Origin: a virus
Direction: 5' to 3' (one strand)
DNA length: 42,962 nucleotides
IMG/VR virus record: IMGVR_UViG_3300044953_000742
Span: 1-42,962 of that record
In this document: positions 1 to 42,962 of the stretch, piece by piece
Numbering within the stretch: the stretch's first letter is position 1
Layout: the number at the start of each line of letters is the position of its first letter
Made by a program: the position numbers and the translations under genes
Notes under the pieces: generated by a model
The model's input: the letters and a program-made list of their open reading frames with translations, nothing else
What the model was told of the DNA's origin: nothing
Databases searched by the model: none

Positions 1-1100
1 AGCTTCTCGTCAAGGATGGCCTGAATGAACCTACATTTCACGTTCAGGTCGTTCATTTCACCTGCCAGCCGTCCCAGAAGTTTCTGCTTCCGCTTGTCGT
101 AATACTTCAGACGAAAATCCACAAAATATTCAACAATTTCCTCAGGCGACTGGAAGATTTTCAGTTTTCCGTGTTCGTCGAGCGTCGTGTAATTTTCACC
201 CTCACGTTCGGTCATTTTCAGGACAAAATTCAGTCGATTTTTCTCTTGGAGTTCAGCTAGTTTCTGGCGAGTGAATTTTAGAATGTAGTGCGGTGTTTCA
301 GTCGAAAGGTCATCGTACGAGACAATTGTCCCTTTTTCCACCAAGGCGTCCAAGTGCTCTTCGTAAGACTCGTAAGTCCAAGAAGGCGGGATTTCTGACA
401 CATCGACGGTGGTCGTATTTTTTACATCATACTTTCCGTGTATCGTCCACGACCTGGGTGCGTCAGGAACACGACGAAAATCACCGCTAAATTCTCCAAT
501 CCACGGACTGACGTCTGTGCATTTCTTTCCTGCAACAACTGCCAGACATGCTTCTATCAGTTGTTTTGGGTTACGATTGAGAATATTTGTAGCAAAACCA
601 ACAGCAATGCCTGAGCTACCGTTCAGCAAGACTGTCGGAATGACAGGAAGAAAGAATGTTGGTTCAATTTCCTCTCCCTCTTCGTACTGTGGGTCGCAGA
701 GGTCAAAGTCTTTGTAAAGAAGACGAAAATTTTCGTTGAACTTGACACCAATGTAACGAGAGGCACCAGCTGTCGGAGCACGGAGAGAACCGAACTGTCC
801 CACTCCTTGGAAAATTGGCATTGAGTTCTTGAAAGACTGAGTCATGCCGATGATTGTACCGTCCAACGAACCGTGGTGAAACATGGTCTGTGCCGCCGCC
901 AGACCACCCAGTTGGAAGACCTTCATCGGCTTTTCGTTACCTGTTTTCCAGACATTATTGGCCGCGTAGGCAATCTTTCTCTGGGATGGCTTGAAACCGT
1001 CAATTACACTGGGTATCGCCCGCTGCGAGACACAGTAAATTCCATAACTTCGATATTCGTTATCGAAGAAGTCATCAGCTGTACGAACTTGCAATGTCAT
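1..1100 (-). CDS. Type IIA DNA topoisomerase, subunit A (T4 gp52-like), 3' end outside window
   Basis: This is the DNA breakage-reunion subunit of a phage type II topoisomerase; it pairs with the ATPase subunit encoded just upstream. The minus strand is open from an ATG at 1100 to the window edge, giving 366 visible residues. The N-terminus has the GyrA/ParC-like core: a segment with DGFKPSQRKI near residues 34-43, then QFGSLRAPTAGASRYIG, which places the likely DNA-linking tyrosine at about residue 116. LNGSSGIAVGFAT follows near 160-172. A purine-rich SD (AAGGAAA) precedes the ATG. Only 25 bases separate it from the stop of subunit B, so the two are probably co-transcribed and made in matched amounts. 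T4-like phages also encode the two functions separately. The C-terminal part cannot be judged here. Confidence 0.93.
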   Translation of the reverse strand, partial: MTLQVRTADDFFDNEYRSYGIYCVSQRAIPSVIDGFKPSQRKIAYAANNVWKTGNEKPMKVFQLGGLAAAQTMFHHGSLDGTIIGMTQSFKNSMPIFQGVGQFGSLRAPTAGASRYIGVKFNENFRLLYKDFDLCDPQYEEGEEIEPTFFLPVIPTVLLNGSSGIAVGFATNILNRNPKQLIEACLAVVAGKKCTDVSPWIGEFSGDFRRVPDAPRSWTIHGKYDVKNTTTVDVSEIPPSWTYESYEEHLDALVEKGTIVSYDDLSTETPHYILKFTRQKLAELQEKNRLNFVLKMTEREGENYTTLDEHGKLKIFQSPEEIVEYFVDFRLKYYDKRKQKLLGRLAGEMNDLNVKCRFIQAILDEK

Positions 1101-1125
1101 AAAATGTGTTTCCTTGTCTCAGAGG

Positions 1126-2976
1126 TTATACTTCACCCAAAATCTTCTTCTTGCGAACCGCAGGATTGGCACCAAACCAATCATCCAAGACCTGTTTCAG
1201 GTCATCACCTGGGACGATTGAGAATGTTTTTGGATTCCTGATGATTTCTGCATACTCTTCATTTTCTAGCGCTGCCAGTCCCTTCTTGTAACTGACATCC
1301 CATTTTTTTATGTCCCTGACGGAAGATTGCCACTTCTCGAACTCCTCATGTGTATAGAACGAAAGAGTCTCATTGCCCTTCTTGGCAACCACCAAAGGAG
1401 TCATTACCCGATAGAAACGATTTTGGCTCAAAAGTTCTGGCCAGAATCGACCGAAAAAGTTGACCAGAAGGCCTGCAATCGAATCACCGTCTGGGTCTGC
1501 ATCAGAATACACCAAAATCTTTCCGTAACGCAGGCCCTTTGGTTCATCGCCCATTCGAAGGCCAAGCGCTGTCAAAATATCTTTGACCTCCTGGTTCTGG
1601 ATGACCTTTGAGGCCGGAAGTTCGGAGACATTGAGAAATTTACCACGAAGAGGGAAAGCTCCCTGGGTCATGGGGTCACGATACTTTCGAAAAGCGCTTG
1701 AAGCTGAATCGCCTTCGAACAATGCTAATGTGCATTCTTCGCGGTTGCGACTTTTTGCGTCAATCAGTTTCAGAACTTTCGCATTTGAAACGTGTTTGTT
1801 GAGCTCACGCAGTTTTCTGCGTTCGTCGGCCAGGTTTTTCTGTTGTGCCCAGTCAAGAATGCGCTGGATGAATTCGGATTCGCAGACTTGCTTCAGAAAC
1901 TTGTCAGAGAGCTCGTGCCTAGAACCGAAATCCCTAGGATCGGTAATCAACTTTTCCTTGGTCTGCGACGAGAAGGAAGAGTTGACAATGTCACAACTGA
2001 CAAATGCGAACATGTGGTTGCGAATTTCAGCAGGTTTCAGTTCAATTTTGTGCTTCTTTTTCAGTCGCGTGCGGACGACTTCGACAATCTGGTTCGTGAC
2101 AAAATCCACATGTGTCCCACCGTCCTTCGTTTCTACACCGTTAACGAATGAAACCTGTTGCAAAGAGCCGTCAGAGACACCGAGAGCAATCCTCCAACGC
2201 TCTGACCCTTCATACATGACGTTCTCTGTGTAGAGGCGACAGTATGCCGAGAACGACGAGAAGCTGAAGTTTTCACCGTTGAATTCTACCCGGATGAGCG
2301 GATTGCAGGCCGCAATGTCTGCGCACCGTTTTCGCATCATTTCCACGTGGTCAGAGTCCAGCCCGTCGAGGCCGAAACGTGGAAAATCAGGAACGTATGA
2401 AATTTCAGTGAAACCTACAGTCGATGCGGCCTTGGTGATTTTTGGTTCACCTCGTTCACGCATGTTACCAGTGAACACCTGACTGAACTCACGTTTGCCA
2501 TCACACGTGCGAATCCTGAACTCAGTGGAGAAGATGTTTGTCAATGTCGCCCCGACACCGTTGGTCCCCGCAACAAGGCGTTCCTCAGTGTCATCAAAAT
2601 TCGAGCCTGCGCGGAGGCTGCTAAAAATCATCTCCGGAACCCACTCGTCGTGCTCCTTGTGTTTCACCACAGGAATGCCACCGTTGTCAAGCACCACAAT
2701 TTGACCGGTGCCACTGTCGGTTGTCACAGTGATTTTGTTGAGCCTGGTGTTGCGGCGGTGTTCGTCTGCGGCGTTAGAGATAATTTCATCAAATATCTTC
2801 ATGAACGCTGGATTGACTTGTGCTTGGCGGCGGATGAACCGACGCTGCTCATCGAGCAGGTAGATTTCCTCCTCACGTGTCTTGGTGGATCCGAGATACA
2901 TGCCTGACCTAGTCAGGCAATGTTCAATGTCATCCAGCTTCCTGAACTGTTGTTCAATAGTCTTCTTTTGAGTCAT
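1126..2976 (-). CDS. Type IIA DNA topoisomerase, subunit B / ATPase with Toprim (T4 gp39-like)
   Basis: This is the ATP-hydrolysing subunit of the phage topoisomerase and should support replication by relieving supercoils. Its 616 residues carry the GHKL ATPase motifs in order: DEIISNAADE near 63-72, an Asp-Asn-Gly box near 97-99 and GTNGVGA near 138-144. A transducer-like segment follows, then the Toprim domain with EGDSA at 421-425 and the acidic triad in DADPDGD at 492-498. In T4 this region is split between genes 39 and 60; here it is one uninterrupted ORF, as in GyrB/ParE. The ATG at 2976 is the first start that keeps the conserved N-terminus, although its SD is weak. It sits directly upstream of subunit A. 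Confidence 0.95.
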   Translation of the reverse strand: MTQKKTIEQQFRKLDDIEHCLTRSGMYLGSTKTREEEIYLLDEQRRFIRRQAQVNPAFMKIFDEIISNAADEHRRNTRLNKITVTTDSGTGQIVVLDNGGIPVVKHKEHDEWVPEMIFSSLRAGSNFDDTEERLVAGTNGVGATLTNIFSTEFRIRTCDGKREFSQVFTGNMRERGEPKITKAASTVGFTEISYVPDFPRFGLDGLDSDHVEMMRKRCADIAACNPLIRVEFNGENFSFSSFSAYCRLYTENVMYEGSERWRIALGVSDGSLQQVSFVNGVETKDGGTHVDFVTNQIVEVVRTRLKKKHKIELKPAEIRNHMFAFVSCDIVNSSFSSQTKEKLITDPRDFGSRHELSDKFLKQVCESEFIQRILDWAQQKNLADERRKLRELNKHVSNAKVLKLIDAKSRNREECTLALFEGDSASSAFRKYRDPMTQGAFPLRGKFLNVSELPASKVIQNQEVKDILTALGLRMGDEPKGLRYGKILVYSDADPDGDSIAGLLVNFFGRFWPELLSQNRFYRVMTPLVVAKKGNETLSFYTHEEFEKWQSSVRDIKKWDVSYKKGLAALENEEYAEIIRNPKTFSIVPGDDLKQVLDDWFGANPAVRKKKILGEV

Positions 2977-3118
2977 TCTTGCGGTAGCTTACCTGCCATA
3001 ATGGCATTGACATTCTTATTCTATACCGCACTGGTTGGATTTACACACCGACAAGCAAGAACAATGTTACATCGTTTAAAGTGGTGCCCCCTGACGAACT
3101 CAGCCCTCAGCGCAAGCC

Positions 3119-3527
3119 TTATTTTCCAACGCCGCTGCCGCCGTATGGACTAAGTCCAGCCTTTTTGATGGATGTCGGACTTAGGACTGGTACACCGAAC
3201 GCCTTCAGACCCAGTGGGTCTTCCATGTCAGGTACAATGAATGGAAAGATGGCATTCCCATCAACAAGGATGAAATAGTTGTCGCCGCCTTCGATGAGGT
3301 GCTCTTTTGCTGCTTTAAAAGCAGCAGTAATGACAGGCGGTGAACTACCAATTCCTCCCTCTGCAGGGATCTTTCCACCGCTGGCCCAAGCGCGCGGTTT
3401 CGATGACGTTCATAAAGGCGTTGATGTTCCCATCATGCGACTTCACGAATATTACAGGTTTGTCTGTTCGGATTGCATCGTAAGGTTCTGCCTTAAAAGT
3501 CAACTGTTTCCCATCTTTCGACAGCAA
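3119..3527 (-). pseudogene. Unknown gene with a one-base frame disruption
   Basis: I do not recognise this family. Frame one runs from a TTG start (3527; AGAGG six bases upstream, 35-base overlap with the glycosylase gene) through a plausible soluble N-terminus ending near INAFMNVIETAR. It then runs into nonsense and stops at 3345. The downstream frame is open from there to a TAA at 3119 and looks like real protein: WASGGKIPAEGGIGSS, then HLIEGGDNYFILVDGNAI, ending SPYGGSGVGK. Total length is one base over a multiple of three. Removing one base near the CGCTTGGG at about 3390-3400 joins the halves into a protein of about 135 residues. It could be a real mutation, a sequencing error or recoding. 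Confidence 0.6.
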
Positions 3528-3948
3528 AATGTGCCTCTTTCAGCCACTTGTGGTACCAACTAAGGGCATGGTCATTAGGCTCAACTGTCACCCAATCGCC
3601 TTTGACAAAAATATGCCAGGCGTCATTGGCATATTTTCCGATGCCGTGTAGTTCCTTCGGTTCGTTCCACGGTTTGGAAATATACTCACGACTGAACTTC
3701 TGCAGAGAAAGCGGGCGGCGACGCCAAAAACCGAGTGGTCTCAACACTTCACCAATCTCTTCGGGCGAAGACTGTAGCAGCGCCTGCGGCGACGGCCAAC
3801 GCTCAAAAAATGGCCAAATGACTTTGTTGAGCTGTTTTCGAGTCGTCTGGTTGAGCAACATACACGACACCAGAATTTTCCACTCGTCAGGAAAAAGAGA
3901 TTCTTGAATGAGGTCGTAAGGAGACTTAGGAGGAACCCAAACATTCAT
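3493..3948 (-). CDS. HhH-GPD DNA glycosylase, MBD4-like mismatch/uracil glycosylase
   Basis: Predicted base-excision glycosylase, 151 residues. It resembles the catalytic domain of vertebrate MBD4, which removes T or U from G:T/G:U mismatches, rather than MutY or EndoIII. Visible hallmarks are a WVPPKSPYDLIQE N-terminus (MBD4 has a W-P-P-x-S-P-F/Y start), LLNQTT at 31-36, the helix-hairpin-helix ELHGIGKYANDAW at 99-111, and the catalytic aspartate at 126 in PNDHALSWYHKWL. No iron-sulphur cysteine cluster is seen, as expected for MBD4. I chose the ATG at 3948, with GGAAG eight bases upstream; a TTG five codons earlier would be less usual. It is probably in one operon with the SET-domain and methyltransferase genes upstream. 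The biological substrate is inference. Confidence 0.85.
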   Translation of the reverse strand: MNVWVPPKSPYDLIQESLFPDEWKILVSCMLLNQTTRKQLNKVIWPFFERWPSPQALLQSSPEEIGEVLRPLGFWRRRPLSLQKFSREYISKPWNEPKELHGIGKYANDAWHIFVKGDWVTVEPNDHALSWYHKWLKEAHFAVERWETVDF

Positions 3949-4007
3949 TGCAGTGTCTTCCAAAGACCATAATTGGTCTTGTAGATTATAGAACTGTCAT
4001 TGAAGAT

Positions 4008-4379
4008 TTACAACCAAGAAGGCGGGTTGAGGAACATGTTGTCATCAATTTCTCGGTAATCGTAAGTCAGTTCTTCGCCCGCAGCGATGTTTCGCCTTGC
4101 CACGCCATCGAATGTCAGATTGGAATTCCTGGAGTGATTGATGAACTTGTCTCTACCTTTGTCCACTTTCCACACTCCGTTTTTCAGGCAACCAAAGTCT
4201 CGAATGAAGTTCTTGAAACTGTCTTCGAACCCTTCGAAGTCTTTCTGTGAGTAAATGTAGTAAGTACCTGGTCGGTTAATTGCAACTGCCATGCCAACAG
4301 GAATGGCTTGTGCAGCAAAAAGTCCGTTTCCTGCGTTAGGAATCTTGCTCAGATCGATTTTGGTCTTTACAACAATCAC
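4008..4379 (-). CDS. SET-domain protein (putative protein lysine methyltransferase)
   Basis: Small stand-alone SET domain of about 123 residues. SET enzymes move a methyl group from S-adenosylmethionine to lysine side chains. The canonical motifs appear in order: NAGNGLFAAQAIPVG near 15-29 (the GxG cofactor motif), FINHSRNSNLTFDG at 79-92 (the FxNHSxxxN signature), and GEELTYDY at 101-108 with the catalytic tyrosine. No cysteine-rich pre- or post-SET zinc region is present. The start is uncertain: I used the GTG at 4379, eight bases after the stop of the upstream gene; an upstream ATG in the same frame would add 26 residues overlapping that gene. The target is unknown and could be a phage or host protein. 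Confidence 0.82.
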   Translation of the reverse strand: MIVVKTKIDLSKIPNAGNGLFAAQAIPVGMAVAINRPGTYYIYSQKDFEGFEDSFKNFIRDFGCLKNGVWKVDKGRDKFINHSRNSNLTFDGVARRNIAAGEELTYDYREIDDNMFLNPPSWL

Positions 4380-4386
4380 ACAATAA

Positions 4387-5052
4387 TTATAGCTTCTTTT
4401 TGAAAGATGTGTCGTAATAGTCAAAATTTTCACCGACATCACCAAAAAATTCACCCTGGTCTTCGTGTGACCAATCAGCTCCAGAAAAAACCTTGAAGAA
4501 AGGTTGTTTTGCTTCAGCCTTGCACAGAGACTCGCACACATATCTCATCTTATTATTGGGACCGCAAACAAGGACACCCGTCTCGGTGTCAAACATGAAG
4601 TTGGCTTGTTTATGTTCTGACCACCACTGGGCTTCAGAAACGTCCACACCTCGGTTGTGATGAGGAGGCAAGAAGTCAACAGTCCAAAGGTAGTTTCCTT
4701 CGAACCATTTACCTCTCTTGTTCTGCATCTTCACTCGTCCGTGCCTGAACAGAGACTTTTCATAGACCTGAATGTCTTCTGAAATGCAATCCCACCAACC
4801 TACATCAGGAAGTGTCAGTTCAATGTCAGGGGTGTCAGGCTTTTCAAAAATTGCGCACTGGAGGACCTTGTCGTAACACGCTTGAAATTCTGGAAAGTAG
4901 ACTTCGTACAGAGGTGTGGCTCGAAACACTGCTTTCATACCCACTAGAATGCCGTGAACTGTTTCATCCTTTCCCCATATAAAATTCTTTGGTCCTGTCA
5001 GAAATGACTTCTTGACGTAAACGTTCCTGTAGGGAAGACTTTGGTAAATCAT
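4387..5052 (-). CDS. Unknown protein, 221 residues
   Basis: No family recognised. The start is set by an ATG at 5052 that overlaps the TGA of the upstream gene (sequence GTATGA), with AAGGAG just upstream. The open frame continues 22 codons further up but only into the neighbouring gene. The protein is soluble-looking and rich in aromatic residues (LPDVGWWDC, NYLWTVDFLPPHHNRG, AQWWSEHKQ). The tail is acidic and aromatic (EDQGEFFGDVGENFDYYDTS), followed by basic KKKL at the C-terminus. No membrane segment or catalytic motif is apparent. It sits between the SET gene and another unknown in what looks like an accessory operon with the methyltransferase. Confidence 0.75.
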   Translation of the reverse strand: MIYQSLPYRNVYVKKSFLTGPKNFIWGKDETVHGILVGMKAVFRATPLYEVYFPEFQACYDKVLQCAIFEKPDTPDIELTLPDVGWWDCISEDIQVYEKSLFRHGRVKMQNKRGKWFEGNYLWTVDFLPPHHNRGVDVSEAQWWSEHKQANFMFDTETGVLVCGPNNKMRYVCESLCKAEAKQPFFKVFSGADWSHEDQGEFFGDVGENFDYYDTSFKKKL

Positions 5053-5336
5053 ACGCTCCTTATCCACCTGCAAAAGGATTCGATAGAATCGAATCCCCGA
5101 TGTTTCATTACCTTCCAATCACTAGGAAGGGCCTCATTAATTGGACCATCAGTCAAAGTCAATTCACGAATGAACCATATGGTCTTATTTCGTTTGGCCG
5201 CCCACGGTGACGCTGCCGCCTTGATTCGATAAAGTTCAATGATAGGGAGGCAACCCACCTTTCCGAGGGTGGCATACCCTCGGCGCCCAGGTTGATATTT
5301 AATTTCGAAACCTTTGTCAAAAGCATTCTCGTTCAT
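5049..5336 (-). CDS. Unknown protein, 95 residues
   Basis: No family recognised. The ATG at 5336 is preceded by a near-perfect SD (AGGAGG) at normal spacing, so I prefer it over an in-frame start 20 codons upstream that would run into the methyltransferase gene. The protein has a mixed composition with a basic centre (ASPWAAKRNKTIWFIREL) and ends FCRWIRSV. Its stop overlaps the ATG of the next gene, implying translational coupling. No signal peptide or known motif is visible. Confidence 0.72.
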   Translation of the reverse strand: MNENAFDKGFEIKYQPGRRGYATLGKVGCLPIIELYRIKAAASPWAAKRNKTIWFIRELTLTDGPINEALPSDWKVMKHRGFDSIESFCRWIRSV

Positions 5337-5358
5337 GCTTCCTCCTGATATTATCGTA

Positions 5359-6207
5359 TCACAGCGAATTTGACCGAACATTGCCCACGGCATCAAGCTT
5401 TTCGTTCAACAAGAACACAATCTCGTTCATTGACAAAGACTGCACATGGGCGACATTATTAAAAAATCTCTCGTACTGGAGCGACTTCAGCGCGTCTATC
5501 ACCGATAAGTCTTTCGCACACAGGTAAAGTTTTGTCGTGTTCGGTGTCCGGATGAAATCAGTCTCGACGCGGCCGCATGACCACCCAAAAGTCGTGATTG
5601 CTACGTTGGCAAGTTCTGGTGTGGTTTTTCTAATGTAGCCGCTGTTTTTGACTTCAATCTGCTCGCGCAATGTGTCTCTTTTTTCCCAAATCTGGAAACA
5701 TGTCCGAAGAGCGTTGCTTTTCGAAAGTTTGTTCCCCTGAGAGCCAGTGTAATCGACTTGCAAGTCGTCGTCCACGATGAGGTGGTAACGTCTGTCAAGT
5801 TTGTTCTGCACGCTCCACTTTCGCCACGACCGCGGCACAATGAAGCACACGTACCTCGCACCGAGCGCTGACGCTTTGTTGAAAAACTTTACGCTGAGCG
5901 AGTTGCAACGCCCGAACGGTGGGTTCGTCAGGACGACCGCCGAATCCAGAGAAATGTCAGATTTAAGAAAATCGGCATTTTCAATTTTTTCGCTGTTAGA
6001 TTTCGGGGTTATGTCCATCGCCACCGTGTTGGCAATTCCCTCGTCTCTCATTGCACGCAAGAAAGAACCAGAACCAGCGGCAGGTTCTACCCATGTGAAA
6101 CGCTCCCAGTCACCAATCGCCTCTTTTGATTTTCTCACCAGCTCGGTGGCGGTGGCAAGCGGTGTGTAAAACTGCTCTAACGATGTCTTTCTTGTATTTC
6201 CTATCAT
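5359..6207 (-). CDS. Amino-group DNA methyltransferase (N6-adenine type)
   Basis: Predicted S-adenosylmethionine-dependent DNA methyltransferase, 282 residues. Motif I is EPAAGSGSFL at 41-50 (cofactor binding). Motif IV is NPPF at 95-98, the catalytic motif typical of N6-adenine and some N4-cytosine enzymes. QFYTP near residues 12-16 resembles the motif X region that precedes motif I in gamma-type adenine methyltransferases. The distal part (after about residue 180) is less familiar and may hold the DNA recognition region. No restriction endonuclease gene is seen next to it, so it is more likely a phage self-protection or regulatory enzyme than part of a restriction pair. Its ATG follows the ribonucleotide reductase stop with no gap. 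Confidence 0.85.
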   Translation of the reverse strand: MIGNTRKTSLEQFYTPLATATELVRKSKEAIGDWERFTWVEPAAGSGSFLRAMRDEGIANTVAMDITPKSNSEKIENADFLKSDISLDSAVVLTNPPFGRCNSLSVKFFNKASALGARYVCFIVPRSWRKWSVQNKLDRRYHLIVDDDLQVDYTGSQGNKLSKSNALRTCFQIWEKRDTLREQIEVKNSGYIRKTTPELANVAITTFGWSCGRVETDFIRTPNTTKLYLCAKDLSVIDALKSLQYERFFNNVAHVQSLSMNEIVFLLNEKLDAVGNVRSNSL

Positions 6208-8676
6208 TTAACATTTGCTCCACGAACATGCGCTGCATGTGACACAACCTTCCACATAAACCAAAGAGTCAGACCCACAGGAGTTGCAATGCTTGTCTCC
6301 TGCAGATTTTGTCCCGTTCGGGATGTAAGTCTTTAGGACCCGTGCCAGGACCTTGCTGAAAGAAAACATGTCATCGTTCTTGCCTTTCTGAAGCTGTTCC
6401 ACGATAAAATTGATTGGAATCCTGTGACGCAGCGTCAGAGACAGTGTCCTGGTGAAGGCGCTGTGGGTGGGATTGTCAAACAGAGTGTTGATGTCCTTGA
6501 ACACCACCTCGTCATCGCTGTTGACAGGGACCCTCAAGTTGTACGTCGCCCAACCTTCCTTTTTTCCATTTTTCACAATAGACCCAATTTTGGACTTCTT
6601 TGGCACTTCGATATTTTCAGCTGTGCCGCAGAAGATCTCGTAAGGGGCACCATCGACAAGCCCGACCAACACCAACCAGTTCTCACCGCGAATGTTAGTC
6701 CTGTGTATCTCGCAAGGCAGTTCCTTCGGCCTCTTTTTGGCATGCAAGCAGTCGCTCTTTCTCTCGTCTTTCTTCGTATTCTGGACGAGCACACCTGCCC
6801 TGCACCCGTCACGGTAAACGGTGAAGCCCTTGCAGCCAGATTTCCAAGCAGCCATGTAAGCCTGTGAGACAAGTTCTCTGGTCGCCGTGGATGGGAGGTT
6901 GCAGGTTTTCGACAAAGAGTGGTCAACGAACCGCTGCGCTGCTGCCTGCATTTCTACTGACTTCAGCCCGTCAACGTCGTTAGATGTTGCTCCGTAATAC
7001 GGCGAGTCTTCCACATTTGATTTACCGGTGACATCCATCCACTTTTTGAAGCCGTGGTGGTAGACGGTATATTCCTGCCACTTGTCACCTGACGCGTCAA
7101 CAAAGTCTGGCGTCACACCGGCATCTGAGTTAGACACGAGCTTGCGGCGACGTTTGTAGACAAGCAAATAGGCAGGTTCAATGCCTGACGTCGTCTGTGT
7201 CAGGCACGAGACTGAACCTGTCGGCGCAGTGGTCGTCAGTGCAATGTTACGACGCCCCGTCGTTTTCCACTTTGCGTAAACTTCAGGTCCGCACGCAGAA
7301 ATAATCCTTTCCAGGTAACCGTGTCCCTTTTCTTTCTCAAAATTGAAAATCGGGAATGCACCGCGCTCTTCAGCCATCAGAATACTGGATGTGTGGGCGC
7401 CCACAGCCAGCGCTCGGTAGATGTTTTCAGTCATTGTGACAGACTTGTCAGAACCGTAACGGAGGCCAAGCATTGCCAATGTGTCGCCCAATGCCGTGAT
7501 TCCCAACCCTGTCCGTCTGGCTTGCACAGCCTTCTCTTTGATTTTGTCCCACAGTTCAGACTCGACCCTTTTCACGTGTGCCGGCTGTGAGTCAGCGGCA
7601 ATCTTCTCTCGAATTCTGTCGACAGCTTCAATTTCCAGGTCGACCAGGTCATCCATCAGACGTTGTGACTTCACCACGACTTCGTGAAACTTTTCAAAGT
7701 CAAATGTCGCCTGCTGTGTGAACGGTTCTGTCACGAACGACGACAGGTTGATTGCCATCAGGCGACACGAGTCATACGGACAGAGGACGATTTCACCGCA
7801 AGGGTTTGAACTGATTGAACAAAATCCTTCGTCAGCGTAAATGTCTGCTGGCGTATTGCGCTGCACAGTGTCCCAGAACATTGCGCCTGGTTCGGCTGAC
7901 GTCCAAGCGCTGTCGATGAACATGTCCCAGATTTCTTTGGCCTTGACGACCTTTGTGACTTTTGCTTCCTCCACAGTCGCAGTGACTGGCCACCGGAGCG
8001 TGAAGTCGGTATTAGCTTCAACCGCCGCCATGAAATCGTCAGTGAACCTGACAGAAATATTGGCGCCGGTGACTTTTGTGAGGTCCCGCTTGATGTTGAT
8101 GAATGTGTCAATTTCAGGATGGTTACAGTGAATAGACAGCAACAGTGCGCCACGTCTTCCCCCTTGGGCAACCTCCCTGGTAGAATTGCTGAACCTCTCC
8201 ATGAAGACACCGATACCGTCAGTCGTCCTGGCGGCGTTCGAGGTCGTCATGCCCTTTGGCCTGATCTTGGAGATGTCAAAACCCACACCGCCGCGGCGTT
8301 TCATAATTTGGACTTGTTCCTGGTCTGCGTGCAAAATGCCGCCGTAAGAATCCTCGGGCTGGGCGATGACGAAACAGTTCGACAGGGACTGGACCTGGTG
8401 GGTGTTGCCGACGGCTGACATCGGGGAACCCTGTGGAACGAGATACTTGAAACCACGAAACAGCTCATAAATTTCATTCTCTGGCAGCGGGTTGGAATAT
8501 TTTGACTCTGCCCTGGCAAACTCACGAGCAAGCCGACGGTGCATTTCGTCAGGTGACTTTTCCTCAAAATCACCATCTGGTTCCCTGAGCAGGTATTTCG
8601 TGACAACATCTGCTGCCAATGAGTCACCGTCGAAATATTTCAGTGACTCTTCTATGACTTCGTTCTTCTTATACAT
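6208..8676 (-). CDS. nrdJ: Class II (adenosylcobalamin-dependent) ribonucleoside-diphosphate reductase
   Basis: Reduces ribonucleotides to deoxyribonucleotides for phage DNA synthesis. The 822-residue protein has the reductase barrel with SLSNCFV at 97-103 (first redox cysteine), a glycine-rich KRRGGVGFDISKIRP at 126-140, and NPCGEI at 291-296 with the thiyl cysteine and its glutamate. The C-terminus is a cysteine cluster (CNSCGS, then EGCVTCSACSWSKC) like that of bacterial NrdJ, where it regenerates the active-site disulphide. No small radical subunit gene is found nearby, which fits a B12-dependent class II enzyme. The host or environment would need to supply cobalamin. The ATG overlaps the helicase stop (TAATG), so the gene is coupled to the replication operon. 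Confidence 0.93.
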   Translation of the reverse strand: MYKKNEVIEESLKYFDGDSLAADVVTKYLLREPDGDFEEKSPDEMHRRLAREFARAESKYSNPLPENEIYELFRGFKYLVPQGSPMSAVGNTHQVQSLSNCFVIAQPEDSYGGILHADQEQVQIMKRRGGVGFDISKIRPKGMTTSNAARTTDGIGVFMERFSNSTREVAQGGRRGALLLSIHCNHPEIDTFINIKRDLTKVTGANISVRFTDDFMAAVEANTDFTLRWPVTATVEEAKVTKVVKAKEIWDMFIDSAWTSAEPGAMFWDTVQRNTPADIYADEGFCSISSNPCGEIVLCPYDSCRLMAINLSSFVTEPFTQQATFDFEKFHEVVVKSQRLMDDLVDLEIEAVDRIREKIAADSQPAHVKRVESELWDKIKEKAVQARRTGLGITALGDTLAMLGLRYGSDKSVTMTENIYRALAVGAHTSSILMAEERGAFPIFNFEKEKGHGYLERIISACGPEVYAKWKTTGRRNIALTTTAPTGSVSCLTQTTSGIEPAYLLVYKRRRKLVSNSDAGVTPDFVDASGDKWQEYTVYHHGFKKWMDVTGKSNVEDSPYYGATSNDVDGLKSVEMQAAAQRFVDHSLSKTCNLPSTATRELVSQAYMAAWKSGCKGFTVYRDGCRAGVLVQNTKKDERKSDCLHAKKRPKELPCEIHRTNIRGENWLVLVGLVDGAPYEIFCGTAENIEVPKKSKIGSIVKNGKKEGWATYNLRVPVNSDDEVVFKDINTLFDNPTHSAFTRTLSLTLRHRIPINFIVEQLQKGKNDDMFSFSKVLARVLKTYIPNGTKSAGDKHCNSCGSDSLVYVEGCVTCSACSWSKC

Positions 8677-10061
8677 TAGCCTTCCTCGTGTTCAGCCATA
8701 ACTTCTTTGAATTTTCTTGACAGCAACTCCTGCATGCCACTTTTCTTCTGTGAGACCACTTCGTCCAGAGACAGAACGTTCTCGTCCAAAATTTCGAACG
8801 TCGACATCGAGGTATCAATGCTTACCGGGAAGACGATTCCGTCTTTTCCGGCTCGGTTTTTGGCGATAAACAAGCGCCCGAATCCCGACGCTTTTTCAGT
8901 GGCTTTCCTTGACAGACTGACAACCACATCAGCAACCATTGCTTTGCCATAAGCTTCTGACATATTTTCAAGACCGACGACATTTGCTTGCGCGCTCTCC
9001 CTGTTGGCCTGTGAGGCCGTCCAAATTGGAATTTCAAGTTCCATTGCCAGGTTACGAAGTTCCTCATAAATAAGTTTCAGTTCGTGCCGAAGAGAGTCAT
9101 ATGACCTCGACGATTTCATGATGTCTGCGTAATCTATAATCACAATGTCGGGTTTGAAACCCTTCATCTGTAACTTTTCTATGTGGTTGCGCACAGTCAT
9201 TACCGTGGCGCTGCCTGTCGGGTATTCTTTGATGACCAATCTGCCAAATTTCTTTTCCTTGTAGGTCTTTGTCACCAGCTCTTTGTTGTCCTGGACGTCA
9301 TTGGAAGGCAGCCCGCACAGGTTGGAATCGTAACGCAGTCCGGTGGCGTGCTCAGTCAGTTCGAAGGTGTAGTGGAGAACATTTTTATGCCGCCGCATGG
9401 CATTGCAACCGAGAGCAACTAACCAATGTGACTTTCCTGCGCCGGTTGAGGCGACGACCACACCAATCTCGCCGCGGCCCAGGCCACCCTGAAAAATATC
9501 ACGTTCGTCCAAGCGTTTAAAACCGGTCGGGACAGCGTGGCGATTGAATTTGATAAACCGTGCCTCGATGTCTTCGAAGAAATCGTGTCCCGTTGAGTTT
9601 GGCATGCCGACAGACACAGCTTTCTTCATCAGACCGACAACTTCCTCAAAATTTTCCCCCTGGATGAGGTCGACAGCCTTCTCCAACGCCTCTTTGAATG
9701 CCTGCCGTTTGCAGAAATCCAATGCCTTCTCTTTGACATACGCTATGTCACCTGGATGTGGATTGGATTTCACTCTGACAAGAAAGTCCACCACCTGGTC
9801 ACGAAGAATGATGTCGCTGCCTTCTGACAGGTCTTCCTTGATAATGGTGACCAACAGCCCGAGCGTCGGAAAACTCTTGTATTTGTTGTAATAACTGAAG
9901 TAACGTTCTGACAGAAATTTTAGATAATCGATGTCAAAGAACGATGGGTTCATTACTTCGACCATCTGTGCAGCCCAGGGAGCATCGCCCAGCAGGCCCT
10001 GTAAAATTTTTTCCTGAAATTGTTTGCCAAATTTTGAAAATGTTTGGTTTGTTTCGTTCAT
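8676..10061 (-). CDS. DnaB-type replicative DNA helicase (T4 gp41-like)
   Basis: Hexameric 5'-3' helicase that unwinds DNA at the phage fork. Its 461 residues comprise an N-terminal helical domain (to about 170) and a RecA-fold motor. Walker A is ASTGAGKS at 204-211; Walker B is DIVIIDYADIM; the motif-3 sensor is IPIWTASQANRES. A KNRAGKDGIVFPV segment near the end matches the arginine-finger region of DnaB proteins. The ATG overlaps the stop of the exonuclease gene as ATGA, and its own stop overlaps the reductase start. No separate primase is seen in the window, and the N-terminal domain shows no primase motifs. Confidence 0.93.
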   Translation of the reverse strand: MNETNQTFSKFGKQFQEKILQGLLGDAPWAAQMVEVMNPSFFDIDYLKFLSERYFSYYNKYKSFPTLGLLVTIIKEDLSEGSDIILRDQVVDFLVRVKSNPHPGDIAYVKEKALDFCKRQAFKEALEKAVDLIQGENFEEVVGLMKKAVSVGMPNSTGHDFFEDIEARFIKFNRHAVPTGFKRLDERDIFQGGLGRGEIGVVVASTGAGKSHWLVALGCNAMRRHKNVLHYTFELTEHATGLRYDSNLCGLPSNDVQDNKELVTKTYKEKKFGRLVIKEYPTGSATVMTVRNHIEKLQMKGFKPDIVIIDYADIMKSSRSYDSLRHELKLIYEELRNLAMELEIPIWTASQANRESAQANVVGLENMSEAYGKAMVADVVVSLSRKATEKASGFGRLFIAKNRAGKDGIVFPVSIDTSMSTFEILDENVLSLDEVVSQKKSGMQELLSRKFKEVMAEHEEG

Positions 10062-11048
10062 GAAATGACAGCTCTCATTGAGAGGTAGTTTGAATCAATG
10101 TCAACGCCTCTAAGTCCTTCCCTGTTGAGAATCCTTAACAAATTCATTTTATTCGGTTGAGGGACGGGTGTTTCGAGCTGGTGTTCCAATTTTTTCACTT
10201 GGTCGCCATTAAGTCTGGTCACACTCAGGTTCATCAGTTTCCAGTTGTTCCTGATGTGTTCCTCGTTTGTGACAATCTCTTTGAACAGCGAGATGTTCGA
10301 CGAAGATTGCCTCCGGGCGCTGTCAATCACTTCATTGACACTGACGTGCTTGTCACCACCAAGTTCTGGAAACCGTTTCAACAGCGTGCGAAATCCTGCC
10401 CCCTTGATGCCAGGTATCGCATCAGAATCATCACCTGTAAAACACCTGGCGACGACAATGTTCTCAGGATAAAAGCCATATTTTTCTTTCACCTCGCGCT
10501 TGTCTATCAATTTTTTCTGGTTCAGCGACCACTGGCTCACCCTGCCATCGATCAGCTGGTAGAGGTCTTTGTCGGACGAGACGACCACAATCTTGGACTC
10601 TAAAAATTTATACTTGCAAATGTAACTGATTATGTCGTCGGCTTCGGCGTCCTTGACATAGACCTGATTGACAGGCAGGCTTTTCAGGGCTTCCACCACC
10701 AGAGACACCTGGTCGTTGTGGTTCTCTTTGGTGTCTGGTATGTCATCCTCGTAATACCTGTTAAGAGCCTTTGGGCGACGCCCACCCTTGTAAGTTCCAC
10801 CACTGATTGCCAGCCGCTTCTGGTTCCCACCAGATTCCCAGACCACAATCACCTTGTTCGGCCTGAACTGGTTACAAAGCGGACCGATAGATTTTAGGAA
10901 TCCTACAAAACCGCCTTTGTGTTCCCCGTGCTCCGACATCGTCGGGTTTGCAATGAAATGTCGCATGAAGCAATTGATTCTTCATTCAAAGTCCGTCGAA
11001 GACCAAAATAGGCCTATCGACGGACACTCCTGCGTTTGTTGGTTGCAT
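10058..11048 (-). pseudogene. 5'-3' exonuclease / flap-endonuclease family, reading frame disrupted near the 5' end
   Basis: Would remove RNA primers or flaps, like T4 RNase H or the Pol I N-terminal domain. The long frame (from an ATG at 10966) holds RHFIANPTMSEHGEHKGG, AEADDIISYICK, SSDKDLYQLI and CFTGDDSDAIPGIKGAG, all metal- and DNA-binding features of the family. The essential first strand and aspartate (PILVFDGL) lie upstream in another frame that begins at an ATG at 11048 with AGGA before it and hits TGA at 10988-10986. Skipping exactly 13 bases (10988-10976) gives FDGL-NCFMRHF, which fits the family's usual DGLNxFxRHF pattern. The ATG at 10966 has no SD. The conserved remainder argues the protein is still made. 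Confidence 0.8.
10991..11025. repeat. Nine-base inverted repeat inside the exonuclease 5' end
   Basis: The arms GTCCGTCGA (10991-10999) and TCGACGGAC (11017-11025) are perfect inverted repeats around a 17-base spacer containing the palindrome TAGGCCTA. In the minus-strand RNA the hairpin ends one base into the CUU codon that precedes the in-frame UGA and the 13 extra bases. Its placement suggests a role in translation of this gene, or a hotspot for the insertion; there is no U-tract for termination. Confidence 0.6.
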
Positions 11049-11072
11049 TTTTTCCTGTTTCAGAGTTGACTA

Positions 11073-12308
11073 TCAGTTACGCTCAAGGATGTCCACGGCG
11101 TCGCTGCCTATTTCAGCAAGAGAGACAATTTCCTCGTACGACTCGTCATCAACATTGACGCCAACTGGGCTAACTAACATCCTCGTCATGGCCCTATCAA
11201 ACAGTGGGTCGACCCACTTTGCATCGCTGGCCATGACTTCACCGAAGTCTCCCTTGTAAAACTTACGCTGGTAGGCGACTTCACCCGTTGTCGAATCGAT
11301 AACTGACAGAGTTTTCCATGCACCTGTCCCTCCTATTTTTAGGAGCTTGCCTTCCCATAACAGTTCGCCGAGGTCGTCACACGACGAACGAATGACATCG
11401 AACATCTGTTCGTGTTCCACAATTCCTTTTCCAAAATGAATCTCAAAATTGCAAGTGCGGAACGGCGGGGCAACTTTATTCTTGACGGTCTTGGCTGATA
11501 CATTGATGCCAATGACGTTGTCCTTGTTGTCTTTGATCTGCTGCCCCGCACCCAGCTTGATTCTGACCGAGGCGTGGAAAGGTATGGCACGACCTCCAGG
11601 GACGGTAGTCGGGTCGCCGTGGCCCATCACACCGATATTCGCACGAATTTGATTCAGGCAGAGCAGCAGAACATTCTGGTTAGCAATGACACCTGTTATC
11701 TTTCTCATTCCCTTTGAGATTGCGCGCGCCTGGAGTCCGATTGAGTCCTTGTCGTAATCGCCCAGAAGTTCAGCCTTCGGAGACGACGCTGCCACTGAGT
11801 CCCAGATAATGGTCACGGGAATGTCCTTGTTCATCGCTTTAGCTTTGAGAATCGTAGACTCAGCAATTGAAAGGACTTCTTCTGTGCAGTGTGTGTCAAT
11901 GTAGACAAAGCGTTTGGTGATGTCGACGCCTAGCGCTGCCAAGTTGTCGACAGACGTTGCATTTTCAGTATCGATGTAGACCACGATGCCGCCCATTTTC
12001 TGGGTGGATTTTGCAAACTGTGTGGCGATGTGAGATTTGCCAATTGACGGTGGACCGAAGATCTCAACAATTCTGCCTTCAGGCGCGCCGCCTGCGGACC
12101 TGTTGGCAATGATGTAATCCAACTGACGTGAACCCGACGAGATCCAGCGCTTCACGTGAGTCGGTGAAATGTCTGTTGACAAGTTGTAGGCAATCTTTGA
12201 CCCATATTCCTTGTTCAGTGAAACAATCAGGTCGATGGTAAAATCGTCCGCTACGTTTTTGCTGCGTGCCGCGACTTCTGTTTCTGCTTTTTTTATTTTT
12301 GGTGGCAT
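11073..12308 (-). CDS. RecA/UvsX-family recombinase
   Basis: ATP-dependent strand-exchange protein for recombination-driven replication and repair; 411 residues. The RecA core begins near residue 50. Walker A is GPPSIGKS at 85-92, followed by the VVYIDTENA strand. Walker B lies in IPVTIIWDSVAA, and the L1/L2 region includes NVLLLCLNQIRANIGVMG and VPGGRAIPFHASVRIKL. Both the length and the GGRA motif resemble bacterial RecA as much as T4 UvsX. AAGGAG six bases before the ATG fixes the start. A strong terminator separates it from the upstream SSB gene, so it depends on readthrough or on its own promoter in the 45-base gap; I could not identify one with confidence. Confidence 0.93.
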   Translation of the reverse strand: MPPKIKKAETEVAARSKNVADDFTIDLIVSLNKEYGSKIAYNLSTDISPTHVKRWISSGSRQLDYIIANRSAGGAPEGRIVEIFGPPSIGKSHIATQFAKSTQKMGGIVVYIDTENATSVDNLAALGVDITKRFVYIDTHCTEEVLSIAESTILKAKAMNKDIPVTIIWDSVAASSPKAELLGDYDKDSIGLQARAISKGMRKITGVIANQNVLLLCLNQIRANIGVMGHGDPTTVPGGRAIPFHASVRIKLGAGQQIKDNKDNVIGINVSAKTVKNKVAPPFRTCNFEIHFGKGIVEHEQMFDVIRSSCDDLGELLWEGKLLKIGGTGAWKTLSVIDSTTGEVAYQRKFYKGDFGEVMASDAKWVDPLFDRAMTRMLVSPVGVNVDDESYEEIVSLAEIGSDAVDILERN

Positions 12309-12349
12309 GTTTACTCCTTTCTGACATTGTAATCAAATAGTTGTAAATG

Positions 12350-12384
12350 AAAAACTACCGACAGGATTTTTGTCCTGCCGGCAG
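12350..12384 (-). terminator. Rho-independent terminator between SSB and recombinase genes
   Basis: In the minus-strand transcript the arms CTGCCGGCAGGA (12384-12373) and TCCTGTCGGTAG (12366-12355) form a 12-bp stem with two G-U pairs. The six-base loop is A-rich, and five U residues follow directly (12354-12350). A complementary A/T run on the other side could make it bidirectional. It follows the SSB stop and should let SSB be made in excess over downstream replication genes. Confidence 0.88.
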
Positions 12385-12409
12385 CTTTTTGGTCATTTAT
12401 CGCTAAATT

Positions 12410-13213
12410 TTATAGGTCATCAAGTTCAGCAAAGGCATCGTCCAGCTTCTTTGCACTTGAGCTTGAGCTAGCTTGCTTCTTCGGAGCAGGCGTTTCAGCA
12501 ACATCGTCGGCCGCAACAGCATCACGAGTGGTGCCCACAGACGCATTGGAACTTTCCGGTGGATTGACATAATCATTGAGCAGCTTCGCCAGCTCATCAT
12601 AAGACTTCTCAACATAGATCTCGTCCATGTTAGGAATCGATGAAATCCACTCCTTCGCCTTTGCCTGGTCCTCGTGGAGCGGGGTGGGGCTGGGCCTGGG
12701 GCGGATGGTGATGTCAGCAAACTGTTTGCCAGGCAACTTTTCACAAATGACCTTGATGTCGTAGCCCTTCTTATAGTCCATGATGTCGCCGTAATCGGCA
12801 TCCAACATCACATTGTAGAGGTCCTGCTGGACCGTCTTACCGAAGGACCAGATGCGAACACCCTTTTCTTCCTCACCGCGAACGATGACTGCACCGAAAG
12901 CACGTGTCTTGGGGTACAGCTTTTTGGCTAGCTCGAAAGAGTCCTTGCTGTCGTCAGAACGGAGCTTGGTAATCAGTTCCTGAAACGGGTCTGGCTTACC
13001 GAACTGGTAAGGTGCCAGAAGACCTGGATTTGTGCCGATGTTGTAGTAGAACGACAGGTCACGGAGTCCCGACCCGTCAGAGGACTTGGGGAGTGGGATA
13101 AAACGGACCGTGTAAGACTTCCCCTCTTCAGGGCGCCAGGTGGCGTTCTTCTTGTTATTTTTTCCAGTCAAATCATTTAACTTCTTACGAATTGCATCAA
13201 CGTTAAAAGCCAT
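12410..13213 (-). CDS. Single-stranded DNA-binding protein (T4 gp32-like)
   Basis: Coats single-stranded DNA at the fork and recruits recombination and replication proteins. Its 267 residues show the gp32 plan: a basic N-terminus (IRKKLNDLTGKNNKKNATWRP) for cooperative binding; an OB-fold core with YTVRFIPLP, SFYYNIG and RGEEEKGVRIWSFGKTV; and a flexible Ser/Ala-rich linker ending in an acidic tail (LDDAFAELDDL) for protein contacts. The zinc-binding cysteines of T4 gp32 are not evident. A strong AAGGAG SD lies nine bases before the ATG. The gene has its own candidate promoter and terminator, consistent with high, separate expression. Confidence 0.88.
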   Translation of the reverse strand: MAFNVDAIRKKLNDLTGKNNKKNATWRPEEGKSYTVRFIPLPKSSDGSGLRDLSFYYNIGTNPGLLAPYQFGKPDPFQELITKLRSDDSKDSFELAKKLYPKTRAFGAVIVRGEEEKGVRIWSFGKTVQQDLYNVMLDADYGDIMDYKKGYDIKVICEKLPGKQFADITIRPRPSPTPLHEDQAKAKEWISSIPNMDEIYVEKSYDELAKLLNDYVNPPESSNASVGTTRDAVAADDVAETPAPKKQASSSSSAKKLDDAFAELDDL

Positions 13214-13298
13214 TGTGTTAAATCTCCTTGTGTGTCAAATTTGCAAATTCTAAGTTTCCCGCATGATTCATTGTTGAACCAATTTGGTATTTGCTTTT

Positions 13299-13330
13299 AG
13301 TATAGTAGTTTTGTAAGTGTTATTGTTCAA
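13299..13330 (-). promoter_or_regulatory. Candidate sigma-70-type promoter for SSB
   Basis: On the minus strand TTGAAC (13330-13325) is followed after 17 bases by TACTAT (13307-13302), or after 20 bases by TATACT (13304-13299). Each hexamer matches the bacterial consensus at four positions or better. It lies in the 119-base gap upstream of SSB, about 85 bases before the ATG. The call rests on sequence match and position only. Confidence 0.45.
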
Positions 13331-13332
13331 AT

Positions 13333-13638
13333 TTATTTGTCGAGAGCGTCGCGCTTAGACTTGTGAGGTTTTGCTTTTCCGAAACCACTGGACGCTGCCG
13401 CCCAAGCAGGTTTTCTTTCTGCACCCCTGTGGGGGTATGTCGGACCGGTGCCAAGCGGTGTTGTCACTCCTGCCACCGAACCTGCAACAGAAACTTCAAT
13501 TTTTTCTTCGGCATCGACTTCATCGGCAGAAAAATCAGGTTCTGTCAGAAGCTCATCATCCCTTGGTTCGATGCGTGCTTCTTTCTTCCCGGTCTCTGCG
13601 ATCGTCTCAGCAACGAATTGTCTAAGTAGTTTCTGCAT
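13333..13638 (-). CDS. Unknown 101-residue protein, low-complexity C-terminus
   Basis: No function assigned. The ATG at 13638 gives a protein starting with an amphipathic helix (MQKLLRQFVAETIAE), then an acidic stretch, a glycine/valine-rich stretch (SVAGSVAGVTTPLGTG) and a basic end rich in Ala, Gly and Lys. A helix followed by low complexity is seen in some small phage virion or core proteins, but that is only an analogy. No SD precedes this ATG; instead the element CATATTTATC ends four bases upstream. A GTG start at 13692 is in frame but lies inside a terminator-like hairpin. Confidence 0.62.
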   Translation of the reverse strand: MQKLLRQFVAETIAETGKKEARIEPRDDELLTEPDFSADEVDAEEKIEVSVAGSVAGVTTPLGTGPTYPHRGAERKPAWAAASSGFGKAKPHKSKRDALDK

Positions 13639-13641
13639 GCA

Positions 13642-13651
13642 GATAAATATG
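13642..13651. promoter_or_regulatory. Intergenic element NATAAATATG, copy 1
   Basis: GATAAATATG on the plus strand (CATATTTATC in the direction of the genes), between a terminator-like hairpin and the 101-residue gene. Four further matches lie at 26859, 28801, 35197 and 39526, all intergenic. It resembles the late-promoter core NATAAATA of T4-like phages but points against the genes; its direction of action is unresolved. Confidence 0.45.
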
Positions 13652-13658
13652 ATCAAAA

Positions 13659-13695
13659 TGAAACGGGTGACAGAAAGTATTTTTTCTGCCACCCG
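13659..13695 (-). terminator. Terminator-like hairpin after the 21-residue gene
   Basis: The minus-strand RNA can pair CGGGTGGCAGA (13695-13685) with TCTGTCACCCG (13674-13664), 11 bp with one G-U pair and a 10-base A-rich loop. The U-tract is imperfect (UUUCAUUUU), so termination may be partial. It sits between the lysine-rich mini gene and the 101-residue gene. Confidence 0.6.
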
Positions 13696-13739
13696 CCACT
13701 AAACCGAATACAACAGATTCAAGTTTCAAGAAATTACGA

Positions 13740-13805
13740 CTACTTGCCGCCCTTCTTGCCGCCCTTCTTGTCGCCTTCCTTCTTCTTATCTTCAGCCTTT
13801 GCCAT
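13740..13805 (-). CDS. 21-residue Lys/Gly-rich mini-protein
   Basis: Very short ORF, MAKAEDKKKEGDKKGGKKGG plus a final K. It is backed by a strong SD (ACAGGAGA, seven bases before the ATG at 13805), a TAG stop and a hairpin terminator downstream. It stands in its own gap between two larger genes. The repeated KKGG pattern and net positive charge suggest a nucleic-acid or tail-peptide binder, but no function can be claimed. It could also be a leader peptide that sets translation or transcription of the next gene. Confidence 0.55.
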   Translation of the reverse strand: MAKAEDKKKEGDKKGGKKGGK

Positions 13806-13838
13806 GTTAGTCTCCTGTGTTAATTAATGCGGCAGCGT

Positions 13839-14423
13839 TTACTCATTTGAACTGGCAATCGTTGCCTTAAGTTCATTTTCCGCCAAGCACTTGCATGTCT
13901 GCCATACATGCGTCAGTAAGTGACTGTTCCTGGCGTAAAATCCGTTATCCTCCACATGGAGGCCAGATGATGTAATTATGGCAATCCACTCGTCAGAGTT
14001 TAAATTAATGCCTAATTTTGAGACAAAATATAGCGTCCTGTGCGAGGACAACATTTTTTCGCACGCTGGATTAAATTTGTAATACTGTCCTAACTTTTCC
14101 ACATGCCACGACGATTCCTGCGGAATTAGGAAGTCCTCTTTGTCGTCACCAATTTTACCGAGTTCATTGACCAACGCCACGCGGACGAGCGACTTTGTGT
14201 CAGTCACATCAGTAAAAATCTTTGACTTCTTGGCAGCAGAAATTGCAAAGTCGACCAGGCCACCAGCATATCCACCTTCGGCCAGCGTCAGTCCGCGAGC
14301 TGCGACTGCCAACCTAGGGCCCAACAGAGAGTCCAGCTCAGTCGCATTGGCGTCACTGAAGTATTTTGCAAACAGTGCAATGTATTTTTCGTACGCCTTA
14401 ATAATTTGTTCGTTAGTTTTCAT
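13839..14423 (-). CDS. Phage protein resembling HD-domain hydrolases, probably lacking catalytic residues
   Basis: Its 194 residues have the layout of phage HD-superfamily proteins: a glycine-rich segment (AEGGYAGGLVDFAISAAKK near 48-66), then VRVALVNELGKIG, where the family usually has a His-Asp pair before LGKIG, then SSWHVEKLGQYYKFNP and RTLYFVSKLGINLNSDEW. The metal-binding His-Asp doublet appears replaced (Asn-Glu), so hydrolase activity is doubtful and a structural or regulatory role is possible. The ATG is followed by a lysine-rich N-terminus. The family link is from memory of pattern, not a search. Confidence 0.6.
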   Translation of the reverse strand: MKTNEQIIKAYEKYIALFAKYFSDANATELDSLLGPRLAVAARGLTLAEGGYAGGLVDFAISAAKKSKIFTDVTDTKSLVRVALVNELGKIGDDKEDFLIPQESSWHVEKLGQYYKFNPACEKMLSSHRTLYFVSKLGINLNSDEWIAIITSSGLHVEDNGFYARNSHLLTHVWQTCKCLAENELKATIASSNE

Positions 14424-14465
14424 GCATTGATTGTATCAATTCACGACGAACAAGTTCAACGATAC

Positions 14466-15041
14466 TCACACTTTTTGAACTATTACAGCCTTCGATGACG
14501 GTGAAGCAGTCGTAATCCTGAGTTTTACGCCTGGTGGGATGTCAAATTTTCCTGCATTGTAGGCACCCAACAGTGTCAGGTGAATGTACACAGTGGCGTT
14601 TCTGCCTGACACGCCTTCGCCTGACGCAATGTCGTCTGGTTCCATAGAGAGCACAACGGGCACAGACACCTGCTCGGGCGTGATGGCTGGTGTGCCGTAC
14701 AGCTGCGACATGGCGGCTGACGCCACAGCCTGTGACAACACCTCATTCGCCGCTTCCAATGGGTCTTTGCTTGTCGCTTTTTTCGTGATCCCAAGCCTGC
14801 CCATCAGAGACTGGCTCTTCGCGACTGACACAGCTGACTTTGCGATGACATCGTCGTAAGATTCGTCAGCTTCGTGCTTGAGACCTTTGACGACTGCGCC
14901 CCAGCTTCCTTTTCCTGGATTCCAGAGGATGACACTTTTTGCTGGGGGTCTAGCGGGTTGATCGGCTGCTGGCTTGCTGCCTTCTTTCTCTTCCAGGAGA
15001 GCCCCGACTGCCTGGGCAAACATTTTGTCAAAATTTTTCAT
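14466..15041 (-). CDS. Unknown 191-residue protein
   Basis: Not recognised. The start is set at the ATG at 15041, two bases after the polymerase TAA; an AAGGA lies very close to it, so initiation may depend on coupling to the polymerase. The N-terminus is helical (FAQAVGALLEEKEG), then a proline/alanine linker, a long helical middle (DDVIAKSAVSVAKSQSLMG) and a beta-rich end (NATVYIHLTLLGAYNAGKF through LRITTAS). No catalytic motif is seen. It could be a polymerase accessory factor or an unrelated gene. Confidence 0.65.
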   Translation of the reverse strand: MKNFDKMFAQAVGALLEEKEGSKPAADQPARPPAKSVILWNPGKGSWGAVVKGLKHEADESYDDVIAKSAVSVAKSQSLMGRLGITKKATSKDPLEAANEVLSQAVASAAMSQLYGTPAITPEQVSVPVVLSMEPDDIASGEGVSGRNATVYIHLTLLGAYNAGKFDIPPGVKLRITTASPSSKAVIVQKV

Positions 15042-15045
15042 GTCC

Positions 15046-16188
15046 TTAAGTATGGTCCAGCTTCTCAATTTTCACAGGAAACCTGCTTCCGTCCCAGGCA
15101 ATTGTCACAGCCTGCTGCCTGAACTCGTGTTCAACATCTGCCGCCACATCCACCACCAGCGCATCGTGGATGACGAACAGTGGCCTGACGCCGTGCGAAA
15201 ACTTTTGGCAAAGCTCAGAAAACAACGTGGGGGCCAACTCAGCAGCAGACGACTGCAGGTAATGGTTGGTGCGAACACGTGCGTTCTTTGTCGCCTCCCG
15301 AAGAGGCCGGCCGAAGATGTTCCTGACAAGGCCCAGTTCTGCCTGCCGTGACAGTTTCGCCTCCAGTTCGTTGACACGGAAGTGCGACCTGACAAATGAA
15401 ACGGCTTTTCTGGCTTTTTCTGTGTCACCCACCACACCCGACAGCCTGTTGACCTGCCCACCGTAAAGGGCAATCAGTGTGACAGCCTTGGCTGTCTGTC
15501 GACCGATGCCTTGAAACTCTTCCAGGATGTCAGAGTAGACGTCTTCGGGCGCAAGCTTGCCGACAGAGAGCAGAGCCACTCTTGGCTCAATGGATGTGAA
15601 ATCGACTGTCAGCACAGAACCGCCACCGAAAGAAGAGCGCAGACAGTTTCTGATCTCTCTGGGTGCAGTCAGGATGTGCGGTCCCGACAGCACGCTGAGC
15701 CTCCCTGTCACGGTGTTGCTGTTACAGTATCTCGTGACGGGTGCAAAGCCGCTGGTGCCAGGAGAAAAAGTTGCCAGGGTCCCGACATGCCCGTCAGGCC
15801 TGCCTGCAAAAAGTTTCGTCAGCGCAGTTGCGTCAACCTTCGCAGGCTGCATCGATGACAGAAACTGGTCAATTTTTGACCAAGCCAGAAAATATTCACT
15901 GTCTTCCCAGGAAGACAGGCACCTAGATATCGCTTCCTCGGCAGCCTGGAACCTGTTACGCAGTTCGTGGCGTGGGACAGTCAACAACGGACTGTGTGAG
16001 GAAGAGACGAAATGTTGGTTCATCTTCGTGTATTTCTCGGGCAGCAAACAGAAATCTTGGTCGGCAACAATCTTGATGAATTGCCTGAACGGGCAACTGG
16101 CGTCTGTGCTCAGGCGAAGCGAACCTGCAGGCGCAATGCCTACGTTCCACGAGAAAGAGAAACTGCTGTCGTTGACTTCAATAAGCAC
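15046..16188 (-). CDS. Short family A DNA polymerase (palm/fingers only)
   Basis: Template-directed DNA synthesis. The 380-residue ORF holds the polymerase domain of Pol I type: TGRLSV.. preceding motif A (VLTVDFTSIEPRVAL, catalytic Asp196), motif B R230-Q-T-A-K234 with Y242-G, and motif C VIHDALVVDV (Asp341). The 3'-5' exonuclease domain is absent. By the spacing R-x3-K-x3-L-x3-Y, residue 238 aligns with E. coli Pol I Phe762 and is Leu here. The start is a GTG without a clear SD; in-frame reading upstream stops at a TAA only four codons earlier. A separate exonuclease or another polymerase may lie outside the window. Confidence 0.88.
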   Translation of the reverse strand: MLIEVNDSSFSFSWNVGIAPAGSLRLSTDASCPFRQFIKIVADQDFCLLPEKYTKMNQHFVSSSHSPLLTVPRHELRNRFQAAEEAISRCLSSWEDSEYFLAWSKIDQFLSSMQPAKVDATALTKLFAGRPDGHVGTLATFSPGTSGFAPVTRYCNSNTVTGRLSVLSGPHILTAPREIRNCLRSSFGGGSVLTVDFTSIEPRVALLSVGKLAPEDVYSDILEEFQGIGRQTAKAVTLIALYGGQVNRLSGVVGDTEKARKAVSFVRSHFRVNELEAKLSRQAELGLVRNIFGRPLREATKNARVRTNHYLQSSAAELAPTLFSELCQKFSHGVRPLFVIHDALVVDVAADVEHEFRQQAVTIAWDGSRFPVKIEKLDHT

Positions 16189-16197
16189 AGTGAATTT

Positions 16198-16308
16198 TTA
16201 TCTTACTGGGGGCAGTTGTTCATCTGCGTACTTCGATAAACAGGGTGGGCTGACGCTGGCTATGCGGCTATCTTCCTGGTACTCTCGACTAGTGCTCTCG
16301 TAGATCAT
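16198..16308 (-). CDS. Candidate 36-residue ORF upstream of and in frame with the polymerase
   Basis: The ATG at 16308 overlaps a TGA (ATGA, the junction type used by several real gene pairs here). The ORF runs 36 codons (MIYESTSREYQED.., ending YADEQLPPVR) to a TAA at 16198. The next codons in the same frame read K-F-T and then the polymerase GTG. It may be a tiny gene, or the N-terminus of the polymerase cut off by one nonsense codon. The translated text looks protein-like but I recognise no family. Confidence 0.38.
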   Translation of the reverse strand: MIYESTSREYQEDSRIASVSPPCLSKYADEQLPPVR

Positions 16309-16361
16309 TCGCCGGGCAGGTCGATGGCCTGCGGTTCGTCGACGACAAACACTGGGGTGTG
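16305..16361 (-). other. In-frame extension after the baseplate gene's TAG stop
   Basis: Directly after the TAG at 16362 the same frame stays open for 18 codons (HTPVFVVDEPQAIDLPGE) to a TGA at 16305 that overlaps the ATG of the 36-residue ORF. This stop/start overlap suggests the ribosome once reached, or still reaches, this TGA. Either the TAG is a recent mutation of a sense codon or it is read through at some rate. Confidence 0.35.
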
Positions 16362-19214
16362 CTAGACCTTGATCACGATCGGGTCGAGCTCGACGACGGA
16401 CTGGGGTTTGCTCTGGGGTTTGGATTTCTCCGATGTCTTGTCCTTCTGTTTCTTTTCGGCGGCCACCACTATTTGTTCCACCACTTTCTTAGTGTTCATG
16501 AACCGACCGAAAGCATCCAATTGGGTCATTTTTAACGATGTCTTGAACTCACCTGGCCCAAAATTCATGTCGACACCTGACACGACATAAAAATTGTCAG
16601 CAGAAGTGCCAGTTCCAAAATCGATGAAAAACTTTTGTGAGTATTTGAACAGCGGTGTGCCGAACACTTCCATTGACAGTTGTGTGGGGTGTATCATCAC
16701 AGGAAGGCCAGGGGGAATAGGCGAAGAATCTGGTTCCTTTTGTAGCGCAATGGTGGTCAATGCATCGTTCTGGTTCGATGACAACTGCGCCGAAATGATG
16801 CCTGACCCCATCGACCCGTAGATTAGGGTCGGAAAATGTTCGTAGAATATTTTTCTCAACTGTCCTTCAACCGACCCAAAATCTTTCAGCTTCAGAATTT
16901 TTTCATCACCGCTGACATCGAACAGTTTTGATTCTCGCATTTTTTGGAAAACTTCATTGGCCAATTCGTTGTGCTGCGCCCCACGGATACTGCCGTCAGC
17001 GGTCGAAGGAATGTTTTGTTTTGTAAATGAACCACTTCTAGTCACGTCATCAAAAATTTCAGCAATGTCACCGACATTTGACGCAGCTTGGTCTGTGAAG
17101 ATTACCCTGGTGACAATCTTTCCATTTTTATCGGGTTTTGAATCAATTCTCATATTGATACGTGGGACGGTGAAATCCGGGCTTTCCCTGCCTTCGCCGT
17201 AAATGAGTTTTAGATTGGCTATCCGTTTATTTTCAGCTGCCAATTTTGAAGCTGGCAATTCTTCGTTGACCTTTTCTTTCAATTGTTCGACAATTTCACC
17301 TTCTTTGTTAATTACCGGATCATTTTTGTAAATTTGACTGAGGCCGTACGCTTCAGTGTCTTCCCTGGAAAGGAAAAATTTGTTCAACTGGCTGATCAGC
17401 TGCTCAGGTGTGACGTCACCGTTTTCCGTGTATGTTTTCAGCAACATTCGTTGCAGAGTCACAGCTGCTTTTTTAGAAGACTTCAGCTTGATTGGAAATT
17501 GTGAGATGTTGTGGTCATACATTGCTCCGGCATTTTTGTTGAAGCACCCAAAGACAAAAATGACATCACCGTGTTCTTGAAAAACATCACCCAGCAAATC
17601 TACTACAATTCTTCCGAACGATGCATAGTCGCCACCTTTTAGTTCTTTTTCTGTCACGCCCAACCCCTTGGCGCCACCGGCTAGACCTTTGAGTCGAATG
17701 AATGGATCGTCTTTCTTTTGCACATTTTGGATGAAGTCGTTTATGCTTTCTGTTCTATCTTTAGTTAACGCCTCACGAAGTCCACCTTTTCTGTTATCAG
17801 CACCAAAAAGTTTTTTTATGACATCTTTTATTTCTGGGGATGCATCACTGCCTTTTCTAAGAAATCCCCTTAGCTTTGCAACGTCTTCTGTCTTCATCTG
17901 TAAAAATGTATTAACATTGCCTGTCAAAAATGTAATTTCATTCAATGCTTTTGATTTCGAGCCTCTCAGCATCTGTTGCAAATTGTTCAACAATACCTGA
18001 ATATTTTTCAGGTTAGCATCGTCTGCACGAAATTTCACCGATTCGTTTGCAAATGCCGTACGGCCCAGCATGCTAAGTTTCAAATCAATTGACACTGACC
18101 CGTCTTGTTCGAACGAAAAGTTACTGTTGACTACTTGAAAAGATTCAGTGACATACATGGAATCGATTAATTCTCCGATCCTGTCATCGTTTGCATCACT
18201 TTGTCTTCCCTTAGTAAGTCCACCTGCTGGATGGAACCACCCGTACGAAATGTCAAATTTCACCAGACCAAAACGTGACGGCGCGACGATTGGGACAATG
18301 TCGGCCAACCTTCCCCTGTCGAAAAGTCGTAGTTTCATCTGTGCGGTCTTGAAGGCTATCAGTCCTGCGCCGCTGGGAACGACACTGATGCTCATGTTTT
18401 CTATCGAAAGAAACGGTCGAAAAATGTCGCGAGGCCTGCGAGCATCACTGTTTTCGTCAAAGCGCACGTTTTCAGGTGTCGCATTGACCAACGTCTGGGG
18501 GGAAGTAAAAATTTCCATGGAAGTAACAGTTCTTGCTGTTGATGAAGCTCCGGCACTTCTGTCAACAAATGCAGCTTTTGCAGCGGCATCGGTGTCAGTT
18601 GCACCCAAGAATTTACCGAACGAAAATGGTTCCTGTGACAGAGCTCCTTCGCCCTCGGTTGAAACTATTACGTCCACGTAAGGAACCGCCAGTGACATAT
18701 TGACACTGTTGATCGTAGAAAGGTACAGTGTAATGACGTCAGTATCGGCGACCTCGGGCACACACTTGACAGGAAAAACTTGCACGACATCGATGCGATT
18801 GGCATTGTCTGGGAACTTATCCTGCCCAGCCATGCCCTGAACAGTGTAACAATCCCTTACACCCGCCCGTCCAGGACCACCAATGCCTTGGTCATTCAAC
18901 CCCGTCGCCGCAGGGTCATTTATAGTCTTACGATTTACGAGACTATTTTTAGCAGTTTGACTGTAAGGTGTGACACAAAAAGTTTTTTTCTGTTCTGCTT
19001 CGTCCATTTCAGAAATCGATGCACAAATTTCTTCAATCGTGTAATTTTTGCTCTCGTCGCCAAAAAGAGCGTGGTAAGCTTTTCCCAAGGGAGACTGTTT
19101 GCCTGCACCGTTGGCTGGACCTTGACCGGTGGCTTTGTTGAGGTAAGAATCGGACGACCTAAGACCGAAATATCTGCTCAGTTCATCGTAGGCAAGCCTA
19201 GCAGAATCACGCAT
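16362..19214 (-). CDS. Large baseplate/tail structural protein, 950 residues
   Basis: Predicted virion protein by position: it is the last gene of the tail block and is preceded by the LysM gene, with TAATG overlap at 19214. I chose that ATG because an upstream extension would read through the LysM gene in another frame. The centre contains IFRPFLSIENMSISVVPSG and a beta-rich stretch with FDISYGWFHPAGG and SFQVVNSNFSFEQDGSVSI. The C-terminal third includes MIHPTQLSMEVFGTPLFKYSQ and FYVVSGVDMNFGPGEFKTS. The protein ends in a charged KPQSKPQS linker. It may form part of the wedge or hub, but no T4 counterpart can be named. Confidence 0.8.
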   Translation of the reverse strand: MRDSARLAYDELSRYFGLRSSDSYLNKATGQGPANGAGKQSPLGKAYHALFGDESKNYTIEEICASISEMDEAEQKKTFCVTPYSQTAKNSLVNRKTINDPAATGLNDQGIGGPGRAGVRDCYTVQGMAGQDKFPDNANRIDVVQVFPVKCVPEVADTDVITLYLSTINSVNMSLAVPYVDVIVSTEGEGALSQEPFSFGKFLGATDTDAAAKAAFVDRSAGASSTARTVTSMEIFTSPQTLVNATPENVRFDENSDARRPRDIFRPFLSIENMSISVVPSGAGLIAFKTAQMKLRLFDRGRLADIVPIVAPSRFGLVKFDISYGWFHPAGGLTKGRQSDANDDRIGELIDSMYVTESFQVVNSNFSFEQDGSVSIDLKLSMLGRTAFANESVKFRADDANLKNIQVLLNNLQQMLRGSKSKALNEITFLTGNVNTFLQMKTEDVAKLRGFLRKGSDASPEIKDVIKKLFGADNRKGGLREALTKDRTESINDFIQNVQKKDDPFIRLKGLAGGAKGLGVTEKELKGGDYASFGRIVVDLLGDVFQEHGDVIFVFGCFNKNAGAMYDHNISQFPIKLKSSKKAAVTLQRMLLKTYTENGDVTPEQLISQLNKFFLSREDTEAYGLSQIYKNDPVINKEGEIVEQLKEKVNEELPASKLAAENKRIANLKLIYGEGRESPDFTVPRINMRIDSKPDKNGKIVTRVIFTDQAASNVGDIAEIFDDVTRSGSFTKQNIPSTADGSIRGAQHNELANEVFQKMRESKLFDVSGDEKILKLKDFGSVEGQLRKIFYEHFPTLIYGSMGSGIISAQLSSNQNDALTTIALQKEPDSSPIPPGLPVMIHPTQLSMEVFGTPLFKYSQKFFIDFGTGTSADNFYVVSGVDMNFGPGEFKTSLKMTQLDAFGRFMNTKKVVEQIVVAAEKKQKDKTSEKSKPQSKPQSVVELDPIVIKV

Positions 19215-19504
19215 TATACCAACCCTTTCACTTGCGCTATGTCTGTAGGGATCACAATCAAAGTTCCTGGCGTGACTTGCAGCCACCACCCAATGCCCGA
19301 CGCAGCCGCGATCACCCACCACAGCCGACCGTCACCGTAAAATCTGCCTGCAATGACGTCCAGCCTATCGCCTTCTTGTATTGTCATTTCTGTCACAGAC
19401 AAATTACCTGATCTCACAGCGTTTTGAATGCGCTGTATGACACCGTTAGTGCCTAAAATCTTGCCACCAATGACGCTGTCTGATTCGTAACGGTTGATGT
19501 ACAT
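19214..19504 (-). CDS. LysM-type baseplate protein (T4 gp53-like role)
   Basis: A 96-residue protein made mostly of a LysM domain: MTIQEGDRLDVIAGRFYGD, then WWVIAAASGIGWWLQVTPG and TLIVIP. This is the pattern seen in phage tail proteins that join baseplate parts or bind peptidoglycan. The N-terminus (MYINRYES) is like that of many short baseplate proteins. It sits between two giant baseplate genes, 13 bases after one and overlapping the next, consistent with assembly in the baseplate. Whether it binds peptidoglycan or is purely structural cannot be told. Confidence 0.85.
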   Translation of the reverse strand: MYINRYESDSVIGGKILGTNGVIQRIQNAVRSGNLSVTEMTIQEGDRLDVIAGRFYGDGRLWWVIAAASGIGWWLQVTPGTLIVIPTDIAQVKGLV

Positions 19505-19517
19505 TCGTCATCCTCTG

Positions 19518-22499
19518 TCAGGGTTTGCTGCCAATACCATCGTCCGCGGCGAATGCTGCACCCACAAGTACATCTGCTGCCACTTGACCGTTCGCTGCCT
19601 TCCTGCCCAACACTGATTGATTGAAATCTTTTGCCCTGAAGCCGGAAGTCCCACCCGCTGCTCCAGCAGTGATATCATCATACACATCACCGAACGAACC
19701 CGCAAACCTTCCAACAGGATGTGACGGATTGCGCATGGTGCCATCGAAATCCAAGCCAAGTGGGAGGTCTGTGATGGGCAGGAACCCCAGAGAAATTTTC
19801 ACAATTTTTGGTGCCTTTCTGCCCATTTTGGTCTCAAAAACAGACGATCCGATATTGTAATCCAACGCCAGTGAGTTGATGAATCCTGCCACACCCCGGC
19901 CACGCGTCGATTCAAAAGAACGAACAATTGCGTTTTTATCTTTATCAAAAAAATCCTTTTTAGGAAAGGATACGCTGGCGGCGGCGGCGGCGGCTGCCGC
20001 GGCGTCGGCTGCGGCGTCGGCGGCGAGGTCCAAACCCAACCTCGTTACCATTTTGACATCGTCAGCTTGGTCATTACTGACATAGTTTGTCACCCTTTGG
20101 GCGTTGCCCGATGCGCCTGTGCCGCCTTCGTCGTATAGTGTCTGACTGGCTTTGACGCCGGTAAGATCGGTCTCAGCATTCGCGAGTTCCAAAGCAGACA
20201 AAAGGACTTTTGGCGCTGTGTATCCCAGTTTCAAACTCGGACCCACCTCTCCTTTTGCGGCGGGGTCTGCTGCATTTGCCCCAAACAACCTAGCCAGGCC
20301 AAACTTTGAATAATTTGATTTGAAAACGTCGCCCAGTCGCAACCTGACCATCGGTGACGCTGCCTGCACCTGCGAAAATGGCTGAATGAACTTATTTTTT
20401 CCATCACTATCACTTCTTTTTCTGCCACTCGAATACTGTGGGTAACACATAGACACAAGCTTGTTGATGGTCAGCCACAGGTGATCGAAATCTTCCTCGT
20501 TGTAAGCCACCAACATGAAACCAAACGTCACCGCCCTCTCTGTCTTCTGGTAAAGTCTCACCGGGTCTTGCCTACCGATGCCTTCTACGTTGCTGTAGCT
20601 GGGCGTGAACGACTCACCAAAGTCAGTGATGAAAGCCGGCATTGAAATGATGTCATGCGTGCGCAAGTCGTGTATGTAGAACGGCATGTATTCAGATTCC
20701 AACGCATTCTCTATCATTTCGACATTGTTTCTGGAGGGCGTCAGTGCTCTGATTCCGCCAGGTGTAGTCGAAGCCCTTCCGACACCAGGCACGGGTTTGT
20801 GTGTCGAGTAAAATGTGTGCAATGAAAGCGGGTTAGCCCCACCTGACGTGTCAAATTCAGCAGGTGACCAACGAGAGGCGTGTTTTCTGAATGTGCCCAG
20901 CAGCGCACCGCCAATTTTTAATCTTGTATCACCAGGTGCGGCAGTAATAACAGCCGCTGCCAGCACTGTGGGCTGCAGAAATCGAGAAGCATTCTTTGTC
21001 AGCAATCGCTCTGACGGGGTGACGTCCCTGGTGCCGCGTTCAGACTTCAGCGCCACATCGCCCAGGCCTGCCATTGTCATCACGAAATTGTAAATTTTGC
21101 TGCTGGTTATATTTTTGGCATTTGCTCCTGTCAAATTCAATCCTGAAATTTGCAAGGCTCGCATGAGGCTCAAGTAATAACCAGGTGCCTGCTTCACATT
21201 GTTCGGAAGGTCTTGTTTGAATATACCATCGATTTTTGTTGGTTCATAATCTGTCTCGCCGCTGTCACCGAAAAATAGCAGAATACCTCTTCCCACACAT
21301 CTGGTGAAATCATTGTCAAAGTCTGCAAATCTTTTGTACCAATCGTTATCGACATTTCCACTGCCACCTAACAACCTGTCACTGAACCCGAGTTTGTTAG
21401 GTGTGTCCCAATACCTTCTGCTCTCTCTTTTTCCGTAAGACAGTAGGCCAGTCGTGGAAGAATCGCTAAGAAATGTCAAGGAAAAAAGTTTCTGTTTCTG
21501 GTTGAGCGCCACGAACCTGTTCTTTTTGAGCGTCTCTTTCGCAGTCATTGCAAAAGCCGCAGCAATTACAGACAAAATTGCAGTTTTTGTCACCTCCAGA
21601 ATGCCGGGACCATTGGCAGAAATGCCTGTTTCAAAATCCCTGCCAGGGTGGTAGTCAACCCTCTTCCCGTTGACAGGAAATGTTTTCTGTAAGCTGTAAG
21701 GGTACACATCAGAAAAGGTGCTGGCGGCCTTCGAACCCGACAACAGATAATTCGTCGAGGGATTTTTATTCCCGCCAAGAAATTTATTGGTCAAAAAAGT
21801 TGTTTTTTCATATTCAGGATTGCTGTCTCTTGCCTGCGCTGCCAGCAACAATCCTATATTGTCAGCCAGCTGTTTGGCCGTCACGACATCTGATTTCTTG
21901 TCAAATTCACCCAGTTTTCTCTGGACAGAAAACATTTTGTCATTTTCCTCGATCTTGGGATCGAATACGATGTTGTCAGGGTTGAATTTGTTCGCCGATT
22001 TCAGCTGTTCATGTATGGACTTGAGAATGTTCATTCCCTGGGTCGCATCCTCAGGTTTGCCAGCAGTGTCGGCCACATTGCCGCCAGGAATTGTTGATAA
22101 CAGTGTGTGCCCGTTAAGCAAGTCTAGGGCACCTGTTTTTGACAACACCTTGTTTATTTGATCATCCGTAAAAAATGTCAACGGTTTGGCATTAACACCC
22201 AACCCAGCGCTCTGCAAGTGCTTTTCAGAGCGCTCATTTGTGAAATGTTTCTGGTTGGTGCTGGGTTTCTTCAAAGACGTCCCTTTGACATGGGGCCCTT
22301 TCAACAGCTCGTGTTTTGCGGAAGAAACAGGAAATGAATTTCTCTTTGTCTTGTTTCCAAGATAAGCTGATAGGGTTTCACGGGCATCAGCAGAGATGTC
22401 ATTCGTGGCGTCTGTGAAGTCTTTGTCACTGTCTATGGGACTAGGCTCACCCTTTGGCGAGAAATTAGGATTTTTGAGGGCATCGGCTTCATTTAACAT
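19518..22499 (-). CDS. Giant baseplate/tail protein, 993 residues
   Basis: Predicted structural protein. The N-terminal half is Lys/Ser-rich and not recognised, with a possible hydrophobic helix near residue 305-325 (TAILSVIAAAFAMTA). The C-terminal half contains PFYIHDLRTHDIISMPAF, FGESFTPSYSNVEGIG, a VRLYQKTERAVTFGFMLVAY stretch and a segment rich in basic and aromatic residues. This pattern recurs in large phage baseplate proteins located next to LysM genes. A low-complexity Ala/Asp tract follows near residue 825-845. Start ATG at 22499, five bases after the upstream stop. Overall fold and T4 counterpart are unknown. Confidence 0.78.
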   Translation of the reverse strand: MLNEADALKNPNFSPKGEPSPIDSDKDFTDATNDISADARETLSAYLGNKTKRNSFPVSSAKHELLKGPHVKGTSLKKPSTNQKHFTNERSEKHLQSAGLGVNAKPLTFFTDDQINKVLSKTGALDLLNGHTLLSTIPGGNVADTAGKPEDATQGMNILKSIHEQLKSANKFNPDNIVFDPKIEENDKMFSVQRKLGEFDKKSDVVTAKQLADNIGLLLAAQARDSNPEYEKTTFLTNKFLGGNKNPSTNYLLSGSKAASTFSDVYPYSLQKTFPVNGKRVDYHPGRDFETGISANGPGILEVTKTAILSVIAAAFAMTAKETLKKNRFVALNQKQKLFSLTFLSDSSTTGLLSYGKRESRRYWDTPNKLGFSDRLLGGSGNVDNDWYKRFADFDNDFTRCVGRGILLFFGDSGETDYEPTKIDGIFKQDLPNNVKQAPGYYLSLMRALQISGLNLTGANAKNITSSKIYNFVMTMAGLGDVALKSERGTRDVTPSERLLTKNASRFLQPTVLAAAVITAAPGDTRLKIGGALLGTFRKHASRWSPAEFDTSGGANPLSLHTFYSTHKPVPGVGRASTTPGGIRALTPSRNNVEMIENALESEYMPFYIHDLRTHDIISMPAFITDFGESFTPSYSNVEGIGRQDPVRLYQKTERAVTFGFMLVAYNEEDFDHLWLTINKLVSMCYPQYSSGRKRSDSDGKNKFIQPFSQVQAASPMVRLRLGDVFKSNYSKFGLARLFGANAADPAAKGEVGPSLKLGYTAPKVLLSALELANAETDLTGVKASQTLYDEGGTGASGNAQRVTNYVSNDQADDVKMVTRLGLDLAADAAADAAAAAAAAASVSFPKKDFFDKDKNAIVRSFESTRGRGVAGFINSLALDYNIGSSVFETKMGRKAPKIVKISLGFLPITDLPLGLDFDGTMRNPSHPVGRFAGSFGDVYDDITAGAAGGTSGFRAKDFNQSVLGRKAANGQVAADVLVGAAFAADDGIGSKP
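19976..20026. repeat. GC-rich GCN triplet repeat coding an Ala/Asp tract
   Basis: About 50 bases built almost only from GCC/GCG/GAC codons, coding a run of alanines with periodic aspartates in the 993-residue baseplate protein. Triplet tracts of this kind change length easily by slippage; here the frame is preserved. Confidence 0.75.
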
Positions 22500-22504
22500 C
22501 GGCT

Positions 22505-22702
22505 TTATTCCTCAGCAGGGGACTGCTGTTCATCTTCCTCACCCACGGCTGCGTCGTCAAGCACGTTGCCTAACATGCTGAGCCAGTATTTTTTAGTCTC
22601 GGGTGCAGCTTCCTGCAATATTGCTAGGTAGGACATTGCCAAAGTATTTTTTCTCGCCGCCAGCTTCTCAAGCCATGACTGTATCTCGTGTGGTTCTTTC
22701 AT
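22505..22702 (-). CDS. Small acidic protein, 65 residues
   Basis: No family recognised. It is mostly helical (EIQSWLEKLAARKNTLAMSY, then YWLSMLGNVLDDAAVG) with an acidic, glutamine-rich end. The ATG at 22702 overlaps the tape measure stop (ATGA), so it is coupled to that gene. Its place between tape measure and baseplate suggests a tail assembly or baseplate accessory role; this is inference from position only. Confidence 0.75.
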   Translation of the reverse strand: MKEPHEIQSWLEKLAARKNTLAMSYLAILQEAAPETKKYWLSMLGNVLDDAAVGEEDEQQSPAEE

Positions 22703-25700
22703 GGTGATGAGATCAATCCAGGACGTTCACTACCACCCGGTTCCACAGCAAGGCGCTGTGGTTTGTTGGTGTCTTTGCTTAAGTCTACTCGAATGAGCTG
22801 TGGTGCTATGGCATGAGCAACGTCTTTAGCATTGAGACTCACGTTAATCGTCACTTGAGCATTTGGCAGATTGTGATTGACTTCAATTTTTCCCATTTTT
22901 GATAGATTCTGAACAAAAGTTGCAAAACCAGTCTTTTTGACATCAATATTGGAAAAACTGTCATTTGCTGTCTTTACGCCGCTCACAAAGTCACTTATAT
23001 CTGTCGCAATGCTCTTCCCACCCAGCGTGCTGCCGTCGGTTGAAGCGTATTTGGACATAATATTTTTTGATATTTCTGCAACGTTTTCGAGCATAGCGCT
23101 GCTGTTCATAAGCGCGGGGCTGATCTTTGCCAATTTTCCAGCCATTCCAGCAAAGGTAACCATATCTGTCGCAAGCTTTGCCATTGCGCCTACATTTTCC
23201 TGAGCCTCATAAAAAATTTTTTTCAAATTAGCTTGTTCACCTTTCTGCTCGCTTGCGACTGTAACAGCAAAGGTCGAAACTATTTCCATTGCCCTTGTGT
23301 ATTTTGGTAGAATTTCGTTAAGGTCCTTCTCTAGTCGTCCAGGATCCAATGCAGCAAACTTTGATTTTGCTGCTGTTAGTTTTTCTTGCAGTATTGATAA
23401 TTCTTCAATTTTTGTTGCTGTTTCTTGCGCTTTTGTCAAAGCATCCATAAACAACTTGTCAGGATCATTTGCTTCTTTTAGGGCGGCTGCTACTTTTTCT
23501 GCTTCAACCTTAGCGGCTTCAGCAATTTCTTTTTCAACTCGTTCCCTTACTGTACGTTTTAGGATGTCTCTTTCTTTTTGGAATTCTAGAGAAGTAGGGT
23601 CAAGGCCTTTTGCGCGTGCCTGCACCTGAGCAGCATAAGAAACAGCAGATTCCAAGTCTCCTCTTTTTACTGCATCCTCATAAAGACGTTTCGTTGTCTC
23701 CTGACCTTCCTCCAGAGCCTGTTTGATGCCTTCTGCAGAAATTCTTTGAGAATTTGCAATTTGCTCACCCATTTCTTTTTCTTTTTTTGTGGCTTCATCC
23801 ATTTTTTTGTGAAGCGCCCCACCCGTGACCACGTTCGCTAACACCGTAACAGGATGGTACTTGAATATAAATTCGCCAACGGATTCACCTGCAGATTTTA
23901 TTTGATCTTTTGAAACGAGACCTAGTGTAGCAGATGACAAAACTGATGCGCCAAACCCCTGGACACCGTCCAGGACTGCGGCTGGACCTGTCTTGTTGGA
24001 TTCGAATCCATCTTTTATACCATCATATAGCCCTTTTGCGACAGCAATTCCTAATGCGACGGGGCCTGCCATTCTTGCAAGACCCATCCCCCCGCCAGGT
24101 ATCATACCAACCAAATTTGTAAGACGTCCTTTTATCGCGCCCATAAATGTGGTGGCAGCGCTGCCGGCGGCGGTGGCGGCTTGATTTGTCAGCATATTTA
24201 CAAATGCTTTCTTTGCAAACTCGATGGCCAGTTGCATAGCCAACGAAATGGCAAATTGAATTGTCCATGCTATTGCCAGCACTTTTGCAATCTCTATAAG
24301 ATGCGGCTTAAGTTTTTCAAATGCCACGTTGATGAGTTCGATAAATGCATCGCCCAGTGCTGGTCCTTGCTCTTTCAGGGCATCCTTTATTGGACCAAAA
24401 AAGCTGCCAGCTATGCTGGTAGCGCCAGAAGTATCGATTTTTGCCTTTCCGGTAATAAGATCTATGAGATTTTTTATTCCTTCTGTGGCCAGTTCCATCA
24501 GTTTTTTCAGAAGCTCACCGAAGACTACACCGAGGACAGACATGATAGTTTTGAACCCTTCCTTGATTTTCTCCAGCGCTCCTCCGGCTCCTCCGAACGT
24601 ATCTCCAAAAATTTTCACAATGTTCTTCATCAAGGTTTGCATGCCAGCCTTTGGGTCTGTCTGTGCGGCAGTAAAAAATGTTCTAAATGCCCCCAAAATC
24701 TCATCGAACATTTTTCTGAATTTTGCAGGATTGAAAAGTTCAGTGAAACCCTTTGCTAGCTTGTCCATTCCTGGGAAATTGTCAAACAATAATTGAGCTA
24801 ACTGTCTTCCAAAGTAATACGCCTGTCTGAATGTGGCCTGTAAATTTATGAACATCTTCCGCATGTTCTCTGAACGATTCATGCCCTCCGAGAAACCCTT
24901 GGAGAAAGCATCAAAAAACCCTTGGAATTTTTCGCCTTCTGGTGGAACGATTTTCTTGATAGCCGCCGCAAGCTCTTTCATGGCTTTTGCTTGATCTTTT
25001 GCGGCCCGTGTCGCAGACTGTGCAGCTTTTTCTGATTCAGACAGCGCTTTCTTCTTGTTGCCTTCACCCATGGCTGCTTCGAACGCTGCACCTGTGAGAC
25101 CGGTGGTCGACTCCGCCAGCTTCCTCTCAGCAGAAGTCATGTTGTTGATGTCTTTTCCTGCAGCTTTGAAGGCGTTGCGTAATGCCTCCAAACGTTTAGT
25201 CGGATCTTGTTCCTTGACCATCTTCATGGCATCGATGTTGACGCCAAATGCCTGGGAAAGTTGCGAGGCTGCCTCAGCAGCATTCTCGAACGAGTCGAAC
25301 TTGTCAAACACACCCTGCAGGTCTTTCACTTCAATGCCCAGGTTGTGAGTGTAGTGAGCTACCTTCGCCATCGCCTGGACACCGCTCTTGGCAAATTGCG
25401 GGAATGTCTGTGTGGTTTCCACCATCGCCTTGCTCAGGGTCTTGATGTTGAAACCTGACTGCTTGGCCATCATTGCCGCAGTTGTTCCCATTTCTTGCAG
25501 CATCTTGGAAGCGTTCTGGCCTGAATTGTAGAAGAACTTCATGGCACTGCCAGTTTCTTCGTTAGACAGTCCCATTCCCTTGATTGCGTACGTGACGCGA
25601 CCGATGTCGGACCCGATCTGTGCCATGATGGGTCCCAGCTGCGAGCCCAACCCCTGGCTCATGTCTTTGATGAACCCGAGCATCGCGGCCTTGCCCTCGA

Positions 25701-26841
25701 CGCCAAAGCCAAAAATTTTTCGCATGCTGAGGCTTGTCTCTTTGGCCATGGCCCCTGAGCTTTGTTGTAGCTCTTTGAATGCTCCCATTACTTGGCCGCC
25801 GGCGCCGCCTTTCAAACTGCCGAACATCTCCGTGACGTCTTCTTTCATTTGTCTGAAAGCGGGGTTGTAGGGCATATTCGCGGATTTTTCGACGAATGCA
25901 TCCCACAGTTTGAAAGGCAAAGACAGTATCGCCAGGCCGACATTGAAGAGTGTGCCTACGAGGCTTCCGGCCATTTTTATCAGGCCAAACGTACCTGACG
26001 TAGCGGCAGACAGTGCATCACCAAAAGCACCTGCCACTTTGCTTACCATGGCAAGTTTCTTTTTTAACTCTTCAGCCTCCTCGGCGGATTGCTTCATCGC
26101 AACGTTAAAGCCTTTCAATGCTCCGGTGGCCTTGTCAGCACCGGCGGATTGCTTCATCGCAACGTTAAAGCCTTTCAATGCTCCGGTGGCCTTGTCAGCA
26201 CCGGCGGATTGCTCCATCGCAACGTTAAAGCCTTGTTGACTTTCTTTTGCCTTGTCGTGCGCGCTCGCAACAGCATCGGTTGCGCTAGTCATACCATTCA
26301 ATGCTCCGGTGGCCTTGTCAGCACCGGTGGATTGCTTCATCGCAACGTTAAAGCCTTGTTGACTTTCTTTTGCCTTGGCGAGCGCGCTCGCAACAGCATC
26401 GGTTGCGCTAGCCATACCATTCAATGCTCCGGTGGCCTTGTCAGCACCGGCGGATTGCTTCATCGCAACGTTAAAGCCTTGTTGACTTTCTTTTGCCTTG
26501 GCGAGCGCGCTCGCAACAGCATCGGTTGCGCTAGCCATACCATTCAATGCTCCGGTGGCCTTGTCAGCCTCCTCGGCGGATTGCTTCATCGCAACGTTAA
26601 AGCCTTGTTGACTTTCTTTTGCTTTGTCTGCTGCATTAGCGGACTTGTCGGTCGCACCAGCCATGCGGTTCACAGCGTCGGCCGCCTTGTTAGCACCTGC
26701 AACAAGGCCGCTTTTCATCGATGAAATGATGTCAGCTTGCGTCGAGAGGGATTTCTCGTGGTCTGCTAAAAGCTTGGTCCTCGCCGTGAGGATGTCATTG
26801 ATAGAAGCCTGTAGTTGTGTCTGCTGTCCCAAGTCTGCCAT
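22699..26841 (-). CDS. Tail tape measure protein with internal tandem repeats
   Basis: Sets tail length and fills the tube lumen. At 1380 residues it is far longer than T4 gp29 (about 590). If the usual 1.5 angstroms per residue holds, the tail would be roughly 200 nm. The N-terminus is helical; residues about 70-260 are tandem copies of a 41-residue unit (ESQQGFNVAMKQSAGADKAT core). Then come long coiled-coil and hydrophobic segments (AFGDALSAATSGTFGLIKMA; LAIAWTIQFAISLAMQLAIE) typical of tape measures. The C-terminal region is again helical. An AAGGTGAG SD lies seven bases before the ATG, and the intergenic AT-rich element lies upstream. Confidence 0.93.
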   Translation of the reverse strand: MADLGQQTQLQASINDILTARTKLLADHEKSLSTQADIISSMKSGLVAGANKAADAVNRMAGATDKSANAADKAKESQQGFNVAMKQSAEEADKATGALNGMASATDAVASALAKAKESQQGFNVAMKQSAGADKATGALNGMASATDAVASALAKAKESQQGFNVAMKQSTGADKATGALNGMTSATDAVASAHDKAKESQQGFNVAMEQSAGADKATGALKGFNVAMKQSAGADKATGALKGFNVAMKQSAEEAEELKKKLAMVSKVAGAFGDALSAATSGTFGLIKMAGSLVGTLFNVGLAILSLPFKLWDAFVEKSANMPYNPAFRQMKEDVTEMFGSLKGGAGGQVMGAFKELQQSSGAMAKETSLSMRKIFGFGVEGKAAMLGFIKDMSQGLGSQLGPIMAQIGSDIGRVTYAIKGMGLSNEETGSAMKFFYNSGQNASKMLQEMGTTAAMMAKQSGFNIKTLSKAMVETTQTFPQFAKSGVQAMAKVAHYTHNLGIEVKDLQGVFDKFDSFENAAEAASQLSQAFGVNIDAMKMVKEQDPTKRLEALRNAFKAAGKDINNMTSAERKLAESTTGLTGAAFEAAMGEGNKKKALSESEKAAQSATRAAKDQAKAMKELAAAIKKIVPPEGEKFQGFFDAFSKGFSEGMNRSENMRKMFINLQATFRQAYYFGRQLAQLLFDNFPGMDKLAKGFTELFNPAKFRKMFDEILGAFRTFFTAAQTDPKAGMQTLMKNIVKIFGDTFGGAGGALEKIKEGFKTIMSVLGVVFGELLKKLMELATEGIKNLIDLITGKAKIDTSGATSIAGSFFGPIKDALKEQGPALGDAFIELINVAFEKLKPHLIEIAKVLAIAWTIQFAISLAMQLAIEFAKKAFVNMLTNQAATAAGSAATTFMGAIKGRLTNLVGMIPGGGMGLARMAGPVALGIAVAKGLYDGIKDGFESNKTGPAAVLDGVQGFGASVLSSATLGLVSKDQIKSAGESVGEFIFKYHPVTVLANVVTGGALHKKMDEATKKEKEMGEQIANSQRISAEGIKQALEEGQETTKRLYEDAVKRGDLESAVSYAAQVQARAKGLDPTSLEFQKERDILKRTVRERVEKEIAEAAKVEAEKVAAALKEANDPDKLFMDALTKAQETATKIEELSILQEKLTAAKSKFAALDPGRLEKDLNEILPKYTRAMEIVSTFAVTVASEQKGEQANLKKIFYEAQENVGAMAKLATDMVTFAGMAGKLAKISPALMNSSAMLENVAEISKNIMSKYASTDGSTLGGKSIATDISDFVSGVKTANDSFSNIDVKKTGFATFVQNLSKMGKIEVNHNLPNAQVTINVSLNAKDVAHAIAPQLIRVDLSKDTNKPQRLAVEPGGSERPGLISSP
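26082..26622. repeat. Tandem DNA repeats in the tape measure gene (60- and 123-base units)
   Basis: Two adjacent, near-identical 60-base units start at about 26082 and 26142. They are followed by units of 123 bases (shared start points at 26221, 26344 and 26467) and one of 126 bases, up to 26622. Copies differ by only a few bases. Every period is a multiple of three, so copy-number changes keep the frame and would change tail length. The near-identity implies recent duplication or ongoing conversion. Confidence 0.92.
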
Positions 26842-26858
26842 GAGCGCTCACCTTGGCA

Positions 26859-26868
26859 TATAAATATG
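26859..26868. promoter_or_regulatory. Intergenic element NATAAATATG, copy 2
   Basis: TATAAATATG on the plus strand in the gap between the chaperone-like gene and the tape measure. It ends 17 bases before the tape measure ATG and just upstream of its SD. Confidence 0.45.
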
Positions 26869-26890
26869 GGAACTCGTAACTTTCTTTCTG

Positions 26891-27181
26891 TCAGGTGAAG
26901 CGCCTCAGGTTGGCCGGTACCTGTGACCTGTATTTTCCTGCCAATGCCCTGGCGTCTGGCGTGTTGGCGTGTGCAGCGCGTGACTGTTCATTGTTGGATC
27001 TCTTGAGTTCTTCCATCAACCTGTCAATGAACCAGATTCTTTGCCACACAGGCATGTTGAATGCATCGTGGTACGAAAAACCAACATAATACATCAGAGT
27101 GAAAATGTGTTCCAGGGAAACGACCTTATCTTCAGGCGTCAGGCCAAAAAAACGATGCGCCGATGGGTAGGCGCACCTCAC
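26891..27181 (-). CDS. Small tail assembly chaperone-like protein, probably made by frameshift fusion
   Basis: A 96-codon ORF directly upstream of the tape measure gene. The conserved-looking part begins at FFGLTPEDKVVSLEHIFTLM and continues through YVGFSYHDAFNMPVWQRIWF to a basic end. Small proteins with an FGLTPE..L..EIF...Y.G start follow gp26-like genes in many T4-like phages. The only start available is a GTG at 27181, 50 bases inside the gp26-like gene and without an SD. A run of seven T at 27152-27146 lies where a shift of +1 (or -2) would continue the gp26-like frame straight into FFGLTPE. Position (two overlapping genes before the tape measure) matches lambda G/GT-type chaperones. 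Confidence 0.78.
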   Translation of the reverse strand: MRCAYPSAHRFFGLTPEDKVVSLEHIFTLMYYVGFSYHDAFNMPVWQRIWFIDRLMEELKRSNNEQSRAAHANTPDARALAGKYRSQVPANLRRFT

Positions 27182-27983
27182 TCTGTTCCGAACACGAGGA
27201 ACACGTCATCCACGATTTCATGTCAATGCCAGGTTCGTGGTCATCCATGAACTTTCGAAGGGCCCTAGAGTCACCTGCAGGCATGTTACGAATGAACTGT
27301 TGGATTTTTGTCCTGTCCTTGACATCGCCAATGCCAACAACGGCATACTGCAGTCTTATTGTTATCAGGTTGTCAGTGTCGCTACCGAGCTTCTTTTTTC
27401 TGCGCTCCGTTTCTTGGGAGATTTCCGTCTCGTCTCCGCCTGTGAGGAACTTAAAATGCACTTGCTTCTTACTGACTGGCAAGAAGAACGAAAACAGGTT
27501 GGCACCTGCTACGGTCGGTTCAATGTCCAACCGCTTGATTGGCAGCTCACCGAGATTGAACTCCTGTTTGTTTTTTTCGTTGCAGGCGGGGCAACTGACT
27601 TCACAGTTGTACAATGCACCGTATCCTGTAATGCGAATAGCTGTCATCAGCGCATTGCGGTCACCAGAAATCAATTGTTCGACATCTATCGACTTGTCAA
27701 GTATGCATGACCGCAAGAGCTCTGTTATTACAGTGCCCTTTTTAATCAAAGCTTTGGATGTCAGGATGTCTTCCTCCTTGGCAGTCATGGCCTTGATGTC
27801 GATAGTCTCGGAATTGTGAAGCGGTGAGCCCTCGGGATAAATGATTCCACCGGATGGCAATGGGACCGATTCAACAGGAACTTCGTACCCAAAATCGTCC
27901 TTCATCACATTTCTGGTCATCATTCCGGCAGCAGCGGCCTGGTGCTGCGTGAAAATATCATTGCCCTGTCTGTGTTCTTGCAT
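27132..27983 (-). CDS. Baseplate hub assembly protein, T4 gp26-like, with zinc-ribbon cysteines
   Basis: Its 283 residues resemble the T4 gp26-type base plate family: LTSKALIKKGTVITELLRSC, LISGDRNALMTAIRITGYG, then a metal-binding pair of Cys motifs (CEVSCPACNEKNK near 135-147) and a second pair near the end (TCSSCSEQSE). The protein ends IGASFFWPDA. AAAGGAG ten or so bases before the ATG is a strong SD. It probably helps assemble the hub or acts as a chaperone before tail tube growth. The last 50 bases overlap the next ORF at a homopolymer. Confidence 0.75.
   Translation of the reverse strand: MQEHRQGNDIFTQHQAAAAGMMTRNVMKDDFGYEVPVESVPLPSGGIIYPEGSPLHNSETIDIKAMTAKEEDILTSKALIKKGTVITELLRSCILDKSIDVEQLISGDRNALMTAIRITGYGALYNCEVSCPACNEKNKQEFNLGELPIKRLDIEPTVAGANLFSFFLPVSKKQVHFKFLTGGDETEISQETERRKKKLGSDTDNLITIRLQYAVVGIGDVKDRTKIQQFIRNMPAGDSRALRKFMDDHEPGIDMKSWMTCSSCSEQSEVRLPIGASFFWPDA
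27146..27152 (-). other. Candidate translational slippage site, seven T
   Basis: Minus-strand codons are TCG TTT TTT TGG in the gp26-like frame, then a TGA 12 bases later. Skipping one T, or slipping back two, gives TTT TTT GGC CTG and continues into the chaperone-like ORF. The predicted fusion would be about 363 residues. Confidence 0.5.
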
Positions 27984-28285
27984 GTGTGACTGTCTCCTTT
28001 GTTTTATTGTAACTTTGCTCGCTGTGTGTAAAATTTTTGTACGTGACTGTGCGGCTCAAGGTGAAACATGTTTGTCATTCGTGAAACCACACGACAAAAT
28101 AAATAGAACAACCATCAAAAACTTTTCCGTGTCTCTGGGGGCAACGTGGAGTCACTGGTTGCGCAAATTGGTCACCACCAGGCAATCACAGGAAACAAGA
28201 CTGTTGACATTAAAAACCTGCCTCCGGGGCATTTCTACCGCGGAGGCAAGTCGGACAAAACGCAGCTCGGTGACCGAGCATTATG
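27984..28285 (-). other. 302-base gap without a supported gene
   Basis: The gap holds the tube gene terminator (28212-28247) and a small palindrome, GCTCGGTGACCGAGC (28265-28279). It also contains a weak relative of the AT-rich element (AATAAATAG, 28098-28106) and the SD of the gp26-like gene. Short minus-strand ORFs of 23-24 codons exist but lack an SD and are not called. No tRNA-like cloverleaf was seen. Confidence 0.6.
28212..28247 (-). terminator. Rho-independent terminator after the tail tube gene
   Basis: GCCTCCG (28247-28241) pairs with CGGAGGC (28226-28220) in the minus-strand RNA, and five U follow after a three-base spacer (28216-28212). It lies 38-74 bases after the tail tube stop, which suits a highly expressed virion gene. 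Confidence 0.78.
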
Positions 28286-28777
28286 TTAGTACTGCAGCAC
28301 GCAGTTATCGAAGCGCAGGCCGAGGGACAGTTCAGTCGCATCGTTGGTGTTGTAATCAAGGCCACCACCGAAATCAGCTTTGGTTATCATGGCACCCTTG
28401 ATGTCCCACAGCTCCACCACTGTGCCGACAGGATCGAGCATTTTTAGTTGGCAGTCGCGCTTGTAAAAATCTGCATAACCGGCGCGCCCTGAGACGGACT
28501 CAAAGTGCGTGCGGACCCACTCCATCACCTGTTGCGCACCTGAAGGTGCGATTGGGTCGTGGAGTGTTACCGTGATTTCGTCCCATTTCCCCTTGCCAGA
28601 CACATAACGTGTGGAGTTGATGTATGGAATTTCAATGTTTTCCAGCGTCATTGATGGCCGTGCTGCCGTTTTCATCAAGAAGGCGTCAATTCCTTCTATG
28701 GCAAATATCCACCTAAACTTTCTTTTAGGTTCGAACTTGTTGGGAAGCATATCGGTTACTGATAGTGTCTCTGCCAT
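28286..28777 (-). CDS. Tail tube protein (T4 gp19-like)
   Basis: Forms the inner tube of the contractile tail. At 163 residues it is about the same length as T4 gp19. The start follows the family (FEPKRKFRWIFAIEGIDAFL); the centre has the RPSMTLENIEIPYINSTRYV and WDEITVTLHDPIAPS strands; the end has LDYNTNDATELSLGLRFD. AGGAG sits seven bases before the ATG. It comes directly after the two sheath genes, in T4 order, and is followed by a terminator, so it can be made in high amounts. Confidence 0.93.
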   Translation of the reverse strand: MAETLSVTDMLPNKFEPKRKFRWIFAIEGIDAFLMKTAARPSMTLENIEIPYINSTRYVSGKGKWDEITVTLHDPIAPSGAQQVMEWVRTHFESVSGRAGYADFYKRDCQLKMLDPVGTVVELWDIKGAMITKADFGGGLDYNTNDATELSLGLRFDNCVLQY

Positions 28778-28800
28778 TTTGTTTCTCCTGCCTTATGTTT

Positions 28801-28810
28801 GATAAATATG
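28801..28810. promoter_or_regulatory. Intergenic element NATAAATATG, copy 3
   Basis: GATAAATATG on the plus strand in the 53-base gap between the second sheath gene and the tube gene, ending 23 bases before the tube ATG. Confidence 0.45.
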
Positions 28811-28830
28811 TGTTCCTGCAATTTTTGTCA

Positions 28831-31800
28831 TCACACTTGTGCGCCTGCGTTTGTCACCACGAAATCCAACGAGATGAACTCCACAGACTTTGTGGGTTGG
28901 AGGAATATCTTACCTCGAATCGTGTTGTTCTCCACGTCCGCTTGGGTCGTGGTCGTGGTATCGATTCTCACACTGAACCGATCCAGTCCCTGCTGCGCTT
29001 GCACCGATGACAAAATCGGTGTCACCTGTGCGGAGAATGCCGCCAAAGTAGATGCCCTGTTAGGTTCGAAGATGAATGTGTTAGCCACGGCCCTGACCTT
29101 GCGACGAATGTCGATCAGTAGGCGCCTGACGTTCACGCGATCGAGCGCGCTCTGGGCCGCCATCAATGTCTTTTGGCCGAAAACAACAGGGTTTGGCGTG
29201 CCTGGAAACTGTGTGATGGGGTTGATGTCGGCTCCGTAAAGAGTGTCCAAGTTGTCCTGGCTCAGTTTCACATTCGTCTCCAGCACAGTTGCCAACGCAC
29301 CGCGTGTGAACCCAGCAGGCGCGAACCACGGGAAACCAATCTTGTCGTTCAGCGAGAACGCACCGATGACAGCTACGGACGGCGGACAGCTGACATTTGT
29401 CTTTGTCGCAGGGTCAGTTATCACAACGTCTGGGAAGTACGCAGCAGCGAACGAAGAGTCCAAGCCACGCGATTGCAGCGCCGCCACAGTGTTGGCTACA
29501 CTGACCAACTGGTTGGAACCCGTCACGATCGAGGCGACGTTGTCTTTCTCCTGGATGTCCATCAGGTAAATGGAATCAAAACGTGTCTCCACAGCATCGG
29601 TCGCATAATCTGTCACTGATGTGTCCCTGATGCCAGGTATTGCTAGCAACTGGATGTCGGCATCTGTCTTATTTTTCAGCACATCGATCGCCTTGCGGTA
29701 AGCTGCGACCGTGGGACCGGACACACCGCCCTGGTTGGTGGAATCGCTGAATTCACGAAGGACAGCATTGTTGGTCATTTCGCTCTTGTCTTTGTTGAAA
29801 ATATTGACACCGTCAAAACCGCCTTGCATCGGGAAGGTGAACTTCAGGTATCTCTTACTGGGGAGGTCACCGAAGTCCTTCGATGCATCGAGGAACCTGG
29901 AACCCTTTGATGTGCCATTGGTGTCTGTGATGCTGCTTACGGCGACACCGTCTCGCCTGTATGCTGCGACCGCCCACTGGGTGGGATCGGGCCTGTCAGT
30001 GGATCCCGTTATCACCTCGACGCGTTCAAGCGAAAAGAAGTTTCTGTTGTAGAGGTCAGAGTCAATGACGGCACCGCCGACGTTGGCTGTCCCTGCATTG
30101 TCTCCGACAAAAGCGTTCTGCTGACTGAGGTGGTACAGAGGGAAGTATTTTGTCAACGAGACCAGTGTAGAATCTATCAGTTGATTTTTGTTCGGTTCGT
30201 CGGCATCGTTCAGCAGTTCGAACTGTGTGCCCCACGTTAAGGCGGGTTGGACCACCTTTTTGGTGGAAAGGCCTGTTGCCAAGTTACGACGAAGAGGAAA
30301 CGCTGGTTCTTTGATTGTACGTAAGGCTGCCGTTGTAATGCCGGCAATCGACCCGCCGGTGTTGGTCGAGCCGACGATGGTGCCAGTCAGTACAGATCCC
30401 ACGGTCGTTACGGTAGTTGCACCAAGTACCAGGTGGTGCGGACCTCTGAAGCCTGTGGGCAATGCAGTCGGATCTATTGAGCCGTCCTTCAAACCGCTGG
30501 AAAGTTGCACGTAAACATATTGCGAGACGTTGGGGTAATCACCTTCGACGACCAGCCTCTGCTTTCCTAGCGGTTGGTCGAAATCAAAGAACGTGTCTGT
30601 GTCACCGATTGCCTTGGCGATGTATTTGTCAGAAGTTGGGTCCAAGCTCAGGCCACGGAATGCTTCCAATACTATAGGCTGAACGTCGGTGTCATCGAAT
30701 TTACGAACAAGCAAATCAAATGTGCCAAATTTACTGACAGTGTTCGTTGATGCCTGAATGTTTTCAATGGTAATCTTGAACTCGGCGGAAGAAACTTCAC
30801 CGTCGGAACGAGCGTGCAGTTTGAAAAGGTTTTGATTGGCGCCGCCAAATTTTTGGGAAACCACGAACGGTGAGAAGGCGTTGCGGAACCTATCACTGAA
30901 CGCCTCGAAATTGGGGACGCCAAGGGAGGTCGTCGTGCTTGACGCATTGCCGGTGTTCCTGCCTAGTGAAGAGGTCAGAAGCAGCGCAATCAAAGATCCA
31001 GCACCCTCGGTAAAACCACCTTTGTTTGTTCCTGCACCAAAACCTGTGCCAGTCACGACGGCCAAGGAAGGCGCAATGTCGTAATGTGTGTAAAGATAGT
31101 GGCCAGCAGGTTCCAGCTGGGTGGGGTCCGTATTGAAGAGGTTGGCAAAATAATTTCCAGCCTCAGGATCGAACGACGCTGTGATGACATTTTTGTAGCT
31201 GTCACTGTTTTTCAATCCGTTGAGCAACAGTGTAAATTCTTGTTTGGCATTTGATGTGACAACTGAACCAATGTTCGCACCGGCGTTGCCTGCGCCGCTG
31301 TCACCGAACGCTGCAAACCCGTTTGTATTGGCGGCAGGGGTATTGTTTGATGTGCCAGTAACGCTAGCAGACAGACCTATCATCACACCGGAGGCAGCCA
31401 TCAGCACACCGCGAAGAATTGGCACAGAGGTAGCGCTTGTCTGGATGCCTGGTTGGGAAAAAATTCCCGAACCGTTGGATTCAGACATCATTACACCCAA
31501 GAAGTAAGTCTTTCCAAGCGGGCCGGGGGCAGCGGCGGAGGTTGTTCCATTGTACTGTCCGGCACCAACAATTCCGTTTGGTTGGACTTGCTGCTCACCG
31601 ACCACAAACCCTGCATTCGTCACATCACCTTCAGAATTTCTAGTCTTGCCGTCGCCGGCCCCTAACACCTTGACATATGTGACAGAGCTAGCATTGTTGA
31701 GCCATTCTCTGACAGCCATCGGACCGAATTTTTTACCGTCTGAGTTACCAAACGTAGCAATGAAATCCTGAAATGTGCCCACTGTGATGGGCACAAATGC

Positions 31801-31923
31801 AGGTCCGCGGACTGCTGTCCCGATAACACCTGCTGGTGTGCCGGATGGCCCAACTTTTGTGGGACCTGACAGGTCAATTTCACGGAGGCTCACTCCTGCG
31901 CTTTTGAATGTTAGTTCAGCCAT
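28831..31923 (-). CDS. Tail sheath protein, downstream paralog (T4 gp18-like)
   Basis: Contractile outer sheath subunit of 1030 residues, longer than T4 gp18 (about 660); the extra length is probably surface domains in the middle. The N-terminus has GTPAGVIGTAVRGPAFVPIT and FGPMAVREWLNN; the C-terminus has FPWFAPAGFTRGALA, INPITQFPG, VVFGQKTL and SALDRVNVRRLL, the conserved sheath core. AGGAGTCAAA ATG is the same ribosome-binding leader as in the other sheath gene. It is clearly related to its upstream neighbour over both ends but diverges in the middle. Both genes are intact, so both may be assembled or one may serve a special position in the tail. Confidence 0.93.
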   Translation of the reverse strand: MAELTFKSAGVSLREIDLSGPTKVGPSGTPAGVIGTAVRGPAFVPITVGTFQDFIATFGNSDGKKFGPMAVREWLNNASSVTYVKVLGAGDGKTRNSEGDVTNAGFVVGEQQVQPNGIVGAGQYNGTTSAAAPGPLGKTYFLGVMMSESNGSGIFSQPGIQTSATSVPILRGVLMAASGVMIGLSASVTGTSNNTPAANTNGFAAFGDSGAGNAGANIGSVVTSNAKQEFTLLLNGLKNSDSYKNVITASFDPEAGNYFANLFNTDPTQLEPAGHYLYTHYDIAPSLAVVTGTGFGAGTNKGGFTEGAGSLIALLLTSSLGRNTGNASSTTTSLGVPNFEAFSDRFRNAFSPFVVSQKFGGANQNLFKLHARSDGEVSSAEFKITIENIQASTNTVSKFGTFDLLVRKFDDTDVQPIVLEAFRGLSLDPTSDKYIAKAIGDTDTFFDFDQPLGKQRLVVEGDYPNVSQYVYVQLSSGLKDGSIDPTALPTGFRGPHHLVLGATTVTTVGSVLTGTIVGSTNTGGSIAGITTAALRTIKEPAFPLRRNLATGLSTKKVVQPALTWGTQFELLNDADEPNKNQLIDSTLVSLTKYFPLYHLSQQNAFVGDNAGTANVGGAVIDSDLYNRNFFSLERVEVITGSTDRPDPTQWAVAAYRRDGVAVSSITDTNGTSKGSRFLDASKDFGDLPSKRYLKFTFPMQGGFDGVNIFNKDKSEMTNNAVLREFSDSTNQGGVSGPTVAAYRKAIDVLKNKTDADIQLLAIPGIRDTSVTDYATDAVETRFDSIYLMDIQEKDNVASIVTGSNQLVSVANTVAALQSRGLDSSFAAAYFPDVVITDPATKTNVSCPPSVAVIGAFSLNDKIGFPWFAPAGFTRGALATVLETNVKLSQDNLDTLYGADINPITQFPGTPNPVVFGQKTLMAAQSALDRVNVRRLLIDIRRKVRAVANTFIFEPNRASTLAAFSAQVTPILSSVQAQQGLDRFSVRIDTTTTTQADVENNTIRGKIFLQPTKSVEFISLDFVVTNAGAQV

Positions 31924-31967
31924 TTTGACTCCTAGAAAATTTCATTACACTTGATAACTATCCAAGA

Positions 31968-34900
31968 TTACAGGAACTGGACGCCTGAATTGGTGATGAT
32001 AAAATCGATCGAAACAAACTCAATTGTCCTTGTCGGCACAATCACAATTCTGCCGTTAAGCTTGTTGGACGCAACGTCTTCGGCTGAATTATTGGAATCG
32101 TCACAAACTACCTTGAAAGATTCGACACCTGATTGTGCTTGGACCAAGGCCAGCTGCGGTGTGACACTTGCAACAAACCTTGCACGTGTGACGGCATTAT
32201 TGGGTTCGAACAGCAGCTGTTGTGCCGATCCACCGATAATTCGCTTCAGTTCGAGCAACAACCTTCGGACATTGATGCGGTCGAGCGCAGACTTGGCTTG
32301 CTGGAGAGTTTTTTGTCCGAAGACAACGAAACCACCCGTGGGGAAGGTAGCGATTGGATTGATACGTGCATCGTACAGCGTGTCCTTGTCTCCTTGCGAC
32401 AGCCTTGTCTCCACATTGGTGACAAATCCCAGCGCTCCGCGGTTGAAACCGGCCGGTGCAAACCACGGAAATGCGACCTTGTCATTGAATCCAAGGACAC
32501 CTAAAGCGGCTACCGAAGAGGGCACCTTGACTACGCGATTATTGACACTGTCCTGAATATTGACATCTGGAAAGAATACAGCGCCGTAGCTGTTGTCGAT
32601 TGCCCTGCTTTCAAACGTTTCTGATGTCTTACCTGGATCTGGTCTTGTCGACGAGTCATCGTACAAACGATTTCCGGAGCTGTCATACTTTGGCATGTCC
32701 ATCACATACATGATGAGGCCGTTGTCGCGGCAAAGCGACATGGCATTGTCGGTGACAAAGGGCTCTCTGACACCTGGTATTGCCAGCAAGTTGATGTTGG
32801 AACTGAACGTATCTGTCATGATACCTGCGGCTGCATTCATGGATGCAACATTGTTGTTCTTGCGTCCGCTGCCAGCGTTGGTATCGGACTGTGTAGAAAC
32901 ATCCAACGGTCCCCTGTACGCACTGTCAGCTTTGCCGCCTGTGTCAGACGACAATGCTTTATCGCGAAAGTAAATGCGGTCCCTGTCCGTAATGTCTATT
33001 CCGTCGAACCCGCCATAGAAGATATTGGTAAATTTAGCGAAGGGGGTGAACCTGTTGAACAGCACTGATGATGTCGCCAGCAGCGATGCCAGCGTGTAAC
33101 GATTGTCGATGCCGTCATCAATTGTGTAGTCGGACGTGTCTGGGTCACCGTTCCTGATGTATGCAGTCTCAAGCATCACTTGATCTGCCGACCCGGTGAA
33201 GACTGTCGATCCGAACACACCTGTAAGACCTGTGCCAGTCTGGGACGTCGCAACACGAGCTAGGGTAAATTTATTGTCATTGAACTCGTCCGCGCCAGAT
33301 CCTGTCACCAGGGAATCCAGCAGCTTGATACCTACAAACTTACCATACGCCGTAATCAGTGAGTTAAAGTCAGACCCCTCGTTCGGACGAAGGACGGCGT
33401 CTGTCGTTCCGAGTGCTGGGTCTGTGCTTGAGCTCACAGGTATTCTTGCTGTGTTCACACCCCAGTAGAAACGGGCGTCGACCCTCTCATTCGTGCCAGG
33501 ATTTCCTAAAAAGCCGCTAGTGGCTGTTGCCCCGCGAGTGACCTTAACACGGAAAGGCAACGGAGGAACAATTGAGCTGAGATGGTTGAAACTGCCTGCT
33601 GTGGCAATTGTTCCTGACACGGCATCGAGTCTCCTTGCTGTAGAATCGCCCAACGTCCTTCCGTCTTTTGCGACCAACCCTACATTTTTGTCTTTCAGCG
33701 TGTCAGTCGTCTTCAGCGTAGGGACACCACGAAAACCAAACGGCATTGCGTCGGCCGGCACATTGTTGTTTTCGACGCTTGCATTCATCACAATTCTAAC
33801 ACGTTGTGAAACGTTGGGGTATTTGCCGCTGATGACAAGTCGGCGCTCTGTGGGGTCTTCTTGGTCAAAATCGTAATAGACCTTCTTGTCACCCACCATT
33901 CGTGCGACATAGCGTTCTGACTGAGGGTTCAAAGAACACTGCGCAAACGATTCCACAATTTGAGGGGCGGTGTCCAAGTCACCCAGGGCACGAACTTGCA
34001 CCTCAAATGTCCCGTAGGGGTCGGCAGGATTCGTTGAAGCGCGTAGGTTGGCAATCGAGACCTTAAAGTTATTGTTTCCTGTCTCACCGTCATCCAACGA
34101 TTCAAAGTGAAACAGGTCATATTCCTTTCTGCCGTAAGGCTGTGAAATGAATGACGTTGTTGCCGCGGTGGTGTAACGTGTGTCGTATCGACCGAACATT
34201 TCCTTGAATGTCAGAGATGTACCGGCACCGGAGTTCGCGCTACCTGCAACTGATCCGGAGACAATTGCCACTGCGCCAGCAGTCGTCACAACCTTCGCAA
34301 GGTCGTGTTCGACTGAAAAATCGGCGTACAGCAAGTGCTGTTCTTCACCAAAACGCAGTGGGTCAGTGTTTAGAATCTTGCCAATGTATGCACCGTCGTT
34401 GGGATCCAACGACGCAGACAGGATTCTCAGTCCAGTCTTGGTTTCAGCAGTTCCGTATGCCGCCAGCGTCGAGCTCAGGATGATTTTGAAATACTTTGAC
34501 TGCGTCAGGGGAGAAGAAGCGATGGCACCGGCCGTCGCCAAGTGACCTGCATTAATGGATGCAGCTGTTCCGATATTTGAATAAAACTCGTTGTTCGGTG
34601 CAAGCATCACACGGGAACCTGTAGCGGTCAAAATTACGCCGCGGACGAGGTTGATTGTGGATGTGGCTGTGACGCTGCTGTTGTCTGTGAAAAGTGGGTA
34701 GCCGTTGGCTTCAGTAGAGGTTGCAATCTCGTGCTGTGCGACCAAAAATTGTGCAGTACCGACATCTGCAAGACCTGCACCGGCGGGCCGCTGATTTGTC
34801 GCCATCACAGTTCCGGACACCTTGAACCCAGCATTCTTCACAATTCCTTGGATCTTTGTGTTAGAAATGTCTGTTGCGGTCGAGTTGGCCCCAGCGCCGA

Positions 34901-35156
34901 GAACCCTGAGGTAAGTCAACGCCGTCCTGTTTTTCAGCCATTCGTTCACAGCATATGGACCAAAACGATTTGGGTCCAACGAACCGAACTTCGTCTGAAA
35001 GTCAGCCAGAGAGCCGACAGTGACAGGCACGAATGCAGGTCCTTTCTGTGCAGTGCCGATGACGCCTGCCGGAACACCGACTGGTGACTGAACCTGGGCT
35101 GAGAGGTCAATTTCCTGCTCAAAAAATCCCGGTGATCTAAAGGTCTGTTCTGCCAT
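31968..35156 (-). CDS. Tail sheath protein, upstream paralog (T4 gp18-like)
   Basis: A second full-length sheath subunit of 1062 residues. It shares with its neighbour VGVPAGVIGTAQKGPAFVPV, FGPYAVNEWLKN, FPWFAPAGFNRGALG, VVFGQKTLQQAKSALDRINV and the ending IVPTRTIEFVSIDFIITNSG. The middle (about 150-750) shows only patchy likeness. The start ATG has the same AGGAGTCAAA leader. The tandem arrangement with a 44-base gap suggests an old duplication that included the translation leader. It follows the neck genes in T4 order. Which paralog forms most of the sheath cannot be told. Confidence 0.93.
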   Translation of the reverse strand: MAEQTFRSPGFFEQEIDLSAQVQSPVGVPAGVIGTAQKGPAFVPVTVGSLADFQTKFGSLDPNRFGPYAVNEWLKNRTALTYLRVLGAGANSTATDISNTKIQGIVKNAGFKVSGTVMATNQRPAGAGLADVGTAQFLVAQHEIATSTEANGYPLFTDNSSVTATSTINLVRGVILTATGSRVMLAPNNEFYSNIGTAASINAGHLATAGAIASSPLTQSKYFKIILSSTLAAYGTAETKTGLRILSASLDPNDGAYIGKILNTDPLRFGEEQHLLYADFSVEHDLAKVVTTAGAVAIVSGSVAGSANSGAGTSLTFKEMFGRYDTRYTTAATTSFISQPYGRKEYDLFHFESLDDGETGNNNFKVSIANLRASTNPADPYGTFEVQVRALGDLDTAPQIVESFAQCSLNPQSERYVARMVGDKKVYYDFDQEDPTERRLVISGKYPNVSQRVRIVMNASVENNNVPADAMPFGFRGVPTLKTTDTLKDKNVGLVAKDGRTLGDSTARRLDAVSGTIATAGSFNHLSSIVPPLPFRVKVTRGATATSGFLGNPGTNERVDARFYWGVNTARIPVSSSTDPALGTTDAVLRPNEGSDFNSLITAYGKFVGIKLLDSLVTGSGADEFNDNKFTLARVATSQTGTGLTGVFGSTVFTGSADQVMLETAYIRNGDPDTSDYTIDDGIDNRYTLASLLATSSVLFNRFTPFAKFTNIFYGGFDGIDITDRDRIYFRDKALSSDTGGKADSAYRGPLDVSTQSDTNAGSGRKNNNVASMNAAAGIMTDTFSSNINLLAIPGVREPFVTDNAMSLCRDNGLIMYVMDMPKYDSSGNRLYDDSSTRPDPGKTSETFESRAIDNSYGAVFFPDVNIQDSVNNRVVKVPSSVAALGVLGFNDKVAFPWFAPAGFNRGALGFVTNVETRLSQGDKDTLYDARINPIATFPTGGFVVFGQKTLQQAKSALDRINVRRLLLELKRIIGGSAQQLLFEPNNAVTRARFVASVTPQLALVQAQSGVESFKVVCDDSNNSAEDVASNKLNGRIVIVPTRTIEFVSIDFIITNSGVQFL

Positions 35157-35196
35157 TTTGACTCCTGAATATGTCTGACATCCTAACGGTCACATA

Positions 35197-35206
35197 TCTA
35201 AATATG
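35197..35206. promoter_or_regulatory. Intergenic element NATAAATATG, copy 4 (variant)
   Basis: TCTAAATATG on the plus strand, in the 67-base gap between the tail completion gene and the first sheath gene, ending 40 bases before the sheath ATG. Confidence 0.4.
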
Positions 35207-35223
35207 TACCACATTACAAAACA

Positions 35224-36471
35224 TCACGCAATTTGCCTAAATGTCGTTTCTCCTTGTTTTGTAGTGCTGGTTTTTGCCACGCTGATAACAAGCGGCGGTG
35301 AATCACCTGCAAATGGTGAAGAAATGATTTTTACGTCAGGTGAACTCACGGCGGTGGCCGGTAATGTGTAACCACCTATCGAATGCTGGATGCCTTTGGG
35401 GTTTAGAAGCGGAACATTTTCAGCTATGAACTGTCCCGGAACGGAATCATCGACGGTCAATTGGTCGCTGGTCACGTAGGCGCCAGGATTTCCGCTAGGG
35501 ATGCCAATTTTACCGACACCTAGGTCATCACCAAATATGATGTCAAAGCTGACCTGCGGTGCAGACACAAATTTTCTGATTTTGTTTGATGCCCCATCAT
35601 AAGAATTGCCCAGAAGGTAACCTGGCACCTTGACACTCAGGGTGCTTCTGACAATTCTTTCATCATCTGAAAAATCGTCAAAATTATTGTTAAGGCCGAT
35701 AGAGTTGTCGAAATACGCGACAAATTTGTAACCCTTGCTGGTCTCAATTCTGTACGATTTTACAGCATTGAAATGACTTTCTGCTGCGATTGCCGACAGG
35801 ACATTGTTCATTTCCTGCGTGTACTGCGTCCAAATTGTCACATCGTAAGTGGCCACAAAATACACGGGGGCAGGCATTTCGTAAATCTCGTAGACATTGT
35901 TCCCAAGTTTGGCGTCCAACAAACTGCCTTCTTGAATCTTTTCAGAATTTGGGCTTCCCACACCATTTCGTCTGGTCGCGATTCGTCCAGCCGCCGCACC
36001 TTGTTCGTTCTGTTCGTCAATGAAAGCCGAAGGCGAAGCCAAGTCGTCAGCGTTCTGCAACCCCATTTTATTGACAATTCTTTGATACACAGAATCTTCT
36101 TTGCCAAGTTGCTTTTTTATGACTTGCCTGATATCTGGTGCCGTTGCCATGCCAATGTCACTTCCGAAAGCCAAATTTGACCGCATGATGGAAATCACAG
36201 GAAGTATTAGCGCATTGCCTCTGTCACGAAGCGGCTTCTTCCTGGCAATCAGGGCAAACCTCTCACCTGTCGCAAAGACGATTGGGATTCTTTTCGTGTC
36301 ATTCCTGTGTGTGAATGTCAGTGGAAGGTCCTTGTCAAACAGGTTAAAAAGCGCCCTGTCAACATCCTCTATTCTGCACGCTGGAATTTCCAAAAATTCG
36401 TTGGCCAGGTTTTCTGACTTTTCAGGCGTAGCTATCGAATTTTTGTCTTCTGTCTGGGAAGAAGTCGACAT
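35224..36471 (-). CDS. Tail terminator / proximal sheath stabiliser (T4 gp15 position)
   Basis: Assigned chiefly by order: third in the series before the sheath genes, the place of gp15 in T4. The 415-residue protein carries FLEIPACRIEDVDRALFNLF and FTHRNDTKRIPIVFATGERF near the start, and VYFVATYDVTIWTQYTQEMN near the centre, a pattern typical of phage neck/tail-terminator proteins. LSVKVPGYLLGNSYD follows. It is longer than T4 gp15 (about 270). GGAGGG before the ATG marks the start. It would cap the tail tube and sheath at the head-proximal end. Confidence 0.75.
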   Translation of the reverse strand: MSTSSQTEDKNSIATPEKSENLANEFLEIPACRIEDVDRALFNLFDKDLPLTFTHRNDTKRIPIVFATGERFALIARKKPLRDRGNALILPVISIMRSNLAFGSDIGMATAPDIRQVIKKQLGKEDSVYQRIVNKMGLQNADDLASPSAFIDEQNEQGAAAGRIATRRNGVGSPNSEKIQEGSLLDAKLGNNVYEIYEMPAPVYFVATYDVTIWTQYTQEMNNVLSAIAAESHFNAVKSYRIETSKGYKFVAYFDNSIGLNNNFDDFSDDERIVRSTLSVKVPGYLLGNSYDGASNKIRKFVSAPQVSFDIIFGDDLGVGKIGIPSGNPGAYVTSDQLTVDDSVPGQFIAENVPLLNPKGIQHSIGGYTLPATAVSSPDVKIISSPFAGDSPPLVISVAKTSTTKQGETTFRQIA

Positions 36472-36482
36472 CTTACACCCTC

Positions 36483-37139
36483 CTATGCCTCATCATAAAA
36501 AGCTGAGCTTATGCCACCCAACGGGGAGACTTCAGCAGGTCCGCTTATGGGCGCGTCCAGCACGTCGTTCTTCTGCAGGTTTCTGATGTCGGCAGTCTCA
36601 CCAAGCTTATTCATGACAAATCCACGTTGCTGGACGAAAGTGTCCTGGACAGCGTTGCTGTCTGTCCACTGTTCCTGGGTTGGACCGAGAGGTTCTATGT
36701 CAATGAGCCCCTGTCGTGCCTGCTTGCACATGACTTTGATGCCCATAGAGTGCTCAATTTGCCCATAGACGATTGTGTCGACTGTTTGTTTTATCACCTC
36801 GAACCACATAGCATCAAAATTCAGAAAATCTCCTTCTTTTATCAGTATGTCTTTTTCTATCATGTCCCTGGCGTGGAACCACACCTCTAGGCTAAAGAAT
36901 TCTTCAGTCCCAAATTTATTTGTCCTGACTTCTTCTGGTTGATATTGCACCCTGCACTCAATTTCAATCGGTGGATCAAAGATCTTATTGACAGATTCTT
37001 CGTAGACATCGTGAATGTTTGTGAACTCTGGCCTGACACGGTAGTAATACACCTTCTGACCGACAATGTCTTTGATGACCTCTTTTGTCGTGTCATTGAT
37101 GAAATTCAGCTCTCGAGGTGTCACAAAAAGCCTAGCCAT
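36483..37139 (-). CDS. Neck protein (T4 gp14 position)
   Basis: A 218-residue protein placed between the gp13-like and gp15-like genes. The N-terminus has FVTPRELNFINDTTKEVIKD and VYYYRVRPEFTNIHDVYEES; the centre has FSLEVWFHARDMIEKD and a DFLNFDAMWFEVIK stretch. The arrangement matches phage neck proteins that join the head to the tail. The C-terminus is flexible and acidic. Start: TGAGGTGACGA ATG provides an SD. Only 11 bases separate its stop from the next gene's ATG. Confidence 0.72.
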   Translation of the reverse strand: MARLFVTPRELNFINDTTKEVIKDIVGQKVYYYRVRPEFTNIHDVYEESVNKIFDPPIEIECRVQYQPEEVRTNKFGTEEFFSLEVWFHARDMIEKDILIKEGDFLNFDAMWFEVIKQTVDTIVYGQIEHSMGIKVMCKQARQGLIDIEPLGPTQEQWTDSNAVQDTFVQQRGFVMNKLGETADIRNLQKNDVLDAPISGPAEVSPLGGISSAFYDEA

Positions 37140-37218
37140 TCGTCACCTCACCGCCCAGTGCGACGGCAAATCGCCTTGTGAATGTGAAAAAATTACAATC
37201 ATTCTTTAGCGTCACAAT

Positions 37219-38394
37219 TTAGCCCATCACAATGGCTTTTCCGTTAGGAATCGGTACTTTTCTCAGCACGTTCATCAAATTGTTCGAAGAATTTGATTCT
37301 TTTTCTATCAGCTTGTCGTAAGTCATAGATTCCAACATCTCTTTCAATTGTGTAACAAGTTCCTTCTTGTCGTCCCTGCCCTGTGAAACGAGGTCATCGC
37401 CATTGAGAGATAAGTCTCCACCTGGAATGGGGATGGATTTCATTTTGCCACGAATGAGTCCCAAAAGCTCCTTGCACAGTGCCAAGGTATATTGCCTTAT
37501 CCACTGTCTGCCGATGGAATTGATCTTGGAGTACGTCAAGTTTCCGAACGGAATATTTGACATATTATTAACACCATTCAGCATCTTGTCGCCTGTGTCA
37601 GCCGTCGGGTTAGAAGCAAACTGCACACGTATCCAGAGTTTCGGAACAGCAATGATGCTCTGCGCAGTGGGTTGTGGGTACAACCTAATTTTCTGCCCGA
37701 TAATTCTGTAAGAATAATTTGACCGGCGCAGTTTGCTTGAAAACTTCAGCATTCCACCGCGAAGGACATCTTCAAATGTCGGAAGGACATAAAAAACCGT
37801 CTCAGGTGTGAACGATTCGAAAGCAAACTCATTGTTGAGATAGTTGATAGCGGATACAGTGTCAAAAAAACGGTATGCTGATTGCGGGCTAAAGTGGAAC
37901 ACCTCCGCTATTTTCATTCTGCTGCCCAGTGTGTTGATGGAACTGCTGACCAGTGGCACACTGCTGCCATCGACAAGGTCAGTAAGCAAGTTGTAGTCCT
38001 GCTGTTTGGCCACAAGGGTGATTGATCCGCTGGTCGTTGAATAGTCACCGCCTAACGAAGCTTCCTGGGCATACGGTTCAGCTTGGCGAAGAAAGAACTC
38101 CAATGTCTGTTTAGGATATTTGTTCTCGTTGCCTGACAGCGTGCCTGTCAACGAACCAAGAAAATTGTGAAGTTGACTTTTGCCTTGATATTCATTGATC
38201 AATTTTCCATATTCACAGAAACCTTCCTCGAAACATGCCCAGATTTGTTTCTTTGTCAGCTCCACTGAGAGCACATCGTCGCCCAGTTTTCTTTTGACAA
38301 ATGTGACCATCGCGTCGGCTTCAGTCTGGAAGGTCGTGTCGGCGTCAAAAAATGCAAAAGGTGTGGGTGACGTTGTGCTTGCAAAATTTGCCAT
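37219..38394 (-). CDS. Neck protein (T4 gp13 position)
   Basis: Its 391 residues have the usual neck-protein opening of a helical domain (DAMVTFVKRKLGDDVLSVEL, WACFEEGFCEYGKLINEYQG), then a beta-rich centre and a long C-terminal helix pair (RQWIRQYTLALCKELLGLIR and LVTQLKEMLESM). Together with the two genes downstream it keeps the T4 order 13-14-15-18-19. AAGGGT lies eight bases before the ATG. Predicted to seal the packaged head and form the docking ring. Confidence 0.75.
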   Translation of the reverse strand: MANFASTTSPTPFAFFDADTTFQTEADAMVTFVKRKLGDDVLSVELTKKQIWACFEEGFCEYGKLINEYQGKSQLHNFLGSLTGTLSGNENKYPKQTLEFFLRQAEPYAQEASLGGDYSTTSGSITLVAKQQDYNLLTDLVDGSSVPLVSSSINTLGSRMKIAEVFHFSPQSAYRFFDTVSAINYLNNEFAFESFTPETVFYVLPTFEDVLRGGMLKFSSKLRRSNYSYRIIGQKIRLYPQPTAQSIIAVPKLWIRVQFASNPTADTGDKMLNGVNNMSNIPFGNLTYSKINSIGRQWIRQYTLALCKELLGLIRGKMKSIPIPGGDLSLNGDDLVSQGRDDKKELVTQLKEMLESMTYDKLIEKESNSSNNLMNVLRKVPIPNGKAIVMG

Positions 38395-38431
38395 TTATTG
38401 ACCCTTCAGTTAAATAGGTCAATGGCAGTTG

Positions 38432-38764
38432 TTATTGCAAAAATTTGATCCAAATCACTGCACCGGCCATCAAAAATTGAACAACGCCAATTACGGTGAT
38501 TGCCCTAATCATGAACTCTCTGTTCACTTTGTGCTCTTTGATTAATTCTTTCAACTGTCCCGGAGAGATGACTTCATCCATTTTGGACTTCCATTCTCTC
38601 ATCTCGTCAACTTTTGACTCGCGCGTCTCGATCTTGGCAATGTCTCGACGAACTTCCTGGAGTTCTTTTTTCAATGCCTCTACGCCGTCGGCCAAAGTTT
38701 CGAGTTCCTTGAGCACGAGTTTGGAATACTCATTCCATCCATTGAGTTGTTTCTCGTCACTCAT
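38432..38764 (-). CDS. Coiled-coil protein with C-terminal membrane segment
   Basis: Its 110 residues are mostly charged heptad-like helix (LVLKELETLADGVEALKKEL through RDIAKIETRESKVDEMREWK), followed by a single hydrophobic helix near the C-terminus (ITVIGVVQFLMAGAVIWI). This layout, coiled coil then one membrane segment, resembles XhlA-type or spanin-like lysis accessory proteins and some holins, but no lysin gene is nearby, so function is open. The ATG overlaps the stop of the gene before it (ATGA). Confidence 0.72.
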   Translation of the reverse strand: MSDEKQLNGWNEYSKLVLKELETLADGVEALKKELQEVRRDIAKIETRESKVDEMREWKSKMDEVISPGQLKELIKEHKVNREFMIRAITVIGVVQFLMAGAVIWIKFLQ

Positions 38765-38970
38765 TTCTTGACCATTTCAGCCGCAGATGACATAACTTGC
38801 ATGAACATTTCAGATTTCTTAGGAAGTTCCATTTCACTTTCGTAGATTTCCAACATCCTATCACAGACACTAACTTTTTCTTCCTTAACTTTCTCTGCTT
38901 TTTCTGTCAATTCAAGAAGTTCTTTGATTTTCTTGAATCTCAATTTTTGAGAAATTTCAAGCCCTGCCAT
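38761..38970 (-). CDS. Small helical protein, 69 residues
   Basis: Highly charged and helical (LRFKKIKELLELTEKAEKVK, then MLEIYESEMELPKKSEMF). No family recognised. GGAG before the ATG gives a good start. Translationally coupled to the coiled-coil membrane protein through an ATGA overlap, so the two may form a complex. Confidence 0.72.
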   Translation of the reverse strand: MAGLEISQKLRFKKIKELLELTEKAEKVKEEKVSVCDRMLEIYESEMELPKKSEMFMQVMSSAAEMVKK

Positions 38971-38986
38971 GATAACTCCAATGAAT

Positions 38987-39028
38987 CACATTCCGCAGTC
39001 GGATTTTTATGTCCGGCTGCGGAATGTG
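38987..39028. other. Long hairpin between the 141-residue and 69-residue genes
   Basis: A 17-base stem (38987-39003 with 39012-39028) and an eight-base loop. It is perfect apart from one position that is G-U in plus-strand RNA and C-A in minus-strand RNA. No U-tract follows, so it is more likely an RNA-processing, stabilising or attenuating structure than a plain terminator. Confidence 0.65.
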
Positions 39029-39035
39029 AATGAAA

Positions 39036-39461
39036 TTAGGTTCCTGAAAATGTTACCGATCCGGAACCAGGCATCACGATGTAGTTCTTTCCATCGGAAA
39101 TTACGGCAACTGACGCACCAGCCACTGCCTGCAAAGTTAACTTGCTTCCATTCGCGACGTTGGCTGCATTGGTGTTACCAAGAACGAAGGCTTTCGTTCC
39201 ATTGGCCTCCGCCGAGCACGTTAGAAAGTTTGCAAAAGCATCTCCATTCCTAACGGTGAAAAGTCCACCTGGAAACGAGGATGCCAATGGCATCGTTGCT
39301 GCAACTGCGCTGCCCGCTGTTACAGTGTAAACCCCTGGTTGGCCAATAGTAAACGCAGCAGTCTTTGCACTAACTGTGCCGTATGGCAAATCATCTGTTT
39401 GAAATCCAGTACCGGCTGACTGAACGAGCCCTTGGGCTTCTGTATATCTTACCTTTGGCAT
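39036..39461 (-). CDS. Putative virion surface protein, beta-rich, 141 residues
   Basis: Small Ala/Gly/Thr-rich protein with alternating strand pattern (FTIGQPGVYTVTAGSAVAAT; LFTVRNGDAFANFLTC; LTLQAVAGASVAVISDGKNY) ending in SGSVTFSG. Such composition fits a head decoration or fibre-type protein; its place between head and neck genes agrees. CAAGG lies seven bases before the ATG. I cannot name a family. The long hairpin downstream and AT-rich element upstream suggest it is expressed as its own unit. Confidence 0.68.
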   Translation of the reverse strand: MPKVRYTEAQGLVQSAGTGFQTDDLPYGTVSAKTAAFTIGQPGVYTVTAGSAVAATMPLASSFPGGLFTVRNGDAFANFLTCSAEANGTKAFVLGNTNAANVANGSKLTLQAVAGASVAVISDGKNYIVMPGSGSVTFSGT

Positions 39462-39525
39462 AACTTACCTTGCCCACATGCTTCCGAAACACCGGTGGGT
39501 CGGTTAAAAAGGTTCCGGGCTTGAC

Positions 39526-39535
39526 AATAAATATG
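39526..39535. promoter_or_regulatory. Intergenic element NATAAATATG, copy 5
   Basis: AATAAATATG on the plus strand in the 93-base gap between the 116-residue gene and the virion surface gene, 64 bases before the latter's ATG. Confidence 0.45.
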
Positions 39536-39554
39536 CGCAAAAAAGCAAAAATGA

Positions 39555-39905
39555 TTACTCAGAAAGTCCGTATTTTTCTTTCAATTCTTTTGCCAATTGG
39601 GCCCTTTCAAAACCTGCCAGGAACCATGTCACCCCGTGAAGAGAAGTCGACCCATCTGCTGCCATTCGCTCGGCAATGGGTCGGGCTTCTTTTTCTGAGA
39701 TGTGAAAAAATCGATTGAACATCAGGTCTCTAACGAGCCCTCGAATGTCGATTTCTTTCTTTTCTGTAAAGTTTTCAACAATGATTTCTTTGGGTGAAGG
39801 AGGAAGCTGGTCAGAAAGATGCGCAGCCTTTGCTTCTTCCAGTTCTTTCTTCTTTTTTAGAAATTGCGGAGGAACAGGTCTTTTTGGTTTTACTTCGTCA
39901 GCCAT
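39555..39905 (-). CDS. Unknown 116-residue protein
   Basis: Not recognised. The N-terminus is basic and proline-rich (KPKRPVPPQFLKKKKELEEA), probably disordered. The C-terminal half is helical (IDIRGLVRDLMFNRFFHISE; GVTWFLAGFERAQLAKELKE). A GAGGTG SD precedes the ATG. Position in the head-neck interval suggests a virion assembly role; this is not shown by the sequence. Confidence 0.72.
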   Translation of the reverse strand: MADEVKPKRPVPPQFLKKKKELEEAKAAHLSDQLPPSPKEIIVENFTEKKEIDIRGLVRDLMFNRFFHISEKEARPIAERMAADGSTSLHGVTWFLAGFERAQLAKELKEKYGLSE

Positions 39906-39951
39906 GACACACCTCGAAATGAAGTGTAATCATGGCGGGTGAAAAGTAACC

Positions 39952-40852
39952 TCAGTCTTTCAGAATGCCGGCCAATTTCTGCCAGCGTTCGATAATCACA
40001 TCGTCATTTTTTTCGATTAATCCTTTTGCATGTGGGTGAGCGATGTCAATTTGTCCAGTCTTCAAAGGATGCACCCAGTCTACGTTGTCAGTCTGCGGCA
40101 TGAAATTTCTCTTGGGCACACCAGGAACTGGTTGAGAATTTGCTTGCATCACCTTCACGTTCCTGATGATATATTCTTTGACAAGTTTTTTCACATCGTC
40201 TTCGTCACTCTTTGTGACAGACTTCATTTTATCCATAACGGCCTTGTCGGCTTTGATTGCATCGAAGAAACTTTCACCTACACCATCTATCCACTTAGAG
40301 AGCGTAGCATCATCGACTGTCAAAAGATTTGTCCCCTGTACGGACTGAACTGGCACATCACCTGTCGTTATAGCAATGGATGCCTGCACAGCTTTCAGGA
40401 CATCAAGCGGCTCTAGGTTTGCAATGTCAATGTCAATTGCCTTGATTGTGGCGTCAGCATTACAAGCGTACAATTGTGACCACCTGTGGTGGCCATCAAT
40501 CACATATTTTCCTTTGTATGTGACAATGGGAGAGCCCAGTGTAAAAGGACCATCTCCGCTGTTGTAGGTCACAAACTTTCCAGGATCTTTTCTTCATTGG
40601 AAATGCAAGTGACTTATCAATGTCAACTTCGTTCTGGGTTGGAACGAGATCCTTTACGGCGAGGTCCTTACTTGAAAATGAGAACTTGTCGTCGTCTGAA
40701 TACCCATCTTTCAGACCAGCGTTAATAAAAGACCTCGTTTTAGGATCTTTTGCATTGTCACCAAGCTTCTGGACAAACTGCTCGTATTTGTCATCCCACG
40801 AAACTTCCTGTTCGAACAACAGTTTCGACAGTGATAGGCGGTTATTTTTCAT
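39952..40852 (-). pseudogene. ParB-fold protein gene split by a one-base insertion
   Basis: Two overlapping frames form one protein. From the ATG at 40852 the first frame codes an N-terminal helical part and then DLAVKDLVPTQNEVDIDKSL, the start of a ParB-like fold. After FPMKK it turns to nonsense and stops at 40496. The second frame, open from just before this point, supplies PGKFVTYNSGDGPFTLGSP and YVIDGHHRWSQLY, the ParB nucleotide-binding core, and continues to 39952. The join lies at the A-run in AAGAAAAGATCC. Dropping one A gives KKDPGK and a protein of about 299 residues. The domain may act as a CTPase or nuclease in phage DNA or head metabolism. Mutation, sequencing error and recoding are all possible. 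Confidence 0.75.
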
Positions 40853-40983
40853 TTTTCATCCATGTGTTTGTCAGTTATCATATCAAACATATTAGACATT
40901 TGCTGTACACCGAGGCCGAAAGGGCAACGCGTTGACATTTTGAATGTAAAGTATGTTCCATTGTTAAAGATGACATTACACAC
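40849..40983 (-). CDS. Candidate 44-codon gene
   Basis: A GTG at 40983 opens a frame with protein-like text (FNNGTYFTFKMSTRCPFGLG) that ends in a TGA overlapping the ATG of the ParB-fold gene (ATGA), the junction used by other coupled genes in this genome. An internal ATG would give 29 residues. No good SD is seen. The frame remains open upstream toward the homing endonuclease stop, so it may be the remnant of a longer gene cut by that element. Confidence 0.42.
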   Translation of the reverse strand: MCNVIFNNGTYFTFKMSTRCPFGLGVQQMSNMFDMITDKHMDEK

Positions 40984-41005
40984 AAGTGTTTGCCCATGTG
41001 AGATG

Positions 41006-42421
41006 TTACTGTGTGTAGTCTAGCAACCAAATGTTACTGCCGCACCCCCAAACCTTTCTGACACCTTCGGCTTCAGCTCGTTGCCGCTCTGACAGGTCAC
41101 CTATCGCCCTGAATGAAAACCTGTCAAAGCGCTTGGTGCCATCCGTGTACCAATAGTCCAATCCTGTGTTGCCTGACAGGACAAATCCTACTTTTTTATA
41201 ACAGTTTCCCTCTCCGTAACGCCTGTCTGCGTAACTGATTAGACCGATTTTCCCTTCAGACTTTGCAAATCCCTCAGCATGTTGTAACAGTTTGGACAGC
41301 GCGCCTGGCACATGAGCGCCTGCCTTTGTTGCAAACCTGGCAATCTCAATCCTGTCTTTCCACTTTTTTTGGATCGGTGACTTTACAGAGAGGACTGCTA
41401 CCACAGAACCAGTAACGTCAGCGAGCGCCCACGCTTTTTTGGATGACACGTCGCCTGAAATGTGATTTTTCTCAAAAAATGACTTTCTGTCTTTTGGTGC
41501 CAGTTCTTTGATTGTGCATTTTCTTGCGTGAAACTTTTCTTGGTAGCTTCCCAGTTTGTGAAGGAGGATGGATTTGACAATCTCTTTTTTGTTTTGCCAG
41601 TCATCTGAAAAAACTTGGACCAATTGCCACCCGGACCTGAGGCACTCTTGCGTCTTGTCACGGTGAGAACTTCGAAATGCTGAGTCTTTTGACAGTTCAC
41701 TGTGCCAATACAACCCGTTATATTCGATAGCGATTTTCTTTTCAGGCACAATGATGTCAAGTTCTTTGGGAGGAATGACAGTCCTGTCTGACCTCTTGGT
41801 TACAAACCCGCAGGACAGCAACCATTTTTCAATTTCAATTTCTGGTTGCGACGATGTGATCGGGTGACATGTGTCACAGAGGCTACCCCTCTCAAAAGCC
41901 TGCAGTGTTTTTCTGTTAGCGGTTCCACATTCTGTGCAGACGAAATCTAGATACTGTTTTTGCCTATTTTTGTAATCTTCCAGCGGTGTGGCAATGTGAA
42001 ATTCGTCAGAACGTTTGTCTACTCTGTCGTGTAAACTATCGTTGCTGAGCCGTTTTGATTGCGAAATCTTATTCTTTGCCTCTTCAGTGTGGTGTTTCCT
42101 CCAGAACGGATTAGATTCACCAGCAAGCTTTGCAATCCTGTTGTCTGTGTTTGCTGTCAGCCCTTTGTTCCATGCTGCAGCTTTTCCTCCAATCGCACCA
42201 GCTTCCGACTCTGCGATCGACGAATGCTTGACACAATATTTCATGAACTTGAACGATGTATAACGCGTATCACCTGCACACATGGGGCACAGGGGACGAA
42301 CGCCTGCATAAATGTATTTTATCGTATAGTCTATCGATGACAGACTGTGACACTTTCTGATGTGGTTTGACAGTTTTTTTCCGACATCCTGGTGTCCGCA
42401 GATACGACAAGTTTGTTCCAA
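41006..42421 (-). CDS. Free-standing homing endonuclease, Vsr-like nuclease with zinc finger and NUMOD3 motif
   Basis: Mobile nuclease gene of 471 residues. Parts in order: an N-terminal CxxC...HxxxxH finger (CRICGHQDVGKKLSNHIRKCH without quoting further), a CPMCAG pair, a NUMOD3-like DNA-binding stretch (SNPFWRKHHTEEAKNKISQS), another cysteine pair (CTECG...CDTC), and a Vsr/EDxHD-type nuclease core (PPKELDIIVPEKKIAIEYNG followed by LYWHSE). A large C-terminal domain seen in related phage endonucleases comes last. I chose a TTG at 42421 because AAGGAG lies seven bases upstream; an earlier TTG would place that SD inside the gene. No intron is evident. It has invaded the interval between capsid and downstream genes. 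Confidence 0.85.
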   Translation of the reverse strand: MEQTCRICGHQDVGKKLSNHIRKCHSLSSIDYTIKYIYAGVRPLCPMCAGDTRYTSFKFMKYCVKHSSIAESEAGAIGGKAAAWNKGLTANTDNRIAKLAGESNPFWRKHHTEEAKNKISQSKRLSNDSLHDRVDKRSDEFHIATPLEDYKNRQKQYLDFVCTECGTANRKTLQAFERGSLCDTCHPITSSQPEIEIEKWLLSCGFVTKRSDRTVIPPKELDIIVPEKKIAIEYNGLYWHSELSKDSAFRSSHRDKTQECLRSGWQLVQVFSDDWQNKKEIVKSILLHKLGSYQEKFHARKCTIKELAPKDRKSFFEKNHISGDVSSKKAWALADVTGSVVAVLSVKSPIQKKWKDRIEIARFATKAGAHVPGALSKLLQHAEGFAKSEGKIGLISYADRRYGEGNCYKKVGFVLSGNTGLDYWYTDGTKRFDRFSFRAIGDLSERQRAEAEGVRKVWGCGSNIWLLDYTQ

Positions 42422-42487
42422 ACCACTTCTCCTTTGTTTCAATATTGTGTATTCAAAAACAGAGAAATGTACAAATGGCGGTAAAGC

Positions 42488-42521
42488 CGAAGGGCCCCCA
42501 GATTTCTCCAGGGGCCCTTCG
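42488..42521 (-). terminator. Strong hairpin after the capsid gene
   Basis: CGAAGGGCCCC (42521-42511) pairs perfectly with GGGGCCCTTCG (42498-42488) in the minus-strand RNA, 11 bp with a 12-base loop. Only a short U-tract (CUUUA) follows, so it may terminate partly or protect the 3' end of the abundant capsid mRNA. Confidence 0.75.
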
Positions 42522-42554
42522 TTGAACTTACCTAACCGAAGTTAGTGCATTCAG

Positions 42555-42962
42555 TTAAATCACATTCATATCCAGACACGTGATCGTACCGTAGAAGTCA
42601 GAACGAACCATCTTCTTGCCATAACGTGTCATCACACCCTTGCGAGGTGTAAAATCCTCTGGCGCGAAGATTGTCGGGGTGACAATCAGCGGAACGTACG
42701 GAGCATAAACGTAACCTGTTTCCAGGTAACCGCTGCCCTTGTAACCCACCAACACCTTGTTGCGTGGGAAGTACGGATCCTTGTAAACCGTGAAGCGGTT
42801 GGACAGAGTACCGACCTTGTCAGCACCGATGACCAACGGCTGGCTCACCTGGCCGTTGCCGTCCAAACTGAAGGACGGCTTGAAGAACACCGAGGCCTCC
42901 AGGATGGTCGCAACATCGGGCGCGACGACCACGAAGTTGGCAGAACCACGCAGAGTCTTACG
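42555..42962 (-). CDS. Major capsid protein, C-terminal part (T4 gp23-like), 5' end outside window
   Basis: The last 135 residues of the main head protein. The frame is open across the right edge and reads TLRGSANFVVVAPDVATILE, then FTVYKDPYFPRNKVLVGYKG, VYAPYVPLIVTPTIF and VMTRYGKKMV. These match the gp23 end, where a GAGNWIV-type strand, a YAPYVPL loop and a TRYG strand are typical. A GTG at 42932 is internal, not the start. It is followed by a strong hairpin and the homing endonuclease. The genes upstream (right) would be expected to include scaffold, protease and portal. Confidence 0.92.
   Translation of the reverse strand, partial: RKTLRGSANFVVVAPDVATILEASVFFKPSFSLDGNGQVSQPLVIGADKVGTLSNRFTVYKDPYFPRNKVLVGYKGSGYLETGYVYAPYVPLIVTPTIFAPEDFTPRKGVMTRYGKKMVRSDFYGTITCLDMNVI

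Follow-up and report, generated by a model that had tools for sequence, protein, structure and literature searches.

The heptamer ATANTTA, which recurs in the intergenic gaps of a 42,962-base virus fragment from IMG/VR (hereafter the window, which is the entire record) and of its relatives, can with good confidence be considered the late promoter of Far-T4-like phages, read by a phage sigma factor that is most likely gp55-like. The initial annotation of this DNA had already proposed, as one of several possibilities, that CATATTTAT marks a novel late promoter, and the strand of the element, the class of the genes it precedes, its distance to the start codon and its conservation in relatives all argue strongly for it.

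The phage and its relatives

The genes of the window are T4-like but divergent and include those for UvsX, a gp32-like protein, a DnaB-like helicase, an exonuclease, ribonucleotide reductase and topoisomerase II, next to the virion genes for the tail tube, two sheath proteins, the hub and the neck. Judged by the tail tube, the nearest named phages are Microcystis phage Mel-JY01, Flavobacterium phage immuto and Rhodothermus phage RM378, the last of which is the reference of the 'Far-T4' group (PMC4360716). The 2015 survey of these phages did not detect the core transcription-control genes of T4 and left their transcription open (PMC4360716). We have found neither a published promoter for the Far-T4-like group nor the consensus ATANTTA in the open-licence papers searched.

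Two further features of the window have counterparts in relatives. The two tail sheath genes, both large (1030 and 1062 aa), stand in tandem at 28831-35156, a pair that is also present in, for instance, G003. AATTTG repeats (13214-13265, minus strand), to which relatives have similar sequence, directly precede the ribosome site of the gene for the gp32-like protein; they might serve in autoregulation as a binding site, as is the case for T4 gene 32.

Copies of the element in the window

A pattern search of the window returned six exact copies of TAAATATG where 0.58 were expected, a number reached in none of 100 shuffles; the repeat is real and not due to chance. Five of these copies lie on the plus strand in intergenic gaps (at 13644, 26861, 28803, 35199 and 39528), at the sites listed before and all upstream of minus-strand genes, as had been claimed (Table 1). 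They are not the only copies, as had been thought, for a sixth is found within the 1380-aa gene, where it reads CATATTTA on the non-coding strand and probably represents a chance occurrence. The NATAAATATG context that was attributed to all gap copies surrounds four of them, whereas in the fifth position 35198 is a C (CTAAATATG). Two sequences had been set apart as weaker relatives: the ATAGTTA before sheath 1 is in fact a full member of the wider consensus described below, whereas the CTATTTA before the hub gene is doubtful. Another CTATTTA, before the neck gene, had been overlooked.

Table 1. Predicted late promoter elements and associated features of the window.
Feature	Start	End	Strand	Location
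Late promoter element ATATTTA	13644	13650	-	5 nt before ATG of ORF 13333-13638
Sixth TAAATATG copy	24193	24200	-	inside gene 22699-26841
Late promoter element ATATTTA	26861	26867	-	19 nt before 1380-aa gene 22699-26841
Doubtful variant CTATTTA	28100	28106	-	116 nt before baseplate hub gene 27132-27983
Late promoter element ATATTTA	28803	28809	-	25 nt before tail tube gene 28286-28777
Late promoter element ATAGTTA	31955	31961	-	31 nt before tail sheath 1 gene 28831-31923
Late promoter element ATATTTA (G next)	35199	35205	-	42 nt before tail sheath 2 gene 31968-35156
Variant CTATTTA	38411	38417	-	16 nt before neck (Ad2-like) gene 37219-38394
Conserved structured leader RNA	39474	39522	-	7-bp covarying stem; starts 5 nt after promoter element at 39528
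Late promoter element ATATTTA	39528	39534	-	66 nt before ORF 39036-39461; 4/4 orthologues

Orientation, consensus and strand bias

Read on the coding strand all five gap copies are CATATTTA, and 79 relatives have ATATTTA, ATACTTA or ATAGTTA at the corresponding place ahead of the tail tube gene, usually followed by a Shine-Dalgarno box and then the ATG. The element is therefore ATA-N-TTA, oriented with the genes and represented in the window mostly by CATATTTAT. Its earlier description as being oriented against the genes hinges on the strand that is read, since it was the reverse complement that had been seen. An expectation-maximisation fit yielded A (96%), T (95%), A (98%), N, T (93%), T (98%) and A (99%), present in about half of the upstream regions; on an antisense control the same procedure drifted (fraction 0.48) and was uninformative. 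The use of position 4 as a clade marker was rejected, as this base varies within single phages.

In upstream regions from hundreds of related contigs no 7-mer is more strand-biased than ATANTTA. Within the gaps between same-direction genes of about 155 related loci (1.9 Mb) ATA[CTG]TTA occurs 444 times in sense versus 11 times in antisense, and inside genes of the same DNA it is found at only about 0.1 per kb. ATATTTA (152:8), ATACTTA (116:8) and ATAGTTA (97:6) are the most strand-biased 7-mers among 770 distinct upstream regions and rank above the Shine-Dalgarno sequence. Over whole records the motif tracks the strand of the genes: the ratio is 32:6 in G002, most of whose genes are on the minus strand, and 5:2 for the minus-strand genes of G003. 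In G003 the set of motif-bearing genes is largely that of the window and includes the counterpart of the 1380-aa gene; several minus-strand genes of this relative have the motif on the minus strand. The signal is weak in RM378 and immuto (10:4 in both). The gaps are AT-rich and several relatives have a low GC content, which could favour chance matches; this explanation is hardly credible in view of the 444:11 bias, the dinucleotide-preserving shuffles given below and the enrichment that persists at 54% GC (28 sense versus 7 antisense in G007).

Association with late genes

We have counted orthologues with a sense ATANTTA within 90 nt. For the tail tube gene the count is 98/99, and for the other virion genes it amounts to 56-76%: sheath 1 (58/104, the exact motif being absent in 44%), sheath 2 (75/99) and neck (35/49). 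The baseplate hub gene has it in 22 of 88 orthologues and lacks it in 75%. The counts are low for UvsX (6/84), DnaB (5/89), ribonucleotide reductase (3/71), gp47 (2/97) and gp32 (3/73), and before replication genes the motif occurs at chance level only (2-7%). Of the late genes 230 of 296 carry ATANTTA, versus 19 of 414 replication genes (Fisher odds ratio 72; the sequences are related and the p value is not to be taken literally). Dinucleotide-preserving shuffles gave a mean of 10 for the tail tube, where 102 of 103 were observed, and a mean of 6 for UvsX, where 6 were observed. Thus, as in T4, it is the virion genes and not the replication genes that are preceded by the element, and the promoter would presumably be active late in infection.

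Spacing, promoter form and comparison with T4

The motif ends some 28-30 nt before the start codon in the relatives (median 30), and the window copies lie at 5-66 nt. Upstream regions of the relatives show a purine peak 6-7 nt downstream of the motif. No conserved upstream hexamer was found in these regions that could represent a -35 box, and TTGACA before late genes is as frequent in sense (6) as in antisense (7). ATANTTA would thus act as a -10-type element, recognised without a -35 box by RNA polymerase together with a phage sigma factor, and transcription would start at the purine 6-7 nt downstream, toward the virion genes. Gaps that lack ATANTTA show an excess of TATAAT in sense (84:44; G001-G004, G006-G010 and G012) and none of TTGACA, and a second promoter class is therefore likely.

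When the same procedure was applied to the late genes of T4, ATAAATA emerged as the top 7-mer, located 12-35 nt from the start in 13 of 14 cases and at 73 nt in one, and ATANTTA showed no sense excess (6 sense, 9 antisense). The T4 late promoter TATAAATA thus has the same geometry as ATANTTA in the same analysis, and both consist of a -10 element only. The T4 octamer itself is not what the phages of this study use: ATAAATA is found in sense before 9 of 296 late genes, versus 230 for ATANTTA. The consensus NATANTTA aligns with the octamer in the same direction, save for free positions and one A-to-T change, and the match to the T4 core that had been noted in reverse is therefore best seen as coincidental, even though the complement of ATATTTAT does contain ATAAATA in the window.

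That same containment is what speaks for a T4-type promoter ATAAATA that is active in the antisense direction. Such an antisense start is nevertheless very unlikely: in late genes ATAAATA is rare in sense, its antisense occurrence (35 of 296) is what the complement of ATATTTAT predicts, and the relatives freely use ATACTTA and ATAGTTA beside ATATTTA, and the complements of these differ from the T4 promoter.

A conserved leader RNA

Downstream of the promoter element at 39528 lies a leader that is conserved at the DNA level, though the proteins encoded after it are only 33-44% identical. Its 7-bp stem shows 100% pairing with compensatory changes in eight sequences, and in all eight the loop CCAC can pair with a downstream GTGG, a candidate H-type pseudoknot. 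A tenth match (L616), without stem, loop or motif, was taken as spurious and left out. No Rfam family matched anywhere in the window, the leader included. The late gene that it fronts lies near the capsid region and has no known function; the leader is also found in L615, L617, L618, L619, L621, L626 and L122.

In eight of nine relatives the leader begins exactly 5 nt past ATANTTA, and its first two bases, AA, therefore fall on the predicted start position. The leader boundary likely marks the start of the transcript, and the onset of a conserved RNA at this point is to be expected from a promoter.

The presence of this structure after one copy, together with the position of the motif at 5-66 nt before start codons, would also be in line with a signal that acts in the RNA of the coding strand, be it a processing site or a translation leader. 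As a general explanation, the RNA signal proposed earlier does not hold up; what stands of it is the separate structured RNA downstream of one copy. A transcription start better fits the peak of purines 6-7 nt downstream and the constant spacing of 5 nt to the leader, and the geometry of the motif equals that of T4 late promoters. In addition, ORF 13333-13638 leaves almost no room for a leader, its ATG being 5 nt from the motif. All in all, we consider an RNA signal instead of a promoter quite unlikely.

The motif is found in seven of nine orthologues of this ORF, and in most of them (L312, L324, L357 and L399; region 13333-13650 in the window, minus strand) the ATG follows 5 nt past the element. 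With the predicted transcript start on the ATG itself the message would be leaderless-like, and the mRNA may indeed be leaderless, considering this arrangement in most orthologues.

Candidate sigma factors

Neither of the two sigma genes described here was found in the window, a 43-kb fragment; the window's own phage presumably carries both. When 20 large relatives were searched with the T4 gp55 family, 8 of them returned weak matches, to ORFs of about 250 aa, and the gene was found in 10 of 21 and in 15 of 18 large records. These ORFs form a single family, to which candidate stretches of viral contigs add 445 relatives, and one member is present in Mel-JY01. Matches to PHROG 234 reach 1.6e-6; a profile comparison with T4 gp55 covers 106 columns (E 1.7e-4, with a probability of only 49%), and Sigma70_r2 of Pfam matches two of eight proteins (E 0.12 at best). 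Searches of the PDB with an AlphaFold model (mean pLDDT 82) returned almost exclusively sigma factors, at low scores (best E 0.02, TM 0.32). The C-terminus of most members is an aromatic tail (FDIF, for example) that recalls the tails, hydrophobic and acidic, by which T4 proteins bind the clamp (PMC2988020). A clamp-binding tail shared with DNA polymerase was considered and rejected, as the C-termini of the polymerase fragments have no common tail.

The second candidate is clearly homologous to RpoD (E 2e-45), with regions 1.2 and 2 in eight of eight proteins and region 3 in seven of eight. The alignment stops at region 4.1; region 4.2 is missing, so that the set of regions is incomplete. In 80 of 80 loci (L534-L613, e.g. 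L539:2501-3570, all from relatives) the gene is directly followed by ORF2 of about 95 aa (MSMPKG...YREIAEKM...NHSTARNVFL...), and the two may possibly constitute a split sigma factor. Pfam, PDB sequences and Foldseek gave no support for ORF2 as region 4.2, a role that its position and a predicted helix-turn-helix-like pair of helices would suggest. Large records usually carry both sigma genes: the mutual exclusion seen in the first 20 records was an artefact of fragments, since the 18 further records contain the gp55-like gene in 15 cases and the RpoD-like gene in all.

We assign ATANTTA to the divergent gp55-like sigma of about 245 aa encoded by these phages because it fits the T4 plan and because Mel-JY01, which has the motif, shows only that sigma; an RpoD-like match was not found there. 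This absence also bears on the alternative that the RpoD-like sigma, with the small ORF downstream, reads the late promoter. A sigma factor without region 4.2 would suit a promoter without a -35 box, and the protein is present in 18 of 18 large records tested, records that were mostly chosen for holding it. However, its region 2 is close to that of bacterial primary sigma factors and would suit TATAAT, the sequence enriched in the gaps that lack ATANTTA. We therefore regard this alternative as rather improbable and the gp55-like protein as the most likely reader. The annotated sigma of RM378, Rm378p144 (NC_004735.1, 128329-128928), gave no usable match to the gp55-like family, and late transcription in RM378 may therefore be run differently.

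Relation to known systems and implications

Single-element late promoters that are read by phage sigma factors are already known from T4 and phiEco32. The T4 promoter TATAAATA works with gp55, gp33 and gp45, and the cyanophage version is NATAAATA (PMC2988020, PMC2984593, PMC5587285). ATANTTA resembles these in being a single -10 element without -35 box, before virion genes and at an equal distance to the start codon; a divergent candidate for a gp55-class sigma gene is present in relatives. ATANTTA differs in its consensus, NATANTTA instead of TATAAATA, one A being replaced by a fixed T and one position being free; in addition, the Far-T4-like sigma is longer than gp55, with an extra C-terminal helical region, and a gp45-type sliding clamp (PF02916) was found in none of 20 records. 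The promoter of phiEco32 gp36 likewise has a single conserved element (tAATGTAtA; PMC8948821) and a phage sigma, with transcription starting 6-8 bp downstream of the element, but the sequence is another one and the phage group is unrelated. In the two-subunit sigma SigO-RsoA of Bacillus subtilis (PMC10141391) the sigma domains are divided between two proteins, and the RpoD-like sigma and ORF2 may represent a similar case, although with a break between regions 4.1 and 4.2 and with ORF2 as only a candidate sigma domain.

A more far-reaching picture, which we put forward tentatively, is that the new promoter code is part of a late system with two sigma factors: a single-chain late sigma with a gp55-like domain, a further helical domain and a tail resembling those that bind the clamp, and an RpoD-derived sigma whose region 4.2 would reside in a neighbour gene. 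A fused late sigma has been described as not yet found in a review on T4 (PMC2988020), and the proposed single-chain late sigma would be akin to it.

The Far-T4 phages are aquatic relatives of T4, widespread in fresh and sea water, and the group is huge and for the most part uncultured. With ATANTTA a short consensus is available from which their late genes and probable transcript starts can be predicted, in fragments too, and two sigma candidates can now be named. The single-element late promoter on the T4 plan would then have drifted to a new code in the Far-T4 branch.
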